Below the pieces are notes generated by a model. The model was not told the DNA's origin and made no database searches. It saw only the letters and a list, made by a program, of their open reading frames with translations. Below, one piece after another: positions 1 to 64,000 of a DNA stretch of 64,000 nucleotides. Source of the DNA: Salinibacter ruber DSM 13855 (GTDB lineage Bacteria; Bacteroidota; Rhodothermia; Rhodothermales; Salinibacteraceae). How positions within the stretch are numbered: the stretch's first letter is position 1; each line of letters opens with the position of its first letter. A program made the position numbers and the translations under genes. Where the stretch lies: positions 496,001-560,000 of the forward strand of contig NC_007677.1 in the NCBI RefSeq assembly GCF_000013045.1. Direction: 5' to 3'.

Positions 1-1
1 G

Positions 2-1120
2 GGCGTGAAGTCCCTCCCTGAGTTCGCTACTAACGAGGCCAGCACCAATTTACAGGCCGGGCCCAAGCAGTACATCCTGGACGCCACCAAGAAGTGGATG
101 GATCCGGATGGGGACGGCGACCCGTCAGACGGCGTGGACGGGTGGCGGCTCGACGTGGCGGAAGAAGTGCCGGTGGGGTTCTGGCAGGAGTGGAACGCCC
201 ACGTGCGAGAGATTAACCCGGAGGCGTACACGGTGCCCGAGGTGTGGGAGGATGCCTCCGGCTACCTTGAAGAGACGGGCTTCTCGGCCACGATGAACTA
301 CCACGGGTTCGCCTTTCCCCTGAAGGGCTTCCTCGTCGACCACGCGATCGAGCCGTCTCGCTTCGCCGAGCTGTTGCGCGAGCGCCGGGCGGCCCATCCG
401 CCGCGGGTGCGGCGGGGGCTTCAGAACCTGATCGGGTCGCACGACACCCCCCGTCTCGCTACGATGGTGGTGAACCGTGCCGACACGGGCTATGCCCAGC
501 CGGAGCGGTTCGACTACGACAACGGCGCGATCGTGGACCTGCGCAAGAACCCGAACTACAAGGTCCGGGCCCCCACCGCAGAGGAGCGACGCCTCCAGCG
601 GCTCGCGGTGCTCTTCCAGATGACGTACGTCGGCGCGCCGATGGTGTACCACGGCGATGAGGCCGGGATGTGGGGCGCCGACGACCCCGACGACCGGAAG
701 CCCATGGTGTGGCCCGACAAGGACTACGACGTGGAGGATGACCATCCGTACGGCCACGACCGACCGGCCGACCCGGTGGCCTTCAACGAGAATCTGTTCG
801 CGACCTACCGAGACCTCATCTCGCTGCGTCGCGAGCACGAGGCTCTGCGCCGCGGATCCTTCGGTGTGGTGCAGGCCGATGACGCACGGGACATGCTCAC
901 CTACGCTCGCACGCACCCGGCGGACACCGTGCTTGTCACACTCAACCGGAGCGACGCGGCGCACAGTGTGCGTGTGTCCCTCCCGGATTCCCTCCGTCGC
1001 CCCTACGAGATCCTACGGAACGTCCCGAAAAACGCTGCGGCCAGACTCCAGCAGAACGGCACTGTACTGCTTCTGGAAGTTCCGGGTCACACCGGTGTGG
1101 TGATGCGCCCCGATCGGTAG
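2..1120 (+). CDS. GH13 alpha-amylase family enzyme (cyclomaltodextrinase/neopullulanase-like), 5'-truncated
   Basis: This is the C-terminal part of an alpha-glucan hydrolase. The window begins inside the gene, so the true start and the N-terminal part of the barrel are missing. GH13 conserved regions are visible in order: region II GWRLDVAEE with the nucleophile Asp (about residue 48 of the visible part), region III with the acid Glu in PEVWEDASG, and region IV GSHDTPR. The HDTPR form is typical of the cyclomaltodextrinase/neopullulanase subfamily, which cuts cyclodextrins, pullulan or short maltooligosaccharides. The last 80 or so residues resemble the C-terminal beta-sandwich of GH13 enzymes. 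It ends with TAG, 76 bp before a convergent gene. Family is confident; exact substrate is inferred. Confidence 0.85.
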   Translation, partial: GVKSLPEFATNEASTNLQAGPKQYILDATKKWMDPDGDGDPSDGVDGWRLDVAEEVPVGFWQEWNAHVREINPEAYTVPEVWEDASGYLEETGFSATMNYHGFAFPLKGFLVDHAIEPSRFAELLRERRAAHPPRVRRGLQNLIGSHDTPRLATMVVNRADTGYAQPERFDYDNGAIVDLRKNPNYKVRAPTAEERRLQRLAVLFQMTYVGAPMVYHGDEAGMWGADDPDDRKPMVWPDKDYDVEDDHPYGHDRPADPVAFNENLFATYRDLISLRREHEALRRGSFGVVQADDARDMLTYARTHPADTVLVTLNRSDAAHSVRVSLPDSLRRPYEILRNVPKNAAARLQQNGTVLLLEVPGHTGVVMRPDR

Positions 1121-1196
1121 GGGGGCAAAAGGAAGGCGTGGCGGTTCAGCACCGCACGGCGCGGTCCGTCGCCGCACCCGGACACGCGCTGCAAGG

Positions 1197-1652
1197 CTAC
1201 AAGACAGTGTCGAAGATCTGTTGCATATCGGCGCGCATCGGGGCGGGGAGGGACAACGTGGCGTCGCCTACGTGAAGACGAGATCTACTTTGCTCGGCCA
1301 CCGTGAGGAATGTCTCTTGGGACACGTACACCCGGGTGGGGCCCACTTCGTCCTTCCCAGGACGGCTGACGTCCGCAATGGGGAGGGCCTCCTCTCCCAG
1401 AGAGAGCCCGACGGAGTCGGCCCGGCTGATGCCGATGAGGGTGAGGGCCCAGCGGGTCCCGGTCGGGCTCTCGATGCCGACGGCCCGGGCCGACACGTCG
1501 TCGTTCAGGACGTGGGGCGTGATGGTGAGGGTCATCTTCTCCCCGGGGCTCGAGCCTTCGATCGTTTCGATGTTCGAGGACTGCGCAGCGGCCGCGGGGG
1601 CGAGAAGGGCGGCCGCCCCGGCAACCAGAAGAACGAGCAGGCGCTGTATCAT
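1197..1652 (-). CDS. Small secreted protein of unknown function
   Basis: The protein has 151 residues. The start was placed at ATG 1652 because a clean Sec signal peptide follows directly (MIQRLLVLLVAGAAALLAPA, ending AAAQ near residue 24); the longer open frame upstream adds 49 residues that look unlike a protein N-terminus. The mature part is about 125 residues, with beta-type patterning, no cysteines and no motif I recognise. A periplasmic or surface location is predicted. It converges with the GH13 gene and is divergent from the cyclo-ligase-like gene. Function unknown. Confidence 0.6.
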   Translation of the reverse strand: MIQRLLVLLVAGAAALLAPAAAAQSSNIETIEGSSPGEKMTLTITPHVLNDDVSARAVGIESPTGTRWALTLIGISRADSVGLSLGEEALPIADVSRPGKDEVGPTRVYVSQETFLTVAEQSRSRLHVGDATLSLPAPMRADMQQIFDTVL

Positions 1653-1843
1653 GACGAAAGTACGGGATCGGTGACGAAACTCGGATGGGCTGAACGCACA
1701 AGTGGGCCCAGTGTGGCTCTCCTTATGATGTCCGATTTGGATGGGTCCGACCGTGGAGGCCCCTGAACGCCCTGTGACCCGGGGCGTACAACCCCCCACT
1801 ATTCTTCTCCTGCCTCTCTACGCATTGCGCCTAGACGGCCCCG

Positions 1844-2554
1844 ATGGACGTCCGGTTCGACACCAAATCAGCGGCCCGAGAGGCCGTGTGGGATGCGTTG
1901 GAGGACGAGGGGATCGCACGTTTTCCGTTTCCCCCGCACGGCCGCATCCCAAATTTTGAAGGGGCGCCCGCCGCGGCCGAGCGACTGTTCGAAGAGCCGC
2001 CCTTCACAGGGGCCCGCCGCCTCAAGGTCAACCCCGATGCGCCCCAGCGCCACGTGCGGATCGAGGCGTTGCGGCGGGGGTGCGTCGTGTTCGTGCCCAC
2101 GCCGCGCCTGCGTGGCGGGTTCAAGCGGCTCGACCCCGCGTCGATTTCCGACGACGAGACCAAGCCGGCCGCAAGCCTCTCGAAGATGGACCGCTGGGCG
2201 GAGCCGGTCGCCCTCGACGACCTCCCGCCGCTCGACGCAATCGTGACCGGCTCGGTGGCCGTGACGACCGGCGGGCATCGCTGTGGGAAGGGGGAAGGGT
2301 ACAGCGATCTCGAGTACGCGATTTTGCGGGAGCTCGGGCACGACCCGGTCCCGGTGGCGACGACGGTGCATTCCCGCCAACGCGTCGCGTCGGTGCCGAC
2401 CGACCCGCACGACCTGCCCCTCGCCCGGATCGTGACGCCGGAGCAGACGATCGACGTTGCGGATCCGCCCGCGCCGCCGACCGGCATCGACTGGACGGCC
2501 CTCTCGGCGGCGGACCTGGAGGAGATGCCGGTGCTTCGGGAGCTGCGGGGATAG
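1844..2554 (+). CDS. 5-formyltetrahydrofolate cyclo-ligase family protein
   Basis: The protein has 236 residues. Enzymes of this family convert 5-formyl-THF to 5,10-methenyl-THF using ATP, in the cytoplasm. The diagnostic C-terminal glycine loop is present as GKGEGYSDLEYAIL (about residues 147-160), preceded by an IVTGSVAVTTGGHR stretch. The N-terminal KSAAREAVWDALEDEG helix also fits the family. It is slightly longer than the classic 180-200 residue enzymes and resembles the MTHFSD-like/archaeal-type subgroup, so the reaction is likely but not certain. No RBS is evident. The downstream MFS gene begins 123 bp later, so co-transcription is possible. Confidence 0.75.
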   Translation: MDVRFDTKSAAREAVWDALEDEGIARFPFPPHGRIPNFEGAPAAAERLFEEPPFTGARRLKVNPDAPQRHVRIEALRRGCVVFVPTPRLRGGFKRLDPASISDDETKPAASLSKMDRWAEPVALDDLPPLDAIVTGSVAVTTGGHRCGKGEGYSDLEYAILRELGHDPVPVATTVHSRQRVASVPTDPHDLPLARIVTPEQTIDVADPPAPPTGIDWTALSAADLEEMPVLRELRG

Positions 2555-2677
2555 TGCGCATTTCGTATTGCGTATCGCGTCGATTTCTTACGCAATACGC
2601 AACACGGGATCCAGAAAGAACTCGTCCGCACGAAGTCAACATTTTGGATCGATTTCTGCCACTTCTATCTGTCCTTC

Positions 2678-3937
2678 ATGAACGCCAACGACCGCTCCAT
2701 CATTGCGCTCGTGACGACGGGCCACGGGCTGGTCCACACCTACGAGTTGTCGATTCCGATCTTCATGACCGTCTGGCTCGCGGAGCTGGGCGTTGCGGAG
2801 GCGACCCTCGGGGCCGTGGTAGGGGGCGGGTATTTTTTGTTCGGGGCCGGGGCGCTGCCGAGCGGCATCCTCGTGGACCGGTTCGGGTCGCGCCGACTCA
2901 TTGCTTGTGGGCTTGCGGGGATGGGGGCCGCGTTCGTGCTCTTGGGGCTCCTTCCGGGGCTGTGGGGCCTGGGGGCGGCGCTGCTGGCGTGGGGGGCGGC
3001 GGCCAGCGTGTACCACCCCGCCGGGCTCGCCCTCATCAGTACGGGGGTGCGGCAGCGGGGGCGGGCCCTGGCCTACCACGGCATCGCGGGCAACGTGGGC
3101 ATTGCGGGCGGCCCGCTCCTCACGGCCCTCCTGTTGCTCGTGTTCGACTGGGCGACGGTGGCCGTCCTGCTCGGCCTGCCCGGCCTCATCGCGGCGGCCG
3201 GGGCCTGGCGGGCGTCCGTCGACGAGACCGCGGCCGTGGGGCGCCACGACGCAACCGACGGCCCGTCGTCAACGGCCTCGGCGAACCCCGGGCGTCTCAC
3301 GGCGTTGTGGCGGCAGACGCGGCACCTCTTCGCGTCGGGGTTCGCGGGGGTGTTCGTGCTCGTGGCCCTGTCGGGGCTCTACTACCGCGGGGTGCTCACC
3401 TTCCTGCCGGACCTGCTCACGCCCCTCGTAACGGTCGACCTGCCGATCGACGTGTCGGCGGGCCGGTACGTCTACGCCGGCCTCCTGGCGGTGGGCATCG
3501 CGGGGCAGTACGTGGGCGGGCGCTTGTCGGATCGAGGCGGGACGGAGTGGGTCCTTGCCGGCGCACTGGGGCTCCTGTCCCTGGTGGCCGTCGTCTTTTT
3601 GCCGGTGGCCGGAGGGGGGACCGGCGCGCTGCTCGTCGTAAGTGCGGGCCTGGGCTTCGTGCTGTTTCTGGTGCAGCCGCTTTACCAGGCCACGGTGGCC
3701 GAGTACACCCCGCCCGACACGCGCGGGCTGTCCTACGGCTATACGTATCTCGCCGTCTTTGGCATCGGGGCGGCGGGGGCCGCCCTGTCCGGGGGACTGC
3801 TGCAGCTCGCCGGCCCTCCGCTTCTCTTCGGGGCCCTGGCGGGCGTCGCCCTGCTCGGGGCGGGCCTAAGCGCGTGGCTCGCCGTGCGGCGGGCTCAACT
3901 GACCGACCCGGAAGCGGCAACAGGTCTGTCGCCGTGA
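2678..3937 (+). CDS. Major facilitator superfamily transporter
   Basis: The protein has 419 residues and is strongly hydrophobic, with a pattern fitting 12 transmembrane helices and a hydrophilic central loop near residues 180-210. The typical MFS loop 2-3 motif is seen as GILVDRFGSRRL (about residues 68-79), and a second half-motif as GGRLSDRGGTEW (about residues 280-291). The N-terminus (MNANDRSIIALVTTGHGLVH) and the GHGxxHxYE-like segment recall MFS members of the fosmidomycin-resistance/sugar-efflux type, but the substrate cannot be read from sequence. The gene ends about 90 bp before the operator pair in front of the SusC gene. Confidence 0.8.
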   Translation: MNANDRSIIALVTTGHGLVHTYELSIPIFMTVWLAELGVAEATLGAVVGGGYFLFGAGALPSGILVDRFGSRRLIACGLAGMGAAFVLLGLLPGLWGLGAALLAWGAAASVYHPAGLALISTGVRQRGRALAYHGIAGNVGIAGGPLLTALLLLVFDWATVAVLLGLPGLIAAAGAWRASVDETAAVGRHDATDGPSSTASANPGRLTALWRQTRHLFASGFAGVFVLVALSGLYYRGVLTFLPDLLTPLVTVDLPIDVSAGRYVYAGLLAVGIAGQYVGGRLSDRGGTEWVLAGALGLLSLVAVVFLPVAGGGTGALLVVSAGLGFVLFLVQPLYQATVAEYTPPDTRGLSYGYTYLAVFGIGAAGAALSGGLLQLAGPPLLFGALAGVALLGAGLSAWLAVRRAQLTDPEAATGLSP

Positions 3938-4028
3938 TGAGCCCGTCTGGTGTTGAGGGGACGCCACACAACGCCCCTGCGACGTCAGAGCCACGAAGGG
4001 GCAGATCGCTGGTCGATTGCCCCGGCTT

Positions 4029-4040
4029 GGGACCGCTTCC
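4029..4040. promoter_or_regulatory. Putative LacI-family operator, left copy (GGGACCGCTTCC)
   Basis: This 12-bp near-palindrome with a central CG matches the sites at 13262-13273 and 19805-19816. With the copy at 4051-4062 it forms a perfect 14-bp inverted repeat (TTGGGACCGCTTCC / GGAAGCGGTCCCAA, arms 4027-4040 and 4051-4064, 10-bp gap). No T-run follows, so a terminator is unlikely. Confidence 0.6.
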
Positions 4041-4050
4041 AAAAGGAGGT

Positions 4051-4062
4051 GGAAGCGGTCCC
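4051..4062. promoter_or_regulatory. Putative LacI-family operator, right copy (GGAAGCGGTCCC)
   Basis: This is the mirror copy of the site at 4029-4040. Its centre is 22 bp (two helical turns) from the first copy and about 46 bp upstream of the predicted -10 box of the SusC promoter. That is the same spacing as at the two other operator-promoter pairs in the locus. Confidence 0.65.
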
Positions 4063-4078
4063 AAAAGATAACAGTTCC

Positions 4079-4108
4079 TTGATCTGACAGACCCCGTCGG
4101 GGTATCAT
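4079..4108 (+). promoter_or_regulatory. Predicted promoter of the susC-susD genes
   Basis: TTGATC at 4079-4084 and TATCAT at 4103-4108 are separated by 18 bp. They match the sigma-70 consensus at 4 of 6 and 5 of 6 positions. The -35 box begins 17 bp after the right-hand operator. Transcription would start near 4115, leaving a leader of about 119 nt before the ATG at 4234. Confidence 0.5.
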
Positions 4109-4233
4109 GGAAGCGCATCCATCGGACAGGCCGTCGATGCGAAGCAGTAGGTCAACCGAAATCGGACGGTCTGAGACGTCCACGACGCCGTCTCTATTGC
4201 GCTCCCCCCTCACGGACTGCAGGTCACACCGCC

Positions 4234-7200
4234 ATGCCCCCCTTCGTCTCTTCGTATTCGTCTTTTAAGATCGTGTTGACGGCCGTCTTCGGGGTCCTGC
4301 TTGCTTGCGGGCTGCCGGGGGGAGTGCAGGCCGTGCACGCACAGGATTTCGAGGTGACCGGCACCGTCGTGTCCGCCGACAATCAGTCTCCGCTTCCGGG
4401 GGTGAACATTCGAGAGGCGGGCACCAGCCGAGGGACCGTCACAGGCCCGGACGGAGGGTTCAGTCTTGCGGTGGACAGTCCCCAGGACACCCTCACGTTT
4501 TCGTTCATCGGGTACCAGACGAAAACGGTCCCGGTCGACGGGCGCTCAGAGATTCGCGTCGTGCTTGAGACGGAATCACAGGAGCTTGAGGGGGTTGTAG
4601 TGACGGCGCTTGGCATCGAGCGGCAGCAGCGCTCCGTAGGCTACGCGACGAGCAGTATTGAGGCCCAGGACCTCGTGGACGTCACGGAATCCAATCCGGC
4701 GAACTTACTACAGGGAAACGTGCCGGGACTGGTTCTCAGCTCCAATGCGTCCGGTCCGAACTCATCCTCAAGCATCAACATCCGTGGCGTCTCGTCGATT
4801 GCGGGAAATAACGACCCGCTCTTTATCGTGGACGGGGTTCCCATCGACAACACGGTCATTGGAGGGGCTGGCAAGTTTGGCGGTCGGGATGGAGGAAGTG
4901 CGCTGTCAGTAGTAAGTCCGGAGAACATCTCGGACATCTCCGTGCTGAAGGGGGCCGGGGCCGCCGCGCTTTACGGCACCCGGGCCCGAGACGGGGTGGT
5001 ACTGATCACGACGAAGACGGGCCGCACGTCGGCCCCGGGGGAGGTGAGCGTGCAGTACAGCTCCACGGTCACGGCCAAGGATGTTATCAGCGGCTTCTCC
5101 GACTTCCAAAGCCAGTACGGACAAGGCACGCAGGGCCGGGCGCCGTCGAATCAGGACGCGGCGCTCAGCGCCGGTCTTTCGAGTTGGGGAGCCCCGCTTG
5201 GTGAGGTGGACGAGGCTCCTCAGTTTGACGGGACGGTGCGGCCGTATGACGATGTGGCCGACCGACAGGGGTTTTACCGAACAGGACTCTCGCAGCGGCA
5301 CTCGCTGTCGATCAATGCAGGCTTCGAGAACACCTCGCTCCGCTTGTCGGCGTCGCACCAGAACACCGAAGGCGTCGTCCCGAATTCGGGGTACGAGCAG
5401 ACCAACATCAACCTTCGGGGGCAGACCCGACTCGGGGGACTCACGGCCGACGCAAGCGTCACGTACCAGAATGAGCTCACGGACAACCGGACGTTTCTGA
5501 ACGATGCGGCCCGGAATCCGAACTACCTGATCTCGTTTCTGCCGAACAACATTCCCAAAAGCGCCCTGCAGCCGGGTGCGACCGAGGAGGGCGTTGAGAA
5601 GCAATTTACCTCCGACGGGCTTCCGACCAACCCCTACTGGGCCGTCAATGAGCTGGAGGCCGACGACGACAAGGACCGTATTCTCGGAAATGTCAACCTG
5701 AACTACTCGATCAACGACTGGCTTTCCCTACAGGGACAAACGGGGCTCGACTGGTACTCGCTCCGGCGCACGAACGTCGATGCGTTTGGGTCCGCGTTCG
5801 AGCCGGGCGGATCCATGACAGAGGACACCTACCGGGTGTGGGAGAGCAACTCGAAGCTTTTGGCGACCGCGACGCCCTCCCTCACCGATGAGCTTTCGCT
5901 CCGGCTCGACGTGGGGGGCAGTCTGCGACACCGCCAGTTTGAACAGGTGGGCGTCTTCGGGCGAAACTTCAGCATTCCCGACCTAGAGACAATCTCCAAC
6001 ACGGCCAACCCCACTCGCAACTACGACTTCTCGGAGCAGCAAATCCGCTCCTTCTTCGGGTCGGCGTCCTTCACCTACCGAAACTACTTGTTCCTCACGC
6101 TGACGACGCGCAGTGACTGGTCCTCAACCCTTCCGGAGGACAACAATCCATTCGTATACCCGTCGGTAAGCGGAAGCTTCGTCTTCACCGACGCCTTCGA
6201 CCTGCCGGACGCACTGAGCTACGGCAAAGTCCGGGCCTCCTGGGCGGAGATCGGGGGGGATACGGATCCGTACCGGACCAGTCTGACCTATGGCATCATC
6301 GGGCAGCACCAAGGGCAGGCCCTCGAAACGATCACACAGCTGAGCGTCCCCCTGCTCGACCTGAAGCCGACGTCCACGCGAGAGATTGAGCTCGGATTCG
6401 AGACGCAGTTTTTCAACGACCGGTTCGGCGTCGACTTTACCTGGTACCGCCGCAGCACGGTCGACCAGATTCTGGACGTCACCGTGTCGTCGGCGTCAGG
6501 CTACACGGCGCGGACGGCAAACAGCGGCGAGATCCGAAATACAGGCGTGGAGCTGCTCCTGACGTCGATCCCATTCTCGACGGCGGACTGGACCTGGGAT
6601 TCGAGGGTCAACTTCGCGGCGAACCGAAGTCAGGTTGAGTCCCTCGCGCCGGGCCTCGATGTGCGGGTAGGGCCGGAAAACCGGCTGGCCACGGCCAACA
6701 TTGCCCAGGTTGTTGGGCAGCCGGCCAATGCGATTTACGGGAATACGTACGTCCGCGACGATCAGGGCCGCATCGTCCACGGGGAGGACGGACTGCCCCT
6801 GTCGGGAGAAAAAGAAGTGCTGGGCACCGGCGCCCCCGACTGGACGCTCGGCTTCTCGAATACAATCTCCTACCAGAATGTCAGCCTGGACTTTCTGATC
6901 GACGCGAAGTGGGGGGGCAAGGTCTTCTCCGGAACCAACGCCAACGCCTACGGCAACGGCCTCCACAAGGCGACGCTCGACGCCCGGGCGGCCTGTGACG
7001 AGCAAGCTGGCTCAAACGGCCGGTATCCGGAGGACTGCTTTGTTGGAGAAGGCGTGATCGGCAGCGTTAACGGCGAGGGGGAGGTCACCGTCGACCGCCA
7101 GAACGATGTCGGCGTTCGGCCCTCCGAGTACTACGGACGGATCTCCGGGGAGATTGCCGAGGAGTTCGTCTACGACGCCAACTTCATCAAGCTCCGCCAG

Positions 7201-7419
7201 CTCCGGTTGAGCTACGACCTCCCGAGCAGCGTGATGAGCCGTGTGCCGGTGCGTAGTGCGAGCGTTTCGGTGGTAGGCCGAAACCTGTTTTATCTGTACG
7301 ACTCGGTACCGAATATCAGTCCCGAGTCGAGTTACAACAGCGAAGCCACGCCGGGCTTCGAGCAGGCGGGCGTTCCGCAGTCGCGCAGTATTGGTGCATC
7401 GGTCAATCTCCGGTTCTGA
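4234..7419 (+). CDS. SusC/RagA-family TonB-linked outer membrane protein
   Basis: The protein has 1061 residues, the usual length for SusC-type oligosaccharide porins. Order of parts: signal peptide (1-37, ending AVHAQ), a CarboxypepD-regulatory-like domain (about 38-122, with GTVVSADNQSPLPGVNI), the plug with its characteristic ELEGVVVTALG entry and DGVPIDN, then a 22-strand type beta-barrel ending in an aromatic C-terminal residue (SVNLRF). It imports oligosaccharides across the outer membrane, powered by TonB, as a complex with the SusD lipoprotein encoded 55 bp downstream. The promoter and double operator upstream suggest control by the local LacI-type regulator. The substrate is inferred from the neighbouring GH20 and NagZ-type enzymes to be a GlcNAc-containing oligosaccharide. 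Confidence 0.93.
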   Translation: MPPFVSSYSSFKIVLTAVFGVLLACGLPGGVQAVHAQDFEVTGTVVSADNQSPLPGVNIREAGTSRGTVTGPDGGFSLAVDSPQDTLTFSFIGYQTKTVPVDGRSEIRVVLETESQELEGVVVTALGIERQQRSVGYATSSIEAQDLVDVTESNPANLLQGNVPGLVLSSNASGPNSSSSINIRGVSSIAGNNDPLFIVDGVPIDNTVIGGAGKFGGRDGGSALSVVSPENISDISVLKGAGAAALYGTRARDGVVLITTKTGRTSAPGEVSVQYSSTVTAKDVISGFSDFQSQYGQGTQGRAPSNQDAALSAGLSSWGAPLGEVDEAPQFDGTVRPYDDVADRQGFYRTGLSQRHSLSINAGFENTSLRLSASHQNTEGVVPNSGYEQTNINLRGQTRLGGLTADASVTYQNELTDNRTFLNDAARNPNYLISFLPNNIPKSALQPGATEEGVEKQFTSDGLPTNPYWAVNELEADDDKDRILGNVNLNYSINDWLSLQGQTGLDWYSLRRTNVDAFGSAFEPGGSMTEDTYRVWESNSKLLATATPSLTDELSLRLDVGGSLRHRQFEQVGVFGRNFSIPDLETISNTANPTRNYDFSEQQIRSFFGSASFTYRNYLFLTLTTRSDWSSTLPEDNNPFVYPSVSGSFVFTDAFDLPDALSYGKVRASWAEIGGDTDPYRTSLTYGIIGQHQGQALETITQLSVPLLDLKPTSTREIELGFETQFFNDRFGVDFTWYRRSTVDQILDVTVSSASGYTARTANSGEIRNTGVELLLTSIPFSTADWTWDSRVNFAANRSQVESLAPGLDVRVGPENRLATANIAQVVGQPANAIYGNTYVRDDQGRIVHGEDGLPLSGEKEVLGTGAPDWTLGFSNTISYQNVSLDFLIDAKWGGKVFSGTNANAYGNGLHKATLDARAACDEQAGSNGRYPEDCFVGEGVIGSVNGEGEVTVDRQNDVGVRPSEYYGRISGEIAEEFVYDANFIKLRQLRLSYDLPSSVMSRVPVRSASVSVVGRNLFYLYDSVPNISPESSYNSEATPGFEQAGVPQSRSIGASVNLRF

Positions 7420-7474
7420 CTGCGGGCCCACCCCGACCTCCTCTACTCTCCCCCTTACTCCATATACTCCCGCC

Positions 7475-9100
7475 ATGCCGTTTCTGACTCGCTCGCGAAT
7501 TGCTCGTGTTGCTTCCCTCCTCTCCGCCGGAGTGCTGGCACTCGTCCTCCTGTCCTGTGATGGGGTAGGGGACTTCGGGGACACGAACGAGGACCCCACG
7601 ACCGCCAATGATCCGAATCCGGACCTGGAGTTCACAACGCTCCAGCTCGGGGTCTCTGGGAGCCGGTTTGATATGTGGCGCACGAATCTGATCTACACGA
7701 TGCCGATCGTGCAGCATATCGCAAACCCGGGCTTCTACGCGGGCAATTTCAACCAGTACGTGGGGGCCTGGTCGGCGTCCTTCTTCGACACGCGGTACGG
7801 GGGAGGGCCCAATGGGTCGAATTTTCTCCGCACCGTCACCAACGCCGAGACCCTCATCAGCGAGCTTGAAGGAAAGCCTCGTCAGGTTAATCGGCTGGCG
7901 GCCACCCGCATCATGCGTGTGCTCACGTTTCAACGTCTCACTGATGTCTACGGGGACGTTCCGTACTTCGACGCAGGAAAGGGCGCGCTGGAGGGCGAAT
8001 TCACGCCCCACTACACACGCCAGGACAGCATTTATATGGACCTGCACGATGAGCTCCGGGCGGCGGTCGATCAGTTCGACGCATCGCAACCCACGTTTGG
8101 AGGTGCAGATCTATTCTTCAACGGCAGCATCGAGCAGTGGAAACGATTCGCCAACTCGCTGCAGTTGCGCCTGGCCCTCCGTGTCGTGAAGGTGCGGCCG
8201 GACCTGGCGCAGAGCTGGGCCGAGGAGGCGGTCAACGCCGACGGGGGGGTCATGCAGAGTGTCGAAGATGATGCCTACGTGCCTCACCAATCGGGGCCGT
8301 CGGGCGGTCCGGCGGGCTTCAATACGAACGCCCACAGTGAGGTCATGCAGAGCTTCCCGGGACAGTGGCTCAGCGAGACGTTCGTGGATTGGATGAAGGA
8401 TAAAAGCGACCCCCGTCTCACCGAGTATGGAGCGCTCGCTCCGGGGGGGCTCGACAGTGCACTGGTTGAGGATCCGGCCCAGCAGCGCGGTATGCCCAAC
8501 GGGTTTGATAACAACGAGCTCGCGGCGAGCAACGAGTACACCGACGACCTAGACCAGTACACGCGCATCCACCCGAACCTTCGGGACCGAAACGATCCGA
8601 TGTTCTTCCAGACCTACGCGGAGGTGGAGCTGATGCTCGCCGAGGCGGCGGTGCGGGGCTGGAACGTGCCCGGATCGGCGGAGGCCCACTACGAAGCAGG
8701 GGTGCGGGCGGCCATGAACTATATCACCCGGTACGGAGAGAACACGAGCGTGAGCGATTCGGAGATCACCCAGTATCTTTCCGACAATTCTCTCCCGAGC
8801 GGACGAGAAGCGCGCCTGCGGGCGATCAACAACCAGTACTGGGCGGCGACCTTCCTCAATGGAATCGAGTCCTGGTCAAACTGGCGTCGGTCGGGCTATC
8901 CGGAACTGACTCCTGCTCCGGAGGAAGGGGACACCGGCGGCCAGTTCATTCGGCGTCTGGACTATCCACAGGGCGAGAGGGACCTCAATGGCGATAACTA
9001 CCAGGAGGCCCGTGAGCGGCAGAACATCACGCAGTCGAACCGCCTCACGGCGCGGGTGTGGTGGGACTGTGGGGCGTACGCCGACCAGTGCGCCGAATGA
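7475..9100 (+). CDS. SusD/RagB-family surface glycan-binding lipoprotein
   Basis: The protein has 541 residues. ATG 7475 was chosen because it is followed by a lipoprotein signal peptide with lipobox LVLLSC (Cys about residue 28). The mature protein looks like the SusD-like_2 group (TNEDPTTANDPNPD near the N-terminus, then SusD-type TPR helices, for example RIMRVLTFQRLTDVYGDVPY and YAEVELMLAEAAVRGW). It sits on the cell surface as the lid of the SusC porin and captures oligosaccharide. It is 55 bp downstream of the SusC gene and followed by a strong terminator hairpin, so susC-susD form a discrete transcription unit. Confidence 0.92.
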   Translation: MPFLTRSRIARVASLLSAGVLALVLLSCDGVGDFGDTNEDPTTANDPNPDLEFTTLQLGVSGSRFDMWRTNLIYTMPIVQHIANPGFYAGNFNQYVGAWSASFFDTRYGGGPNGSNFLRTVTNAETLISELEGKPRQVNRLAATRIMRVLTFQRLTDVYGDVPYFDAGKGALEGEFTPHYTRQDSIYMDLHDELRAAVDQFDASQPTFGGADLFFNGSIEQWKRFANSLQLRLALRVVKVRPDLAQSWAEEAVNADGGVMQSVEDDAYVPHQSGPSGGPAGFNTNAHSEVMQSFPGQWLSETFVDWMKDKSDPRLTEYGALAPGGLDSALVEDPAQQRGMPNGFDNNELAASNEYTDDLDQYTRIHPNLRDRNDPMFFQTYAEVELMLAEAAVRGWNVPGSAEAHYEAGVRAAMNYITRYGENTSVSDSEITQYLSDNSLPSGREARLRAINNQYWAATFLNGIESWSNWRRSGYPELTPAPEEGDTGGQFIRRLDYPQGERDLNGDNYQEARERQNITQSNRLTARVWWDCGAYADQCAE

Positions 9101-9139
9101 GCTCGGGGGGGCTACCGTTTCCGCCGAGAAAACCACAGG

Positions 9140-9167
9140 GGAGGGCCTACGCGGGCCCTCCTTTTTT
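9140..9167 (+). terminator. Rho-independent terminator after the susD gene
   Basis: The 8-bp stem GGAGGGCC (9140-9147) and GGCCCTCC (9154-9161) encloses a 6-nt loop and is followed directly by six T residues. It lies only 35 bp before the GH20 start codon, so GH20 expression probably depends on read-through or on a promoter overlapping the hairpin. Confidence 0.8.
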
Positions 9168-9202
9168 CTTTGCTTGTTTTCCGCCTGCGCTTCGCCCGCT
9201 CC

Positions 9203-11827
9203 ATGCGTCACATTTTGCTTTCCTTCCTCCTTCTGCTCTTTGGCGGGACCTTGGCCGCGCACGCCCAGTCCGACGCCACGCATCCGCCCGCCGACGAGCT
9301 TTCCATCCGCTGGGGCGTGGAGACGAATCGGGTGGACGACGGAAACCGATTTCGGTCGTCGTTCACGATTGCGAACCACGGGGACGTGGCGCTGGGCACG
9401 ACGCATTGGACGCTCTACTTCAACTTCTCGCGCCAGATCGACCCGGCGAGCGTGACGGCGCCGGTGCGCATCACGCGGCTCAACGGCGACTTCTATCGGC
9501 TGGAGCCGGACGCCGACCTCCCCCCGATCGAGCCCGGCGACCAGCTGCGGGTGACGGTCGAGGCCCCCGGGTCGGTCATCAAGCGCATCGACGCCCCGGC
9601 CGGCTTCTACGTCGTGTTCAAGGACGCGGAGGGCCGGGCCCGGCCGCCGGCCGTCGTGTCGGACGTGACCGTTGAGCCCTTCACCCGTCCCGCCCAGACG
9701 TCCCGCGGCCCGGGCGACACCTGGCCCGTCCCGACCCCCGCGACCCGGTACGCGGACCACCGCTCCCTCACGGCCCGCCCGCCCGACGCGGAGGGACGCA
9801 TTGTGCCGACGCCGGACTCCATCCATCGGCGTCCCGGGGCGTTTGCGCTCCGGGCGGACGCGACCATCCGCTACGAGGCGGGGCTGGCCGCCGAGGCCCG
9901 GCAGCTCGCGGCGGGGCTGGCCGCGGCGCTGGGACGACGGCCCCGAACGACCCGGACGGATTCCGCCGCCGCCATCACGCTCCGCCGCGCCGAGGCACCG
10001 CGGCCCGCCGTCGATACGGCGTCGGCCGAGGCCTACCGGCTCACGGTCGATCCGGAGACGGGCATCACCATCACGGGCGCGACCGACGCGGGCGTGTTCT
10101 ACGGGGGGCAGAGCCTGGAGGCCTGGCTCCCGGTGGCGGCCTACCGGGCGCCGTCGTCGCCGGTGGACGTGCCGGCCGTCCAGGTCCTGGACGCGCCCCG
10201 ATTTGACCATCGGGGGCTCCACCTCGACGTGGCGCGCAACATGCAGTCGGTGGCGGCGGTGAAGCGGCTCCTCGACATCATGGCCTTCTACAAGCTGAAC
10301 ACCTTTCACTTCCACCTCACCGACGACGAGGGGTGGCGCCTGGCCGTCGAGGGCTTGCCCGAGCTGACCCGTGTGGGCGGCCGCCGCGGCCACACGCTCG
10401 ACGAGCAGGCCCACCTGATGCCGTCCTACGGGTCCGGGCCCAGCCCGTCCCCCGAGGCGTCGCGCGGAAGCGGCTGGTACAGTCGGGCGGACTACCTCGA
10501 CATCCTGCGCTACGCGAAGGCGCGCCACATCACCGTCATGCCCGAGATCGATGTGCCCGGCCACGCCCGCGCCGCCATCCAGGCGATGGAGGCCCGGACG
10601 CGCCGACTCCGGGCGGCGGGAGACACGGCGGCGGCCCGCGCGTACCGGCTTCGAGACCCGGCCGACACGTCGGATTACGAGTCCGTGCAGGGGTGGGACG
10701 ACAACGTGATGAACGTGTGTCGCCCATCCACCTACCGATTCCTGTCGACCGTCGTCGATGAGCTGCGGGGCCTGCACGAGGCGGCGGGGGCGCCGCTCCC
10801 GGCCGTCCACGTGGGCGGGGACGAGGTGCCGGAGGGCGCGTGGGCGGGCTCTCCCATCTGCGACGACTACATCGCGCGCACCGAGGGGGTCGACGGGGCC
10901 GACGATCTCTTCGGCCACTTTCTGGGCCGGTTTCAGGACACACTCGCCACGCGGGGGATTGCCATGGCGGGGTGGGAGGAGGTGGGGCTGGAAGAGGCCG
11001 ATCACCGGTCCGCAACCACAACCCCGAACGAGGCCCTGGTCGACGACGACGTTCAGCCCTACGTCTGGAGCAACATCTGGGGCGGCGGGACCGAAGACCG
11101 CGCCTACCGGCTGGCCAACGCGGGCTACGACGTGGTGATGGCGCAGGCGACCAACTTCTACTTCGACATGGCCTACAGCAAGCACCCCCGAGAGGACGGC
11201 TACTACTGGGCCGGCTTCGTCGACACGAAGGCCCCGTTTGCCTTCGTGCCGTTCGACCTCTACAAGAGCGCCGACCGCACGAGGATGGGGCACCCCATCG
11301 ACCCCGATACGGCCTTTGCCGATCAGGTGCGCCTCGCCGACACCGCGCGGAACAACATTCGGGGCCTGCAGGGACAGCTCTGGGGGGAGACCCTGCGCAA
11401 ACCCGACCGGATGGAGTACATGGCCGTCCCGCGGCTTCTGAGCCTCGCCGAACGGGCGTGGGCCCCGCGGCCCGGCTGGGCCACGCTCGACGACAGCGGG
11501 GCACTCCGGGCCCGGCGGGCCGAGGCATGGACGGCGTTTGCAAATCGGCTCGGGCACCGTGAGCTGCCCCGCCTGAGCATTCGCCACCCGGACTGGTCGT
11601 ACCGGCTCCCCCCGCCCGGGGCCACGGTGGAGGCGGGGACGCTGAGGGCGAACGTGGCCCTGCCCGGGCTGGCGGTCCGCTACACCACCGACGGCACCCG
11701 CCCGACCGCCACGTCGCCCCGATACACCGCCCCGGTGCCGGTTCCCGAGGGGGCCACCGTCCGACTGCGGACGTTCGACACGCTGGGGCGGGGCGGCCGG
11801 ACCGTCACGGTCCCCACATCCCCGTAG
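9203..11827 (+). CDS. GH20 beta-N-acetylhexosaminidase, exported (chitobiase type)
   Basis: The enzyme has 874 residues. ATG 9203 gives a signal peptide (MRHILLSFLLLLFGGTLAAH, cleavage after AHAQ). Domains in order: CHB_HEX-like carbohydrate-binding domain (about 28-160), GH20b alpha/beta domain (about 190-310), GH20 catalytic barrel (about 330-740) beginning RFDHRGLHLDVARN, and a C-terminal CHB_HEX_C-like domain (about 795-874). The catalytic Asp-Glu pair is in HVGGDEVP near residue 538. GH20 enzymes release terminal beta-linked GlcNAc/GalNAc by substrate-assisted catalysis. The four-domain layout matches bacterial chitobiases, so chitooligosaccharides are the favoured substrate; muropeptide sugars are an alternative. 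Likely periplasmic. Confidence 0.92.
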   Translation: MRHILLSFLLLLFGGTLAAHAQSDATHPPADELSIRWGVETNRVDDGNRFRSSFTIANHGDVALGTTHWTLYFNFSRQIDPASVTAPVRITRLNGDFYRLEPDADLPPIEPGDQLRVTVEAPGSVIKRIDAPAGFYVVFKDAEGRARPPAVVSDVTVEPFTRPAQTSRGPGDTWPVPTPATRYADHRSLTARPPDAEGRIVPTPDSIHRRPGAFALRADATIRYEAGLAAEARQLAAGLAAALGRRPRTTRTDSAAAITLRRAEAPRPAVDTASAEAYRLTVDPETGITITGATDAGVFYGGQSLEAWLPVAAYRAPSSPVDVPAVQVLDAPRFDHRGLHLDVARNMQSVAAVKRLLDIMAFYKLNTFHFHLTDDEGWRLAVEGLPELTRVGGRRGHTLDEQAHLMPSYGSGPSPSPEASRGSGWYSRADYLDILRYAKARHITVMPEIDVPGHARAAIQAMEARTRRLRAAGDTAAARAYRLRDPADTSDYESVQGWDDNVMNVCRPSTYRFLSTVVDELRGLHEAAGAPLPAVHVGGDEVPEGAWAGSPICDDYIARTEGVDGADDLFGHFLGRFQDTLATRGIAMAGWEEVGLEEADHRSATTTPNEALVDDDVQPYVWSNIWGGGTEDRAYRLANAGYDVVMAQATNFYFDMAYSKHPREDGYYWAGFVDTKAPFAFVPFDLYKSADRTRMGHPIDPDTAFADQVRLADTARNNIRGLQGQLWGETLRKPDRMEYMAVPRLLSLAERAWAPRPGWATLDDSGALRARRAEAWTAFANRLGHRELPRLSIRHPDWSYRLPPPGATVEAGTLRANVALPGLAVRYTTDGTRPTATSPRYTAPVPVPEGATVRLRTFDTLGRGGRTVTVPTSP

Positions 11828-12103
11828 GACTTGCGAAGGGGGCTGTCCTGCCGCGAGGCGGATAGAGCGTAGGGGAGGCGCATCCGGTCCCGGGGGCAGA
11901 ATGAAGCAGGCCGTGCGAGGGACGAGAAAAGGCGGTGCGGGGGGCGTACGCCGCCGAGGCACTCCACGGGTTGTCTCCCTCGTTTCGACGTCCTACCTTG
12001 TGGGCACGGCAAAGCCCCTGTCTCCGGAGGCACAGTGTCGCCCCCCTCGGTTCTGTGTGCGCGATGGGTACGTCGACTTTTTAACACACGCCCCAATCCC
12101 GCC

Positions 12104-13129
12104 ATGGAAGACGACATGACCATTGATCAGGTGGCCGAGCTGGCGTACGTCTCCCGGTCGGTGGTGTCCCGCGTGCTGAACGACCACCCCAATGTCAGCG
12201 AGGAGGCCCGAGAGCGGGTGATGCGGGTGATCGAAGAGCACGACTACCGCCCCAGCTCGGTTGCCCGGAGCCTCGCCACCGACCGCTCCTTCGAGATTAG
12301 TGTGCTCACCCCCCGGCGGGGAGACGAGTCGCTGGCCAACGGCTACTGGCCGCTGCTGTACTCGGGGCTCTTCGAGCGGTGCCTGGAGCGCGGGTATTTC
12401 GTATCGCTGTCGATGGTCTCCGACCGGATGGAAGACGAGATTGAGGACCGGGCCCGGGATTCCCGGTTCGACGGGTACGTCCTGGTGACGACGGAGGTCA
12501 CGGACCTCGTTGCGTCGACGCTCGAAGCGGACGGGGCCCCGACGGTGCTCATCGGACAGGACACGAGCTGGGACGCCTTCAGCTCCGTCGACATCGACAA
12601 CGAGCAAGGGGGGTACGAGGCGGGCCGTCACCTCTGCGACCTCGGGTACGAAGAGATCGGGTTGATTCTGGGAAGTCGGGCCCTGGAGGAGTCCGCACAC
12701 CGGCGACAGGGCGTCGAGCGGGCCCTGTCGGAGGCCGGGATTGCAGTGTCGGACCGGCACGTCGCCGAGGGGGACTACTCCCAAGAGAGCGGGCACTCCA
12801 TCGTCCGGGCGTGGGCGGAACAGGGGCGGATGCCCCGGGCCCTGTTCTGTGCCAGCGACACGATGGCGATGGGCGCCCTGCTCGCGCTCAACGAGGCCGG
12901 CTACGCGGTCCCCGACGAGGTCGCACTCGTCGGGTTTGACGACCTGCCCGCCGCCCAGTACACCATTCCCCCGCTTACGACCGTCCGCCAGCCGGTGTAC
13001 GAGAAGGGACAGGCGGCGATCGACCTGCTCATCGACCACATCGAAAACGCCGAGCCCAATCCCGAGCACACGGAGCTTGAGCCGGAGCTCGTGGTGCGGC
13101 AGAGCTGCGGGGCCCGGCAGAACCCGTAG
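12104..13129 (+). CDS. LacI-family transcriptional regulator
   Basis: The protein has 341 residues from ATG 12104; a second ATG at 12116 (MTIDQVAEL) is equally possible. The N-terminus is a LacI-type helix-turn-helix (TIDQVAELAYVSRSVVSRVL) followed by the hinge helix (YRPSSVARSL, about residues 48-57). A periplasmic-binding-protein-like effector domain follows, with the usual FCASDTMAMGALLAL and VALVGFDDLPAAQYTIPP segments. It is the only regulator inside the amino-sugar locus. The repeated palindromes in front of the SusC, CBM9-like and kinase genes have the central CG expected of LacI operators, so it is their likely ligand-responsive regulator. No copy of the motif was seen before this gene itself. 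Confidence 0.9.
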   Translation: MEDDMTIDQVAELAYVSRSVVSRVLNDHPNVSEEARERVMRVIEEHDYRPSSVARSLATDRSFEISVLTPRRGDESLANGYWPLLYSGLFERCLERGYFVSLSMVSDRMEDEIEDRARDSRFDGYVLVTTEVTDLVASTLEADGAPTVLIGQDTSWDAFSSVDIDNEQGGYEAGRHLCDLGYEEIGLILGSRALEESAHRRQGVERALSEAGIAVSDRHVAEGDYSQESGHSIVRAWAEQGRMPRALFCASDTMAMGALLALNEAGYAVPDEVALVGFDDLPAAQYTIPPLTTVRQPVYEKGQAAIDLLIDHIENAEPNPEHTELEPELVVRQSCGARQNP

Positions 13130-13261
13130 CTTGGGGGCGCCACGGCGGAACGCCCCGCGGTCGAAACAGACGACGAACATCCCACCACGAAGACCGCGGG
13201 CGGGGGCTCGGTCGAACGATGCGTCGCCTCGTGACGCCCCTCATTTTGCCGACGAGGGTTT

Positions 13262-13273
13262 GGAAGCGGTTCC
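13262..13273. promoter_or_regulatory. Putative LacI-family operator before the CBM9-like gene (GGAAGCGGTTCC)
   Basis: This 12-bp site is palindromic at 5 of 6 base pairs around a central CG. It is the reverse complement of the copy at 19805-19816. Its centre lies about 45 bp upstream of the predicted -10 box of the following gene. Confidence 0.65.
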
Positions 13274-13288
13274 GATTTTCCGTCCCCA

Positions 13289-13317
13289 TTGCGGACCGAT
13301 CCTGTGCCTTCTATTCT
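13289..13317 (+). promoter_or_regulatory. Predicted promoter of the CBM9-like gene
   Basis: TTGCGG (13289-13294) and TATTCT (13312-13317) are separated by 17 bp. The -35 box starts 16 bp after the operator. A start near 13324 would leave a leader of about 29 nt before the ATG at 13353. Confidence 0.45.
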
Positions 13318-13352
13318 GTGAGGCGCTGCTTTTCCCGTCGGCCCGCGGTTCC

Positions 13353-14483
13353 ATGCGACGCTTTCTCTTGACGACGATCGTCGGCGTTTTCGTTCTCGTC
13401 CTCGCAGGGGGCGAGTCGGTCTCCGCCCTGGTGGGGCGGCCCTCGGGGGACGCCGCGAAAAACAATCCCGAGAGCGAGGCGCCCCCGCGCACCTACGCCA
13501 TCTACCGCGCGTCCGGACCGATTGCCGTGGACGGGCGGCTCGACGAACGCGACTGGGCCGCGGCGCCGTGGACCGCCGACTTCGTCGACATTCGTGGGCG
13601 CGACGCCCCGACGCCGCGGTTCCGCACCCGGGCCAAGATGCTGTGGGACGACGAGGCCCTTTACGTGGCGGCCTCCCTCGAGGAGCCGGACGTGTGGGGC
13701 ACCCTCACCCAGCGGGACACGGTGGTGTACTACGACGATGACTTCGAGGTCTTCATCGACCCCAACGGAACGACGCACAACTACTACGAGGTGGAGGTGA
13801 ACGCGCTCGAGACCGTGTGGGACCTGATGCTCCTGAAGCCCTACCGCGACGGCGGACCGGCCGTCGACGCCTGGGACGTACGGGGCATCGACGCGGCCGT
13901 GCACGTGCAGGGCACACTCAACGACCCCTCGGACACCGACGACGGGTGGACGGTGGAGATAAAGCTGCCGTGGTCGTCGTTGGAAGAGGCCGCCCCCGGC
14001 GGACGTCCGCCCCAGGCCGGCGAGCAGTGGCGCCTCAACTTCTCGCGGGTCGACTGGCCCCTTGCCGTCAAGAATGGCACCTACGAAAAGGACCTCGACA
14101 CCACGAAGGCGCATCCGGAGCGCAACTGGGTGTGGTCGCCGCAGGGAGCCATCGACATGCACCGGCCCGAACACTGGGGCATCGTGCAGTTCGCGGACGC
14201 CGAGGTCGGCACCGCGACCGTGTCCGTCGACGAGCGCCCCAATCGGCGCGTCAAGGCGGCCCTGCGGCGCCTCTACCACCGTCAGCGGGCGCACCACGAG
14301 GCGCATGGCACGTACGCCGGGTCCCTCTCGGCCCTCAACGCCTCGAACGTGCAGCTTCCCGAGCGCGATTTTGCCCCCACGCTCCGCACGACCCAGACGA
14401 TGTACGAAATCGCGGCGCCCGGGGCGGAGGGAACGACCGTGCACATCCGTCAGGACGGAAAGGTCTGGGTGACCGGGGAGTGA
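13353..14483 (+). CDS. Exported carbohydrate-binding family 9-like protein
   Basis: The protein has 376 residues. ATG 13353 is followed by a signal peptide (MRRFLLTTIVGVFVLVLAGG). The CBM9-like domain occupies about residues 48-240: it opens with the typical IAVDGRLDERDWAAAPW, continues with MLWDDEALYVAASLEEPDVWG and DDDFEVFIDPNG, and ends with WTVEIKLPWSSL. The last 110 residues hold a helical segment (RRVKAALRRLYHRQRAHH) and a short beta region. Such proteins bind sugars at the cell envelope and often accompany polysaccharide-utilisation genes. An operator and promoter lie directly upstream, which separates this gene from the LacI gene 223 bp before it. Confidence 0.82.
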   Translation: MRRFLLTTIVGVFVLVLAGGESVSALVGRPSGDAAKNNPESEAPPRTYAIYRASGPIAVDGRLDERDWAAAPWTADFVDIRGRDAPTPRFRTRAKMLWDDEALYVAASLEEPDVWGTLTQRDTVVYYDDDFEVFIDPNGTTHNYYEVEVNALETVWDLMLLKPYRDGGPAVDAWDVRGIDAAVHVQGTLNDPSDTDDGWTVEIKLPWSSLEEAAPGGRPPQAGEQWRLNFSRVDWPLAVKNGTYEKDLDTTKAHPERNWVWSPQGAIDMHRPEHWGIVQFADAEVGTATVSVDERPNRRVKAALRRLYHRQRAHHEAHGTYAGSLSALNASNVQLPERDFAPTLRTTQTMYEIAAPGAEGTTVHIRQDGKVWVTGE

Positions 14484-14791
14484 GGCCGGAGGAGGGCGGC
14501 GCCCACACGTCGAACTGAGCAGCCGTTTTGCGTCTCGCCATGACCAGTTGGCAGCGATCTTCGGACCCCACTGTGGAGCCGGCTAGGACTGTGAAGCTCG
14601 GGGCCCGGACCGATCCGAATGCCCGAAATCGAGCGGAGGAAGGGGGCGTTGAGCCACAGTCGTCGACCGGCGGGCCCTGGGCGCGCCGCCGTGGACGCTC
14701 CCCCACGGGACGGCCCGTGCCCGAGGCCGCCTGACCCCTCCGCCCGCGCCGTCTCTCTGTTTGTTTTTCCTGGTTGGCCCCGCCCCTGCCC
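14484..14791. other. Intergenic region, 308 bp
   Basis: GC-rich spacer between the CBM9-like gene and the first sodium:solute symporter. I see no operator copy, no convincing terminator and no short gene. A T-rich tract (14757-14768) lies just before the symporter start. Confidence 0.4.
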
Positions 14792-16636
14792 GTGACAAGC
14801 TTCGACTGGTTTTTTGTCGCCGCCTACCTGATCCTCTCCTTTGGCATCGCGCTCTACTTCTACCAGCGGGCCGGGGAGGACACCTCGGAGTTCTTCCTGT
14901 CGGGCCGCGCGATGCCCTGGTGGCTGGCCGGGACGAGCATGGTGGCCACCACGTTTGCCGTCGACACGCCGCTTCTGGTGACGGAGATTGTGGCCCAGAA
15001 CGGCATCGCGGGCAACTGGCTCTGGTGGAACGCCGCCATCGGGGGGATGCTCACCGTCTTCTTCTTTGCCCGCCTCTGGCGCCGAAGCGGCGTCATGACG
15101 GACGTGGAGTTCGTCGAATTCCGGTACAGCGGGCGGGTGGCCGCGTGGCTGCGTGGCCTGAAGGCGCTCTTTTTCGGCCTTCTGCTGAACATCCTCATCA
15201 TCGGGTGGGTGTCGCTGGCGATGGAGACGGTGATCGACCGGCTCTTTCCCGACCTCACCCTGTTCGGGCAGGCGGCCTTTTCGGTGCTGGGGCGGGAGAT
15301 GAGCGCGGCGCTCGTGGTGACGGGCGGGCTGATCCTGCTGGTGTCCGTCTACGCGCTGCTGTCGGGGCTCTGGGGCGTGATGGTGACGGACCTGTTCCAG
15401 TTCGTGGTGGCGATGGGGGGCACAATCGCGCTCGCCGTGCTCGTGCTCGACATGCCGGAGATTGGCGGGGTGGCGGGTCTTCGCGAGCAGCTTCCGGACG
15501 AGACGTTCAACCTGCTGCCCACGATCGGCGGGGCGGCGGAGGGGGCGGCGACCTTTTCGCTCTCGGCGCTGGCCTTCGCAGCGTACGCCGGGGTGCAGTG
15601 GTGGGCCAGCTGGTATCCGGGGGCCGAGCCGGGCGGCGGCGGCTACATCGCGCAGCGCATGATGAGCGCGAAGGACGAGCCGAACGCCCTCTTCGCCACG
15701 CTCTGGTACACCATCGCCCACTTCTGCCTGCGCCCCTGGCCCTGGATCATCGTGGCGCTGGCCGCACTGGTGCTGTACCCGGACCTCGACGAGCCGCGCG
15801 CCGGGTTCGTCCTGGTGATGAAGGACGTGCTGCCGCCCGGCCTGCTCGGGCTCCTCTTTGCGTCCTTCCTGGCGGCGTTCATGAGCACGGTGTCCACGCA
15901 GCTGAACTGGGGCGTTTCGTACCTCGTCAACGACTTCTGGGGGCGCTTCGTGCGGCCCGACGCGGACGAGGCCCACTACGTGCGCGTCTCGCGGGTCCTC
16001 ACGTTCGGGGTGGCCCTGCTGAGCCTCGTCGTCACCCTCTTCCTGGACACCATCGCCGAGGCGTGGGGCCTGCTGCTGTCCGCCTCCGCCGGGCTGGGGC
16101 TCGTCCTCATCCTGCGCTGGTACTGGTGGCGCGTAAATGCGTGGAGCGAGATGGCGGCCACCCTGGCCCCGATCGGGCTGACCGTGGCGGCCCTCGTCCT
16201 CAACGTGTTTGGGGTGCAGGTGCCGGGCCTGCAGGCGGACTTTCCCCTGAACCTCTACTCGGTGGTCGGGTTTACGACGGTCGTCTGGCTCGCGGCCACC
16301 TTCCTCACGCGCCCGACCGACGCGGAGACGCTCGATGCGTTCTACCGGACGGTCCATCCCGGCGGGCCCGGCTGGACGCCCGTGGCGGAGCGACACCCCG
16401 ACGTGACGCCGGACTCCGGGCTCGGGCGGCTCGCGCTCGACTGGCTCGTGGGGGTCGTGCTCGTGTACAGCACCCTCTTCGGCACCGGGTATCTCATTCT
16501 GGGGTGGACGCTCTGGGGCGCCGGCTGCATCGCGGTCGCGCTGACGGCGGCGGCGTACCTGTGGCGGGACCTGCAGCGGGACGAGATCTCGCTGATTGAA
16601 ATGAAAGAGGAGAAGGACGCGACGGAAGAACGATAG
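14792..16636 (+). CDS. Sodium:solute symporter (SSS family), first copy
   Basis: The protein has 614 residues from GTG 14792; a TTG at 14774 would add six residues. The sequence is almost all transmembrane helices. SSS hallmarks are visible: SEFFLSGRAMPWWLAGTSMV near residues 31-50 (the usual FxxGGRxLPWWxxGxS stretch), the sodium-site region and a long helical C-terminus (about 13 helices). Relatives import sugars, amino acids or sialic-acid-type molecules with Na+. Its place between the CBM9-like and GH3-fusion genes suggests an amino sugar such as GlcNAc or MurNAc as substrate, which is inference. Its stop is 47 bp before the GH3 gene, so the two are probably co-transcribed. A Na+ symporter suits a halophile. 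Confidence 0.88.
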   Translation: MTSFDWFFVAAYLILSFGIALYFYQRAGEDTSEFFLSGRAMPWWLAGTSMVATTFAVDTPLLVTEIVAQNGIAGNWLWWNAAIGGMLTVFFFARLWRRSGVMTDVEFVEFRYSGRVAAWLRGLKALFFGLLLNILIIGWVSLAMETVIDRLFPDLTLFGQAAFSVLGREMSAALVVTGGLILLVSVYALLSGLWGVMVTDLFQFVVAMGGTIALAVLVLDMPEIGGVAGLREQLPDETFNLLPTIGGAAEGAATFSLSALAFAAYAGVQWWASWYPGAEPGGGGYIAQRMMSAKDEPNALFATLWYTIAHFCLRPWPWIIVALAALVLYPDLDEPRAGFVLVMKDVLPPGLLGLLFASFLAAFMSTVSTQLNWGVSYLVNDFWGRFVRPDADEAHYVRVSRVLTFGVALLSLVVTLFLDTIAEAWGLLLSASAGLGLVLILRWYWWRVNAWSEMAATLAPIGLTVAALVLNVFGVQVPGLQADFPLNLYSVVGFTTVVWLAATFLTRPTDAETLDAFYRTVHPGGPGWTPVAERHPDVTPDSGLGRLALDWLVGVVLVYSTLFGTGYLILGWTLWGAGCIAVALTAAAYLWRDLQRDEISLIEMKEEKDATEER

Positions 16637-16683
16637 GGGGAAAGAGGGGGAGTCTGTGTGTTTTCTGAACGGCTTGTGCCACC

Positions 16684-19623
16684 ATGATGTCTTCGTCTCG
16701 ACGCTCGTTCATGGCCGCGGGGCTCGTGGTCGTTCTCGCGGTCGCCGCTCTAATTTTTGGGGCGCCGGGCCCGGTCCCCCTCTCGGCGGGGTCCTCGATG
16801 TCGGATCGGGGGGCTGCGGACACGGCGGAGGCCCCGCCCAAATCGAGCTGGGCCGGGCGCCAGTTTCGGGACATGACGCTCGACGAGAAGATCGCGCAGC
16901 TCTTCGTGGTCCGGATCGACGGGGAATTCCAAAACGCGAACACCCCCTCGTACCGCGAGACCGTCGCGCTCGTCGAGGAGTTTGGGGCGGGCGGGCTCAT
17001 CTTTGGGCCGGGCACGCCGATGACCCAGATTGCGATGGCCAACGACCTGCAGGCGAAGGCCGAACGGCCCCTCCTCGTGGCGCAGGACACGGAGTGGGGC
17101 GTGGGCATGCGCATCGACGCGGCCACCTCGTTCCCGCCGGCCATGGCGATCGGGGCCACGCGGGACGCGTCCCACGCCTACCGGGTGGGCTACGCAACGG
17201 CCCGGGAGGCCCGTGCGCTCGGCGTGCACCAGCTCTACGCGCCGGTGGCGGACGTCAACAACAACCCCAAGAACCCCATCATCAACGTCCGCTCGTTCGG
17301 CGAGTCGCCCTCCCTGGTGGGGACCATGGCGTCGGCCTTCACCCGGGGGGCGCAGCGCGGCGGCACCCTCGCGACGGTGAAACACTTTCCCGGCCACGGC
17401 GACACGGACGTCGATTCGCACATCAACCTGCCGGTCCTTCGGTTCGACCGAAGCCGCCTCGACTCCCTCGAACTGCCGCCGTTCCGGCAGGCCTTCGACG
17501 CGGGCGTGCGGAGCGTCATGACCGGCCACCTCGCCCTCCCCGAAATTGCGGCGGACAGCGTGCCGGCCACCCTCTCCCGCCCCCTGACGCACGGCCTTCT
17601 ACGGGAGGAGCTCGGGTTCGACGGACTCGTGGTGACCGACGCCCTGAACATGCAGGCCGTCACCCGCACGTTTGGCGTCGGCGAGACGGCGGTGCGCGTG
17701 CTGGAGGCGGGGGCGGACCTCGTGCTCATGTCCACCAACCCGCACGCGGCACACCAGGCGGTCCGGCAGGCGGTGACCAGCGGGCGCATCGACACGACCG
17801 AGATCAACGACTCGGTGCGGCGGCTCCTGAGGGTGAAGCAGGACCTCCGCCTCCACGAGACGCGGCGGGTCTCGCTCGACACGACCCGGCACCGCGTGGC
17901 GCAGCGGTCCCACGAGGTGCTGGCCCGCACGGTGGCCCGCGAGTCGCTCACGCTCCTCGCCAACGCGGATTCCCTGCTGCCCCTCACGCCGCCGGAGCAG
18001 CACGACGCCCTCGTCGTCACGCTCAGTGACAGCGAGTATCCGGGAACGGGCGACACGTTTGTCGACCGGCTCCGGGCCCAGCCCGCCATCGAAACCCTCG
18101 ACACGCGTCGTCTCGACCCGCGCTCCGACTCGACGGACGTAAACGACCACCTGGCGGACGCCGCAGACTACGACGTCGTGGTCGTGCCGTCTTTTCTCCG
18201 CGTGCAGGCGTGGAGTGGGTCCATCGGCCTCAGCGACATGCACCACGACTTCCTCGAGGACCTGGCGGGCACGGACACGCCGGTCGCGTTCGTAGCCTTC
18301 GGCAACCCCTACGCCCCGACGGGCTTAGAGCCCGCCCCGGACGCCATCCTGGCCGCCTACGGCTCCGGCGAGGCGTCGCAGCGGGCCGCCGCGCAGGCGC
18401 TCGGGGGCGGCGCCGGCACGCCGGGGCGCCTGCCCGTCACCATTCCGGGGGTGGCCGAGAAGGGAGAAGGGCGTCGGCTCGCCCCGGTCGCGCCCCGTGA
18501 GGGCCCCCCTGAATCGGTGGGCATGGACGGCGCGCAGCTTGCCCGCCTCGACACGCTGCTCCGCTCGGCCATGCTCGACGGCGCGTTTCCGGGCGCCGCC
18601 GTGGCCGTGGGGCGCGGGCCGGCCCTCGCGCGGCTCGACGCCTACGGCTACCATACCTACGACGAGACGAAACCGGTCCAGACGGGCACCCAGTACGACC
18701 TCGCCTCGCTCACGAAGGTGGTGGCCACCACCACCGCCGTCATGAAGCTCTACGAGGCCGACTCGCTGGAACTGGACGCCCCGGTCGCCCGGTACCTCCC
18801 CGACTTCGCCCAGAACGGCAAGGAGGCGGTCACCGTGCGCCAACTGCTTACCCACTCGTCGGGCCTGAAGCCGTACCTGGACCCCGACGAGCGCGGCCCG
18901 ACGCGCGCGGCGCTCCTCGACACCCTCATGGCGCAGCCGCTCACGTACACGCCCGGCACCCGGTCCACCTACAGCGGGCTCAACGCGATTGCGCTCATGC
19001 GCATCGTGGAAACGATTAGCGGCCGGCCGTTCGATGCGTTCTGCCGAACGCACATCTTCGAGCCGCTCGGGATGGACCAGACGGGGTTCTACGACACCGA
19101 TGTCACCCGGGCGTGGGTGGCGCCCACGACCGACACCGCGGGCACGCGGCGCCGCGGAAGCGTCCACGACCCGATGGCCCGCGACATGGATGGGGTCTCG
19201 GGGAACGCGGGGCTCTTCTCGACGGCCGCCGATCTGGCCCGCTTCGGGTACATGCTGACCCACGAGGGGCGAATCGATGGACGACAGTTCCTGGAGCCGA
19301 AGACGATCGAGACGTTCACCGCCCAGGCCGACGTGCCGGGCAGTACTCGGGCCCTCGGGTGGGACACCAAAAGTGCGGAGGGATACTCCTCGGCCGGGGA
19401 CGAATTTTCGGCAGCGAGCTTCGGGCACACCGGCTACACGGGCACCTCGTTCTGGGTCGATCCGGCGGAGGACCTCTTCTTCGTCCTGCTCACGAACCGC
19501 GTGTACCCGGACGACACCGCCGATCGAATCACGCAGGTGCGTCCGCGGGCGGCCGACATCGTGCACCGCGCGATCGACGGGCCGCCCCGCCCGCTGCTTC
19601 CCGGCCCCGCGCCGGAACAGTGA
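16684..19623 (+). CDS. NagZ-type GH3 beta-N-acetylglucosaminidase fused to a beta-lactamase-like serine hydrolase
   Basis: The protein has 979 residues and starts with an N-terminal signal or anchor segment (about 9-27). The GH3 N-terminal barrel spans about 55-400 with the NagZ signature KHFPGHGDTDVDSH near residue 232, whose His/Asp act as catalytic acid/base, and the nucleophile Asp in VVTDALNM near 316. A GH3 C-terminal domain follows (about 420-600). Residues 615-970 form a class C beta-lactamase/PBP-like domain: SxxK in SLTKV near 675, YSGLN in the Y-x-N position near 763, and GHTGYTG near 914 in place of KTG. This fusion occurs in other Bacteroidota. It would remove GlcNAc from muropeptides or chitooligosaccharides while the second domain acts on a peptide or ester bond. 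Confidence 0.9.
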   Translation: MMSSSRRSFMAAGLVVVLAVAALIFGAPGPVPLSAGSSMSDRGAADTAEAPPKSSWAGRQFRDMTLDEKIAQLFVVRIDGEFQNANTPSYRETVALVEEFGAGGLIFGPGTPMTQIAMANDLQAKAERPLLVAQDTEWGVGMRIDAATSFPPAMAIGATRDASHAYRVGYATAREARALGVHQLYAPVADVNNNPKNPIINVRSFGESPSLVGTMASAFTRGAQRGGTLATVKHFPGHGDTDVDSHINLPVLRFDRSRLDSLELPPFRQAFDAGVRSVMTGHLALPEIAADSVPATLSRPLTHGLLREELGFDGLVVTDALNMQAVTRTFGVGETAVRVLEAGADLVLMSTNPHAAHQAVRQAVTSGRIDTTEINDSVRRLLRVKQDLRLHETRRVSLDTTRHRVAQRSHEVLARTVARESLTLLANADSLLPLTPPEQHDALVVTLSDSEYPGTGDTFVDRLRAQPAIETLDTRRLDPRSDSTDVNDHLADAADYDVVVVPSFLRVQAWSGSIGLSDMHHDFLEDLAGTDTPVAFVAFGNPYAPTGLEPAPDAILAAYGSGEASQRAAAQALGGGAGTPGRLPVTIPGVAEKGEGRRLAPVAPREGPPESVGMDGAQLARLDTLLRSAMLDGAFPGAAVAVGRGPALARLDAYGYHTYDETKPVQTGTQYDLASLTKVVATTTAVMKLYEADSLELDAPVARYLPDFAQNGKEAVTVRQLLTHSSGLKPYLDPDERGPTRAALLDTLMAQPLTYTPGTRSTYSGLNAIALMRIVETISGRPFDAFCRTHIFEPLGMDQTGFYDTDVTRAWVAPTTDTAGTRRRGSVHDPMARDMDGVSGNAGLFSTAADLARFGYMLTHEGRIDGRQFLEPKTIETFTAQADVPGSTRALGWDTKSAEGYSSAGDEFSAASFGHTGYTGTSFWVDPAEDLFFVLLTNRVYPDDTADRITQVRPRAADIVHRAIDGPPRPLLPGPAPEQ

Positions 19624-19804
19624 CGTTGCGACTGCGGGGGGGCGACCCCTAGGGGCGCGGCTCCGGTGTTGGACGGCGGCTCAATGGGAAAAACGGCGAC
19701 TTGAGAGACGGCCGGCGGAGGAGCCCGCCTGGAACCGGTCCCTGTTTTGCTTTCCGTTCCCGCCCAGGCCGGCCGAGACGGCCCTTTGAGCGAAAGGGGG
19801 GGGT

Positions 19805-19816
19805 GGAACCGCTTCC
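19805..19816. promoter_or_regulatory. Putative LacI-family operator before the kinase gene (GGAACCGCTTCC)
   Basis: This is the clearest copy of the motif, extended to 14 bp by flanking T and A (19804-19817). It lies in a 342-bp gap without a gene. Its centre is about 45 bp upstream of a TATACT box. Confidence 0.7.
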
Positions 19817-19832
19817 ATCTTCCACGGGGGCG

Positions 19833-19861
19833 TTCCAGTTCTATGCCCCAGTGCCTATACT
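19833..19861 (+). promoter_or_regulatory. Predicted promoter of the BadF-type kinase gene
   Basis: A weak -35 (TTCCAG, 19833-19838) and a strong -10 (TATACT, 19856-19861) are separated by 17 bp. The -35 begins 16 bp after the operator, as at the CBM9-like gene. A start near 19868 would leave a leader of about 98 nt. Confidence 0.5.
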
Positions 19862-19965
19862 GACCCCCGTTGTAACAGAACCGTTGACTAGACGGTGGCT
19901 GTGGGCGGAGCGCCCGCACGCACCCCGCATCTCATTTTCGACACTGGCCCTCTCTCCCTCTCTCC

Positions 19966-20880
19966 GTGTCTGCCAATCCCTTCTTCGTCGGCCTTGACGC
20001 CGGTGGCTCCACGACGCTGTTGCTCGCCGAGTGCGAGGAGTGTCCGGGACGGATCGACCGTCATGGACCCGCCGCCAACCCGCAGCGGGTCGGGATGGAC
20101 CAGTCGGTCCAGGTGCTGTCCGCCCTGGTAAAAAAAACCCTTCGGGCCCAACGGCCCGTCGATCACCTGTCGGTCTGTGCGGGCGTGGCCGGGGCCGGCC
20201 GCCCCGACGAGCAGCAGGCCCTCGCCGACCGGCTCCGCCGAACACTTGGGGACGACGCCCGGTCGGTCTCCGTTGAGGTCGTGCATGACGCCTGCATTGC
20301 CCTGGACGCGGCCTTCGGTGCGGAGAGCGGGCTCGTGGTCATTGCGGGCACCGGCTCCGTCGTGCTGGCCCGGACGCGGGGGGGAACGGCCCGTCGGGTT
20401 GGGGGGTGGGGGCACCTTCTGGGGGATCCCGGCAGCGGGTACGCCGTGGGCCAGGCGGGCCTGCGGGCCGTCGCGGAGGCCCTCGACGGCGGGGCCGACA
20501 CGATCCTGCGCCCCCGCGTCGCGGAGGAGTACGGCGTCGACGAACGGGCCGCCCTCATTCATTGGGTGTACCAGGACCGGCCCCCTCTCCAGGACGTGGC
20601 GCCGCTCGTGATCGAGGCCTCGGCGGACGGGGACACGGTGGCGACGGACATTCTGACCGCTCAGGTGAACGAGCTGGTGCGCCAGGTCGAGTGGCTGCTT
20701 GGTGAGACGGACGACGTGGCCCCCCGCATTGCCCTGCTCGGGGGGATGCTCCAGAACGAGCACTACGCGGCGGCCCTCCGTCGCGCGCTTGCCGACCGGG
20801 TCCCGGACTGGTCCGTGGAGGTGCTCCGCCACGAGCCGGTCGTGGGGGCCCTGCGCCGTGCGCGCCGCCTGGACGAGTGA
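19966..20880 (+). CDS. BadF/BadG/BcrA/BcrD-type ATPase, probable N-acetylhexosamine kinase
   Basis: The protein has 304 residues from GTG 19966. The ASKHA (actin-like) ATPase fold is shown by the phosphate-1 loop FVGLDAGGSTTLLL (7-20), VVHDACIALDAAF, the phosphate-2 loop VVIAGTGSVVLA (about 124-135) and the adenosine segment RIALLGGMLQNEHY. GWGHLLGDPGSGYAVG is the typical GlcNAc-kinase stretch. Family members phosphorylate GlcNAc, or MurNAc and GlcNAc (MurK). In this locus it would act in the cytoplasm on the monosaccharide released by the GH20 and GH3 enzymes. It has its own operator and promoter, so it is regulated with the SusCD genes although 10 kb away. Confidence 0.85.
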   Translation: MSANPFFVGLDAGGSTTLLLAECEECPGRIDRHGPAANPQRVGMDQSVQVLSALVKKTLRAQRPVDHLSVCAGVAGAGRPDEQQALADRLRRTLGDDARSVSVEVVHDACIALDAAFGAESGLVVIAGTGSVVLARTRGGTARRVGGWGHLLGDPGSGYAVGQAGLRAVAEALDGGADTILRPRVAEEYGVDERAALIHWVYQDRPPLQDVAPLVIEASADGDTVATDILTAQVNELVRQVEWLLGETDDVAPRIALLGGMLQNEHYAAALRRALADRVPDWSVEVLRHEPVVGALRRARRLDE

Positions 20881-21227
20881 GAAAATTCGACGCGTGCGCC
20901 CGGTGGGGGAGACGCACGACGGCGCCATCCGGTGCCCCTGGTCCGACGAGGGGGCGGTGGCACTGCCGACACGCGGGATGGCCTGCCACAGCGGCCACAA
21001 CGGGAGGCGTGCAGAACCGGCGTGAGCCCACCGGGCCCCACCGCCCAGTCCGCCGTGTGGTGCCGCGGCGTGCAGGCGCGCGAGTCAGAGTCGGGCGGAG
21101 GAGGCTGGAGGGCGGCCAAGAGGATAGGAAGCCGCGTTCGCGCTTCTGCGCTCTCACCGTGACGTTGTCCGATGCGAGAAGAGCCCCGCGTCCATCGCTC
21201 CTGAGTTTCCACGTGCCGCTCCGGCCT
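20881..21227. other. Intergenic region, 347 bp
   Basis: Spacer between the kinase and the second symporter. An open frame runs through it joined to the symporter, but its predicted residues (Arg/Pro/Gly-rich, no hydrophobic pattern) do not look coding. I see no operator copy and no terminator. Confidence 0.4.
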
Positions 21228-22781
21228 ATGCTTACGACGCTCGATTTCGTCGTCCTGACGGTGTACCTGCTCGGCGTGGCGGCCTTTGGCGTCTGGGCGG
21301 GCGGGGCCCAGGAGTCCACCGAAGATTACTTTCTCGGGGGGCGGGACCTGCCGTGGTGGGCGGTGTGCTTTTCCGTGGTGGCCACGGAGACGAGCACGCT
21401 TACGGTGGTGGGGGTGCCGGCCGTGGCGTACGGGGGCACGCTGACTTTCCTGCAGATTACGCTCGGGTACCTGGTGGGGCGCATTCTCGTCGGGGCGTAC
21501 GTCCTGCCCCGCTACTACGCGGGCCAGCTGGAGACGGCCTACGCGTTCCTTGGCGACCGCTACGGCTCCACGATGCAGGGGGCCGCGTCGGTCACGTTTC
21601 TGGGAACGCGCCTGCTGGCCGACGGCGTGCGTCTCTTCGCCACGGCCATCCCGCTGAAGGTGATTGCGAACATGTCGGGGGTGGACGCCACCTACTTCCA
21701 GATCATCCTGGTGATCGGCGTCGCGACGGCCGTCTACACGTTGGTGGGCGGCATCCGGGCGGTCGTGTGGATGGACGTGGTGCAGATGGGGCTCTACGTG
21801 GGCGGGGCGCTCGCGGCCATCGGCTTCCTGCTGGGCGACGTGCCGCCGGGGTGGTGGGGAAAGGCGGCGGCGGCCGGCAAAACCAATCTGATCGACCTCG
21901 GCCTGGATGCGTCGTTCGGGCGCTGGTGGACGCAGCCCTACACGCTGGGAACGGCCGTGGTCGGCGGGGCCATCTTCTCGATGGCCTCTCACGGCACCGA
22001 CCAGCTCATCGTGCAGCGCCTGCTGGCCTGCCGAAGCGAGGCGGACAGTCAGAAGGCGGTCGTCGGGAGTGCCCTCATCGTCATGGTGCAGTTTGCCCTC
22101 TTCCTGGGGGTGGGCCTGCTCCTCTGGGCCCACTACGACGGCGCGTCCGTCGAGGCACTCGGGCTCCAGCGGGGCGACGAGGTCTTTCCCAAGTACATCA
22201 TCGAGGGGCTGCCGGCAGGCCTCTCGGGACTCATCCTGGCCGGCATCGTGGCGGCGGCCATGAGTTCCCTCTCGTCGTCGCTCAACGCCCTGGCCTCCTC
22301 GTCGGTCAACGACCTCTACGAGCGCATCTCGGGCCACTCCATGAGCGCGGACCGGGGGCTGCGCGTCTCGCGGCTGCTTACGCTGTTCTGGGGCGTCGTC
22401 TTCATCGGCTTCGCGAGCCTCTTCCAGGACAGCAGCAACCCCGTCGTGGAGCTGGGCCTATCGATCGCCTCGTTCACGTACGGGGGACTGCTCGGCGCCT
22501 TCCTGCTCGGCCTGTGGCACCGCGGCACGCGTCAGGTCGACGCGCTCGTGGCGTTCGTCGTCTCGATTGGCGTGATGGTGCTCGTCATTTTCGGCGTGTG
22601 GCACAGCCCCACGGAGGGGTGGCTCTTTGTGCTGAACCCGTCGGACGCCCGCGTGGAGGCGGCGAACCTGCGCACGATCGGCTGGCCCTGGTACACGGCC
22701 CTGGGCACCGCCGTCAACCTGGTGATTGGCAGCGTGCTGGCCCTCCGCCACCGAGACGCCACTAAAGAAGGGGCCGAGTAG
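21228..22781 (+). CDS. Sodium:solute symporter (SSS family), second copy
   Basis: The protein has 517 residues. ATG 21228 was chosen because the first helix (LDFVVLTVYLLGVAAFGVWA) begins right after it. SSS features include EDYFLGGRDLPWWAVCFSVV (about residues 31-50), ETSTLTVVGVPAVAY, and AAAMSSLSSSLNALASSSV, the conserved Ser-rich segment of the Na2 site. Thirteen or so helices fit the family. It is clearly diverged from the first copy at 14792-16636 and is closer to the sugar/sialate-type symporters, so the two may take different sugars (for example GlcNAc and MurNAc or chitobiose). The kinase gene lies just upstream, fitting an import-then-phosphorylate pair. Confidence 0.88.
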   Translation: MLTTLDFVVLTVYLLGVAAFGVWAGGAQESTEDYFLGGRDLPWWAVCFSVVATETSTLTVVGVPAVAYGGTLTFLQITLGYLVGRILVGAYVLPRYYAGQLETAYAFLGDRYGSTMQGAASVTFLGTRLLADGVRLFATAIPLKVIANMSGVDATYFQIILVIGVATAVYTLVGGIRAVVWMDVVQMGLYVGGALAAIGFLLGDVPPGWWGKAAAAGKTNLIDLGLDASFGRWWTQPYTLGTAVVGGAIFSMASHGTDQLIVQRLLACRSEADSQKAVVGSALIVMVQFALFLGVGLLLWAHYDGASVEALGLQRGDEVFPKYIIEGLPAGLSGLILAGIVAAAMSSLSSSLNALASSSVNDLYERISGHSMSADRGLRVSRLLTLFWGVVFIGFASLFQDSSNPVVELGLSIASFTYGGLLGAFLLGLWHRGTRQVDALVAFVVSIGVMVLVIFGVWHSPTEGWLFVLNPSDARVEAANLRTIGWPWYTALGTAVNLVIGSVLALRHRDATKEGAE

Positions 22782-22955
22782 GGCCCCCGTGGACCGGCAC
22801 AATGTGGAACGGCTGCAACAATCTGCGGGGGGCGGATCCTCTGTGTGTCGACTGCCGTAACGGAGTCGGAACGATAAGACAGTTCCTCAAAAGCAGTGGG
22901 CTCGTTCTCCTATCTGCTTCCCGCACATTGCGTCTCCCAGAATCCCGATCGGTTC

Positions 22956-23126
22956 ATGACCAACAGCAAAGGGTGGATTTTTGCCGCCGGTGTCGTGGCG
23001 CTCGCCCTCTCCCTTTATCTCTGGTTCAGCGGCAGCGATCAAGCCGCAATCTTCGTGGGCCTATGGGTCCCGTCGCTCTGGATTTTAGCTGATCTCGTTG
23101 ACCAGGCCGAGACCGCCGCTGCTTAA
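22956..23126 (+). CDS. Small two-helix membrane protein
   Basis: The protein has 56 residues from ATG 22956 (MTNSKGWIFAAGVVALALSL). Two hydrophobic stretches (about 7-24 and 29-46) predict two transmembrane helices, with a short acidic tail (DLVDQAETAAA). Its stop overlaps the start of the next gene by one base (TAATG), a sign of translational coupling. No family recognised. Confidence 0.55.
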   Translation: MTNSKGWIFAAGVVALALSLYLWFSGSDQAAIFVGLWVPSLWILADLVDQAETAAA

Positions 23127-23365
23127 TGAAGGTACTCGTCGAGTACTTCGGAATGTTCATTTTCGCGTTCGTCGTCTTCGTGGGGGGGCTCGTGGCCCTT
23201 CCGGAGATCGGGGCCCCTGAGACCTCACTCGGGGAGATGGGAGGGCTTGCCCTGGCGTTTATCGTGATCGCAGGGGGCTTCTCCTGGTTCTACAGCGCCG
23301 AGTTGCCGTCGGGGACCCAGAGGCCGCCCGGCCGGCGGTCACGGTCGGACGAACCGCCGCGGTAG
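23126..23365 (+). CDS. Small two-helix membrane protein, coupled to the preceding one
   Basis: The protein has 79 residues. Helices are predicted at about 7-26 and 38-56 (GGLALAFIVIAGGFSWFY), followed by a basic, Arg/Pro-rich cytoplasmic-type tail (TQRPPGRRSRSDEPPR). It begins inside the stop codon of the upstream small membrane protein, so the two products are probably made in similar amounts and may act together. It ends 3 bp before a convergent gene. Function unknown. Confidence 0.6.
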   Translation: MKVLVEYFGMFIFAFVVFVGGLVALPEIGAPETSLGEMGGLALAFIVIAGGFSWFYSAELPSGTQRPPGRRSRSDEPPR

Positions 23366-23368
23366 ACG

Positions 23369-23638
23369 CTAGTCCGTGTCGCCGGTCTCGACCCCCAGCA
23401 TGAACTCCTCGCCACAGAAGTCGCACCGCAACTCGATGGCCTTCTGGGGGCCGCCCTCCATGCCCGTCTTCTGAAACTCCGGCGAGCCGTCCGGGCGGGT
23501 CGTCTTGGGGGTGACGTCGTTGAAGGTAAAGTCCCCGGTGAGAACATTCGCGTGCCCGACGGTCCGCTCACACTCCGGGCACGAGAAGGGCTGCCGCGCA
23601 GACCCGTCGCCGGTTGAGGACTGTTCAGGAAGCTCCAT
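23369..23638 (-). CDS. Small zinc-ribbon-like protein
   Basis: The protein has 89 residues from ATG 23638 (MELPEQSSTG); an upstream ATG at 23716 would add 26 residues without obvious merit. Two Cys pairs, CPEC near residue 20 and CDFC near residue 72, would bind one zinc ion. The stretch between them is hydrophilic. It could bind nucleic acid or serve as a small adaptor. The next gene on the same strand starts about 470 bp upstream of this start and ends about 100 bp before it. Family not recognised. Confidence 0.5.
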   Translation of the reverse strand: MELPEQSSTGDGSARQPFSCPECERTVGHANVLTGDFTFNDVTPKTTRPDGSPEFQKTGMEGGPQKAIELRCDFCGEEFMLGVETGDTD

Positions 23639-23741
23639 GGAGGGAAGGGGAAGATTCGAGAGGGCGGGGAACGGCGGCACGAGCAGCTGCAGGGCGAAGC
23701 CTCGAACGGCTCGCATGCCGTCGACTGCAAGAGGGGGGCGG

Positions 23742-24107
23742 TTAGAAGTGCGGGTGGAGCTGGTCGTGGCCTTCGGACGGAACGCCGAGCTCCGCCGTGT
23801 TCTGCGTGCCCAGGTGAGGCACCTTGCTCACACTGACGGGGAGCGCCGAGATGGGCTCGTCGACGCCCTCGAGGTGGAGGGTCATGCGGGCCGGGTCCAC
23901 GTCCAGGAGGGCGTCCTGGAGAGCGTCGGCAAGGGCGGTGCTGTCGGGGGCGAGGGTTAGGCGGACCGAGTAGCCCTTCGGACGGTCGATGGCGTCGTCC
24001 GGATGGGGGGTAGCGGCGAGCACGCCCTCGTCGACGGCGTCGGTGATATCGGTGTACGAGTCGGCCGATGCACGTTTCCACTTGGCCTGTTGGATGGAGC
24101 GGGGCAT
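23742..24107 (-). CDS. Hypothetical protein, 121 residues
   Basis: This is an acidic soluble protein starting at ATG 24107 (MPRSIQQAKWKRASADSYTD). It has no signal peptide, no transmembrane segment and no cysteines. The middle (VRLTLAPDSTALADALQDAL) reads like a small alpha/beta domain. It lies downstream of the tRNA gene on the same strand and upstream of the zinc-ribbon gene. No family recognised. Confidence 0.5.
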   Translation of the reverse strand: MPRSIQQAKWKRASADSYTDITDAVDEGVLAATPHPDDAIDRPKGYSVRLTLAPDSTALADALQDALLDVDPARMTLHLEGVDEPISALPVSVSKVPHLGTQNTAELGVPSEGHDQLHPHF

Positions 24108-24186
24108 GGGCGACCGCGCTGATGCGAAAGAGGACCAGAGAGGCGTTGTGCCCGGAGGGCCTCGTGGCGCCGTCGGGCACGAGGGG

Positions 24187-24260
24187 TGGGCCCGGCAGGG
24201 CTCGAACCTGCGACCAGCCGATTATGAGTCGGCGGCTCTAACCAACTGAGCTACGGGCCC
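24187..24260 (-). tRNA. tRNA with CAU anticodon (probably tRNA-Ile2; elongator Met possible)
   Basis: On the minus strand a full cloverleaf is present: acceptor stem GGGCCCG/CGGGCCC, D-arm GCTCAGTTGGTTAGAGC, anticodon loop CTCATAA (anticodon CAT), T-arm GCAGGTTCGAGCCCTGC, discriminator A. The acceptor begins with a G-C pair, so it is not the initiator tRNA. The anticodon arm and variable region (GACTCATAATCGGCTGGTCGC) look more like tRNA-Ile2, whose C34 is changed to lysidine, than elongator Met. The 3' CCA is not encoded. Confidence 0.9.
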
Positions 24261-24446
24261 CGGTCACCGTAGCTGTGCCCACGAAGTGGGGCCCAGTGGG
24301 TTCCGTTTTCCCGGGGCACGGGCGCACACGGGCCGTAAGAATTCGCCGCCGATCCACGCGGCCCATGCAACACGGGGGTGGGCGACCAATAGGGATACTG
24401 TCGTACGCACTCGGATCTCTTTCCCACAACCGTTCTTTCGCCCCTC

Positions 24447-24917
24447 ATGAAGTGGAACAGCGCCAAAGACTTGATGACGGCGGACGTGCAGACCGTTGAT
24501 GCCAGCTGGCCGATCGACCGGGTCGCCCAGTTCTTGACCGACCACGGCATCTCCGGTGCGCCCGTCGTGAAGGACGACCAGCTCGTGGGCGTGATTTCCC
24601 TGACGGACATCGCGCGTCACAACGGCACGGCGGGCGAGCCGGCCTCCGACCGGCCCGCCTCGTTTTACCGCTCGGAGCTTGAAACCGAGTACGCTGAGGA
24701 GGACCTCGAGAACCTACAGATCAGTGAGGGGGGCGAGACGACCGCCGAGCACGTCATGACCCCGCAGGTCTACGACGTAAACGAGCACACCTCCGTGCAG
24801 CAGGTGGCACAGGTAATGCACCGCGGGGGCATCCACCGCGTCTTCGTCACCACGAACGGAGAGGTGCGTGGCGTCATCACGGCGCTCGATATGCTGGAGG
24901 TCGTGGCGACGATGTAG
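24447..24917 (+). CDS. CBS-domain protein
   Basis: The protein has 156 residues: two CBS motifs and nothing else. The first runs about 7-55 (AKDLMTADVQTVDASWPIDR, then GISGAPVVKDDQLVGVISLT); the second about 100-155 (AEHVMTPQVYDVNEHTSVQQ, then GIHRVFVTTNGEVRGVITAL). Such stand-alone pairs bind adenine nucleotides and act as energy sensors. A hydrophilic linker (about 60-95) rich in Glu joins the motifs. It is divergent from the tRNA gene and convergent with the carboxypeptidase gene. The partner is unknown. Confidence 0.85.
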   Translation: MKWNSAKDLMTADVQTVDASWPIDRVAQFLTDHGISGAPVVKDDQLVGVISLTDIARHNGTAGEPASDRPASFYRSELETEYAEEDLENLQISEGGETTAEHVMTPQVYDVNEHTSVQQVAQVMHRGGIHRVFVTTNGEVRGVITALDMLEVVATM

Positions 24918-24960
24918 CGGGCACGGGCGGCGTGTGTCCGCCGCACGACCGCCCGTTTCC

Positions 24961-26502
24961 CTACCGGTTTCGGCCGTACCGGGCGGGCGTGCCCTCGTCC
25001 GGGATGGATTCTTCGATGAACGTGCGGATGTCCTCGTTGGAGGTCGCCAGGTCCTCCGAGCGCAGGTACATCATGTGGCCGCTCCGGTAGCCCTCGAAGC
25101 GGAGCCGGTCGCGCATCGTCTCCCGCGTCCCAAGGTTCCACATCACGTACTTGGCCGAGAAGTAGTCCGTGGCTCCGTCGTAGTAGCCGGACTGCACCAT
25201 GACGTGGAGGTAGGGGTTCTGGGCCATCGCCTCGCGGAGCTGCGCGCCGGTGTTGTTTTCCGTCTCGTCCCACGGGTAGACGTTGCCGAAGGTGTTGTAC
25301 TGCAGGTCCGTCGTGAAGCCCAGATCGTCGCGGAGGTAGTGGTTGATGGCGGGCGTAAAGGCGTGGTTCCAGGCCGTGAGCTCCGCCGGGTAGTCGTATT
25401 CGCTTCCGGCATTGGTCACGTCGATCCCTTCGTAGCGGGAGTCGAGGCGCCCCACCGTACGCCCCTCGTCCTGGAGAAGCTCCTTCCAGAAGGCATCCGC
25501 GGGAACGGCGAGGTTGTGGTCGAGCACGAACGGTTCGGAGAGGCCGGAATAGCGGGCCACCTGCTGGGCCACGGCCTGCCGCCGGGCGTCCTCGACGAAG
25601 CCGCCCCGGGTGACGGCCGGAATGTACTCCTCGATGGTATAGTCCTCCACCTCGGACAGCAGGGCCTGGAGGTCCCGGCTCTGAAGGGCGTCGGGCAGCT
25701 GCTCGTGGTACCAGGCCGTCGCCGCGTAGTAGGGCAGCTTGAGCGCCTCGGAGCGCGGGGAGGGGCCGGCCGGCTCCATGCCGAGGCCGGTGGGGGAGAC
25801 GAGGATCACGCCGTTCAGGTACGTCCAGTGGCTGTTCTGGAGCTCGCCGGCCAGGCCCGCAACCCGGGTGGTGCCGTAGCTTTCCCCAATCAGATACTTC
25901 GGGGAGCGCCACCGGCCGTGGCGGGAGATGAACGTGTCGATCCAGTCCGCCAGGTAGTCCACGTCGGCGTTGACCCCAAAGAACTGCTCCGCGTCCGTGT
26001 CGTCGTCGATGACGCGGGAGAAGCCGGTGTTGACGGGGTTGACGTACACGATGTCCGCCACGTCGATGATGGACTGGTTGTTGTCCTCAACCCCGTAGGG
26101 CTGCACGGGATAGCCCTCGTCGCTGATGAGCAGGTGCTTGGGGCTGGTGTAGCCGAGGTGCATCCAGAGGGAGCCGGAGCCGGGGCCGCCGTTGAAGGAA
26201 ATCATGAGCGGGCGCCCGGAGCGGTCGTCGACGTCCGACCGGCGGTAGTAGGTATAGTGGAGCGAGGCGACGGCCGTGTCGTCGTCGCCGTACACCGGCT
26301 GCGTGCCGGTCGTGACCTCGTAGGGCACCTCTTCGCCCTTCACCGTGACGCGATCGGTCTTCGTAATCGCCGTGTCGGGCGGGAGGCTGCGCTTGAGTGG
26401 AGACGCCCCCATGCTCTGGGCGTGGGCCGGCGGAACCGTCCCGCCGAGCAGGAGCAGAAGAACGGCAGCAACGCTTACCCGAAGGAAAGAGGCGTCGGTC
26501 AT
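24961..26502 (-). CDS. Exported serine carboxypeptidase (peptidase S10)
   Basis: The enzyme has 513 residues. ATG 26502 gives a signal peptide (FLRVSVAAVLLLLLGGTVPP, then AHAQ). S10 hallmarks: oxyanion region MISFNGGPGSGSLW (about residue 90), nucleophile elbow YLIGESYGTTR with the catalytic Ser near 206, Asp in SGYYDGATDYF, and the catalytic His in YRSGHMMYLRSED near 474. S10 enzymes remove C-terminal residues from peptides, best at acidic pH, and are common in peptide-scavenging Bacteroidota. A periplasmic or secreted location is predicted. It is 111 bp downstream of kbl on the same strand, so read-through is possible, but no functional link is seen. Confidence 0.9.
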   Translation of the reverse strand: MTDASFLRVSVAAVLLLLLGGTVPPAHAQSMGASPLKRSLPPDTAITKTDRVTVKGEEVPYEVTTGTQPVYGDDDTAVASLHYTYYRRSDVDDRSGRPLMISFNGGPGSGSLWMHLGYTSPKHLLISDEGYPVQPYGVEDNNQSIIDVADIVYVNPVNTGFSRVIDDDTDAEQFFGVNADVDYLADWIDTFISRHGRWRSPKYLIGESYGTTRVAGLAGELQNSHWTYLNGVILVSPTGLGMEPAGPSPRSEALKLPYYAATAWYHEQLPDALQSRDLQALLSEVEDYTIEEYIPAVTRGGFVEDARRQAVAQQVARYSGLSEPFVLDHNLAVPADAFWKELLQDEGRTVGRLDSRYEGIDVTNAGSEYDYPAELTAWNHAFTPAINHYLRDDLGFTTDLQYNTFGNVYPWDETENNTGAQLREAMAQNPYLHVMVQSGYYDGATDYFSAKYVMWNLGTRETMRDRLRFEGYRSGHMMYLRSEDLATSNEDIRTFIEESIPDEGTPARYGRNR

Positions 26503-26613
26503 GAAGCTCGATGTGCAGGTTGGGAAGAGAGGACAGGGCGTGGATGAAGGGCAGAAGGGGGGAGGAGACAACGCCTCCGCTCGTCCCTCTTGTCGCCTTG
26601 ACCAGACACTGCG

Positions 26614-27807
26614 TTAGATGACGTCGTGCTTGCGGCCGACCTCCGTGAACGCGTCGATGGCGCGGTCGAGCTGCTCCTTGGAGTGGGCGGCGGACATCTG
26701 GACGCGGATGCGCGCCTCGCCCTCCGGCACCACGGGGTAGCTGAAGCTGATGACGTAAATGCCGCGGTCGAGCAACTCGTCGGCGATGGCGCCGCTCGTC
26801 TTCGCGTCGTAAAACATGATGGGCACGATCGGGTGGTCGCCCGGCTTGATCTCGAAGCCGCGCGCCTCCATCTCACTCCGGAAGTAGCGGGCGTTTTCCC
26901 AGATCTGCTCGCGTCGTTCGCCGCTGGTCTGCAGCATCTCCAGCACCTTGAGGCTGGCGTTGGCGATCATCGGCGCGATGGCGTTGGAGAAGAGGTAGGG
27001 GCGGGACTCCTGCCGGAGCAGGTCGATGATCTCCTTCCGCCCCGTCGTGAAGCCGCCGGTGGCGCCGCCGAGCGCCTTGCCGAGCGTGGAGGTGATGATG
27101 TCCACCTCGTCGAGCACGCCCTTCGCCTCGCTGGCGCCGCGCCCCCCCTCGCCCATGAAGCCGGTGGCGTGGCACTCGTCGACCATCACGAGCGCGTCGT
27201 ACGCGTCGGCCAGGCGGCACATCTCGTCGAGCTTCGCCACGTCGCCGTCCATCGAGAACACGCCGTCGGTGGCGATCATGCGGGTCTCCGCGTCCTGGGC
27301 GGCCTGCAGCTTCGCCTCCAGGTCGGCCATGTCGCTGTGGTCGAAGACGTGCAGGTCGGCCTTGCAGAGCCGGATCCCGTCGATGATGGAGGCGTGGTTC
27401 AGGGCGTCACTGATGATGGCGTCGTCCTCGCCGAGGATGGTCTCGAAGAGGCCCGTGTTGGCGTCGAAGCACGAGTTGTAGAGGATGGTGTCGCCCGTTT
27501 CGTGGAAGTCGGACAGGGCGTGCTCCAGGTCCTTGTGCACCGACTGGGTGCCGCAGATGAAGCGGACGCTGGCCACGCCGAAGCCGTACCGGTCGACGCC
27601 CCGCTTGGCGGCATCCATGATCTCCGGGTGGTTGGCAAGGCCGAGGTAGTTGTTCGCGCAGAAGTTGATGACGTGCTGGCCGCCCTCAACCTCAATGTCG
27701 GCGTCCTGCTGGGAGGTGATGACGCGCTCCTCGTTGTAGGTGCCGGCGTTCTTGATCTCTTGCAGCGTCTGCCGAAAGTCGGCCGCAACGTCGTCGGTCA
27801 TGGGCAT
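26614..27807 (-). CDS. kbl: Glycine C-acetyltransferase (2-amino-3-ketobutyrate CoA ligase)
   Basis: The enzyme has 397 residues, the normal Kbl length. It is a PLP enzyme of the alpha-oxoamine synthase family that cleaves 2-amino-3-ketobutyrate with CoA into glycine and acetyl-CoA. The N-terminal region has [17 protein letters not shown], the family entry motif. The PLP lysine lies in [14 protein letters not shown] (about residue 245), and [12 protein letters not shown] holds the PLP-ring Asp and His. It follows the threonine dehydrogenase gene by 126 bp on the same strand, which supports Kbl over the related 8-amino-7-oxononanoate or aminolevulinate synthases. Confidence 0.92.
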
Positions 27808-27933
27808 GACGGTGTGGGGGGTGGTTTAAGGGGTGTGCGAAGCAGTCGGAAGCAGTCGGATGACACGGGCGTGCCGAAAGAGGACGGAGGAGGGCGAATG
27901 GAAGAAGGGGCACGCGTCCGTACGGCCACGCCC

Positions 27934-28920
27934 TCAGCGTCCACGCTTTTTTTCTCCCACGTTCCCGGGGGCCCGGACGTTCTCTCGCAGGTGGTGGAGC
28001 ATGTCTTCCGTCAGTGCGTCCAGGTCGTATTCCGGCGCCCAGTCCCAGTCGGTTCGGGCCGCCGTGTCGTCGACCGAGGACGGCCAGTTCTCGGCGATGC
28101 GCTGCCGCTCGTCCGGCTCGTAGTGGCAGTCGAACGTCGGCACGCGCGCCCGGATCGCCGCGGCCAGCTCCGCCGGGGCGAAGCTGAGGGCGCCCGCGTT
28201 GTAGCTGTCCCGCACCGACAGGGCGTCCGCGTCGGCGTCCATGAGGGCGAGGGTGCCCTGGATGGCGTCCGGCATGTACATCATGGGCAGCCGCGTGTCC
28301 GGCTCGAGGAAGCAGGTGTAGTCCTCCCCTGCCGCGGCCTGGGTCAGCATGTCGATGGCGTAGTCGGTTGTGCCGCCGCCCGGGGCCGTCTTGTAGCTGA
28401 GGAGGCCTGGGTAGCGCAGGCTCCGCACGTCCAGGTCGTAGCGGCGGTGGTAGTAGCGGCACAGCAGCTCGCCGCTCCGTTTGGTGACCCCGTACATGGT
28501 GGTGGGGTCGAGCACCGTGTTCTGGGGCGTGTCGTCCCGCGGGGTGGTGGGGCCGAACACGGCGATCGAGCTGGGCCAGAACACCGTGTCGACGGGGCGG
28601 CGCCGGGCGAGGTCCAAGACGTTTTTGAGGCCGCTCATGTTGACGTCCCAGGCGCGGTCGGGGTGCTGCTCGCCGGTGGCGGAGAGCAGGCTCGCCAGGT
28701 GGTAGATCGTGCCGATCTCGTGCCGGTCGAGGACGCCGGCCAGGGCCTCCCGGTCGCGCACGTCCATCACCTCGAAGGGCGCGGCGGCGGACGGGCCGTT
28801 GGCCGTCGGGGGCGGATTGAGGTCCAGGCCCACCACCTGCTCGGGGCCGTGCCGCTGGCGCAGGGCCTCAACGAGTTCGCTTCCAATCTGGCCGTTGGCA
28901 CCGGTGACCAGGATGCGCAT
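27934..28920 (-). CDS. tdh: L-threonine 3-dehydrogenase, short-chain (epimerase-like) type
   Basis: The enzyme has 328 residues. ATG 28920 starts right at the Rossmann fold, MRILVTGANGQIGSEL, with the GxxGxxG NAD-binding loop at 7-13. The extended-SDR catalytic YxxxK is in TTMYGVTKRSGEL (about residues 145-150), after the Ser of WPSSIAVFGPTTPR. The MYGVTK and VRSLRYPGLLSYKTAPGGG segments are characteristic of SDR-type threonine dehydrogenases. It oxidises L-threonine to 2-amino-3-ketobutyrate, the substrate of Kbl encoded next door. It is divergently transcribed from the Lrp-type regulator with a 325-bp shared upstream region. Confidence 0.9.
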   Translation of the reverse strand: MRILVTGANGQIGSELVEALRQRHGPEQVVGLDLNPPPTANGPSAAAPFEVMDVRDREALAGVLDRHEIGTIYHLASLLSATGEQHPDRAWDVNMSGLKNVLDLARRRPVDTVFWPSSIAVFGPTTPRDDTPQNTVLDPTTMYGVTKRSGELLCRYYHRRYDLDVRSLRYPGLLSYKTAPGGGTTDYAIDMLTQAAAGEDYTCFLEPDTRLPMMYMPDAIQGTLALMDADADALSVRDSYNAGALSFAPAELAAAIRARVPTFDCHYEPDERQRIAENWPSSVDDTAARTDWDWAPEYDLDALTEDMLHHLRENVRAPGNVGEKKRGR

Positions 28921-29245
28921 GTGCTCGGACGTGTGCGGCAATTGAACGAGACCTGTGCGAGACGTGTCGTACTTGCCCCCGAATCGCGGGTTCGGCGCGG
29001 TTTTCCCGGAAGCGTCCTTCCGAAGGGGAAGGAGGGGCCCTCGATCACGCTCGTGCCGTACGGACCGTGCGCCCGTGCGTTCGGAACCGCTTTCAGCCCG
29101 TCCCCGCCATTTTTGTAGATGCACGAAGCGCTTCCACCGCGGATCTTTACGGGTTTTGTAAAATTATTTGTCCGTACTGCTTGACAAACCAAAGAAAGTG
29201 GTGTAACGTAGAGCCGTAGCAAAAAGAGATAGCGACAGCGAGGCC
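28921..29245. promoter_or_regulatory. Divergent control region between tdh and the Lrp-type gene
   Basis: This 325-bp region holds an AT-rich island (29145-29175) unlike the surrounding GC-rich DNA, and a good promoter towards the Lrp gene. Two sequences resemble the locus operator: GGAACCGCTTTC at 29083-29094 and GAAGCGCTTC at 29125-29134. On the minus strand TTGTCA (29182-29187) could serve a tdh promoter, but no well-spaced -10 follows. Confidence 0.45.
29181..29209 (+). promoter_or_regulatory. Predicted promoter of the Lrp/AsnC-type gene
   Basis: A perfect TTGACA (29181-29186) is followed after 17 bp by TAACGT (29204-29209). A start near 29216 would leave a 30-nt leader before ATG 29246. 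Confidence 0.55.
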
Positions 29246-29743
29246 ATGTCACACCGCATCGACGAAATCGACGCGAAAATTCTGGAACTGCTTCAGCGCG
29301 ACGGGCGCATGCAGCGCAGCGACGTGGCCGAGGAGGTGGACCTCTCCATCTCGGCGGTCAGCGAGCGCATGCGGAAGCTTGAGGAGCGCGATGTCATCGA
29401 GGAGTACCGGGCCGTCGTTGACGCCAAGCGACTGCGGCTCGACATCACGGCGTTCATTCGCGTGTCCGTGGACGGGTCGGAGCACTACCCCAACTTCGTC
29501 GATCAGGTGGAGGGCATGGAGCAGGTGCTGGAGCTGCACTCCATCACGGGGGCCGGGTCGCACCTCATGAAGGTGCGGACGACGGACACGACCGCCCTGG
29601 AGGGGTTCCTCTCCGATATTCAGGCGATCTCCGGCGTCAGCAAGACGACCACGAGCATTGTGCTGAGCACCTTCAAGGAAGAGCGGACCGTGCCCACCGA
29701 GCCGATGGAGCTGTACGACTACGACGCGTCGTCCGACGAGTAG
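29246..29743 (+). CDS. Lrp/AsnC-family transcriptional regulator
   Basis: The protein has 165 residues. The N-terminal winged helix-turn-helix is typical ([20 protein letters not shown], then [19 protein letters not shown], residues 5-50). The RAM ligand domain fills 65-150, with [20 protein letters not shown], the usual G-x-x-D/H-binding loop region. It is divergent from tdh-kbl and 91 bp upstream of glnA on the same strand. The family commonly senses amino acids, and E. coli Lrp controls tdh-kbl, so regulation of threonine/glycine catabolism and possibly glutamine synthetase is a reasonable inference. The tail (about 150-165) is strongly acidic. Confidence 0.9.
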
Positions 29744-29834
29744 GCCCCGGACGGCCGGCCCCCCGGGGACCCGACCGGTGCGGGCCGGGCCTCCCTCATT
29801 CTTCGTACCTACGAACCAATCCTTCCGACGATCA

Positions 29835-31175
29835 ATGCCGACCAAAACCGACGTCCTTGAGCAGATCGAGGCCAAAGGGGTAGACTTCCTGCGCCTCCAG
29901 TTCATCGACATTCTGGGGACGGTTAAAAACGTCTCCGTGCCGGCCCACCAGGCCGAAAAGGCCTTCGAGGAGGGCATCTACTTCGACGGCTCCTCCATCG
30001 AGGGCTTCGTCCGCATCCAGGAGTCGGACATGCGCCTGGATCCGGACCCGGACACCTTCGCCGTCCTCCCCTGGCGCAGCCAACGCGGGGACGACACCGT
30101 CTCGGCCCGTCTCATCTGCAACATCATCGACACCTCCACCGGCGAGCCCTTCGTGGGGGACCCGCGCTACGTCCTGCAGCGCGCCATCGACCGGGCGGCC
30201 GACATGGGCTTCGAGCTGAATGCGGGCCCCGAGCCTGAATTCTTCGTCTTCGAGAAGGACGAGAACGGACGGGCCACGACCGAGACCCACGACGCGGGCG
30301 GCTACTTCGACCTCGCGCCGAAGGACCTCGCGCAGGAGATTCGGGCGGAGGTGATCTATACGCTCGAAGCGATGGACTTCGAGGTGGAGGCGAGCCACCA
30401 CGAGGTGGCCCAGGGCCAACACGAGATTGACTTCAAGTACGACGACGCGCTGACCACGGCGGACAACATCGCCACCTTCCGCTCGGTCGTGCGGGCCATC
30501 GCGGAGCTGCACGACGTGCACGCCACGTTCATGCCGAAGCCGATCGCCGGCATCAACGGGTCGGGCATGCACACGCACCTCTCGCTGTTCGAGGACGGGG
30601 AGAACGTCTTCCACGACGGCGACGACGAGTTCAGCCTGAGTGACACCGCGTACGACTTCCTCGGCGGCATCCTCGAGCACGCGCCGGCCCTGACGGCGAT
30701 CTGCAACCCGACCGTCAACTCGTACAAGCGGCTCGTGCCCGGGTACGAGGCGCCGATCTACGTGGCCTGGAGCGACGTCAACCGCTCGGCCCTCGTGCGG
30801 AAGCCGGCGGCCCGCGTCCCGGCGGCCTCCCGGATTGAGCTCCGCTCGCCGGATCCGTCCAGCAACCCGTACCTCGCGCTGGCGACGATGCTGCACGCCG
30901 GGCTCGACGGCATCGAGAAGGGGCGCTCCGCCCCCGACCCGGTCCGCGAGAACATCTACGAGTTCACCGAGGCGGACCGCGAGGCGCGCGGCATCGAGAC
31001 GCTCCCGAGCACGCTCGGCCAGGCGGTGACGGCCTTGCAGAAGGACGACGTGGTCCTCGACGCCCTGGGGCCGCACGTCAGCGAGAAGTTTACCCAGGCC
31101 AAGACGCAGGAGTACACCGAATTCCTCGCGTCGGTCTCGCAGTGGGAGCTCGACCGCTACCTGGAGACGTTCTAA
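29835..31175 (+). CDS. glnA: Glutamine synthetase type I
   Basis: The enzyme has 446 residues from ATG 29835, matching the shorter GSI-alpha form rather than the ~470-residue adenylylated GSI-beta form. It makes glutamine from glutamate, ammonia and ATP as a dodecamer in the cytoplasm. Seen motifs: FDGSSIEGF (about 50-58), metal ligands in [11 protein letters not shown] (about 128-138) and [25 protein letters not shown] with the ammonium/metal His, and the ATP region [19 protein letters not shown]. No adenylylation-type Tyr segment is apparent near the C-terminus. A perfect hairpin follows the gene, so it is probably monocistronic or the end of an Lrp-glnA unit. Confidence 0.95.
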
Positions 31176-31210
31176 CGGAAAGCGATTTGGTGAGACAACG
31201 AGCGTCGAAG

Positions 31211-31243
31211 CGGCCGGTGCCCCGAGCGGGGCACCGGCCGTTT
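31211..31243 (+). terminator. Terminator hairpin after glnA
   Basis: A perfect 13-bp stem, CGGCCGGTGCCCC (31211-31223) with its complement at 31228-31240, encloses a GAGC tetraloop and is followed by a short TTTCT tract. It starts 35 bp after the glnA stop codon. Confidence 0.7.
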
Positions 31244-31350
31244 CTACGGCGGATGAGGAGACCCGTCGGGCGAAAGACGGGCGGCCGACGCGGCGGCGGT
31301 CCCCGCTTCCGCGCCGCCCGGAGAGGGCCGGAGCCCGCCGGCCCCCCGCG

Positions 31351-31381
31351 GGCCCGCCAATTTTGAAGGCCCGCCAATTTT
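31351..31381 (+). repeat. Direct repeat GGCCCGCCAATTTT (two copies) upstream of purB
   Basis: Identical 14-bp copies lie at 31351-31364 and 31368-31381, with a 17-bp period. They sit about 115-145 bp upstream of the purB start in a 320-bp gap that otherwise holds only the glnA terminator. The T-runs break the GC-rich background. Two same-face protein sites or a small duplication are both possible. Confidence 0.5.
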
Positions 31382-31495
31382 TTGCCTCCGTGCGTTGGTG
31401 TGTCCACTCGTCCTGGCATTCCCCGCCTCCGGACCGTTACCTTACGTGCAGAAGCAACGCCGCGCCGTTCTGTACCGAGCTTTCCCCATCCCCGA

Positions 31496-32794
31496 ATGAT
31501 TGACCGCTATACCCGCCCGCCGATGGGCGACCTCTGGAGCGAAGAGCAGAAGTTTCAGTCCTGGCTCGACGTGGAGCTGGCCGCCTGTGCCGCGTGGAGC
31601 GAGATCGGCGCCATCCCGCCCGAGGACGTGGAGACCCTCTACGACGAGGCCGACTTCGACGTCGACCGCATCCACGAGATCGAGAAGGAGACGAAGCACG
31701 ACGTGGTGGCCTTCACGCGGGCGGTGAGCGAGACGCTGGGGGAGGAGAAGAAGTGGGTCCACTACGGCCTCACCTCGACCGACGTGGTGGACACCGCCTA
31801 CATGGTGCGCATCAAGAAGGCGAACAGCCTCATCCGCACCCAGCTCGACGGGATGATCGAGACGCTGGCGGAGAAGGCGCGGGAGCACAAGCACACCCTC
31901 ACCATGGGGCGCACGCACGGGGTGCACGCCGAGCCTACGACGTTCGGCCTCAAGATGGCCCGCTACTACGACGAGATGAACCGCCAGAAGGAGCGGTTCG
32001 AGCGGGCCGCCGAGGAGATGCGGATGGGCAAGCTTTCCGGGGCCGTGGGCACGTTCGCCCACATCCCGCCCGAGGTGGAGCGCCTCACGTGCGAGCGCCT
32101 CGGCCTCAAGCCGGCGCCCATCTCCACGCAGGTCCTCTCGCGCGACCGCCACGCGAACTACCTGAGCGTGATCGCGGGCATCGGCGCCACCCTCGAAAAG
32201 ATGGCCGTGGAGGTGCGGCACCTCCAGCGGAGCGAGGTGCGGGAGGCGGAAGAGGCGTTTAGCGCCGGCCAGAAGGGCTCCTCCGCCATGCCGCACAAGC
32301 GCAACCCCGTCGGCTCCGAAAACATCACCGGCTGCGCGCGGCTCCTGCGCGGCTACATGAACAGCGAGTTCGACAACGTGGCCCTCTGGCACGAGCGCGA
32401 CATCAGCCACTCCTCGGTCGAGCGCATCGTGCTGCCGGACGCCACGACGCTGCTGCACTACGCCCTCCGCCGCTTCCGCGGCATCATCGACGGCCTCGTG
32501 GTCTACGAGGACACGATGCGGGAGAACATGGAGGAGACCTACGGCCTCTACAACAGCCAGCGCCTCATGCTGAAGCTGATCGACACGGGCCTCAACCGCG
32601 AGGAGGCGTACGACCGGGTCCAGCCCCTCGCGATGACGGCGTGGGAGGAGGAGCGCCCCTTCCAGGCGGTCGTGGCGGAATCGGACGCCATTACGGAGGT
32701 CCTGTCCGACGACGAAATCGAGGAGGCGTTCGACCCGACCTATCACGTCCGCAACGTGGACCGGATCTTCCGGCGGGTGGGGCTGGAGGAATGA
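31496..32794 (+). CDS. purB: Adenylosuccinate lyase
   Basis: The enzyme has 432 residues from ATG 31496 (MIDRYTRPPMGDLWSEEQKF, a standard PurB start). It acts twice in purine synthesis, on SAICAR and on adenylosuccinate, releasing fumarate. The fumarase/aspartase superfamily signature is present as GSSAMPHKRNPVGSEN (about residues 262-277). HYGLTSTDVVDTAY near residue 88 and MGRTHGVHAEPTTFG near residue 137 are the other two conserved active-site regions. Length and order match the bacterial/archaeal PurB group close to the B. subtilis form. It is followed 243 bp later by the GH15 gene. Confidence 0.95.
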   Translation: MIDRYTRPPMGDLWSEEQKFQSWLDVELAACAAWSEIGAIPPEDVETLYDEADFDVDRIHEIEKETKHDVVAFTRAVSETLGEEKKWVHYGLTSTDVVDTAYMVRIKKANSLIRTQLDGMIETLAEKAREHKHTLTMGRTHGVHAEPTTFGLKMARYYDEMNRQKERFERAAEEMRMGKLSGAVGTFAHIPPEVERLTCERLGLKPAPISTQVLSRDRHANYLSVIAGIGATLEKMAVEVRHLQRSEVREAEEAFSAGQKGSSAMPHKRNPVGSENITGCARLLRGYMNSEFDNVALWHERDISHSSVERIVLPDATTLLHYALRRFRGIIDGLVVYEDTMRENMEETYGLYNSQRLMLKLIDTGLNREEAYDRVQPLAMTAWEEERPFQAVVAESDAITEVLSDDEIEEAFDPTYHVRNVDRIFRRVGLEE

Positions 32795-32897
32795 GGGGGG
32801 GAGATGCCTGTTGCCGGCCCCCGCTTCCCTGGGGGGCGGGACCGTGTCGTGGCACCCCGACATCGGAACGTAGACGACCGCCCGGCCCTGCGAAACG

Positions 32898-32915
32898 GCC
32901 CTCTTTGAAGAGGGC
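32898..32915 (+). other. Small perfect hairpin in the purB-GH15 gap
   Basis: GCCCTCT (32898-32904) and AGAGGGC (32909-32915) enclose a TTGA loop. There is no T-tract after it, so it is at best a weak or Rho-type end for purB. Confidence 0.3.
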
Positions 32916-33037
32916 GGGGCGGCGTTCGCCCGGTGGTACAGATCTTGTGCGAGTGGTAGGTAGGAGACGCACGGGCCACACAAGTAGGCCCGAAGAGGAG
33001 CAAATACGCGCCGTGCTTCGTCATTGTCCTGTTCTGA

Positions 33038-34900
33038 ATGCACAGCCCCGACGACCAGTACGCCCCCATCGAGGACTACGCCGTCATCGGCGACTGTGCG
33101 AGTGCCGCCCTCGTCGGCACGGACGGGGCGATCGATTGGCTCTGTTGGCCGCGGTTCGACAGCCCGTCCATCTTTGCCGCCCTGCTGGACGCGGAGCGTG
33201 GGGGGCGGTTTCAGGTGCGGCCGACGCAAGACGTTTCTTCGGTGGAGCGGCGGTACATGGGGGACACGAATGTGCTGGAGACGACCTTCACGACGGAGAC
33301 GGGCGTGCTTCGGCTGACGGACCTGATGCCGGTGGGGCCGCCCGAGGCGTACCGACGCGAGCTGTGGCCGACCCACGAGATCCTGCGCCGGGTGGAGTGC
33401 GTGGAGGGCACGGTCCCCGTTCAGGTGGCATGCGAGCCGCAGGTGGAGTACGCCCAGCTCGACCTGTCTTTCGAAGACCGTGGGGCACACGGGTTTTTTT
33501 ACAACTACGACGGGGCCGTCCTCATCGCCCGGAGTGAAGTGCCCCTTACACCGTCGCCCGGGCAAAACGCCCTCTATGGAGAGCAGACGCTCCGGGCGGG
33601 CGACCGGCGCTTTCTCTCCCTCACCTACGACGACGAGGCGCCGGCCGTGCTGCCGCTCCTGGGGGACCACGCCCAGCGAAAGCTGGCCCGGACGATCAAC
33701 TACTGGCGCGACTGGGCGGGGCAGTGCGAGTACGACGGGCCCTACCGCGACGCGGTGGTGCGGAGCGCCCTCACCCTGAAGCTCATGACCTTCGCCCCCT
33801 CGGGCGCCATCGTGGCGGCGCCCACCACCTCCCTGCCCGAAGCGATTGGGGGCGAGCGAAACTGGGACTACCGCTACTGCTGGCTCCGCGACGCGGCCCT
33901 GACGCTGCGGGCCCTGTACGAGCTGGGCTACGAAGACGAGGGGCGGGCCTTCTTCTCGTGGCTCCTGCACACCACCCGGCCGACCGCGCCGGAGCTGCAG
34001 GTCATGTACGACGTGCACGGCAATACCAACCTGACGGAGCGGACGCTGTCGCACCTGGAGGGCTACCGGCAGTCGCCGCCGGTGCGGGTGGGCAACGGCG
34101 CGCACGACCAGCTCCAGCTCGACACGTACGGGGAGCTCATCAGCGCGGCCTACGAATTTGTGCGGCGGGAGCACGAGCTCGACCCCTGGCACCGCCGCCT
34201 CCTCGTCAGCCTGGGCAACGAGGTGTGTGCCCGCTGGGAGGAGCCGGACGAGGGCATCTGGGAGGTGCGCTCCGGACGCCACCACCACACGTTTTCGAAA
34301 GCGATGTGCTGGGTCGCCCTGGAGCGCCTCCTGGCGCTGCACGAGGAGGGATACGTCACCGTCCCGGTCGACCGCTACCGGACGGAGGCGGCCCACATTC
34401 GCGCCGCGGTGGAGGAGCAGGGCTACAACGAGGAAAAGGAAAGCTACGTCGCCACGTTCGGCGGGGACCGGCTGGACGCAAGCCTGCTCCTGCTTCCCAC
34501 CTACGGGTACAAGGAGGCGACGAGCCCACGCATGAAATCGACCTTTGCCCGCATCCACGAGGAACTGGCCCAGAACGGGCTCCTCCACCGGTACCCCCCC
34601 GACACCAACGACGGATTTACGTCCGAGGAAGGGGCCTTCGGCCTCTGCAGCTTCTGGGACGAAGAGATGTTCGCCCGGCTGGGGCGGCTCGACGAGGCCC
34701 GCGAAAAGCTCGGCGAGACGATCGGGTACGCGAACGACCTTGGGCTCTTTGCCGAAGAGATCGATCCGGAGACCGGGGCGTTCCTGGGCAATTTTCCCCA
34801 GGCGTTTACGCACGTCGGGCTCATCAACGCCGCCATCACCATCACGAAGGCCGAGGAGGAGGCCCCCACTGCCCTACACGAACAGCCCGATCCACAATGA
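33038..34900 (+). CDS. GH15-family glucoamylase/trehalase-like enzyme
   Basis: The protein has 620 residues and no signal peptide, so a cytoplasmic location is likely. The N-terminal domain (about 1-230) starts with YAPIEDYAVIGDCASAALVG and GAIDWLCWPRFDSPSIFAAL, the standard opening of bacterial GH15 proteins. The catalytic (alpha/alpha)6 barrel follows, with ERNWDYRYCWLRDAALT near residue 273 and the general acid region in EEPDEGIWEVR near residue 405. EEGAFGLCSFW near 530 is the other family segment. Members hydrolyse alpha-1,4-glucans, isomaltose or trehalose; the exact substrate cannot be told. Its TGA overlaps the ATG of a membrane protein gene (ATGA). Confidence 0.88.
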   Translation: MHSPDDQYAPIEDYAVIGDCASAALVGTDGAIDWLCWPRFDSPSIFAALLDAERGGRFQVRPTQDVSSVERRYMGDTNVLETTFTTETGVLRLTDLMPVGPPEAYRRELWPTHEILRRVECVEGTVPVQVACEPQVEYAQLDLSFEDRGAHGFFYNYDGAVLIARSEVPLTPSPGQNALYGEQTLRAGDRRFLSLTYDDEAPAVLPLLGDHAQRKLARTINYWRDWAGQCEYDGPYRDAVVRSALTLKLMTFAPSGAIVAAPTTSLPEAIGGERNWDYRYCWLRDAALTLRALYELGYEDEGRAFFSWLLHTTRPTAPELQVMYDVHGNTNLTERTLSHLEGYRQSPPVRVGNGAHDQLQLDTYGELISAAYEFVRREHELDPWHRRLLVSLGNEVCARWEEPDEGIWEVRSGRHHHTFSKAMCWVALERLLALHEEGYVTVPVDRYRTEAAHIRAAVEEQGYNEEKESYVATFGGDRLDASLLLLPTYGYKEATSPRMKSTFARIHEELAQNGLLHRYPPDTNDGFTSEEGAFGLCSFWDEEMFARLGRLDEAREKLGETIGYANDLGLFAEEIDPETGAFLGNFPQAFTHVGLINAAITITKAEEEAPTALHEQPDPQ

Positions 34901-35406
34901 CGTCCCTACTCGCCCTCAATGTTGGCTCGGCCCTCCTGTGGGGCCTCTTCGCCACCGGCCTGCTCACGCTGCTAATGTCGGGGAGCCAGGGCCTGGGGTG
35001 GTCCCGGATTAGCTTTCCGTACATGATCGGGAGCATGTTCACGTCCCACCGAGGACGGGCGATGGGGATCGGCTTCCTGGTGCACCTGGCCGTCGGAATG
35101 AGCTTCGCGCTTCTCTACGCGCTGGTCTTCGAGAGTTGGCAGTGGGCCACGTGGTGGCTCGGGGGCCTGCTCGGCGTCTTCCACGGGCTGTTTCTGCTTG
35201 CCGTCCTGATGCCCGCCCTCCCGGACCTCCACCCGCGCATGGCGAGCACCCACCACGGGCCCACGCCCACGCGGCAGTTGGAGCCGCCCGGCTTTCTGGC
35301 GCTGAACTACGGCCGCAGTACGCCGGTGCTGACGATCGTGGGGCACATCGTCTACGGCATGCTGCTCGGGCTTTTCTATCCGCTTGGGGGTGGGGGGCTG
35401 TTGTAG
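34897..35406 (+). CDS. Membrane protein of unknown function, coupled to the GH15 gene
   Basis: The protein has 169 residues from ATG 34897, four bases before the end of the GH15 gene. About four transmembrane helices are predicted (5-25, 59-79, 85-105, 145-165), with a central loop containing His and Pro (MASTHHGPTPTRQLEPPG). The stop/start overlap implies translational coupling to the glucoamylase-like enzyme. I do not recognise the family. Confidence 0.65.
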   Translation: MTSLLALNVGSALLWGLFATGLLTLLMSGSQGLGWSRISFPYMIGSMFTSHRGRAMGIGFLVHLAVGMSFALLYALVFESWQWATWWLGGLLGVFHGLFLLAVLMPALPDLHPRMASTHHGPTPTRQLEPPGFLALNYGRSTPVLTIVGHIVYGMLLGLFYPLGGGGLL

Positions 35407-35511
35407 GGACTGCGCGATGCGGCGCGGGGCGCTTCGCCCTGGCCCTCGTGTCCGCGCCGGCTGGCCCGGACAACGGGAAACGAAGCCCTGCCGTCTGCAC
35501 GAGGAGGCGGG

Positions 35512-36009
35512 CTACCGGCCGGCCAGGCTATCGATGGGAACGGGGGAGACGAACAGCTTCGGTTCGCTGTAGACGGGCTCCACACCACCCGCTCCGTCGG
35601 CACACAAGACCCAGGTCGCGTCGACGTTGTTGGGCATGTAGAGGCCGTTCGGCTCCCGCTGTGGCAGCGTGTTGGCGGCCTCGCCGAGGCCGTTCTGAAA
35701 TTGCTTCGGATTGGTTAACTGGGTCGAGTACGGCAGGCCATAGCCGATGGACTTGCAGATGAAGTGACGGCGCCCGTTGCGATCGACATGGTACGTGTAT
35801 GTCGTGATGCGCTCGTCCCGCATCTCCATGATTTGCTTGGCGAATTTGTACTCCTGGAAGTTGTTGATCTCAGGCGTTCCCACCTCGGAGTAAAGGCGCT
35901 GAGCAAGCTGCTGGACGTCCTCACTTGCCTTTTCCGTGGCGGAGTCGCCGCAGCCCAGCAGGGCGAAAACGAGTCCCAAGAAGAGGAGACCGGAGGATGG
36001 TGTGCGCAT
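35512..36009 (-). CDS. Putative lipoprotein of unknown function
   Basis: The protein has 165 residues. The N-terminus has a lipoprotein signal peptide with lipobox FALLGC (Cys near residue 20), followed by an acidic spacer (GDSATEKASEDVQQ). The rest includes DERITTYTYHVDRNGRRHFI and several Tyr/Asn-rich stretches that could form a small beta domain. It is 78 bp downstream of the one-TM protein gene on the same strand and probably shares its promoter. No family recognised. Confidence 0.6.
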   Translation of the reverse strand: MRTPSSGLLFLGLVFALLGCGDSATEKASEDVQQLAQRLYSEVGTPEINNFQEYKFAKQIMEMRDERITTYTYHVDRNGRRHFICKSIGYGLPYSTQLTNPKQFQNGLGEAANTLPQREPNGLYMPNNVDATWVLCADGAGGVEPVYSEPKLFVSPVPIDSLAGR

Positions 36010-36087
36010 GGACGGGGAAGCGTAGAGAATGGATGGGAAAGGTCGGCGAAAACGAAATTCAGTCCGTGGACCTGTTCGTTGTTCGGG

Positions 36088-36435
36088 CTACGGGTCTGTT
36101 CGCGTCCGGAGGTGCTCGACCCACTGGCGAAGGTCCTTCGGCATGTCGGCGCGGTCAATGTCTCGGGCCCGGCGTAGGATCAACTTCCGGACTGCGTCCT
36201 TGTGGGTGCTGTCTGCCTCTTGGTACTTCACGCGGTAGCGCATGAGGTCCTCCACCGTCCCCTCCACGTGCTGCCGGCTCTGCTCGTAGGTTTCTCGCTG
36301 GGCTTCTTCATACTTGGGGGCCGTCCACCGATACACGTAGTATCCGCCGCCCACGAGAATCGTGACAAACGCGAGAAGGGAGAGGGCCGCGGTCACCGAA
36401 AAGCGGATCGAATCCAGAAATGAGTCGTCGCTCAT
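36088..36435 (-). CDS. Single-pass membrane protein of unknown function
   Basis: The protein has 115 residues from ATG 36435 (MSDDSFLDSIRFSVTAALSL). One transmembrane helix (about 12-35) is followed by a long charged helix-forming segment (APKYEEAQRETYEQSRQHVE) likely to be a coiled coil. The end is basic and acidic in turn (LILRRARDIDRADMPKDLRQ). It precedes the lipoprotein gene and may anchor or partner it. Confidence 0.55.
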   Translation of the reverse strand: MSDDSFLDSIRFSVTAALSLLAFVTILVGGGYYVYRWTAPKYEEAQRETYEQSRQHVEGTVEDLMRYRVKYQEADSTHKDAVRKLILRRARDIDRADMPKDLRQWVEHLRTRTDP

Positions 36436-36654
36436 CCAACAACGAAACCGGTGTTCGTGAAAGTGCAAACTTGTGCTGGTGCAAGCATCAGGGTACAGGG
36501 GTGACCATTCAATTAAGGAAAGGCGGGAACGCAGTGAATATCAGCGCGCATGCCCACGGGCCCTCCCCCATGCCCGGACGACGATCAACCGTGAGCGCTG
36601 CTCGTTCCCACTCACCGTTGGCACTCGTTTCCTGGATTCTGCGTGTTCGCACTC

Positions 36655-37827
36655 ATGGTTCGCCTGCTTCTGTACGTCCTGATCGGATTTGCCGCCCTCG
36701 TCGTCGCGGGCTACTTTACCGTTGCCGCCCCCATCGCCGACGCCCGCTACAACACCGTCCAGGCCGAGCCGCCCTACGATCCTTCGGGGCGGGCACAGGC
36801 CCTGCACGACACCCTGATGGTTGCGGATCTCCACAACGACCTGCTCCTGTGGGGGCGCGACCCGCTGACGCGCCACGACCGCGGCCACACCGACGTGCCG
36901 CGGCTGCGGGCGGGCGGGGTGGGCCTCCAGGTGTTTGCCGCCGTCACGCAGGTGCCGCGGGGCCGCAGCTACGCAGGGACGGACGCCGATGCCCTCGACC
37001 AGATTCCGTTTCTTGCCGCCGCCCAGCGCTGGCCCGTGCGGACCTGGACGAGCCGCCTGGAACGGGCCCGGTACCAGGCCAAGAAGCTCCGTCGCGCCGC
37101 GGCCCGGGACGGGGCCCTATTCCTGCTCCGCACCCGGGCCGACCTGGACGCCCTGCTCGCACGGCGCCGCACGAAGGGGGCCGCGATGGGGACCCTGCTG
37201 GCCGTCGAGGGGCTCCACGCGCTGGAGGGCGAGGCGGCGCACGTCGACACGCTCGTCGACGACGGCTACCGCATGATGAGCCTCACCCACATGCACGACA
37301 ACGCCCTCGGCGGTGCGTCCACCGGGCTCGACAAGGGCGGCCTCACCGGCTACGGGGCCGCGGTGGTCGATCGGCTCGTGGCCCGCAACGTGACGATCGA
37401 CCTCGCCCACGCGTCCGAGGCGCTCATCGACGACGTGCTGGCACGGACCCGCGGGCCCGTCGTCGTGAGTCACACCGGCGTGCGGGCCACCTGCGACAGC
37501 CCGCGCAACCTGAGCGACCGCCACATCAAGGCCGTCGCCGCCCGCGGCGGCGTGATCGGCGTGGGGCTGTGGGAGACGGCGGTGTGCGGCACCGGCCCCG
37601 CCGCGGTTGCCGCGTCGATGCGCCACGTGGCCGACCTCGTGGGGGTGGAGCACGTGGCGCTCGGCACCGACTTCGACGGGACGGTCTCGGTTCCGTTCGA
37701 CGCCACGGGCTTTCCCCTCCTCACGGAGGCCCTCCTCGCTGAAGGGTTCTCTCCACGAGACATTGAACAAATCATGGGGGCGAACGTCGTGCGCGTGCTC
37801 CGCCAGAGCCTCCCGCCTGCCGAGTAA
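36655..37827 (+). CDS. Membrane dipeptidase (peptidase M19, renal dipeptidase family)
   Basis: The enzyme has 390 residues from ATG 36655; a GTG at 36643 would add four residues. An N-terminal hydrophobic helix (VRLLLYVLIGFAALVVAGYF) anchors it or exports it. Zinc ligands of the M19 metallo-barrel are visible: HxD in MVADLHNDLLLWG (about residue 58), bridging Glu in LLAVEGLHALEGE, then His in TIDLAHASEAL and VVSHTGVRAT. The GTDFDG segment near 340 is also conserved. M19 enzymes cleave dipeptides, including some with D-residues. The TonB receptor gene follows by 127 bp on the same strand, suggesting joint peptide scavenging. Confidence 0.88.
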   Translation: MVRLLLYVLIGFAALVVAGYFTVAAPIADARYNTVQAEPPYDPSGRAQALHDTLMVADLHNDLLLWGRDPLTRHDRGHTDVPRLRAGGVGLQVFAAVTQVPRGRSYAGTDADALDQIPFLAAAQRWPVRTWTSRLERARYQAKKLRRAAARDGALFLLRTRADLDALLARRRTKGAAMGTLLAVEGLHALEGEAAHVDTLVDDGYRMMSLTHMHDNALGGASTGLDKGGLTGYGAAVVDRLVARNVTIDLAHASEALIDDVLARTRGPVVVSHTGVRATCDSPRNLSDRHIKAVAARGGVIGVGLWETAVCGTGPAAVAASMRHVADLVGVEHVALGTDFDGTVSVPFDATGFPLLTEALLAEGFSPRDIEQIMGANVVRVLRQSLPPAE

Positions 37828-37954
37828 AAGCGCCCCGAGAGCGACTGGGGAGGCCTCACGCGTCCGGAACGTCAGTCTGGACAAGGGCCGTTGTAAAAAG
37901 AGCAGCGGTTGAGATGACGACGTGCGGCACAGACGAATCGGTACGTGGGTCGGT

Positions 37955-40237
37955 ATGGTCGCCGGGTGCAGCAAGCTTCTCCGAGGGTGTCGTGCGTGCG
38001 GGTGGCGAATCGTCGCCGGGATTGTGCTGCTGGGCCTTGTGCCCCTGGGGGCAATGGCGCAGGGCACAGGGGCCGTGACGGGAACGGTCGTCGATGCCGC
38101 CGACGGGGCGCCCCTCGTCGGGGCGACCGTGAGGCTGCGGGCCGCCGCTGCTCCGACGGTGGTCCGGCGTGGAGTGACGGGGGAAACAGGCACCTATCAG
38201 CTTGACCGCATCCGGCCCGGGCGCTACGTGCTTGAGGTGACGTCCCTTGGGTACCAGCGACGCCACGTCCACGTCACGATGGAAGTGGGCGAGTCGCGCA
38301 GCGTGGACGTCGAGCTGCGACGGGATGCCTTTGGCCTCGAAACGATCGTGGAGGCCCCATCGCGAACGCGACAGCGGCTTCTGGAGGCCCCCGCCTCGAC
38401 GACTGTTCTGGAGCCGGCGCGCATCCGACGGGAGGCGAAAACGTCGTCGGTGGAGGCGCTCCGGGCCGCGGAGGGGGTCGACGTGGCCCAGACGGGCATC
38501 GACCGGCGCGAGGTGGCCCTTCGTGGGTTCAACAGCGCCGTCTCCGCCGGGCCCCACGTCCGGACGGACCACCGCGAGGCCCGCGCCCCCGCCTTGGGCC
38601 TGAACCTTTACAGCGTCATGCCGAACACGACGCTCGACCTCGACCGGATCGAGGCGGTGCAGGGGCCGGCCGGGGCGCTGTACGGAACCGGGGTGGACGG
38701 GGGCGTGCTCCACTTCGTCACGAGAGACCCGTTCCGGGACCCCGGTACGTCGTTTGCCCTCTCCGGCGGGTCGCGGCGATACCTCAACGCCCAGTTCCGT
38801 CAGGCCGGGGTCCTGGGCGGCGCGGTGGGCTACAAGTTTACCGGCCAGTGGGGGCGGGCCGACGAGTGGGGCCTCGATCCCGAGAACGCCCGGGACGTTG
38901 CAGAGCTCGGGCGCTACCGCGTCTACGAGGATCCGGAGTCCCCGGCCCTGGAGGGGCGAAATTTCGTGGTGCGGGACGTGGACGGGGATGGCAGCGCGGA
39001 GGCGCAGCTCCGTCGAGAGGACCGCTACCGGCGGTATAATGTGAATGGGCTGCTGAGGTACCGCTTCGACCGCACGACCTCGTTGTCCCTGCGGGGCGGG
39101 TACGCGTCGCTGACGAGCCCGCTGCAATCGCCGATCGGCACGCTTCAGGCCTCCAATCTGGGCTACACCTACGGACAGCTCCGCCTGGACGCCGGTGATC
39201 TCTCTGCTCAGGTGGGCCTCGACCGCAATCTTTCCGGGGATGGCACCTATCTCTACCGGACCGGAAATGCCATCACCGACGAAGGCACGCGGGTGGATGG
39301 GCGGATGCAGTACGCGTTCGGTGTGGATCGTCTCAACACGGAGGTGCTCGTCGGCTCGGCGCTGGACGTCACGCGCCTGCAGTCCGTTCCGGGTGGCACG
39401 ACCCCGGACGAGGAGGCGTTCAGCACGTTCGGAACGTATCTCCAGACGATTACCCCACTGGCGCCCTCCGTGTCCCTCACCCTCGCGGGCCGGGCCGACT
39501 ACCTGAGTGTTCGGGAGGAGGTCCAATTCTCGCCCCGGGCCGCACTCGTGTACACGCCCGCCCCGAAGCATGCCCTTCGCGTCAGTTACAACCGCACGGC
39601 GTCGGTGTCCTCGGCGTCGCCGCTCCTTCAGCTTGCGCCAGAGGTGTCGGCGCCGCCGCGGGCCACCGTGACCCAGACCCTGGAGGTGGGCTACAAGGGA
39701 CAGGTTGCCGACCGTCTCCGGATTGGCGTAGACGGGTACTACGAGACGCGGGACGATGTCTTCGTGCCGGTGGGAATCCCGGTCGAGTACCAAAATGGCG
39801 GGACGATCTCGTACGGGGGATTCGACGTATCGACGGAGCTGCGGGCCTCCGACGCGCTCACGGCCTTCGGCACCATGTCTGTCGTGAGCGACGATTCCTT
39901 CGAGGGGGGAGCCGGGCGTGGAGACATCGCCCTCAACGCGCCGGCCTTTAAGGGAAAGGGCGGCGTCGACTACGGGCTCCCGTACAGAACGACGATCGGG
40001 GCCACCGTGCATCACGTGGACGACTTCCCAGTTCGCTTCGGGCCCTACACGGGAACGGTGGACGCCTACACCCTGCTCGACGTGCGGCTGCGGTCCTCCC
40101 TCCCGGCGGTGCCGGGACTGAGCGTGAACGTCACGGCCCAGAACGTACTCGGCAATGCCCATCGAGAGTTCGTGGGGAGCCCCGCGCTGGGGCGCATGGT
40201 CGTTGCCCGCCTCACCTACGAGCTTCCGTCGCCTTGA
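37955..40237 (+). CDS. TonB-dependent outer membrane receptor
   Basis: The protein has 760 residues from ATG 37955; a GTG at 37922 would add eleven. The signal peptide ends at GAMAQG (about residue 36). An N-terminal carboxypeptidase-regulatory-like domain (about 38-120, GAVTGTVVDAADGAPLVGAT) precedes the plug (ETIVEAPSRTRQRLLEAPAS, then EVALRGFNSAV and GPAGALYGTGVDGG). The barrel ends with RLTYELPSP, so it lacks the usual terminal Phe/Trp. It is shorter than SusC and has no SusD next to it, so it is more like a siderophore, cobalamin or small-ligand receptor. The ligand is unknown; the M19 dipeptidase gene upstream is the only clue. Confidence 0.87.
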   Translation: MVAGCSKLLRGCRACGWRIVAGIVLLGLVPLGAMAQGTGAVTGTVVDAADGAPLVGATVRLRAAAAPTVVRRGVTGETGTYQLDRIRPGRYVLEVTSLGYQRRHVHVTMEVGESRSVDVELRRDAFGLETIVEAPSRTRQRLLEAPASTTVLEPARIRREAKTSSVEALRAAEGVDVAQTGIDRREVALRGFNSAVSAGPHVRTDHREARAPALGLNLYSVMPNTTLDLDRIEAVQGPAGALYGTGVDGGVLHFVTRDPFRDPGTSFALSGGSRRYLNAQFRQAGVLGGAVGYKFTGQWGRADEWGLDPENARDVAELGRYRVYEDPESPALEGRNFVVRDVDGDGSAEAQLRREDRYRRYNVNGLLRYRFDRTTSLSLRGGYASLTSPLQSPIGTLQASNLGYTYGQLRLDAGDLSAQVGLDRNLSGDGTYLYRTGNAITDEGTRVDGRMQYAFGVDRLNTEVLVGSALDVTRLQSVPGGTTPDEEAFSTFGTYLQTITPLAPSVSLTLAGRADYLSVREEVQFSPRAALVYTPAPKHALRVSYNRTASVSSASPLLQLAPEVSAPPRATVTQTLEVGYKGQVADRLRIGVDGYYETRDDVFVPVGIPVEYQNGGTISYGGFDVSTELRASDALTAFGTMSVVSDDSFEGGAGRGDIALNAPAFKGKGGVDYGLPYRTTIGATVHHVDDFPVRFGPYTGTVDAYTLLDVRLRSSLPAVPGLSVNVTAQNVLGNAHREFVGSPALGRMVVARLTYELPSP

Positions 40238-40341
40238 GGGGACGGAGTCCCGAAACGACCCCCTTGAGATGAGTGCACGCTCGTGCGCAAGGCCATGAGG
40301 GATAGTTCACCGGCTCTTTGGGCGGCTGAGCAGGCGGATCG

Positions 40342-40370
40342 TTGCATCCGCGACGCCTAATCTGTACCGT
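40342..40370 (+). promoter_or_regulatory. Possible promoter of the nuo genes
   Basis: TTGCAT (40342-40347) and TACCGT (40365-40370) are 17 bp apart, giving a predicted leader of about 62 nt before nuoA. The boxes are weak, but the -10 resembles the TAACGT of the Lrp promoter. Confidence 0.3.
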
Positions 40371-40438
40371 ACGTTACCCCCACGTATCATTCCCGTTGGG
40401 GCTTTCGCCGTTCTTCGCTCGCCCAACCGCGACCGGCC

Positions 40439-40813
40439 ATGTTTGGCGACTTTGTGCCGCTGTTCCTGATGATTGCGCTGGCCCTGGGGCTGGCCCTGAC
40501 CCTGCTGGCCGCGGCCGCCTACATTGGGCCGAGCCGGCCCAGTGGAACGAAGACCATGCCCTACGAGAGCGGCATGGACCCGGTGGGGAGCGCCCACGAG
40601 CGGTACTCGGTCAAATTTTACCTCGTGGCCATGATCTTCATCGTCTTCGACGTGGAGGTTGTCTTCATGTGGCCGTGGGCCGCCAGCTTCCACAGCTTCG
40701 TCGAGAGCGGTGCGGGGCTGGGGGTGATCGCCGTCATCTCGCTGTTCACGCTCATCCTGCTCGTCGGCCTGCTCTACGACGTGAAGAAGGGCGGGTTGGA
40801 CTTTGAACAGTAG
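40439..40813 (+). CDS. nuoA: NADH-quinone oxidoreductase subunit A
   Basis: The protein has 124 residues with three transmembrane helices (about 5-27, 63-83, 92-113). The conserved loop MPYESGMDPVGSAHERYSVK (about 40-59) and the membrane Glu/Asp-rich helix MIFIVFDVEVVFMWPWA identify NuoA/Nqo7. It is part of the complex I membrane arm next to the quinone-binding site. It begins the nuo gene row; the next gene, nuoB, starts an unusually long 195 bp later. Confidence 0.95.
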   Translation: MFGDFVPLFLMIALALGLALTLLAAAAYIGPSRPSGTKTMPYESGMDPVGSAHERYSVKFYLVAMIFIVFDVEVVFMWPWAASFHSFVESGAGLGVIAVISLFTLILLVGLLYDVKKGGLDFEQ

Positions 40814-40926
40814 CGCCCGTCGGGGCGGCGGGGCCGACGAGAACGTGACATCCTCCGTACGTTCACGTGCGGTGGGGCGGGGGGGGAACAGGGGGAGACC
40901 CGCGTCATTTAACGCGGTGCATCGGA

Positions 40927-40967
40927 AGCACACGGCTTTATGATCCCGATTGGGTGCACCGTGTGCT
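40927..40967 (+). repeat. Inverted repeat between nuoA and nuoB
   Basis: AGCACACGG (40927-40935) and CCGTGTGCT (40959-40967) form a perfect 9-bp inverted repeat with a 23-bp gap. It lies 41 bp before the nuoB start codon. No T-run follows. Confidence 0.5.
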
Positions 40968-41008
40968 CCGTTTCCGAACTTTTCTGAACCGCCCGACTCT
41001 TTATTGTC

Positions 41009-41650
41009 ATGGCTGGATCCTCCGGAACCAACGGGCAGGGCTTCTTCACGACCCGTGTAGACACCTTCCTCAACTGGGCTCGCTCCAACTCGCTCATGCC
41101 CATGCCGATGGGGCTGGCCTGTTGTGCGATCGAGATGATGGGCTTCGCGGGGCCGAAGTACGACTCGGCCCGCTTCGGAAGCGAGGCCATGCGCTTCTCC
41201 CCGCGCCAGGCCGACCTCATGATTGTGGCCGGCTGGTGCTCCTACAAGATGAGCCACGCCATCCGTCGCGTGTGGGACCAGATGGGCGACCCGAAGTGGT
41301 GCATCGCGATGGGGGCCTGCGCCTCCACCGGCGGCATGCACCGCTGCTACGGCGTGGTGCAGGGCGTGGACAACTTCCTGCCGGTCGACGTCTACATCTC
41401 CGGCTGCCCGCCCCGTCCGGAGTCGGTGTTGCACGCGCTGATGGACATCCAGGAGAAGATCCGCAACGAGTACTCGGTGGTGCAGGACTACGAGTTTGGG
41501 AAGGCGCGGGAGCGCGCCCCGATCATGCCGGAAAACACGAACAGGTTTCCGGGGCAGCTTGAGAAGCCGAAAACCTCGACCCTCACCCTGGAGGCCCCGG
41601 ACGCCGACGACGCGGAGGAGGCCTCCACGCCGGAGCCGGTCGCCGCGTAG
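41009..41650 (+). CDS. nuoB: NADH-quinone oxidoreductase subunit B
   Basis: The protein has 213 residues. It carries the N2 iron-sulfur cluster, the last one before quinone. The cluster cysteines are present: the tandem pair in [12 protein letters not shown] (about 36-37), the Cys in [12 protein letters not shown] (about 101) and that in [11 protein letters not shown] (about 131). The N-terminal [15 protein letters not shown]-like lead is normal. The tail after about 170 is an acidic, Ala-rich extension ([16 protein letters not shown]) beyond the usual end, fitting halophile composition. Confidence 0.95.
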
Positions 41651-41733
41651 GCACGCCGCCGTTCCGCCCGCTGCGTTTCTTCTTGCAAGACGGCGTCCGA
41701 GCGCCCGCGACGCCCCAACACGACGGAGTGCCG

Positions 41734-42438
41734 ATGAGCAAGCCCGACAACCCTCGCGACGAAAACCCCAAGAACCCGGAGGAGCTCCGGTTCCACTACA
41801 CCCCGACCGATGAGCCCGGGGCCGAACAGGAAACGGAGAACGCCCACGCGAAGGACACGACCCGCGTCCCGGCGGTCATCGACGCCCTGCGGGAGGAGTT
41901 TGGGGCGGCAGTCCTCGACGTGGAGCGCTACGCGAACGAGGATACCATTTACGTCGAGAAGAACCGCATTCGAGAGGTCTGCCGCTTCCTCAAAGAGGAG
42001 GAGGGCTTCGACTACTTCGTCGACCTCGGCGGCATCGACAACTTCACCGCGGAGGACCGCTACGAGGTCTTCTACAACCTCGTGAGCACCGAGCGGCAAA
42101 AACGCCTCCGGTTGAAGGTTCAGGTGGACGAGGGCGACATGCAGGTGCCGAGCGTGACGGAGGTCTACCGGGCGGCCAACTGGAACGAGCGGGAGGCCTA
42201 CGACATGTTCGGCTTTTCCTTCGTCGACCACCCGGACCCCCGGCGCATGTACATGCCGGAGGACTTCGACTACCACCCGCTGCGCAAGGAATTCCCGCAG
42301 CTGGGCATTCCGGGCTCGCTGCCGCTCCCCCCGCAGACGCCGGATGGGGACCTGACGATGGACCCCTTTGCCGCCGCCCACGGCTCCCAGCCGGTCAAGA
42401 GCTACGAGGAGCCCGCCACCGACCCCGACTCCGAATAG
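41734..42438 (+). CDS. nuoC: NADH-quinone oxidoreductase subunit C
   Basis: The protein has 234 residues from ATG 41734, which has a rare clear RBS (GGAG at 41725-41728). The complex I 30-kDa domain spans about 50-190 and contains the family signature WNEREAYDMFGFSFVDHPD (about 147-165) followed by MYMPEDFDYHPLRKEFP. It is not fused to NuoD. N- and C-terminal extensions are very acidic. NuoC sits at the quinone end of the peripheral arm next to NuoD. Confidence 0.95.
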   Translation: MSKPDNPRDENPKNPEELRFHYTPTDEPGAEQETENAHAKDTTRVPAVIDALREEFGAAVLDVERYANEDTIYVEKNRIREVCRFLKEEEGFDYFVDLGGIDNFTAEDRYEVFYNLVSTERQKRLRLKVQVDEGDMQVPSVTEVYRAANWNEREAYDMFGFSFVDHPDPRRMYMPEDFDYHPLRKEFPQLGIPGSLPLPPQTPDGDLTMDPFAAAHGSQPVKSYEEPATDPDSE

Positions 42439-42493
42439 GCGCTGGGACGCCCCGCGGCCCGTTCGGATGCTCTAACGCACAGACGCATACGCC

Positions 42494-43849
42494 ATGCCTC
42501 AGACTCAAAAGCCCGACTTCCCCGGGAACGACCTCGGTGACCAGTTTCGGTTCTGGCCGAAGCACAACGAGAAGATCTACGAGCGGCTGGAGAACAAGCA
42601 CGCCTGGCTCGAAGAGAAGCGGGCCGCCGCGCAGGGGGACGGGAAGCCGCCGGCGACGCAGCGGTCGGAGGTGGACCCGCTGGAAAACGAGATGATCCTC
42701 AACATCGGGCCCCAGCACCCGGCCACGCACGGGGTCCTGCGCTGTGTCGTAAAGATGGACGGGGAGACGATCGAGAAGTCCGTCCTCGACATCGGGTACC
42801 TGCACCGCGGCATCGAAAAGCTCGCGGAGCACAAGACGTACCAGGAGTTCATGCCGTATACCGACCGCATGGACTACCTGTCGCCCTACTCCAACAACGT
42901 GGCGTGGTGCCTGGCCGTGGAGAAGCTGGCCGACATTGAGGTGCCGGAGCGGGCGCAGTGGATTCGGATGATCATGAGCGAGCTGGCGCGCATCTCCTCG
43001 CACTGCCTCTGGCTCGGGGTGGGGATGATGGACGCGGGGGCGGTGTCTGGGTTCGTCTGGACCTTCCAGGAGCGGGAGGAGATCTACTCGATCATGGACG
43101 AGGTGGCAGGGGCCCGCTTCACGGTGAGTCACAGCCGCATCGGCGGGGTGGCCAACGACTTTTCCCCCCGCGCAATCGAGATGATTCGCGACTTCGTCGA
43201 CACGTTTCCGGACCGGATTGCGGGCTGGGAGGGCCTGCTCAACAAGAATCGCATCTGGGTCGAGCGCAACAAGGGCGTGGGCCGCGTGACGAAGGAGGAG
43301 GCGCTGGAGCTGGGCCTGACGGGCCCGAACCTGCGCGGCTCCGGCGTGCCCTACGACGTGCGCCGCTTCGAGCCGTACCTGAAGTACGACGAGGTCGACT
43401 TCACCATTCCGGTGCGCGAGGAGGGGGACTGCCTGGCCCGCTACTTCCTGCGCCTCGACGAGATGAAGCAGAGCGTGCGCATCATCGAGCAGTGCCTCGA
43501 CCGGATGACGGAGGGCCCCATCCGCTCCGACGACGCGAAGGAGGCCTACCCTTCGAAGGAGGAGGTCTATTACTCGATGGAGGGCATGATCCACGACTTC
43601 ATGTACACCGACGTGGGCACCGTGCCGCCGAAGGGCGCCCACTCCTACCACGCCATCGAGGGCCCCAAGGGCGAGCTCGGGTTCTACCTGACGTCCGACG
43701 GCACCGGCCGGCCCTGGCGCGTGCGCATCAACGCCCCGTCGTTTACGAACCTGCAGGCGATGGAGCACATGCTCGAAGGGGAGATGGTGGCCGACACGGT
43801 CGTCATCATCGGCTCCCTCGACCCGGTCATGGGGGAGGCCGACAAGTAG
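42494..43849 (+). CDS. nuoD: NADH-quinone oxidoreductase subunit D
   Basis: The protein has 451 residues. The 49-kDa subunit fold is recognised by NIGPQHPATHGVLRCVVKMD (about 76-95), DIGYLHRGIEKLAEHKTYQ (about 99-117) and the C-terminal DPVMGEADK, close to the normal DxVMGEVDR ending. It binds quinone with NuoB. The first 65 or so residues form a charged N-terminal extension (HNEKIYERLENKHAWLEEKR). It follows nuoC by 55 bp. Confidence 0.95.
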   Translation: MPQTQKPDFPGNDLGDQFRFWPKHNEKIYERLENKHAWLEEKRAAAQGDGKPPATQRSEVDPLENEMILNIGPQHPATHGVLRCVVKMDGETIEKSVLDIGYLHRGIEKLAEHKTYQEFMPYTDRMDYLSPYSNNVAWCLAVEKLADIEVPERAQWIRMIMSELARISSHCLWLGVGMMDAGAVSGFVWTFQEREEIYSIMDEVAGARFTVSHSRIGGVANDFSPRAIEMIRDFVDTFPDRIAGWEGLLNKNRIWVERNKGVGRVTKEEALELGLTGPNLRGSGVPYDVRRFEPYLKYDEVDFTIPVREEGDCLARYFLRLDEMKQSVRIIEQCLDRMTEGPIRSDDAKEAYPSKEEVYYSMEGMIHDFMYTDVGTVPPKGAHSYHAIEGPKGELGFYLTSDGTGRPWRVRINAPSFTNLQAMEHMLEGEMVADTVVIIGSLDPVMGEADK

Positions 43850-43946
43850 CCCACGTTCGATCGGCGAATGCTGAGTGTCGAGGGGCCCGGCATCCGGCAT
43901 CGCATTCGCTCCCTGGTACTTGCCATTCGAAAACCGACACCCGAAC

Positions 43947-44624
43947 ATGTCCAGTTTCGACGTTCAGCAGCCCATTGTCGAGCTTCCGGATCAGGATCCC
44001 GATCCGGCGTTCTCGGACGACGAGCTCGTGTGGACCGACGAGGAAGAGGCGCAGATCGAGGCCTGGAAGGACCAGTATCCGGAGGACCAGGCCGCCATCA
44101 TGAAGGTGCTGTGGCTGGCCCAGGAGAAATTCGGCTACCTGGCCCCGGAGGTGATTCAGCTCTGCGCGGACACTCTCGACATGACGTTCACGCAGGCCTA
44201 CGGCGTTGCGACCTTCTACCACCAGTACTTCAAGGAGGAGAAGGGCACCTACGTGCTCGACGTGTGCACCTGCTTCACCTGCCAGGTGTGCGGGGGCTAC
44301 GACGTGTTGCACTACTTAGAGGAGAAGCTGGGCGTTCACGCCGGCGAGACGACCGACGACGGGATGTTTACGATCCAGGAGGCCGAGTGCCTTGGGTCCT
44401 GCGGCTCGGCGCCCATGATGGAGATTACGAACGGCGTCTACGTCCACAACCTGACCCCCGACAAGATCGACGACCTCGTCGAGAGCCTGCGTGCGGGGGA
44501 GGTGCCCTCGTTCACGTCGATGACGCTGCCCCAGGACGAGGAGGAGCTGGACGGCAACCGCCGCACCGACGTCGAGAACACGGAGACGTACCAGACGCAG
44601 CCCCGGGCGGAGCACACGGAGTAA
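43947..44624 (+). CDS. nuoE: NADH-quinone oxidoreductase subunit E
   Basis: The protein has 225 residues from ATG 43947. It is the thioredoxin-like subunit with the N1a [2Fe-2S] cluster. The ligands are visible as VCTCFTCQVCGG (about 112-123) and the second pair in AECLGSCGSAPMM (about 153-165). Family-specific VLWLAQEKFGYLAPEVIQ lies near 52-69. It has acidic extensions at both ends (first 35 and last 35 residues). It acts with NuoF and NuoG at the NADH-oxidising tip. Confidence 0.93.
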   Translation: MSSFDVQQPIVELPDQDPDPAFSDDELVWTDEEEAQIEAWKDQYPEDQAAIMKVLWLAQEKFGYLAPEVIQLCADTLDMTFTQAYGVATFYHQYFKEEKGTYVLDVCTCFTCQVCGGYDVLHYLEEKLGVHAGETTDDGMFTIQEAECLGSCGSAPMMEITNGVYVHNLTPDKIDDLVESLRAGEVPSFTSMTLPQDEEELDGNRRTDVENTETYQTQPRAEHTE

Positions 44625-44727
44625 GACGTGATGCGTGAGACGGGAGGCGTGAACGGAGGGCACTGCCCTGCTTCGCGGTTCCCGCTCCGGCCCTTTGCAC
44701 TTTCACCTTCGCAACCTGAGACTGCAT

Positions 44728-46089
44728 ATGGAAACGAACGGAACGCCCCAAAGTCCGGCCGGCGACTGGCGCTCGTACGAGCGGATGCTGCTGCCGCCCA
44801 TTCAGGACCTCCACAAGCTGGGCGTGTACGAGGAGCACGGCGGGTACGACCGCCTCCGGCGCGTCCTCGAGGACGACGCGTTCGAACCGAGCGACGTCAC
44901 GGACGAGGTGAAGGCCTCCGGGCTCACCGGGCGCGGCGGGGCCGGCTTTCCCACCGGGATCAAGTGGACCTTCATGCCGGAGCCGGACGAGCGCCCGCGC
45001 TTCATCGGGGTGAACGCGGACGAGAGCGAGCCCGGCACCTTCAAGGACCGTCAGGTGATGGAGTACAACCCGCACCTGATGCTCGAGGGCATTCTCCTCG
45101 CCGGGTACGCCCTCCACATCGACACGGCCTACGTGTACATCCGGGGCGAGTACACCGACTGGATCGTGCACCTGAAGGAGCAGCTGGAGAACGCCTACGA
45201 GGCGGGCTATGTGGGCGAGAACATCATGGGCTCGGACTTCACGATGGACATCGTGCTCCACAAGGGGGCCGGGGCCTACATCTGTGGGGAGGAGACGAGC
45301 CTGATGGAGAGCCTGGAGGGCAAGCGCGGATACCCCCGCTACAAGCCGCCCTTCCCGGCCCAGAGTGGCATCTTCGGCTCCCCCACGACGATCAACAACG
45401 CCGAGACGCTGGCGCACGTCCCGCTCATCGTGGAGCAGGGGGGCGAGGCGTACTCGAACATCGGGGCGGGGGACATGCCGGGGCCGGCCCTCTACGGCAT
45501 GTCCGGGCACGTGAAGAACCCCGGCGTCTACGAATTCCCGACGGGGATGCTACTGACCGACATGATCTACGACGTGTGCGGCGGGATGGCCCGCGACAAG
45601 GACCTGAAGGCCGTGGTGCCCGGGGGGTCCTCGGTGCCGCCGGTGCCCGCCGACCAGATCGACGGCATCTCGATGAACGACGAGAGCCTCGGTGAGGTGG
45701 GCTCGCGGACGGGGACGTTCTGTCCGCTCGTGCTCGACGAGGAGACCGACATGGTCTCGTTCCTCCGCCGCGTGGCGCATTTCTACCAGGACGAAACCTG
45801 CGGGCAGTGCACGCCCTGCCGCGAGGGCACGAGCTGGCTCGAAAAGATCCTCGCCCGCATCGACGAGGGGGAGGGGCGCATGCGCGACATCGACCTGCTT
45901 TTGGAGCTGTGCGACAACATGGACGGGGGGCGCACCATCTGTGCCTTTGCGGACGGCGCGGTGGGGCCGGTGCGGGCCACCGTCAAGCGTTTCCGGGAGG
46001 AGTTCGCGGCGAAGTGCCAGGCGTCCGTCCACCCCGTCAGCACCGAGGTGTCCGCCGGCGCGGGGTCGGCCGTGGCGGCGACGGAGTAG
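44728..46089 (+). CDS. nuoF: NADH-quinone oxidoreductase subunit F
   Basis: The protein has 453 residues from ATG 44728. It holds FMN and the N3 [4Fe-4S] cluster and oxidises NADH. Seen: the glycine-rich nucleotide loop LTGRGGAGFPTGIKW (about 67-81), NADESEPGTFKDR (about 93-105), GAGAYICGEETSLMES, and the cluster motif ETCGQCTPCREGTSW (about 366-380) with a fourth Cys in RTICAFADGAVGP. One oddity: the GTGG-type turn before the cluster helix reads RTGTFCPLVLDEETD, with an extra Cys. It follows nuoE by 103 bp. Confidence 0.95.
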   Translation: METNGTPQSPAGDWRSYERMLLPPIQDLHKLGVYEEHGGYDRLRRVLEDDAFEPSDVTDEVKASGLTGRGGAGFPTGIKWTFMPEPDERPRFIGVNADESEPGTFKDRQVMEYNPHLMLEGILLAGYALHIDTAYVYIRGEYTDWIVHLKEQLENAYEAGYVGENIMGSDFTMDIVLHKGAGAYICGEETSLMESLEGKRGYPRYKPPFPAQSGIFGSPTTINNAETLAHVPLIVEQGGEAYSNIGAGDMPGPALYGMSGHVKNPGVYEFPTGMLLTDMIYDVCGGMARDKDLKAVVPGGSSVPPVPADQIDGISMNDESLGEVGSRTGTFCPLVLDEETDMVSFLRRVAHFYQDETCGQCTPCREGTSWLEKILARIDEGEGRMRDIDLLLELCDNMDGGRTICAFADGAVGPVRATVKRFREEFAAKCQASVHPVSTEVSAGAGSAVAATE

Positions 46090-46143
46090 GCCGTGGCCAC
46101 GCGGCGGGGGAGAGCTGCCTTTCGTTTCGCCTTCTGTTGCTCC

Positions 46144-46584
46144 ATGCTCCGATGCGCCGCAATCCTTCTCGGTGGGGCTTTGCTCGCGGCCTGCGGCACG
46201 GGCGAAACAGAAACCAACGCCACCGAGGCCGAAGAGACCCGGGGCACGCCCGTCGACGCGACGGCGGCGCTCCCGGCCTCGGCCGTGGCGGCGGAGGCGG
46301 GCGTCTACGAGGGGCGTCCGGTGACCGTAGACGGGCGCATCGCCGCCGTTGGGGCCACTGGGTGCGAGGTCACCCTCACAACCGGCAGCCGGCCACTCGT
46401 CGTGGCGGCCCCGCGCACCGAGGCCGACGGCTGCGCCTGGACCGTGCCGGGGGCGGCGCAGGGATTCGCGGTCGCTGCCGGCACACTGCGCATCGCGGAC
46501 GACACGCTCCGCCTAACTGCGAACGGGGTGCGGGTCACGCCCGTTCGTATCTCGGACGCAGGCCCGTCCGGGCCGAGCCCGTAG
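46144..46584 (+). CDS. Putative lipoprotein inserted between nuoF and nuoG
   Basis: The protein has 146 residues from ATG 46144, with a lipobox LLAAC (Cys near 17) after a hydrophobic signal (CAAILLGGALLA). The mature part starts with a Thr/Glu-rich linker (ETETNATEAEETRG) and continues into a small beta-rich domain (VYEGRPVTVDGRIAAV) that recalls an OB-like fold, with a possible disulfide between the two Cys. It is 54 bp after nuoF and 225 bp before nuoG on the same strand. Nothing ties it to complex I except position. Function unknown. Confidence 0.6.
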   Translation: MLRCAAILLGGALLAACGTGETETNATEAEETRGTPVDATAALPASAVAAEAGVYEGRPVTVDGRIAAVGATGCEVTLTTGSRPLVVAAPRTEADGCAWTVPGAAQGFAVAAGTLRIADDTLRLTANGVRVTPVRISDAGPSGPSP

Positions 46585-46809
46585 TGCCATGTGACCGGAA
46601 CCCCCTGACTTGTGCCGCCTGTACCGCGTCGGAGGAAGGAACGGGCGGCAGCGAACCGGCTTCGGCGCTGGCCCCTCTGTCACCGAGGCTGAACTTTTTC
46701 TCTCTGAGGCCTACCTTACTACATTCAGAGAACAGGGGACCTCGGAGCCGGGCTCCGAATACCCCCCTGATGCTTTCCGCTCAACCCTGAACGTTGACCG
46801 CCTACCGCT

Positions 46810-48549
46810 ATGCCGATCGTCACCGTCGACGGAACGACCTACGAGTATGAGGGGGAGCAGAAGCTCTTGCAGTTCTGCCTGAACCAGGGCATCGAGCTGC
46901 CCCACTTCTGTTACCACCCCGCCATGTCCATCCCGGCCAACTGTCGGCAGTGCCTAGTGAAGGTGGGCATGCCGAAGGAGGATCGGGAGACCGGCGAGGT
47001 GGTGCGCAACGAGGAGGGGGAGCCCGAAATCCAGTACTTCCCGCAGCTGCAGGCCAGCTGCACGGTCGACCTGCAGGACGGCATGGTCGTGAAGACGCAC
47101 CGCACCAGCGAGGAGGTGGAGCAGGCGCAGACCGACAACCTGGAGTTTCTGCTGACGAACCACCCGCTCGACTGCCCGATCTGCGACCAGGCCGGCCACT
47201 GCCCGCTCCAGATCCAGTCCTACAAGTACGGGCCGGAGGGCTCCCGCTTCGAGTTCCGCAAGGTGCACAAGCCGAAGCGCGTGAAGCTGGGCCCCCGCGT
47301 GACGCTCGACGCCGAGCGGTGCATCAACTGCACCCGCTGCACCCGCTTTACCGACGAGGTGTCGGAGAGCAACCAGCTCACCATTGCAAACCGGGGCGTC
47401 AAGAACTACCCGATCACCGCCCCGGGCGAGACGTTCGACGACCCCTACTCGATGAACACGATCGACATCTGCCCGGTGGGCGCGCTCACGTCGTCGGACT
47501 TCCGCTTCAAGGCGCGCATCTGGGAGATGAGCTCCACGCCGTCGATTACGACGACCAACGCCACGGGCGCGAACTGCCACTACTGGGTGCGCGACAACCA
47601 GGTGCTGCGCATCACGCCCCGGCAGAATATGGAAGTGAACGAGTACTGGCTGCCCGACGAGGACCGGCTCGTCTACAACCAGTTCAACGACAACCGCCCG
47701 GAGGGCCCGCACATTCGGCGCGACGACACGCGAACCCAGAGCAACTGGACGCAGGCCTACGCCCGAGCGGCCTCGCTGCTGGGCAGTGCCGACCCGGAGC
47801 GCATCCTGTTCCTCGGCTCGGCCTACGCGACGGTGGAGGACAACTACCTGCTCACCCGGCTCGCCGACGCGGTGGGGGCCGACGCGCCGCGCTACATCCC
47901 GCACGTGGAGCCGGGCGCGGGCGACGACTGGCTCATCACGGACGACAAGACCCCCAACGCCGAGGGATGCGAGCGCCTCGGCATCCGACCGGTCGACGAG
48001 GAGCTGGTCGGCTCCCGCATCGCGAGCGGCGAGTACGACCTGGTGTACATGCTGGAGGACGACCCCGTCGGGGCGGGGCTTTGCGACGCAGAGGCGCTGG
48101 CCGACACGGACGTGGTGCTCCACTACTACAACACGACGAACGAGACGCTGCCCCGCGCCACCGCGGCCCTCCCCGCGGCGATGGTGGTCGAGACGGTGGG
48201 CACCTACGTCAACCAGGACGGCCACGCCCAGCGCGTGCGCCCGGCGAAGGAGATTCAGGGCGTTAACCGCACGCTCATGATGGAGATGGGCACCAACCGC
48301 GAGGACGAGCACGGCACGCCGTTCGACCGCTGGCACAACGACGAGAATCGCATCAACTGCAAGCCCAGCTGGGAGATTCTGCCGGAGGTGGCCCGGCGCT
48401 ACGGCGCCGAGATGGACTACCCGAAGGGACCGGAGCAGATCATGGACGAGGTGCAGTCCGAGGTGGACGCCTTTGAGGGCGCCACGTACGACGCGATGGG
48501 CCTGAAGGGCGTCCCCCTGGAAGACGTGGCGGCGGGGGAGGCGGTGTAG
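46810..48549 (+). CDS. nuoG: NADH-quinone oxidoreductase subunit G, short form without N7 cluster ligands
   Basis: The protein has 579 residues, against roughly 700-900 in many bacteria. Clusters in order: N1b [2Fe-2S] (CYHPAMSIPANCRQC, then ASCTV, about 34-80), N5 [4Fe-4S] with its His ligand (HPLDCPICDQAGHC, about 118-131), and N4 [4Fe-4S] (RCINCTRCTRF, then DICPVGAL, about 171-225). A reduced molybdopterin-type domain follows. In the region where N7 is bound in some bacteria, PSITTTNATGAN replaces the Cys pattern, so N7 is absent. It ends the nuo row; no nuoH-N genes follow within the window. Confidence 0.93.
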   Translation: MPIVTVDGTTYEYEGEQKLLQFCLNQGIELPHFCYHPAMSIPANCRQCLVKVGMPKEDRETGEVVRNEEGEPEIQYFPQLQASCTVDLQDGMVVKTHRTSEEVEQAQTDNLEFLLTNHPLDCPICDQAGHCPLQIQSYKYGPEGSRFEFRKVHKPKRVKLGPRVTLDAERCINCTRCTRFTDEVSESNQLTIANRGVKNYPITAPGETFDDPYSMNTIDICPVGALTSSDFRFKARIWEMSSTPSITTTNATGANCHYWVRDNQVLRITPRQNMEVNEYWLPDEDRLVYNQFNDNRPEGPHIRRDDTRTQSNWTQAYARAASLLGSADPERILFLGSAYATVEDNYLLTRLADAVGADAPRYIPHVEPGAGDDWLITDDKTPNAEGCERLGIRPVDEELVGSRIASGEYDLVYMLEDDPVGAGLCDAEALADTDVVLHYYNTTNETLPRATAALPAAMVVETVGTYVNQDGHAQRVRPAKEIQGVNRTLMMEMGTNREDEHGTPFDRWHNDENRINCKPSWEILPEVARRYGAEMDYPKGPEQIMDEVQSEVDAFEGATYDAMGLKGVPLEDVAAGEAV

Positions 48550-48628
48550 GGAGCGGACAGGGGGATCTACACGTCTATATCCGTTGATCGACTAGACCTG
48601 GACCCGGGCGGTCGAAGACGCCCCGCTC

Positions 48629-49135
48629 ATGGTCATTCTCTCGGCGGTGGCGCTCTACGGGTTGCACATCCTGTACGCCTGACTCGTCGGGCTGCATATC
48701 TTCTCGAAGGGGAGTGCCTTTGACTGTGCCGTCACCATTGCGATCGGGGCGGTGCTCGCCAGCGTCACGCTCTGGCAGAAGCCGACGCTCCTGGAAGGCG
48801 CCGTCACGATGGGAATGCTTTTCACCCTTCAGTTTGTCGTCGGAAATCTGCGCAAGCGGGTGCCCGGCGTCACCCGTCTTGTCGACACCCGCCCGCCGCT
48901 GCTCATGGACGGAACGGAGGTGCTGTGCGACAACCTGCGCCGGGCCAACGTGACGGAGGCCGACCTGCGCGCCAAGCTCCGAGAGGCGAACGTGACGCGG
49001 TGGTCGCAGGTGCGCGCCATCGTGATGGAGTTGACGGGCGACGTGTCGGTGCTGCACGCCCCGCTGGACGCGCCGCCGATTGATAAATCGCTTCTCGCGG
49101 GGGGAGGAACGGGGCCGGACCGCGAATCTGGATAG
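48629..49135 (+). pseudogene. DUF421 (YetF-like) membrane protein gene with an in-frame stop
   Basis: The downstream open frame (from 48752) encodes the DUF421 C-terminal part: DTRPPLLMDGTEVLCDNLRR, then VTEADLRAKLREANV and IVMELTGDVSVLHAP. Reading the same frame upstream gives the expected first helices and KGSAFDCAVTIAIGAVLASV, the normal SAFDxxVTxAxGSxLA motif, but a TGA at 48680-48682 interrupts it between MVILSAVALYGLHILYA and LVGLHIFSKG. A further in-frame TAG lies 33 bp before ATG 48629. The gene therefore seems inactivated, or the base at 48680-48682 is a sequence error. DUF421 proteins are small inner-membrane proteins of unknown role. Confidence 0.7.
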
Positions 49136-49228
49136 CGCGACACCGAAAATGCGGAAACGAGGGCTCCTCGATACGAGCATGAACCTTGGCGACTCCCCCA
49201 TCTGCCTCCTGCACGACAGACCGGTCTC

Positions 49229-49879
49229 GTGTCCCAAATCGAGTATCTCATCCCGCTCGTCTCGATTATCGTCGGCCTTGGCCTGGCGGACCTAATCCAG
49301 AGCGTCCGCGAGCTGGTGCGACCCAACCGGGCGGTGCGCTGGCACTGGCTCCCGGTCCTGTGGAGCGTGACGGTCTTTCTCCTCGTGCTGCAGATCTGGT
49401 GGACCAGCTTCGGCGTGTTGCAGGAGGCGGCGTTCGGGCGCGTACTGGTGTTTCTTCCGTACCTGCTCATGTTTTTAGCACTGTATCTGGCCTGCGCCTT
49501 CGCCCTCCCCGATTCCGACTGGACCCCCGGCACCACCCCGGAATCGCCTGCACAGAAGTCGGGCACGTCTCCTGCGTCCACCAGCGCTCTCAACCTGGAG
49601 GTGTTCTACTTCTCGGCGTCGCACCGGCGGTGGTTCTTCGGCACACTGATCGCCATCATCGTGCTGTTCGAGAGCATCACGGTTTTCTTCCTTCTGGTCG
49701 AGATGGACGCTACGCTTCTCAGCATTTTGGCCGGGCGCTGGGTGGCGCTGTCGGTCGTGCCCGCGGTCCTGGCGCTGCCCATTGTAACCGACCGGAGGTG
49801 GGTTCACGGCGCCCTGGGGCTTCTGGCGTTCGGGGGAGCCGTCTTCAACCTGTTCCAAGCGTCTCCGATTGGAGGATGA
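49229..49879 (+). CDS. Multi-pass membrane protein of unknown function
   Basis: The protein has 216 residues from GTG 49229. It has six predicted helices, the first being IPLVSIIVGLGLADLIQSV. Between helices 3 and 4 lies a Ser/Thr/Pro-rich loop (about 92-120). EYLIPLVSIIVGLGLADLI and WHWLPVLWSVTVFLLVLQIWW are typical of small uncharacterised bacterial membrane proteins. No partner gene is obvious; nadE follows by 116 bp on the same strand. Confidence 0.65.
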   Translation: MSQIEYLIPLVSIIVGLGLADLIQSVRELVRPNRAVRWHWLPVLWSVTVFLLVLQIWWTSFGVLQEAAFGRVLVFLPYLLMFLALYLACAFALPDSDWTPGTTPESPAQKSGTSPASTSALNLEVFYFSASHRRWFFGTLIAIIVLFESITVFFLLVEMDATLLSILAGRWVALSVVPAVLALPIVTDRRWVHGALGLLAFGGAVFNLFQASPIGG

Positions 49880-49995
49880 GCGGCGGTGGGTGACCGCTGC
49901 TGCCCATCCCGTACCGTCCCGGCGTCCCGGAACGCAGGCCGAACGCTAGGCGTGTGTGATACCCTCTGGAATCCGATGAGACCGCCCGCTCCGTT

Positions 49996-51699
49996 ATGCA
50001 AATCGCCCTGGCCCAGATCAACCCCACCATCGGGGACCTGGAGGGCAATCGCGAAAAAATTCTCGACTACGCCCGGCGGGCGGACGACCGCGGGGCCGAC
50101 CTCGTCGTCTTCCCCGAGCTCTGCGTGACGGGGTATCCGCCCGAGGACCTGCTCGAAAACCCGTTCTTCAAGCGGGCCGTCCAGCGCACGGTCGACCACC
50201 TGGCCCGGGCCCTGCCGGCGGATCTTGGCGTGATCATCGGGGCGCCGGTCCCCAACGGCGACCGGTTCGGCAAGCCGCTCCACAACGCCGCGCTGCTTTT
50301 GGAGAACGGGGCCGTGCAGGACCGTGTCTACAAGACCCTGCTCCCGACCTACGACATTTTCGACGAGGACCGGCACTTCGAGCCCGCCGAGGAACGGCGC
50401 CTCCTGGAGTGGCGGGGCCTGCGCATCGGGCTCCACGTCTGCGAAGACATGTGGAACGTGCACCAGCCCGAAGGGGTCGACCAGAGCGAGCGGTACGAAC
50501 GCGATCCGGTCGCGGAGCTGGCGGCCCTGGACCCGGACCTCTTCGTAAACATCAGCGCCTCCCCGTTCTCGATCGGGAAGCACGAGGTCCGCGACAAGCT
50601 CGTCGAGCACATCTGTCGCCGCCACGAGCGCCCGTTCCTGCTCTGCAACCAGGTGGGCGCCAACACCGAGATCATCCACGACGGCGACAGCCGCGTCCAC
50701 GCCGCCGACGGCACACAGGTTGCGTGTGCGGCCTCCTTCGAGGAGGACCTGCTCTTCTGGGACACCGAGTCCTCCCCCGAGGCCTGCACGACGGGGCGCG
50801 ACGCGATCGCCGACCTGCACGACGCCCTCGTCCTCGGCGTCCGCGACTACTACGAGAAGACCGGCATCTTCGACAAGGCCCTCGTCGGCCTGTCGGGGGG
50901 CATCGATTCGGCGGTGACCTGTGCCCTGGCCGTCGAGGCGCTGGGGCCGGAGCGCGTGGTGGGGGTGACCATGCCCTCCGAAATCTCGTCGGAAGGGTCC
51001 GTGACCGACTCCCAGGCGCTCGCCGACAACCTGGGCATCGAGTTCAAGGAGATCCCGATTAAGCCGGCGGTCGACGCGTTCGACGACATGCTGGCGGATG
51101 AATTTGCGGGCACCGAGCCCGGCGTGGCCGAGGAGAACGTCCAGTCCCGGGCCCGCGGGGTCACGCTCATGGCGCTGTCGAACAAGTTCGGCCACCTGCT
51201 GCTGTCGACGGGCAACAAGAGCGAGGTGGCCATCGGCTACGTGACGCTCTACGGCGACACGAACGGGGGGGTGGCGGTGCTGAGCGACGTGCTCAAGACG
51301 CGCGTCTACGAGCTGGCCCGCCACATCAACGTGCGGGCCGGGGCGAACGTGATCCCACAAAACACGATCGAGAAGCCGCCCTCCGCGGAGCTGCGGGCGG
51401 GGCAAAAGGACACCGACACGCTGCCGCCCTACGAGACGCTCGACGCCATCCTGGAGCGGTACGTCGAGCAGAAGAAGGAACTGGGGACCATCGTCGGGGA
51501 GACGGGCCTCGACGAGGACCTCGTGCGCGGCGTGCTGCGGCAGGTCGACCAGAACGAGTACAAGCGGCGCCAGGCGCCCCCCGGCCTCCGGGTCACCGAA
51601 AAGGCCTTCGGCATCGGCCGCCGCATTCCCATCGTCATGGAATGGGACCGCGAGGCCATGGAGGCACTCGCCGCCGAGGAGCCCGTATCGAACCTGTAG
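49996..51699 (+). CDS. nadE: Glutamine-dependent NAD+ synthetase
   Basis: The enzyme has 567 residues. It converts nicotinate adenine dinucleotide to NAD+ with ATP, using ammonia from glutamine. The N-terminal nitrilase-type glutaminase (about 1-260) shows the Glu-Lys-Cys triad in VVFPELCVTGYPPED (Glu about 45), VYKTLLPTYDIFDE (Lys about 114) and GLHVCEDMW (Cys about 150). The C-terminal synthetase has the PP-loop VGLSGGIDSAVTC (about 297-309) and STGNKSEVAIGYVTLYGD. Length and two-domain order match the bacterial glutamine-dependent form. Confidence 0.96.
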   Translation: MQIALAQINPTIGDLEGNREKILDYARRADDRGADLVVFPELCVTGYPPEDLLENPFFKRAVQRTVDHLARALPADLGVIIGAPVPNGDRFGKPLHNAALLLENGAVQDRVYKTLLPTYDIFDEDRHFEPAEERRLLEWRGLRIGLHVCEDMWNVHQPEGVDQSERYERDPVAELAALDPDLFVNISASPFSIGKHEVRDKLVEHICRRHERPFLLCNQVGANTEIIHDGDSRVHAADGTQVACAASFEEDLLFWDTESSPEACTTGRDAIADLHDALVLGVRDYYEKTGIFDKALVGLSGGIDSAVTCALAVEALGPERVVGVTMPSEISSEGSVTDSQALADNLGIEFKEIPIKPAVDAFDDMLADEFAGTEPGVAEENVQSRARGVTLMALSNKFGHLLLSTGNKSEVAIGYVTLYGDTNGGVAVLSDVLKTRVYELARHINVRAGANVIPQNTIEKPPSAELRAGQKDTDTLPPYETLDAILERYVEQKKELGTIVGETGLDEDLVRGVLRQVDQNEYKRRQAPPGLRVTEKAFGIGRRIPIVMEWDREAMEALAAEEPVSNL

Positions 51700-51762
51700 C
51701 GCTGGAGGGCCGTCGCGACGCCGAGACGGGTCCCCTGCCCTTTCACACCTCCCCCCTGACTG

Positions 51763-52500
51763 ATGCGTGTCTTTTGGATTGCCGGGGCCGTTGTGCTCCT
51801 CGACCAGGCCACCAAGGCGACGGTCCTCCAGTTCATGTACCGCGAGCAGTCCATTCCTCTCCTCGGGGACTGGCTGCGGCTGACCTTCACGGAGAACCCG
51901 GGCATGGCGTTCGGCATCACGATCGGCCCGCCCGGGACCGTAACCGTCCTCTCCCTCCTGGCCACCATGCTGGTCGGGGCGTACATCTATCAGGTGCGCA
52001 ACGACTACGCGCCCTACCGCTGGAGCCTGGCCTTCATTCTGGGCGGGGCGCTCGGCAACATCATCGACCGCGTCTTCTACGGCGTGCTGCTCGACTACGG
52101 CCCGTACTTCACCGGGCGCGTGGTCGACTTCATTCACGTGAGCCTCTGGCAGGGCTTCATCCCTCGGATCATTCCGGTCTTCGGGGGGGCGTACATGGAG
52201 CTGTTTCCCATCTGGAACGTGGCCGACATGTCGATTGTCGTCGGGGTGGTCGGGGTCATGGTCTTCCACCAGGCCTTCCACGAGCGCCGGATTGCGAAAC
52301 GCCGGGCCGCACGCGCCGACGGGCGGACGTGGCGGCGCCCCGCGGCGGTCTTCTCGGACCTGGACCTGGAGGCGCCCCCCCCGGCCCCGTCGGCCCTGAC
52401 GCAGCCGGACGCCCCCGCATCGCGCGGGAAGGCGGCCTCCGGAAGCGGCGCGGCGTCGGCCTCCGCCCGGTCGTCGGCCGTCTCGGAGCCGCACCCCTAG
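51763..52500 (+). CDS. lspA: Lipoprotein signal peptidase with a C-terminal extension
   Basis: The enzyme has 245 residues, against about 160-170 for typical LspA. It cleaves lipoprotein signal peptides in the inner membrane. The N-terminal helix has VVLLDQATKATV (about 11-22), and the catalytic Asp residues are in GGALGNIIDRVFYG (about 108) and PIWNVADMSIVVG (about 152). Four transmembrane helices are predicted. After about residue 170 a hydrophilic tail of some 70 residues follows, first basic (RRIAKRRAARADGRTWRR), then Pro/Ala/Ser-rich. It lies between nadE (64 bp) and lepA (158 bp). Several lipoproteins in this window would be its substrates. Confidence 0.94.
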   Translation: MRVFWIAGAVVLLDQATKATVLQFMYREQSIPLLGDWLRLTFTENPGMAFGITIGPPGTVTVLSLLATMLVGAYIYQVRNDYAPYRWSLAFILGGALGNIIDRVFYGVLLDYGPYFTGRVVDFIHVSLWQGFIPRIIPVFGGAYMELFPIWNVADMSIVVGVVGVMVFHQAFHERRIAKRRAARADGRTWRRPAAVFSDLDLEAPPPAPSALTQPDAPASRGKAASGSGAASASARSSAVSEPHP

Positions 52501-52657
52501 CCGCTGCGGCGAGCGGGACGGGCGCCCCGTCGTGCAACGCGAGGAACGGTGGCCCGTTATACGCCCCGTGAATTGAGGGCCCGGCCGGACGCAACCCACC
52601 GGTCCGGCCGCCCCGCGGCCCTTCACTGGACGCCCATCCGATGGCCTTTCGTGCCTC

Positions 52658-54472
52658 ATGCCTGACCTTTCGACGATCCGCAACTTCTGCATCATCGCGC
52701 ACATCGACCACGGGAAGAGCACCCTGGCCGATCGGCTCCTGGAGCGCACCGGGACCATCACCGAGCGCGAGATGAAGGAGCAGACGCTCGACGACATGGA
52801 CCTGGAGCGCGAGCGGGGCATCACCATCAAGAGCCACGCCGTGCGAATGGCGCACACGGCCCCGGACGGGCAGGAGTACACGCTTAACCTCATCGACACG
52901 CCCGGGCACGTCGACTTCACCTACGAGGTGAGCCGCGCGCTGAAGGCCTGTGAGGGGGCGATCCTGCTGGTCGACGCGGCGCAGGGCATCGAGGCGCAGA
53001 CCATCTCCAACCTGTGGCTCGCCCTGGAGCAGGACCTGGAGATCATCCCCGTCATCAACAAGATCGACCTGCCGGTGGCCCGGCCCGACGAGGTGGCACA
53101 GGCGCTGGAGGACCTGATCGGCGAGCCCGCCGAGGACATTCTCCAGATCAGCGCCAAGACGGGCGAGGGGGTCGACGAGATGCTCGATCTCATGATCGAC
53201 CGGGTGCCGCCCCCGTCCGGCGACCCGGACGCGCCGCTGCGCGCCCTCATTTTCGATTCCATCTACGACTCGTACCGCGGCTCTGTCGTCTACGCCCGCG
53301 TCTTCGACGGCACGCTGGAGGCGGGGGACACGATGGAGTTCATGTCCAACAAAAAGCAGTACGACGCCGAGGAGATGGGCATCCTGCGGATGGGGCGGCA
53401 GAAAGTCGACACGTTTACGGCGGGCGACGTGGGCTACATCATCGGCTCCATCAAGGACATCCAGGACGCGCGCGTCGGCGACACCATCACGACGGCCCAC
53501 GACCCCGCCGAGGAGCCGATTCCGGGCTTCGAGGAGGTGAAGCCCATGGTCTTCAGCGGCATCTACCCCACCGAGACCGACGACTTCGAGGAGCTGCGCG
53601 GCGCGCTCGAGAAGCTACAGCTCAACGACGCCTCGCTGACGTACCAGGCCGAAAGCTCCTCCGCCCTCGGGTACGGCTTTCGGGTGGGCTTCCTGGGCCT
53701 GCTCCACATGGAAATTATTCAGGAGCGCCTGGAGCGCGAGTTTGACCTCGACATCATCACCACGGTGCCCAACGTGGAGTACGAGGTGGAGGTCGAGGAA
53801 AAGGGGGAGCCCAAGACCGTGACGGTCGACAAGCCCGAGGACATGCCGCACTACGGCGACATTGAGGCGGTCCACGAGCCCTACGTGAAGGCCGACATCA
53901 TTACGCCGAGCGACTACATCGGCAACGTCATTGAGCTCTGCGAGAAGCGGCGCGGGGAGTATGGGAGTCAGCGCTGGCTCGACGGGCAGACGGTGAAGCT
54001 GGAGTACGAGCTGCCCCTCGCGGAGATTGTCTTCGACTTCTATGACAACCTCAAGAGCGCGAGCCGCGGCTACGCCTCGTTCGACTACGAGCTGCTGGAG
54101 TACCGCGAGAGCGACCTCGTGAAGCTAACCATCCTGATCGACGAGAAGCCGGCCGAGCCCCTGTCGACCATCGTGCACCGCGACTCGGCCCACGAGGTGG
54201 GGCGCAAGCTCGCCAAGAAGCTCAAGGACGTCATCCCCCGGCAGCTCTACGAGGTGCCCGTGCAGGCGTCGATCGGGAGCCGCATTGTGGCCCGCGAGAC
54301 GATCAAGGCGCAGCGCAAGGACGTGACGGCCAAGTGCTACGGCGGGGACGTGAGCCGCAAGAAGAAGCTGCTGGAGGAGCAGAAGGAGGGCAAGAAACGC
54401 ATGAAACAGATGGGGGAGATCGACGTCCCGCAGGAGGCCTTCCTCGCCATTCTCTCGGTGGACGAGGACTAG
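52658..54472 (+). CDS. lepA: Elongation factor 4 (LepA), ribosome-associated GTPase
   Basis: The protein has 604 residues, the normal length. GTPase motifs: G1 [13 protein letters not shown] (about 14-26), G2 [11 protein letters not shown]3 [12 protein letters not shown] (about 86), G4 [12 protein letters not shown] (about 135). EF-G-like domains II, III and V follow, with [12 protein letters not shown] and the EF4-specific C-terminal domain ([20 protein letters not shown], about 550). LepA remodels stalled or initiating ribosomes. Its location beside lspA and lepB resembles the common lepA-lepB pairing, here interrupted by one gene. Confidence 0.97.
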
Positions 54473-54558
54473 GCCCGTTTCGGCCCCGAGACGCCCGACG
54501 GCTCCCCAGGGGGGACGGAGCGCCACTCTTCTTTTCGCCCCGGCACGACGACCCGAGC

Positions 54559-55431
54559 ATGAGACATCCGCCTGGATGGCATCCGCAGGAGGCCCTTCGG
54601 TCCGGCGCCCTGTGCGCCGTCTGCGTGGTGGGATGGGCGCTTTTGACGGTAGGGGGGGTGGGGCCGGCCGCCGCCCAGACGACCGGGGGGGACGCCAGCC
54701 TCGTCGAGCGCTACCAGAACGAGCGGTACCGCGCCCTGGCGCGCCGCCACCTGCGCCAAAAGGGGACATGGCCCGCGCACCCGCCCGTGCAGCTTCCGAC
54801 CCCCACCGATTCGCTCCATCTCGTCCGCCCGTCCGTCCCGTCCCCGACGGCCCAGCTCCCATCGTTCCCCCTCGACGACGTGCGTCCGGTGCGGCACCTA
54901 GAACGAGAGTGGTTCCGGTCGCGATTTGCGGACGCCGAGTGGGCCTTCCTGGGCGGGACCGCCGACTACACCTTCCTCGACACGACCCGGACCCCGGCCC
55001 TGCGGGCACGCCTCCAGGCCGAGTTTGGGGACCCGACGCAGACGCTCGCCGACGCCCCGATCGAGGATTCGCTGGCGGGCCGGCCCCAGTTCGAATACTG
55101 GTTCGTGGTCAACGACTCCATTCCGGTACAGGTGATGGACGGGCGAGGGCCCCAGGGGCGCGGCCTCATCGTAGCGGCGGACCGGGCGTATCGGCATCGG
55201 CTGCGGGGACTGCGGGACACCCTGCTTGCTCCCCTTCAAGACGCGGGGCCGGCGCCGCACGTGGACTACTACTACGACGAGCGTCGCAGGCGGTGGTACC
55301 GCACCGGGTACGACGGCCGATCGTTCTTCCTCACCCCCATCTCGCGCGGCGCCATCGTGCCGGGGCGCCGTCCGCGTCTGGATACGACACGCACCTCAGA
55401 CGCCTCCGCGTCGTCCCCGCCATCGCCGTAA
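54559..55431 (+). CDS. Exported protein of unknown function between lepA and lepB
   Basis: The protein has 290 residues from ATG 54559. A signal-type hydrophobic stretch (LCAVCVVGWALLTVGGVG) ends at AAAQ (about residue 40). The mature protein is soluble, Arg- and Asp-rich, with paired aromatic stretches (HLEREWFRSRFADAEWAFLG, about 113; PQFEYWFVVNDSIPVQVMD, about 177) and HVDYYYDERRRRWYRTGYDG near 235. No domain recognised. It sits in line with lepA and lepB and may be co-transcribed with them. Confidence 0.65.
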   Translation: MRHPPGWHPQEALRSGALCAVCVVGWALLTVGGVGPAAAQTTGGDASLVERYQNERYRALARRHLRQKGTWPAHPPVQLPTPTDSLHLVRPSVPSPTAQLPSFPLDDVRPVRHLEREWFRSRFADAEWAFLGGTADYTFLDTTRTPALRARLQAEFGDPTQTLADAPIEDSLAGRPQFEYWFVVNDSIPVQVMDGRGPQGRGLIVAADRAYRHRLRGLRDTLLAPLQDAGPAPHVDYYYDERRRRWYRTGYDGRSFFLTPISRGAIVPGRRPRLDTTRTSDASASSPPSP

Positions 55432-55485
55432 CCGGACGGCGGGCGGGTTGAACCACACTCCACCTCATTCCACCCCCACACCAGT

Positions 55486-56664
55486 ATGTCGACCGACGAT
55501 TCGAGCCGGGACGCCGACGCGCGCAAGAGCGAGCTTCGACAATGGGGCGAGTCCCTCGTCGTGGCCGTCGTGATCGTCCTCATCGTGCGGTCGCTCCTGT
55601 TTGACCTCTTCCGCATTCCGACCCCCTCGATGGAGGAAAATCTCCTCGTGGGGGACTACCTCGTCGTCTCGAAGCTGCACTACGGGCCCCGGACGCCGGT
55701 CTCGCTGGGCATCCCGCTGACGTCCATTCACCTCCCAGGCGTCACGTTCCCGTACCACCGCCTGCCCGGGTTCTCCGAGGTGCAGCGGGGCGACCCAATC
55801 GTGTTCAACTATCCGCCGGACGACGAGCCGATCGACCGCAAGGTGCACTACGTGAAGCGGGTCATCGGCATGCCGGGCGACACCCTGTCGGTACGGGACA
55901 AGCTCGTACACATCGACGGGGATCCCCTGCCCCTGGGGCGTGGCATGCAGCAGTACTGGACCGTCACCAAGAGCGACGCGCGCTACCAGATCCCACGGAG
56001 ACGCATGGAGGAGATGGGCATCAGCGAGGTGCGACGGACCAACCGCGCGGAGACGGTGCGCGTGCTGGCGACGCCCGAGGGAGCGAAGCAAATGCGCCAG
56101 CGCTCGTGGGTACGCTCCATCGAGCCCTACGTTCTGAACAGCGACGAGTACAACGACCTCATGTACCCCTCCGGGCGAGGGTACACGCCGGACAACTACG
56201 GGCCCGTTCACATTCCGGCGAAAGGGACCACCGTGAAACTCACGGACCGGAACTGGGCCCTCTACAGGCCGGTCATCGTGCGGTACGAGGGGCACGACGC
56301 GCGCCAGATGACGGACTCCACCTTTGCCATCGATGGGGCCCGCACGTCCACCTACACGTTTCAACAGGACTACTTCTTCGCGATGGGCGACAACCGGGAC
56401 AACTCGCAGGACAGCCGGTTCTGGGGCTTCGTGCCCATGGATCACGTCGTGGGCAAGGCCGTCCTCACGTACTTCTCGTGGGACCACGAGGCATGGCTCC
56501 CGCGCTTCGGGCGCATCCTGCGCCCCATTGCGGACGCCGGCGTTTTTCGTGAACAGCCGGTCATGAATGAGCTGTCCGGGGGCCAGACGGCCGGCGTTCC
56601 CCTGCCCGACTCGTCGTCAAGGGCCCGCCCGCCGGTTGTCACGGACCGGTTCCCCGCGCGCTGA
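55486..56664 (+). CDS. lepB: Signal peptidase I, with large insertion
   Basis: The enzyme has 392 residues. It cleaves Sec signal peptides outside the inner membrane. One N-terminal transmembrane helix (about 21-42) precedes the catalytic Ser48 in RIPTPSMEENLLVGDYLVVS (box B) and the catalytic Lys near 124 in DRKVHYVKRVIGMPGD (box D). Box E appears late, as FAMGDNRDNSQDSRFWG near 299. Between D and E lies an insertion of about 160 residues, far longer than in E. coli but of a kind seen in other Bacteroidota. The C-terminus is a hydrophilic tail. Confidence 0.94.
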   Translation: MSTDDSSRDADARKSELRQWGESLVVAVVIVLIVRSLLFDLFRIPTPSMEENLLVGDYLVVSKLHYGPRTPVSLGIPLTSIHLPGVTFPYHRLPGFSEVQRGDPIVFNYPPDDEPIDRKVHYVKRVIGMPGDTLSVRDKLVHIDGDPLPLGRGMQQYWTVTKSDARYQIPRRRMEEMGISEVRRTNRAETVRVLATPEGAKQMRQRSWVRSIEPYVLNSDEYNDLMYPSGRGYTPDNYGPVHIPAKGTTVKLTDRNWALYRPVIVRYEGHDARQMTDSTFAIDGARTSTYTFQQDYFFAMGDNRDNSQDSRFWGFVPMDHVVGKAVLTYFSWDHEAWLPRFGRILRPIADAGVFREQPVMNELSGGQTAGVPLPDSSSRARPPVVTDRFPAR

Positions 56665-56727
56665 GAACCGCGGGGACGGGCCTTGATGGTTTCTCCCTGC
56701 CCCGAACGTTCCGGTGTGGGGGCCCGC

Positions 56728-57705
56728 TCACCGAGAGGCACGCTGCTCCCGCAGCCGGTCCCACATTTCCTGCTGATTGGTGCCGGCCGGCACGTCGTAG
56801 GGACTGCTCGGCAGCTCCACGCGCCTCAGCACCGGGTACTGGGCCCTGTATTCGAACGGCCGCGGGGAGCCCTCCGGATCGTCGCCCACCACGAGCACCA
56901 TGGTGCCGGGCTCTATGAGCCTGCCCCGTCCGGACGACGGGCCCATGTGCCCCTTTGTCGTCTGCCAGGGCTCGGCCCAGTCGTAAATCCATTCGGCGTC
57001 GGCGTCGACGAGGCGCACGCAGCCGTGGCTCGTGGGGCCGCCCGTGGGCATCGAGTACTGGTGGATGTGGATGCCGCGGGCCGCGTGAAAGTTGAAGACC
57101 CAGCGCATCGTCCACTCCTCCCCGGGCGGACTCATCGTTGAGACCCGCTTTTTCTCCTTCCAGTTGAAGTTAAACCGGCCCGTCGGCGTGGCGGTGGAGT
57201 CGGGATTGCCGGTGTTTACGATGCCCCAGCGCGCGAGCCGGCCGTACTCGTACGCGGCGAAGGCCTGCACCGTCTTGTGGATGACGAACAGCTTCTTGAT
57301 GCGGTGGGCCTCCGGGTAGTAGCGGGGAAAGGGGGAGTAGGCCCGGAAGTCGAGGCCAAACTCGGTGGGGACGACGAGCGTGTCGCCGAGGGGCGTGTTC
57401 TCGACGGTCTGTCGGTTGAGCAGCTCGACGAGCTGGGACCGCTTGCGGCCCGTCTCGGAGCTTCCCTCCCCGATGCGCTGGTAGAACCGATCGCGGGCCA
57501 CCACGCTGTTGCCGCTCGGGTCGTCGAGCACGGCGTACTCGTAGTACACCTCCGGCAGGTCATTGAGATTGTCGGCCTGCCGGGCCAGAATGTTCTCGAT
57601 GGCGTACTGGTCGAAGTACCCCTGCGCCGCGGCCGGGGAGGATAGGCCCGTCAGGAACAGGAGCACGCCGAGACCGACGAGGAGCAACGTCCTGTGCGCG
57701 TGCAT
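56728..57705 (-). CDS. L,D-transpeptidase (YkuD domain), exported
   Basis: The protein has 325 residues with a signal peptide (LLLVGLGVLLFLTGLSSPAA, ending AAAQG). The YkuD catalytic motif HQYSMPTGGPTSHGCVRLVD (about 233-252) contains the nucleophile Cys and catalytic His. TPTGRFNFNWKEKK (about 185) is the usual substrate-loop segment. These enzymes form 3-3 peptidoglycan cross-links or attach proteins to the wall, in the periplasm. It converges with lepB and lies 81 bp upstream of the stop-side of no other gene; the potassium channel gene, on the same strand, is 82 bp upstream. Confidence 0.9.
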   Translation of the reverse strand: MHAHRTLLLVGLGVLLFLTGLSSPAAAQGYFDQYAIENILARQADNLNDLPEVYYEYAVLDDPSGNSVVARDRFYQRIGEGSSETGRKRSQLVELLNRQTVENTPLGDTLVVPTEFGLDFRAYSPFPRYYPEAHRIKKLFVIHKTVQAFAAYEYGRLARWGIVNTGNPDSTATPTGRFNFNWKEKKRVSTMSPPGEEWTMRWVFNFHAARGIHIHQYSMPTGGPTSHGCVRLVDADAEWIYDWAEPWQTTKGHMGPSSGRGRLIEPGTMVLVVGDDPEGSPRPFEYRAQYPVLRRVELPSSPYDVPAGTNQQEMWDRLREQRASR

Positions 57706-57787
57706 GGATCGGAGAGGAGCTGTGCCGAAAAGATGAGAACGTGTACCTGCGCCGGGACGGTCCGTTTCTCCACGGCGGGCCCGGCAG

Positions 57788-58837
57788 CTACGGAAGACAC
57801 ACGCGTTCGCGGAGGGCGTCGATAATCTCGGTCTCGCCCAGTACGATGAGAATGTCCCCGACGTCGATGCGCTCGGTGGGGGAGGGATTGAACGTCATGG
57901 CACCGGTGTCGGCATCGATGATGCCGATGACGATGGCGTCGAACTGCTGGCGGAAATTGCTCTCGGCCAGGGTCTGTCCGGCCAAGGGCGCGTTTTTATG
58001 AATCTGCACCTCGTCGATCTGGCGGCTCAGCGCACTGGTGTGGAGGACGCGCTCCAGAAAATCGTCGGTGTGCGGGCGCAGCACGACCTGTGCCATGCGG
58101 TCGGCGCCCACCTCGCTCGGGGCAATCACCTTGTCCGCCCCGGCGTTGCGCAGCTTGCTCCGGTTGTCGTGATCGATGGTGCGGGCCAGGACGAAGAGGT
58201 CGGGGTTCATCTCCCGGGCCGTAAGGGCCACGAAGACGTTGCTGCTGTCCTCGGGGAGGGTGAGGATCAGGCCCCGCGCCCGCTCGATCCCGGCGGCACG
58301 GAGGGTTCCCTCGTCCTCGGCGTCGCCCTGCACGTGCAGGCGCTCGGCTTCAGACAGCGAGGCGCAAATCTCCTCGTCGGTGTCGACCACCACCACCGTC
58401 TCCCCTTCCTGAATCAGGTCCTCGGTGAGTCGCTCCCCAACCCGTCCGTATCCGCAGACGACGTAGTGGCCCGAAAGCGCGTCGATTCGTTTCATGATGC
58501 GGCGTTCTCGGAGGCGGTCGCTAACGAGAAGAAGCTGGGCGGAGCGGACGGCGACGAAGCTGAGGATCCCGATGCCGGTGGTCCCGAGCCCGAAGGTAAA
58601 AAACCGACCGACATCGGACAGGGGACTCACCTCCTGAAATCCGATGGTCGAGAGGGTGATGAACGTCATGTAGAACCCGTCGGCCACCGACCACCCCTCG
58701 AGCAGGACGTAGCCCGCAGTGCCGACGGCAAACAGAAGCACCAGCGCCAGGGCCGCCAGAAAGATCTCGCGGCGGGACGGCTCCATCCGCGCCAGCCACG
58801 AAATCAGGGCCTCCCACGGGGTCCGAATGAAGGCCAT
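57788..58837 (-). CDS. Potassium channel with two TrkA-type regulatory domains
   Basis: The protein has 349 residues from ATG 58837. Two transmembrane helices (about 19-40 and 75-97) flank a pore loop with the filter FITLSTIGFQEVSPLSD (about 57-73); TIGFQE replaces the textbook TVGYGD. A TrkA-N (RCK) Rossmann domain follows (HYVVCGYGRVGERLTEDLIQ, about 123-142), then a TrkA-C domain (about 265-345). It resembles MthK-like two-helix channels gated by nucleotide or Ca2+. Potassium control is central to salt-in halophiles, though this gene alone does not show the direction of flow. Confidence 0.9.
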   Translation of the reverse strand: MAFIRTPWEALISWLARMEPSRREIFLAALALVLLFAVGTAGYVLLEGWSVADGFYMTFITLSTIGFQEVSPLSDVGRFFTFGLGTTGIGILSFVAVRSAQLLLVSDRLRERRIMKRIDALSGHYVVCGYGRVGERLTEDLIQEGETVVVVDTDEEICASLSEAERLHVQGDAEDEGTLRAAGIERARGLILTLPEDSSNVFVALTAREMNPDLFVLARTIDHDNRSKLRNAGADKVIAPSEVGADRMAQVVLRPHTDDFLERVLHTSALSRQIDEVQIHKNAPLAGQTLAESNFRQQFDAIVIGIIDADTGAMTFNPSPTERIDVGDILIVLGETEIIDALRERVCLP

Positions 58838-59041
58838 GAGACGGTCGGGCGTGAGCGTCGAGGGGGCGGGCGAGAGCAGTGGAGAGGGGGCGCCCCAGGC
58901 ATTGCGTGTGGCGTACGGCGGATTGTTTGGTTTCCTTCTTCGCGCACCGCGCGATGCTGCGCGCCACGCAACACAAAACCCGCACGACGAGTGTCCGGTG
59001 CAGAGCTGGGGCCCGCGCTGCACCGGCGGGACGCTGGCGTT

Positions 59042-59557
59042 CTAGCTCGCGGCTGGCGTGCCCAGCAGCTGGGCGTGCCACGACTCGCGGGCGGGCGCCT
59101 CGAACGCCCCCTCGCGGAGGGCACCCAGCGTGGTGAGGCTCGGGTCGAACACAGGCGTGTCCGCCGTCACGGCGCCGTCGCCGGCACGCTGTTGAAAGGT
59201 GCGGCGGGAGACGGCGGCGACGCCCCCGTCGGCGGTGCGGTACAGCACGTGCAGCGAGGGGACCCAGTCGACGTCCAGGGCCGACGCCGCGTCGTCGATC
59301 GCGTGGGCCAGGTCGTCGATGCCGCACCCAGAAATGTCGCCCCCTCCAACCGGGGCGGCGGCGACAACCAGAAACCGGTCGTCGAGAATGGTCGCGGCCC
59401 CCTCTACGGGCTGTTGGTGAGAGGTCCACCCGTCCATGAACGCCGAGAGCCGGTCGAGCAGGGCCGATTGTGTGGCGTCGTCGAGCGGCGCGGCGGTCGC
59501 GTGGATCCAGAGGCGCGCGTCGTCCGGAAGGGCGGAGAAGGCGGGCGGGTCGGCCAT
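59042..59557 (-). CDS. Conserved Bacteroidota protein of unknown function (often mislabelled ABC transporter ATPase)
   Basis: The protein has 171 residues from ATG 59557. The opening ALPDDARLWIHATAAPLDD, the FMDGWTSHQQPVEGAATIL segment and ISGCGIDDLAHAIDDAASA resemble a small Bacteroidota family whose members carry a GCSID motif. Despite the frequent database label I see no Walker A, Walker B or ABC signature, so it is not an ATPase subunit by sequence. It is cytoplasmic, with no helix or signal. It is divergent from the DoxX gene and some 200 bp upstream of the channel gene. Confidence 0.65.
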   Translation of the reverse strand: MADPPAFSALPDDARLWIHATAAPLDDATQSALLDRLSAFMDGWTSHQQPVEGAATILDDRFLVVAAAPVGGGDISGCGIDDLAHAIDDAASALDVDWVPSLHVLYRTADGGVAAVSRRTFQQRAGDGAVTADTPVFDPSLTTLGALREGAFEAPARESWHAQLLGTPAAS

Positions 59558-59788
59558 GGGGCGCAAGGGGACGGGGAAAAGAAGCGGGCGTGTCGTTCTT
59601 GTAAGCTGGACCCGGTCAGTTGTTTGTGGGGGGCACGGGGCCCCACAGGGCCGGGGGAACGAGGACGGGCCGCTCCCGTCATGTTTCTGTGAAGAAAAAG
59701 AAAAGTGAAACGCAGATGGAGGGCCGCTCACAAACACCCTCCGAGTGACGATCTGTTCGCGCCCTGCGTAAAATGCACCGTTCCAGCC

Positions 59789-60577
59789 ATGTCTCGCTAT
59801 CGTGACGTCGTCGACTGGATCAACGAGCACCGGACGGTCGCACTTGATCTCGTCCGCGTCTATCTCGGCATCGGGCTCTTCGTCCGCGGGGTGCTGTTTG
59901 CGTACGAGAGTCAGGGCGTAGGGGCCCTCGTGGACCTGTCGGCGTTTTCGTTCGCCTCGGCGGCGCTTGCCCACTACGTGACGTTCGCGCATCTGGTGGG
60001 GGGGCTCCTGCTGGCCGCGGGACTGCTCACCCGCCTTGCGGCGCTCGTGCAGATTCCCATCCTGGCCGGGGCCGTTTTTCTGGTCCACCTGGAGCAGGGC
60101 CTCCTGTCGGCCAACCAGTCCCTTGAGTTTTCGGCCCTCGTATTCGTTTTGCTTCTGATTGTGTTCGTCTTCGGGCCCGGCGAGTGGTCGGCCGACCGGT
60201 ACGTTTTTGAGCGGGAGCCGGAGCTGCAGGACGAAGCCCCGGAGCTTTGGTGGCGCGACGAAGACTTTGAGCGGAAGCCCGGTCCCGAGCCCACGGAAAA
60301 TGGGGGCGGGGTGGCCGTGGCCTCGGCATCGGCGACGAGCACGAAGGAGGTCCTCGCCGAGCGTGTGGACGAGGAGCCGTGTGCGTGCGGCCACGACCTG
60401 ACCCATCCCCGCGTGGCCGTGGAGCCCCAGTACGGATGGAGCGCGGGCTTCTTCTTCATGCTCGGGGTCTCGGCGCCCCTGCGGGAGGTCGTGTTCTACT
60501 GTGAGGAGTGCGGCACGGTGATGAAGCGCACGCGGGACCCCGAGGTCCTGCGTCGGTATCGATGGCACACCTCCTGA
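59789..60577 (+). CDS. DoxX-family membrane protein with a C-terminal cysteine-pair domain
   Basis: The protein has 262 residues from ATG 59789 (MSRYRDVVDWINEHRTVALD). Residues 15-130 look like DoxX/TQO-small-subunit-like, with four helices (for example LDLVRVYLGIGLFVRGVLFA and HLVGGLLLAAGLLTRLAALV). A linker rich in Glu/Pro/Ala (about 130-185) leads to a soluble part with EEPCACGHD (about 197) and FYCEECGTVM (about 242), two Cys pairs that could bind zinc. DoxX proteins have been linked to thiosulfate:quinone oxidoreduction and to redox membrane complexes. The fused Cys domain is unusual, and the job here is unknown. Confidence 0.75.
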   Translation: MSRYRDVVDWINEHRTVALDLVRVYLGIGLFVRGVLFAYESQGVGALVDLSAFSFASAALAHYVTFAHLVGGLLLAAGLLTRLAALVQIPILAGAVFLVHLEQGLLSANQSLEFSALVFVLLLIVFVFGPGEWSADRYVFEREPELQDEAPELWWRDEDFERKPGPEPTENGGGVAVASASATSTKEVLAERVDEEPCACGHDLTHPRVAVEPQYGWSAGFFFMLGVSAPLREVVFYCEECGTVMKRTRDPEVLRRYRWHTS

Positions 60578-60678
60578 ACCCGAAGGCCGGTCGGGCGTGG
60601 GAGGAAACGCAACGCCGCGGACACCACCCGCGGTAGACCTGGTGCCTCAACGCAAGCTCGCATCCCCCCTTCCCTTCG

Positions 60679-61878
60679 ATGAGCGACGAATCGTCCGACG
60701 GGACCGTGGATCCGGACCCCAACGGCTCGGCGGAGGCGCCCGCGGCGCTCGTGCTGGGCGGGGGCGGAGCCCGGGCCGCCTACCAGACCGGTGTCCTTCA
60801 CTACGTGGGGGAGGCGTTCCCGGACGCGTCGATGCCGCTCATGACGGGCGTGTCGGCGGGGTCCATCAACGCGGCCCACCTCGCGGCCGACCCCGGGCCG
60901 TGGAAGGCCCGCACCGCACGGCTCGTGCGCTACTGGGAGGGCCTGACGGCGGACGATGTATTTGCGCCGCGCTCCCCCTGGGCGATTGCGCGGTCGATGC
61001 TGTGGGGGAGGCCGAGCAAAACACAAACCCTTCTGGACACATCCCCCCTCCGCGCCTACCTCGACCGGCGCCTACCGACGGACGACGCGGGGCGGCTCAC
61101 GGGCGTGGCCGACAACCTGGAGGCGGGGCGCCTCAAGGGCCTTGCCATCTCCACCTCCAACTACGCCACCCTCCAGACGGTAACGTGGGTGCAGGGCTGC
61201 TCGATGCACGACTGGGAGCGTCCCAACCGGGTTGGGCGCCGGGCACGCCTCGGCCTCGACCACGTGATGGCCTCCACGGCCCTACCCATGGTGTTTCCGG
61301 CGGTGCGCCTCGACGACGCCTGGTACGGCGACGGGGGGCTTCGCATGCTCGATCCCCTCGCGCCGGCCGTCCACCTGGGGGCGGATCGCCTCTTCGTCGT
61401 CTCGACCCGCTACGAGCGGTCCCAGGCCGAGGCCAACCGGTCGGCCCGCACGCCGGCCTACCCGTCGCTCTTCCAGATGATGGGCATTCTTGCCAACGTG
61501 CTCATGCTCGACGTGCTGGAGCACGACGCCGCCGTGCTGCGCCGCATCAACCGCCTCGTGCGGAAGCTGCGCCCCGGGACGCACGAGCCGCTGCGGCCCA
61601 TCGACCTGCTCGTCCTGCGGCCGTCGGTCGACCTCGGGGCCCTGGCGGGCGACTACCAGATGGACCTCGGTGGCGCCATGGGGACGCTTCTGTCTTCCGT
61701 CCAGTGGCGCACCGATCCCCCGCCCGACTGGTGGAGCATGCTGCTCTTTCAGCCCGACTATCTGGACCGCCTCCTTGAGATCGGATACAACGACGCGCGG
61801 CGCCAGCACGACCGCATCGAGGCCTTCTTTGCGCGGGAGCCGGTCGATCAGTCCACGTCCACGTTCTTCCGCTCGTAG
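60679..61878 (+). CDS. Patatin-like phospholipase
   Basis: The protein has 399 residues. The patatin fold shows its oxyanion loop in LVLGGGGARAAYQTG (about 25-39), the GxSxG nucleophile in MTGVSAGSINAAH (Ser about 60) and the catalytic Asp in WYGDGGLRMLDPL (about 216). The middle has a hydrophobic ALPMVFPAVRLDDAWYG segment. No signal peptide is present, so it is probably cytoplasmic or peripheral. Such enzymes hydrolyse acyl chains from lipids. Its 3' end overlaps the 3' end of folA by 31 bp on the other strand. Confidence 0.9.
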   Translation: MSDESSDGTVDPDPNGSAEAPAALVLGGGGARAAYQTGVLHYVGEAFPDASMPLMTGVSAGSINAAHLAADPGPWKARTARLVRYWEGLTADDVFAPRSPWAIARSMLWGRPSKTQTLLDTSPLRAYLDRRLPTDDAGRLTGVADNLEAGRLKGLAISTSNYATLQTVTWVQGCSMHDWERPNRVGRRARLGLDHVMASTALPMVFPAVRLDDAWYGDGGLRMLDPLAPAVHLGADRLFVVSTRYERSQAEANRSARTPAYPSLFQMMGILANVLMLDVLEHDAAVLRRINRLVRKLRPGTHEPLRPIDLLVLRPSVDLGALAGDYQMDLGGAMGTLLSSVQWRTDPPPDWWSMLLFQPDYLDRLLEIGYNDARRQHDRIEAFFAREPVDQSTSTFFRS

Positions 61879-62357
61879 GTGACGAAGCGGAAGCCGTCCC
61901 GGGCGTCCACGGCGGTCTCCTCAAACACGTCCCCGATGAGGTGCTCGAACGGGGGGAAGAAGGTGTCGCCCTCGTACGCGCCCTCCACCAGGGTGAGCTC
62001 GAGCCGGTCGGCGTGCGGGAGAAATTGTTCGTAGACGGACTCGCCCCCGCCGATGAAGACGGTGGCGTCGTCGGGCAGGGCCGCCAGGGCCGCGTCGACG
62101 GACGCGTAGGTGTCGACCTCGGGATACGCCTCGTAGTCGTCCTGCGTGGTGAGGACCACCATCTTTCGGTCGGGCAGCGGGCCGCCGAACTGGTGCACGA
62201 TGGACTCGAACGTGCGGCGGCCCATCAAGAGGGGGTGCCCGGTGGTGAGTTGCTTGAAGCGCTTCAGGTCCTCCGGGATGTGCCAGGGCAGGTCTTTGTC
62301 CTGACCGATGACCCGGTTGTCTTCGGCGACGGCGGCGATGATGACGAGCTCGGGCAT
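61848..62357 (-). CDS. folA: Dihydrofolate reductase
   Basis: The enzyme has 169 residues from ATG 62357 (MPELVIIAAVAEDNRVIGQD), the normal length. It reduces dihydrofolate to tetrahydrofolate with NADPH. Active-site segments: DKDLPWHIPEDLKRFKQLT (about 20-38, with Trp and the catalytic Asp/Glu region), LLMGRRTFESI (about 43-53) and VFIGGGESVYEQFL (about 101-114). The TTGHPLLMGRRTFESI motif is diagnostic. The upstream amidase gene on the same strand ends 51 bp before this start, suggesting one transcript. Confidence 0.95.
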   Translation of the reverse strand: MPELVIIAAVAEDNRVIGQDKDLPWHIPEDLKRFKQLTTGHPLLMGRRTFESIVHQFGGPLPDRKMVVLTTQDDYEAYPEVDTYASVDAALAALPDDATVFIGGGESVYEQFLPHADRLELTLVEGAYEGDTFFPPFEHLIGDVFEETAVDARDGFRFVTYERKNVDVD

Positions 62358-62408
62358 GAGGGCAGCGGCAAGATCAAAGGTTGGAAGAGAAGCGGAAGAG
62401 AACGCCAT

Positions 62409-63875
62409 TCAGGCGCTGTCGTCGGTACGGGGCGCCTCGGCGAGGGACGCAGGGGCCGGGTCACAGCCTAGTACTGCTTCCAGGCGTCGGCCCGCCGCGA
62501 GAAGTGTTGCGTCCGCTCCGTGGCGGGCGTGCACCTGGAGGCCGATGGGCCGCCCGGTCGGCGTGCGTCCGGCGGGCAGGGTGAGGATGGGGTGGCCCAG
62601 GACGGCGGTCGGGCAGTTGTAGGGGGCGATGGGGAGGGCGTAGGGCACCGAGACGCCCTCAAGGGTTCGGGCGGCCCCGGTGGGGCGGTGCGTGAAGGTG
62701 GGGGTGGCGGCCACGGGCGTCACCCACAGGTCCCAGTCGTCGAAGAAGGCGTCGAGGCCGTCGGCGAGGGCGGCCCTGCGGTCGAGGGCCCGAAAGTAGC
62801 CGCGGGGGCCGAGCGAGGCGCCCTTCGCCATGCGTCCGGCGAGCGAGCCGAACTTGGACCGGACGTAGCCCTGCCACACGAGCTGCTTCAACGGCGGGGT
62901 GCGCAGGGGGGCGGGCAGGCCGGCCGTGAGCTCGAAGCCCTGGATGCGGGCCCAGGTGTCAAACGCGTCCTCCACGTCGAACGGAGCGGGCCGGCGCTTG
63001 ACCTCGCACCCGGCGGCGCCCCAGGCGGTGGTGGCGTCGCGGAGCACACGCTGGGTGTCGGTGTCAGCGGGGACGCCGCCCAGCTCCGGCGTCACGGCGA
63101 TGCGGAGGGCATCGGGGGACGGCGTCGCCGGTGCGGACGCTGCCGGGTCGGCCCCACAGAGCGCCGCCCACTCCAGCTGCAGGTCCTCTACCGTGCGGGC
63201 CATGGGCCCAGCGACGGCAATGTGGCGCACGGTGGCCGGGCGGTCGGGCGGGCGGATGCCCCGGAGGGGCCCGTCCTCGGTTGGACGCAGGCCCGCCACG
63301 CCGCAGAAGTGGGACGGAATGCGGATCGAGCCGGCCACGTCCGCGCCCAGCTCCAGCGGCGTGAGGCCCGCCGCAAGGGCCGCCGCGGAGCCGCCCGAGC
63401 TGCCACCGGGCGTACAGTCGAGCGCCCATGGGTTGTTGGCACGGCCAAAATTTGGATGGTCGCACTGCCAGTCGTAGGCCGCCAGGGGCAGGTTCGTCTT
63501 GCCCATCAGGACGCCCCCGGCCTCCTTCAAGCAGGCCACCTGCGGGGCGTCCGCGGCGGGCACAAAGTCGGCGTAGTGGGGCAGGGCGTACGTGGTGCGC
63601 AGGCCGGCCGTCGAGAACTGGTCCTTGACGGTGAACGGGACGCCGTGGAGGGGGCCCCACACCTCGTCCCGGGCCAGGGCCGCGTCGGCGGCGTTCGCCC
63701 GGGCGCGAGCCCGCTCCGCGTCGAGGGTCACCACGGCGTTGACGGCCGGATTTTGGCGCTCAATGCGGTCCAGGTGCGCCTCCAGTACCTCGACGGCGGA
63801 GACCTCGCGGGCACGAATGCGACGGGCCAACTCAACGGCGGAGCAGGATGTGAGGTCGGGCACGTTGCGGAACAC
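62409..63875 (-). CDS. Amidase (amidase-signature family)
   Basis: The protein has 488 residues from GTG 63875. GTG 63863 or ATG 63992 are also possible; the leading residues of the latter look non-coding, while VPDLTSCSAVELARRIRARE is a normal amidase start. The Ser-cisSer-Lys triad is visible: Lys in GVPFTVKDQFS (about 84), the glycine/serine-rich signature CTPGGSSGGSAAALAAG (about 153-169) and the nucleophile Ser in DVAGSIRIPSHFCG (about 181). It hydrolyses an amide bond; the substrate is unknown. No GatC/GatB-type neighbour is seen, so it is probably not GatA. Confidence 0.85.
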   Translation of the reverse strand: MFRNVPDLTSCSAVELARRIRAREVSAVEVLEAHLDRIERQNPAVNAVVTLDAERARARANAADAALARDEVWGPLHGVPFTVKDQFSTAGLRTTYALPHYADFVPAADAPQVACLKEAGGVLMGKTNLPLAAYDWQCDHPNFGRANNPWALDCTPGGSSGGSAAALAAGLTPLELGADVAGSIRIPSHFCGVAGLRPTEDGPLRGIRPPDRPATVRHIAVAGPMARTVEDLQLEWAALCGADPAASAPATPSPDALRIAVTPELGGVPADTDTQRVLRDATTAWGAAGCEVKRRPAPFDVEDAFDTWARIQGFELTAGLPAPLRTPPLKQLVWQGYVRSKFGSLAGRMAKGASLGPRGYFRALDRRAALADGLDAFFDDWDLWVTPVAATPTFTHRPTGAARTLEGVSVPYALPIAPYNCPTAVLGHPILTLPAGRTPTGRPIGLQVHARHGADATLLAAGRRLEAVLGCDPAPASLAEAPRTDDSA

Positions 63876-64000
63876 GGGGAGGCAAAAACCGACGAACCTT
63901 TGCTCGTACGGGGGGACGGGCCGCGAGATTCCGTTCGGCCTCCGAACTGCCGGCCCAGGCCCAAAAAATAAGGACCCGAAGCCCCCGGTCAACCGTCGAC

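Follow-up and report, generated by a model that had tools for sequence, protein, structure and literature searches.

LacI-family regulators are textbook repressors, and where activation is known in this family it is mostly secondary, in proteins that mainly repress, such as CcpA and Cra. In the salt-loving Salinibacter ruber DSM 13855, a stretch of 64,000 nucleotides (NC_007677.1, positions 496,001 to 560,000; hereafter the window) carries a gene of this family among genes for sugar uptake and hydrolysis, and an initial sequence-only reading noticed a shared operator at a constant distance before three promoters. The locus raises the question of which protein binds this operator, which genes it controls, and whether a dimer bound upstream of the core promoter blocks transcription or switches it on.

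The operator and its distance to the promoters

The four copies of a 12-bp motif, GGRACCGCTTCC, on which that reading was built were all found at the positions it had given. Chance would give 0.07 copies in the window, and four were never reached in 100 shuffles, while pattern searches of the whole 3.59-Mb genome returned eight exact copies, four of them within one 16-kb stretch (Poisson P ~6e-8). The sites stand, but as a palindrome the 12-mer is imperfect, positions 5 and 8 being unpaired: the palindrome proper is the 14-bp TGGRANCGNTYCCA, which with up to one mismatch occurs six times in the window against 0.64 expected (0/100 shuffles). All six copies are located at the three promoters (Table 1) and are the six best matches in the window to a position weight matrix partly trained on them; two, at 4108-4121 (susC) and 19730-19743 (kinase), are additional to the original four. 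Allowing two mismatches, the 12-mer shows no enrichment in the window (32 copies, 25.6 expected), so that only a strict or palindrome-aware motif is informative. An even palindrome centred on CG and placed close to promoters of local sugar genes, as found here, is typical of LacI/GalR-family operators, whose general properties include a 22-bp peak among intersite distances (PMC4052901), equal to the O1-O2 distance at susC. The observation of a shared operator is confirmed, and is stronger than first stated.

The -35/-10 pairs proposed for the three promoters were also recovered (4079/4103, 13289/13312 and 19833/19856), and the claimed 44-47 bp from operator centre to -10 box proved to be 46.5 bp at susC, 44.5 bp at CBM9 and 45.5 bp at the kinase. 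At every promoter the centre of the closest operator lies 21.5-22.5 bp before the -35 box and near -57, in agreement with the position near -58 first proposed. All three values (Table 1) are counted from a +1 that is predicted and unmapped; the literature searched gave no mapped transcription starts for Salinibacter. With starts so predicted, a site upstream of the -35 box at fixed helical spacing corresponds to the arrangement of a class I-like activator, and the -35 boxes are poor (TTCCAG, TTGCGG, TTGTTA). The sequences between operator and -35 box are unrelated among the susC, CBM9 and kinase promoters, for which reason shared promoter ancestry was rejected as the cause of the spacing. Because promoters that are otherwise unrelated differ by only about 1 bp in this distance to the core promoter, a dimer on the operator would be expected to touch RNA polymerase, at the alpha-CTD or sigma region 4.

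Table 1. Features of the locus (window coordinates)
Feature	Position	Strand	Remarks
Operator O1 of susC, TGGGACCGCTTCCA	4028..4041	+	22 bp upstream of O2; kept in G015, G012, G011
Operator O2 of susC, TGGAAGCGGTCCCA	4050..4063	+	Centre 22.5 bp before -35, about -58.5
Predicted susC promoter, TTGATC-18-TATCAT	4079..4108	+	Predicted, start unmapped
Operator O3, TGGAAGCGCATCCA, one mismatch	4108..4121	+	Centred on predicted susC start
susC, SusC-type TonB-dependent outer-membrane transporter	4234..7419	+	TIGR04056, Pfam Plug
SusD-like lipoprotein, start approximate	7469..9100	+	PF12771
GH20 beta-hexosaminidase/chitobiase	9170..11827	+	PF00728, CHB_HEX domains
LacI-family regulator, presumed binder, 341 aa	12104..13129	+	PF00356, PF13377
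Operator of CBM9 operon, TGGAAGCGGTTCCG	13261..13274	+	Centre 21.5 bp before -35, about -56.5
Predicted CBM9 promoter, TTGCGG-17-TATTCT	13289..13317	+	Predicted
CBM9-like protein	13353..14483	+	PF06452
Sodium:solute symporter	14774..16636	+	PF00474
GH3 hydrolase fused with beta-lactamase-fold domain	16684..19623	+	PF00933, PF00144
Far operator of kinase, TGGAACCGGTCCCT, one mismatch	19730..19743	+	74 bp upstream of near operator
Near operator of kinase, TGGAACCGCTTCCA	19804..19817	+	Centre 22.5 bp before -35, about -57.5
Predicted kinase promoter, TTCCAG-17-TATACT	19833..19861	+	Predicted
BadF/BadG-type sugar kinase, NagK-like	19966..20880	+	PF01869
Second sodium:solute symporter	20877..22781	+	PF00474; true start probably near 21228

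Conservation, presumed binder and regulon

Footprinting of orthologous promoters, which could have refuted the initial reading, showed that motif and layout are kept in relatives, and the operator-promoter arrangement is present in four Salinibacter genomes. At susC, all 14 bases of O2 are invariant in three species; O1 scored 5/14 in one alignment through a one-base gap shift and is conserved in the other, and O3 is identical in G015 and G011 and lost in G012. The two kinase operators remain 73-75 bp apart in G015, G012 and G011, and the single operator of the CBM9 promoter is also present in G022. Moreover, 19 oriented sites sharing the operator/-35/-10 spacing (gap 14-15 nt) were counted in related genomes, against 0.07 expected, spread over about eight unrelated promoters, and when loci were picked solely by the LacI orthologue, the nearest operator stood at the same spacing in 11/11. 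Within the family, the combined operator-promoter module occurs in 8/10 genomes with the orthologue and in 1/17 without it (Fisher p 1.7e-4), and in six genomes from two other families of the order it lies no more than about 9 kb from a 57-59% identical LacI gene. Beyond the order, in a sample of the phylum, module matches become no more frequent than those of the reversed-pattern control; those in G239, G291 and G157, where the best LacI protein is 31-37% identical, were assigned to other regulators or chance.

The protein encoded at 12104-13129 belongs to the LacI/GalR family by its domains, an N-terminal LacI helix-turn-helix (PF00356, 59.6 bits) and a sensor domain like periplasmic binding proteins (PF13377, 139.5 bits), and falls outside the CcpA equivalogs (TIGR01481, 170.9 bits against a cut-off of 442.35). 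Its recognition helix, VSRSVVSRVLN, does not vary among orthologues and is distinct from those of the three paralogues of the genome; a motif scan of the window found no operator before its own gene. With the module tracking the orthologue and the helix invariant, the original choice of this protein as binder has gained in weight, and its role as operator binder can be strongly inferred. Across species, the comparison supports a single operator common to the promoters, a single LacI-type binder and regulon, and a spacing that is functional.

The targets in the window are susC-susD-GH20, CBM9-symporter-GH3 and kinase-symporter. The module search added one distal target in the genome, nagB, 2.6 Mb away (G000:C1:3143374-3143458), whose promoter has the same layout as those of the window, with a pair of operators both upstream; in the relative G034, a GH18 chitinase also bears the module. 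The NagK-like kinase scores 70 bits against NF046058, under the cut-off of 370. GH20, NagK-like kinase and NagB, plus GH18 in G034, form a NagR-type target set and, judged from these predicted functions, this is a local GlcNAc/chitooligosaccharide regulon under a LacI-family regulator, resembling that of Shewanella NagR. Very probably, a single LacI-type protein controls the genes of chitin-sugar uptake and use in Salinibacter and in its relatives. LacI-like sites at pckA, ppsA and uvrB show other geometries and were left out of the regulon.

Activation or repression

The proposal that the regulon may be activated is plausible but unproven: geometry alone does not set the sign, because E. coli GalR bound at -60.5 (OE) represses P1 and activates P2 (PMC4693257). 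The placement suits an activator, as had been suggested; at susC, O3 covers the predicted start and favours repression there. The fixed placement suggests that the regulator contacts RNA polymerase, and that it may switch genes on, beyond blocking them.

In the explanation favoured here, a regulator dimer bound at about -57 would contact RNA polymerase through the alpha-CTD or sigma region 4, and the contact might activate transcription. The active form of the regulator would perhaps be promoted by a ligand derived from chitin, be it GlcNAc, chitobiose or a phosphorylated product; such ligand-promoted action is unusual in the LacI family. The extra upstream operators at susC, kinase and nagB would strengthen binding, and the weaker O3 may cap or repress the susC promoter. 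Activation is the favoured sign, with roughly even odds, because of the precedent of CcpA, generally an activator from sites upstream of -35 (PMC3463425), and of the poor -35 boxes. Against it, repression is the usual mode of LacI proteins, and the member closest in function, NagR of Shewanella, is a repressor (PMC3223726). The whole explanation (chitin-sugar regulon, polymerase contact and activation) is given a probability of about 0.5. The fuller picture of a dedicated sugar-responsive LacI-family activator, governing a complete chitin-use regulon including SusCD through one class I-like contact near -57 at every target, and kept across several families of the order, is tentative and falls a little short of even odds.

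The best surviving alternative retains regulon and binder: the sugar-free protein at about -57 would, by touching RNA polymerase, block open-complex formation, and chitin sugars would release it. It too explains the fixed spacing, and GalR at -60.5 does repress P1 through contact (PMC4693257), GlcNAc does release Shewanella NagR (PMC3223726), and the O3 site over the predicted susC start is kept in G015 and G011. Such repression is possible rather than probable, given that LacI-type sites entirely upstream of -35 are mostly activating in the precedents (PMC3463425), that the GalR-activated P2 is nearer in spacing (43.5 bp to the -10 box against 44.5-46.5 bp here), and that sparing the core promoter at CBM9, kinase and nagB would bring no obvious gain. 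A looping repressor, also envisaged by the sequence-only reading, has lost ground in its Lac-type or cooperative form, with operator pairs bridging the promoter. The operator sets O1/O2/O3 at susC, far/near at the kinase and the pair at nagB would accommodate it, but it is unlikely because alignment to LacI chains, which reaches only about residue 307 of 360, shows that the regulator ends about 29 residues later, before the C-terminal tetramerisation helix, and because the CBM9 promoter has one operator only. Operators flank the promoter at susC only; at the kinase and nagB both sites lie upstream, so that a loop joining them would leave the promoter outside, and looping does not require spacing to -35 constant to 1 bp.

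That another LacI-type protein of the genome binds these operators is very unlikely. The 14-mer by itself is found in genomes lacking the orthologue too, and is therefore not specific to this regulator, and LacI-like sites exist at pckA and ppsA of the same genome; the operator-plus-promoter module, unlike the bare motif, tracks the LacI protein of 12104-13129, the three other LacI proteins have IS, TA and AT at the position of RS, and a TA-type relative in G005 has TGTAAGCGCTTACA directly upstream. Finally, a chance motif, or a spacing inherited by duplication of one promoter, is scarcely credible, the shortness of the motif being its only support against counts far exceeding shuffles and reversed controls, unrelated operator-to--35 sequences and the cross-species conservation that refutes it.

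If every promoter found has the nearest operator of one local regulator helically fixed upstream of it, the regulon would make a clean natural setting for asking what determines activation versus repression in the LacI family. It also offers a testable GlcNAc/chitin regulon for this halophile group and its relatives, the distal nagB having been found by the same rule, and the operator-plus-promoter signature is directly searchable.

Comparison with known systems

Actinobacterial CelR-type regulators presumably carry an arginine at the same recognition position as the regulator described here. Their operator is very similar, a CelR-like variant TGGGA(A/T)CG(A/T)TCCCA having been reported, but they belong to a different phylum and their targets are cellulases and cellobiose transport (PMC3377646). 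CcpA of Bacillus subtilis is likewise a LacI-family dimer recognizing a cre-type palindrome with a central CG, and its activating sites, too, are located upstream of -35, their effect depending on the helix face (PMC3463425); in contrast to the protein studied here, whose 171 bits fall short of the CcpA cut-off of 442, it is global, HPr-dependent and mainly a repressor.

GalR at E. coli gal provides a parallel for the polymerase contact proposed here, made from upstream without promoter overlap. It differs in acting from a single site on two overlapping promoters, with opposite effects, and in having a further operator within galE that, with HU, supports looping (PMC4693257). The centres predicted here (-56.5 to -58.5) fall between the GalR-type positions -60.5 and -55.5. 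Finally, NagR of Shewanella oneidensis is, as here, a LacI-family local regulator of GlcNAc/chitin use, with transport, kinase, NagB-type deaminase and hexosaminidase among its targets, a likeness of family and targets; it differs in being a proven repressor released by GlcNAc (PMC3223726) and in having no SusCD locus.

Operators and their placement

The 12-bp palindrome listed four times by the sequence-only reading was found at all four positions (chance expectation 0.07 for the window), and the whole genome (3,587,328 bases, two contigs) holds only eight exact copies, four of them within this interval (Poisson P ~6e-8). Its palindromic form, TGGRANCGNTYCCA, occurs six times in the window when one mismatch is allowed (0.64 expected), a number attained by 0/100 shuffles; these six are also the window's highest-ranked matches to a position weight matrix (PWM) trained partly on the same copies. 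Two operators were absent from the earlier list: O3, overlying the predicted susC start, and the far kinase operator, 74 bp upstream of the near one. The PWM scan of the window found no operator for the regulator gene itself.

Features and their positions (window coordinates unless prefixed; G000, genome of the window; L, locus; distances in bp)
Feature	Position	Centre upstream of -35	Centre relative to predicted +1	Genes behind
susC O1	4028-4041
susC O2	4050-4063	22.5	-58.5	susC, susD, GH20 chitobiase
susC O3	4108-4121
LacI-family regulator gene	12104-13129 (+)
CBM9 operator	13261-13274	21.5	-56.5	CBM9-like protein, sodium symporter, GH3/beta-lactamase-fold fusion
GH3/beta-lactamase-fold fusion gene	16684-19623
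Kinase far operator	19730-19743
Kinase near operator	19804-19817	22.5	-57.5	BadF-type kinase, second symporter
Epimerase-like gene	27934-29124 (-)
Weaker operator-like sites	29082-29136
AsnC-type regulator gene	29246 (+)
nagB module	G000, 3143403
NagB/PIG-L fusion gene	L047:4125-6089 (G000:C1:3143524-3145488)
pckA palindrome	L050:4014 (G000:C1:2269413)
ppsA palindrome	L052:4026 (G000:C1:1434125)
LacI-family gene ahead of purC	L065 (G000:C1:1881427)

The three -35/-10 pairs match their earlier description, and the proposed centring near -58 agrees with the tabulated values. Among 230 oriented operator sites of the window and relatives, a TTG with a -10-like TAYNNT 16-18 bp on lies 14 or 15 nt past the operator in 19 cases, which are non-independent and represent some eight promoters (susC, CBM9, nagB and others in relatives G016, G019/G020 and G022) with unrelated operator-to--35 sequences; about 0.04 are expected per position, and the best adjacent-bin pair in 300 shuffles reached 4. 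At loci picked solely by their LacI orthologue, the nearest operator, chosen by hand, is followed after 13-15 nt by TT in 11/11, and in ten of these by TTG. Separately, G016 and G020 (loci L156, L165) carry an operator TGGAACCGGTTCCA ahead of an oxidoreductase-like gene that is conserved; a TTGACT, likewise conserved, follows the operator at ~27 nt, about one helical turn beyond the standard gap.

Conservation and the candidate binder

Operators are retained at all three orthologous promoters in G015, G012 and G011, the last another Salinibacter; S. altiplanensis AN15 encodes a 90% identical regulator. The nearest operators are invariant at 14/14 bases across three species, -10 boxes at 6/6 and -35 boxes at 5/6 to 6/6, against just 22-32% for the upstream flanks, and spacing stays at 22-23 bp in the susC doublet and 73-75 bp in the kinase pair. 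O3 has the same sequence in G015 and G011 and is lost from G012; chance would hardly account for the unchanged copy in G011, since the leader downstream is only 61% identical between G000 and G011 (68/111). In G022, G016, G020, G002 and G008 the neighbours have changed, yet operators remain close to the regulator gene.

The module (operator-N14..17-TTG-N19..21-TAYNNT) occurs in 9/27 family genomes, eight with a LacI orthologue and the ninth 62%-complete, and is absent from 16/17 lacking one (Fisher p 1.7e-4, optimistic since the genomes are related). Among 395 phylum genomes matches are concentrated in the order, and in six genomes of two other families (G029, G034, G076, G084, G177, G056) a module and a LacI protein of 57-59% identity are encoded within ~9 kb of each other. 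The recognition helix VSRSVVSRVLN does not vary among the orthologues read, and its recognition residues RS are IS, TA or AT in the three other LacI proteins of the genome. The tabulated LacI protein, earlier proposed as the binder, is very probably the right one. A LacI-family gene with residues IS, conserved in relatives, lies immediately ahead of purC in G000.

Members and function of the regulon

Of the genes from susC to the second symporter, all but the LacI gene stand behind one of the three operator-bearing promoters, operon membership being deduced from gene order. The BadF-type kinase has Shewanella NagK as its sole named match, at 70 bits, below the cut-off of 370. The GH3 fusion is a single 979-aa protein in which a NagZ/BglX-like hydrolase is combined with a serine hydrolase domain of beta-lactamase fold.

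When the genome was searched with a relaxed form of the module, exactly four places matched, the three window promoters and one ahead of nagB (reversed-pattern control, zero matches). Glucosamine-6-phosphate deaminase catalyses a central step of the GlcNAc pathway. The assignment of nagB, here fused to a PIG-L domain, rests on TIGR00502 (above its cut-off) and NF002557 (1007 bits), and the same deaminase type carries the module in G016, G020, G002 and G056. In G034 a GH18 chitinase gene has the module ahead of it at a distal site, and a close homologue in G029 is also module-bearing. Judged by these deaminase and chitinase genes, the regulon is one for chitin/GlcNAc use. The de-N-acetylase-like PIG-L part might provide the pathway's deacetylase step; the gene divergent from the fusion encodes a GMC-type oxidoreductase.

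Other LacI-type palindromes stand ahead of pckA (CGGAAGCGCTTCCA) and ppsA (TGAAAGCGCTTCCA), gluconeogenic genes that elsewhere are under Cra-type LacI control; their geometry is unlike that of the regulon promoters, and they may serve another LacI paralogue. The divergent NAD-dependent epimerase-like gene and the AsnC-type regulator gene have between them two weaker operator-like sites separated by 41 bp.

Sign of control and known systems

Because spacing is constant to about one base pair across unrelated promoters, the bound regulator would contact RNA polymerase rather than simply occlude the promoter. CcpA sites upstream of the -35 box generally activate (PMC3463425), and this rule, together with the poor -35 boxes, favours activation from the upstream site, to which we give a probability of about 0.5. 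With GalR, whose operator OE lies at -60.5, P1 is repressed and P2 activated (PMC4693257); the operator-to--10 distance here, 44.5-46.5 bp, falls between those of P2 (43.5, our arithmetic from published positions) and P1 (48.5). Repression through the same contact is a less probable alternative, favoured by the habit of the LacI family, by Shewanella NagR, a repressor released by GlcNAc (PMC3223726), and by the position of O3. Of the earlier suggestion of an activator or a looping repressor, activation is the weakly favoured half; Lac-type looping is improbable, as the regulator lacks the tetramerisation helix and the CBM9 promoter has one operator only.

A search of open-licence papers found no earlier description of this regulon. 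A LacI-type GlcNAc regulon is already known in Shewanella; what appears new in comparison is the uniform upstream placement of the operator, its conservation across an order and the link to a SusCD locus.
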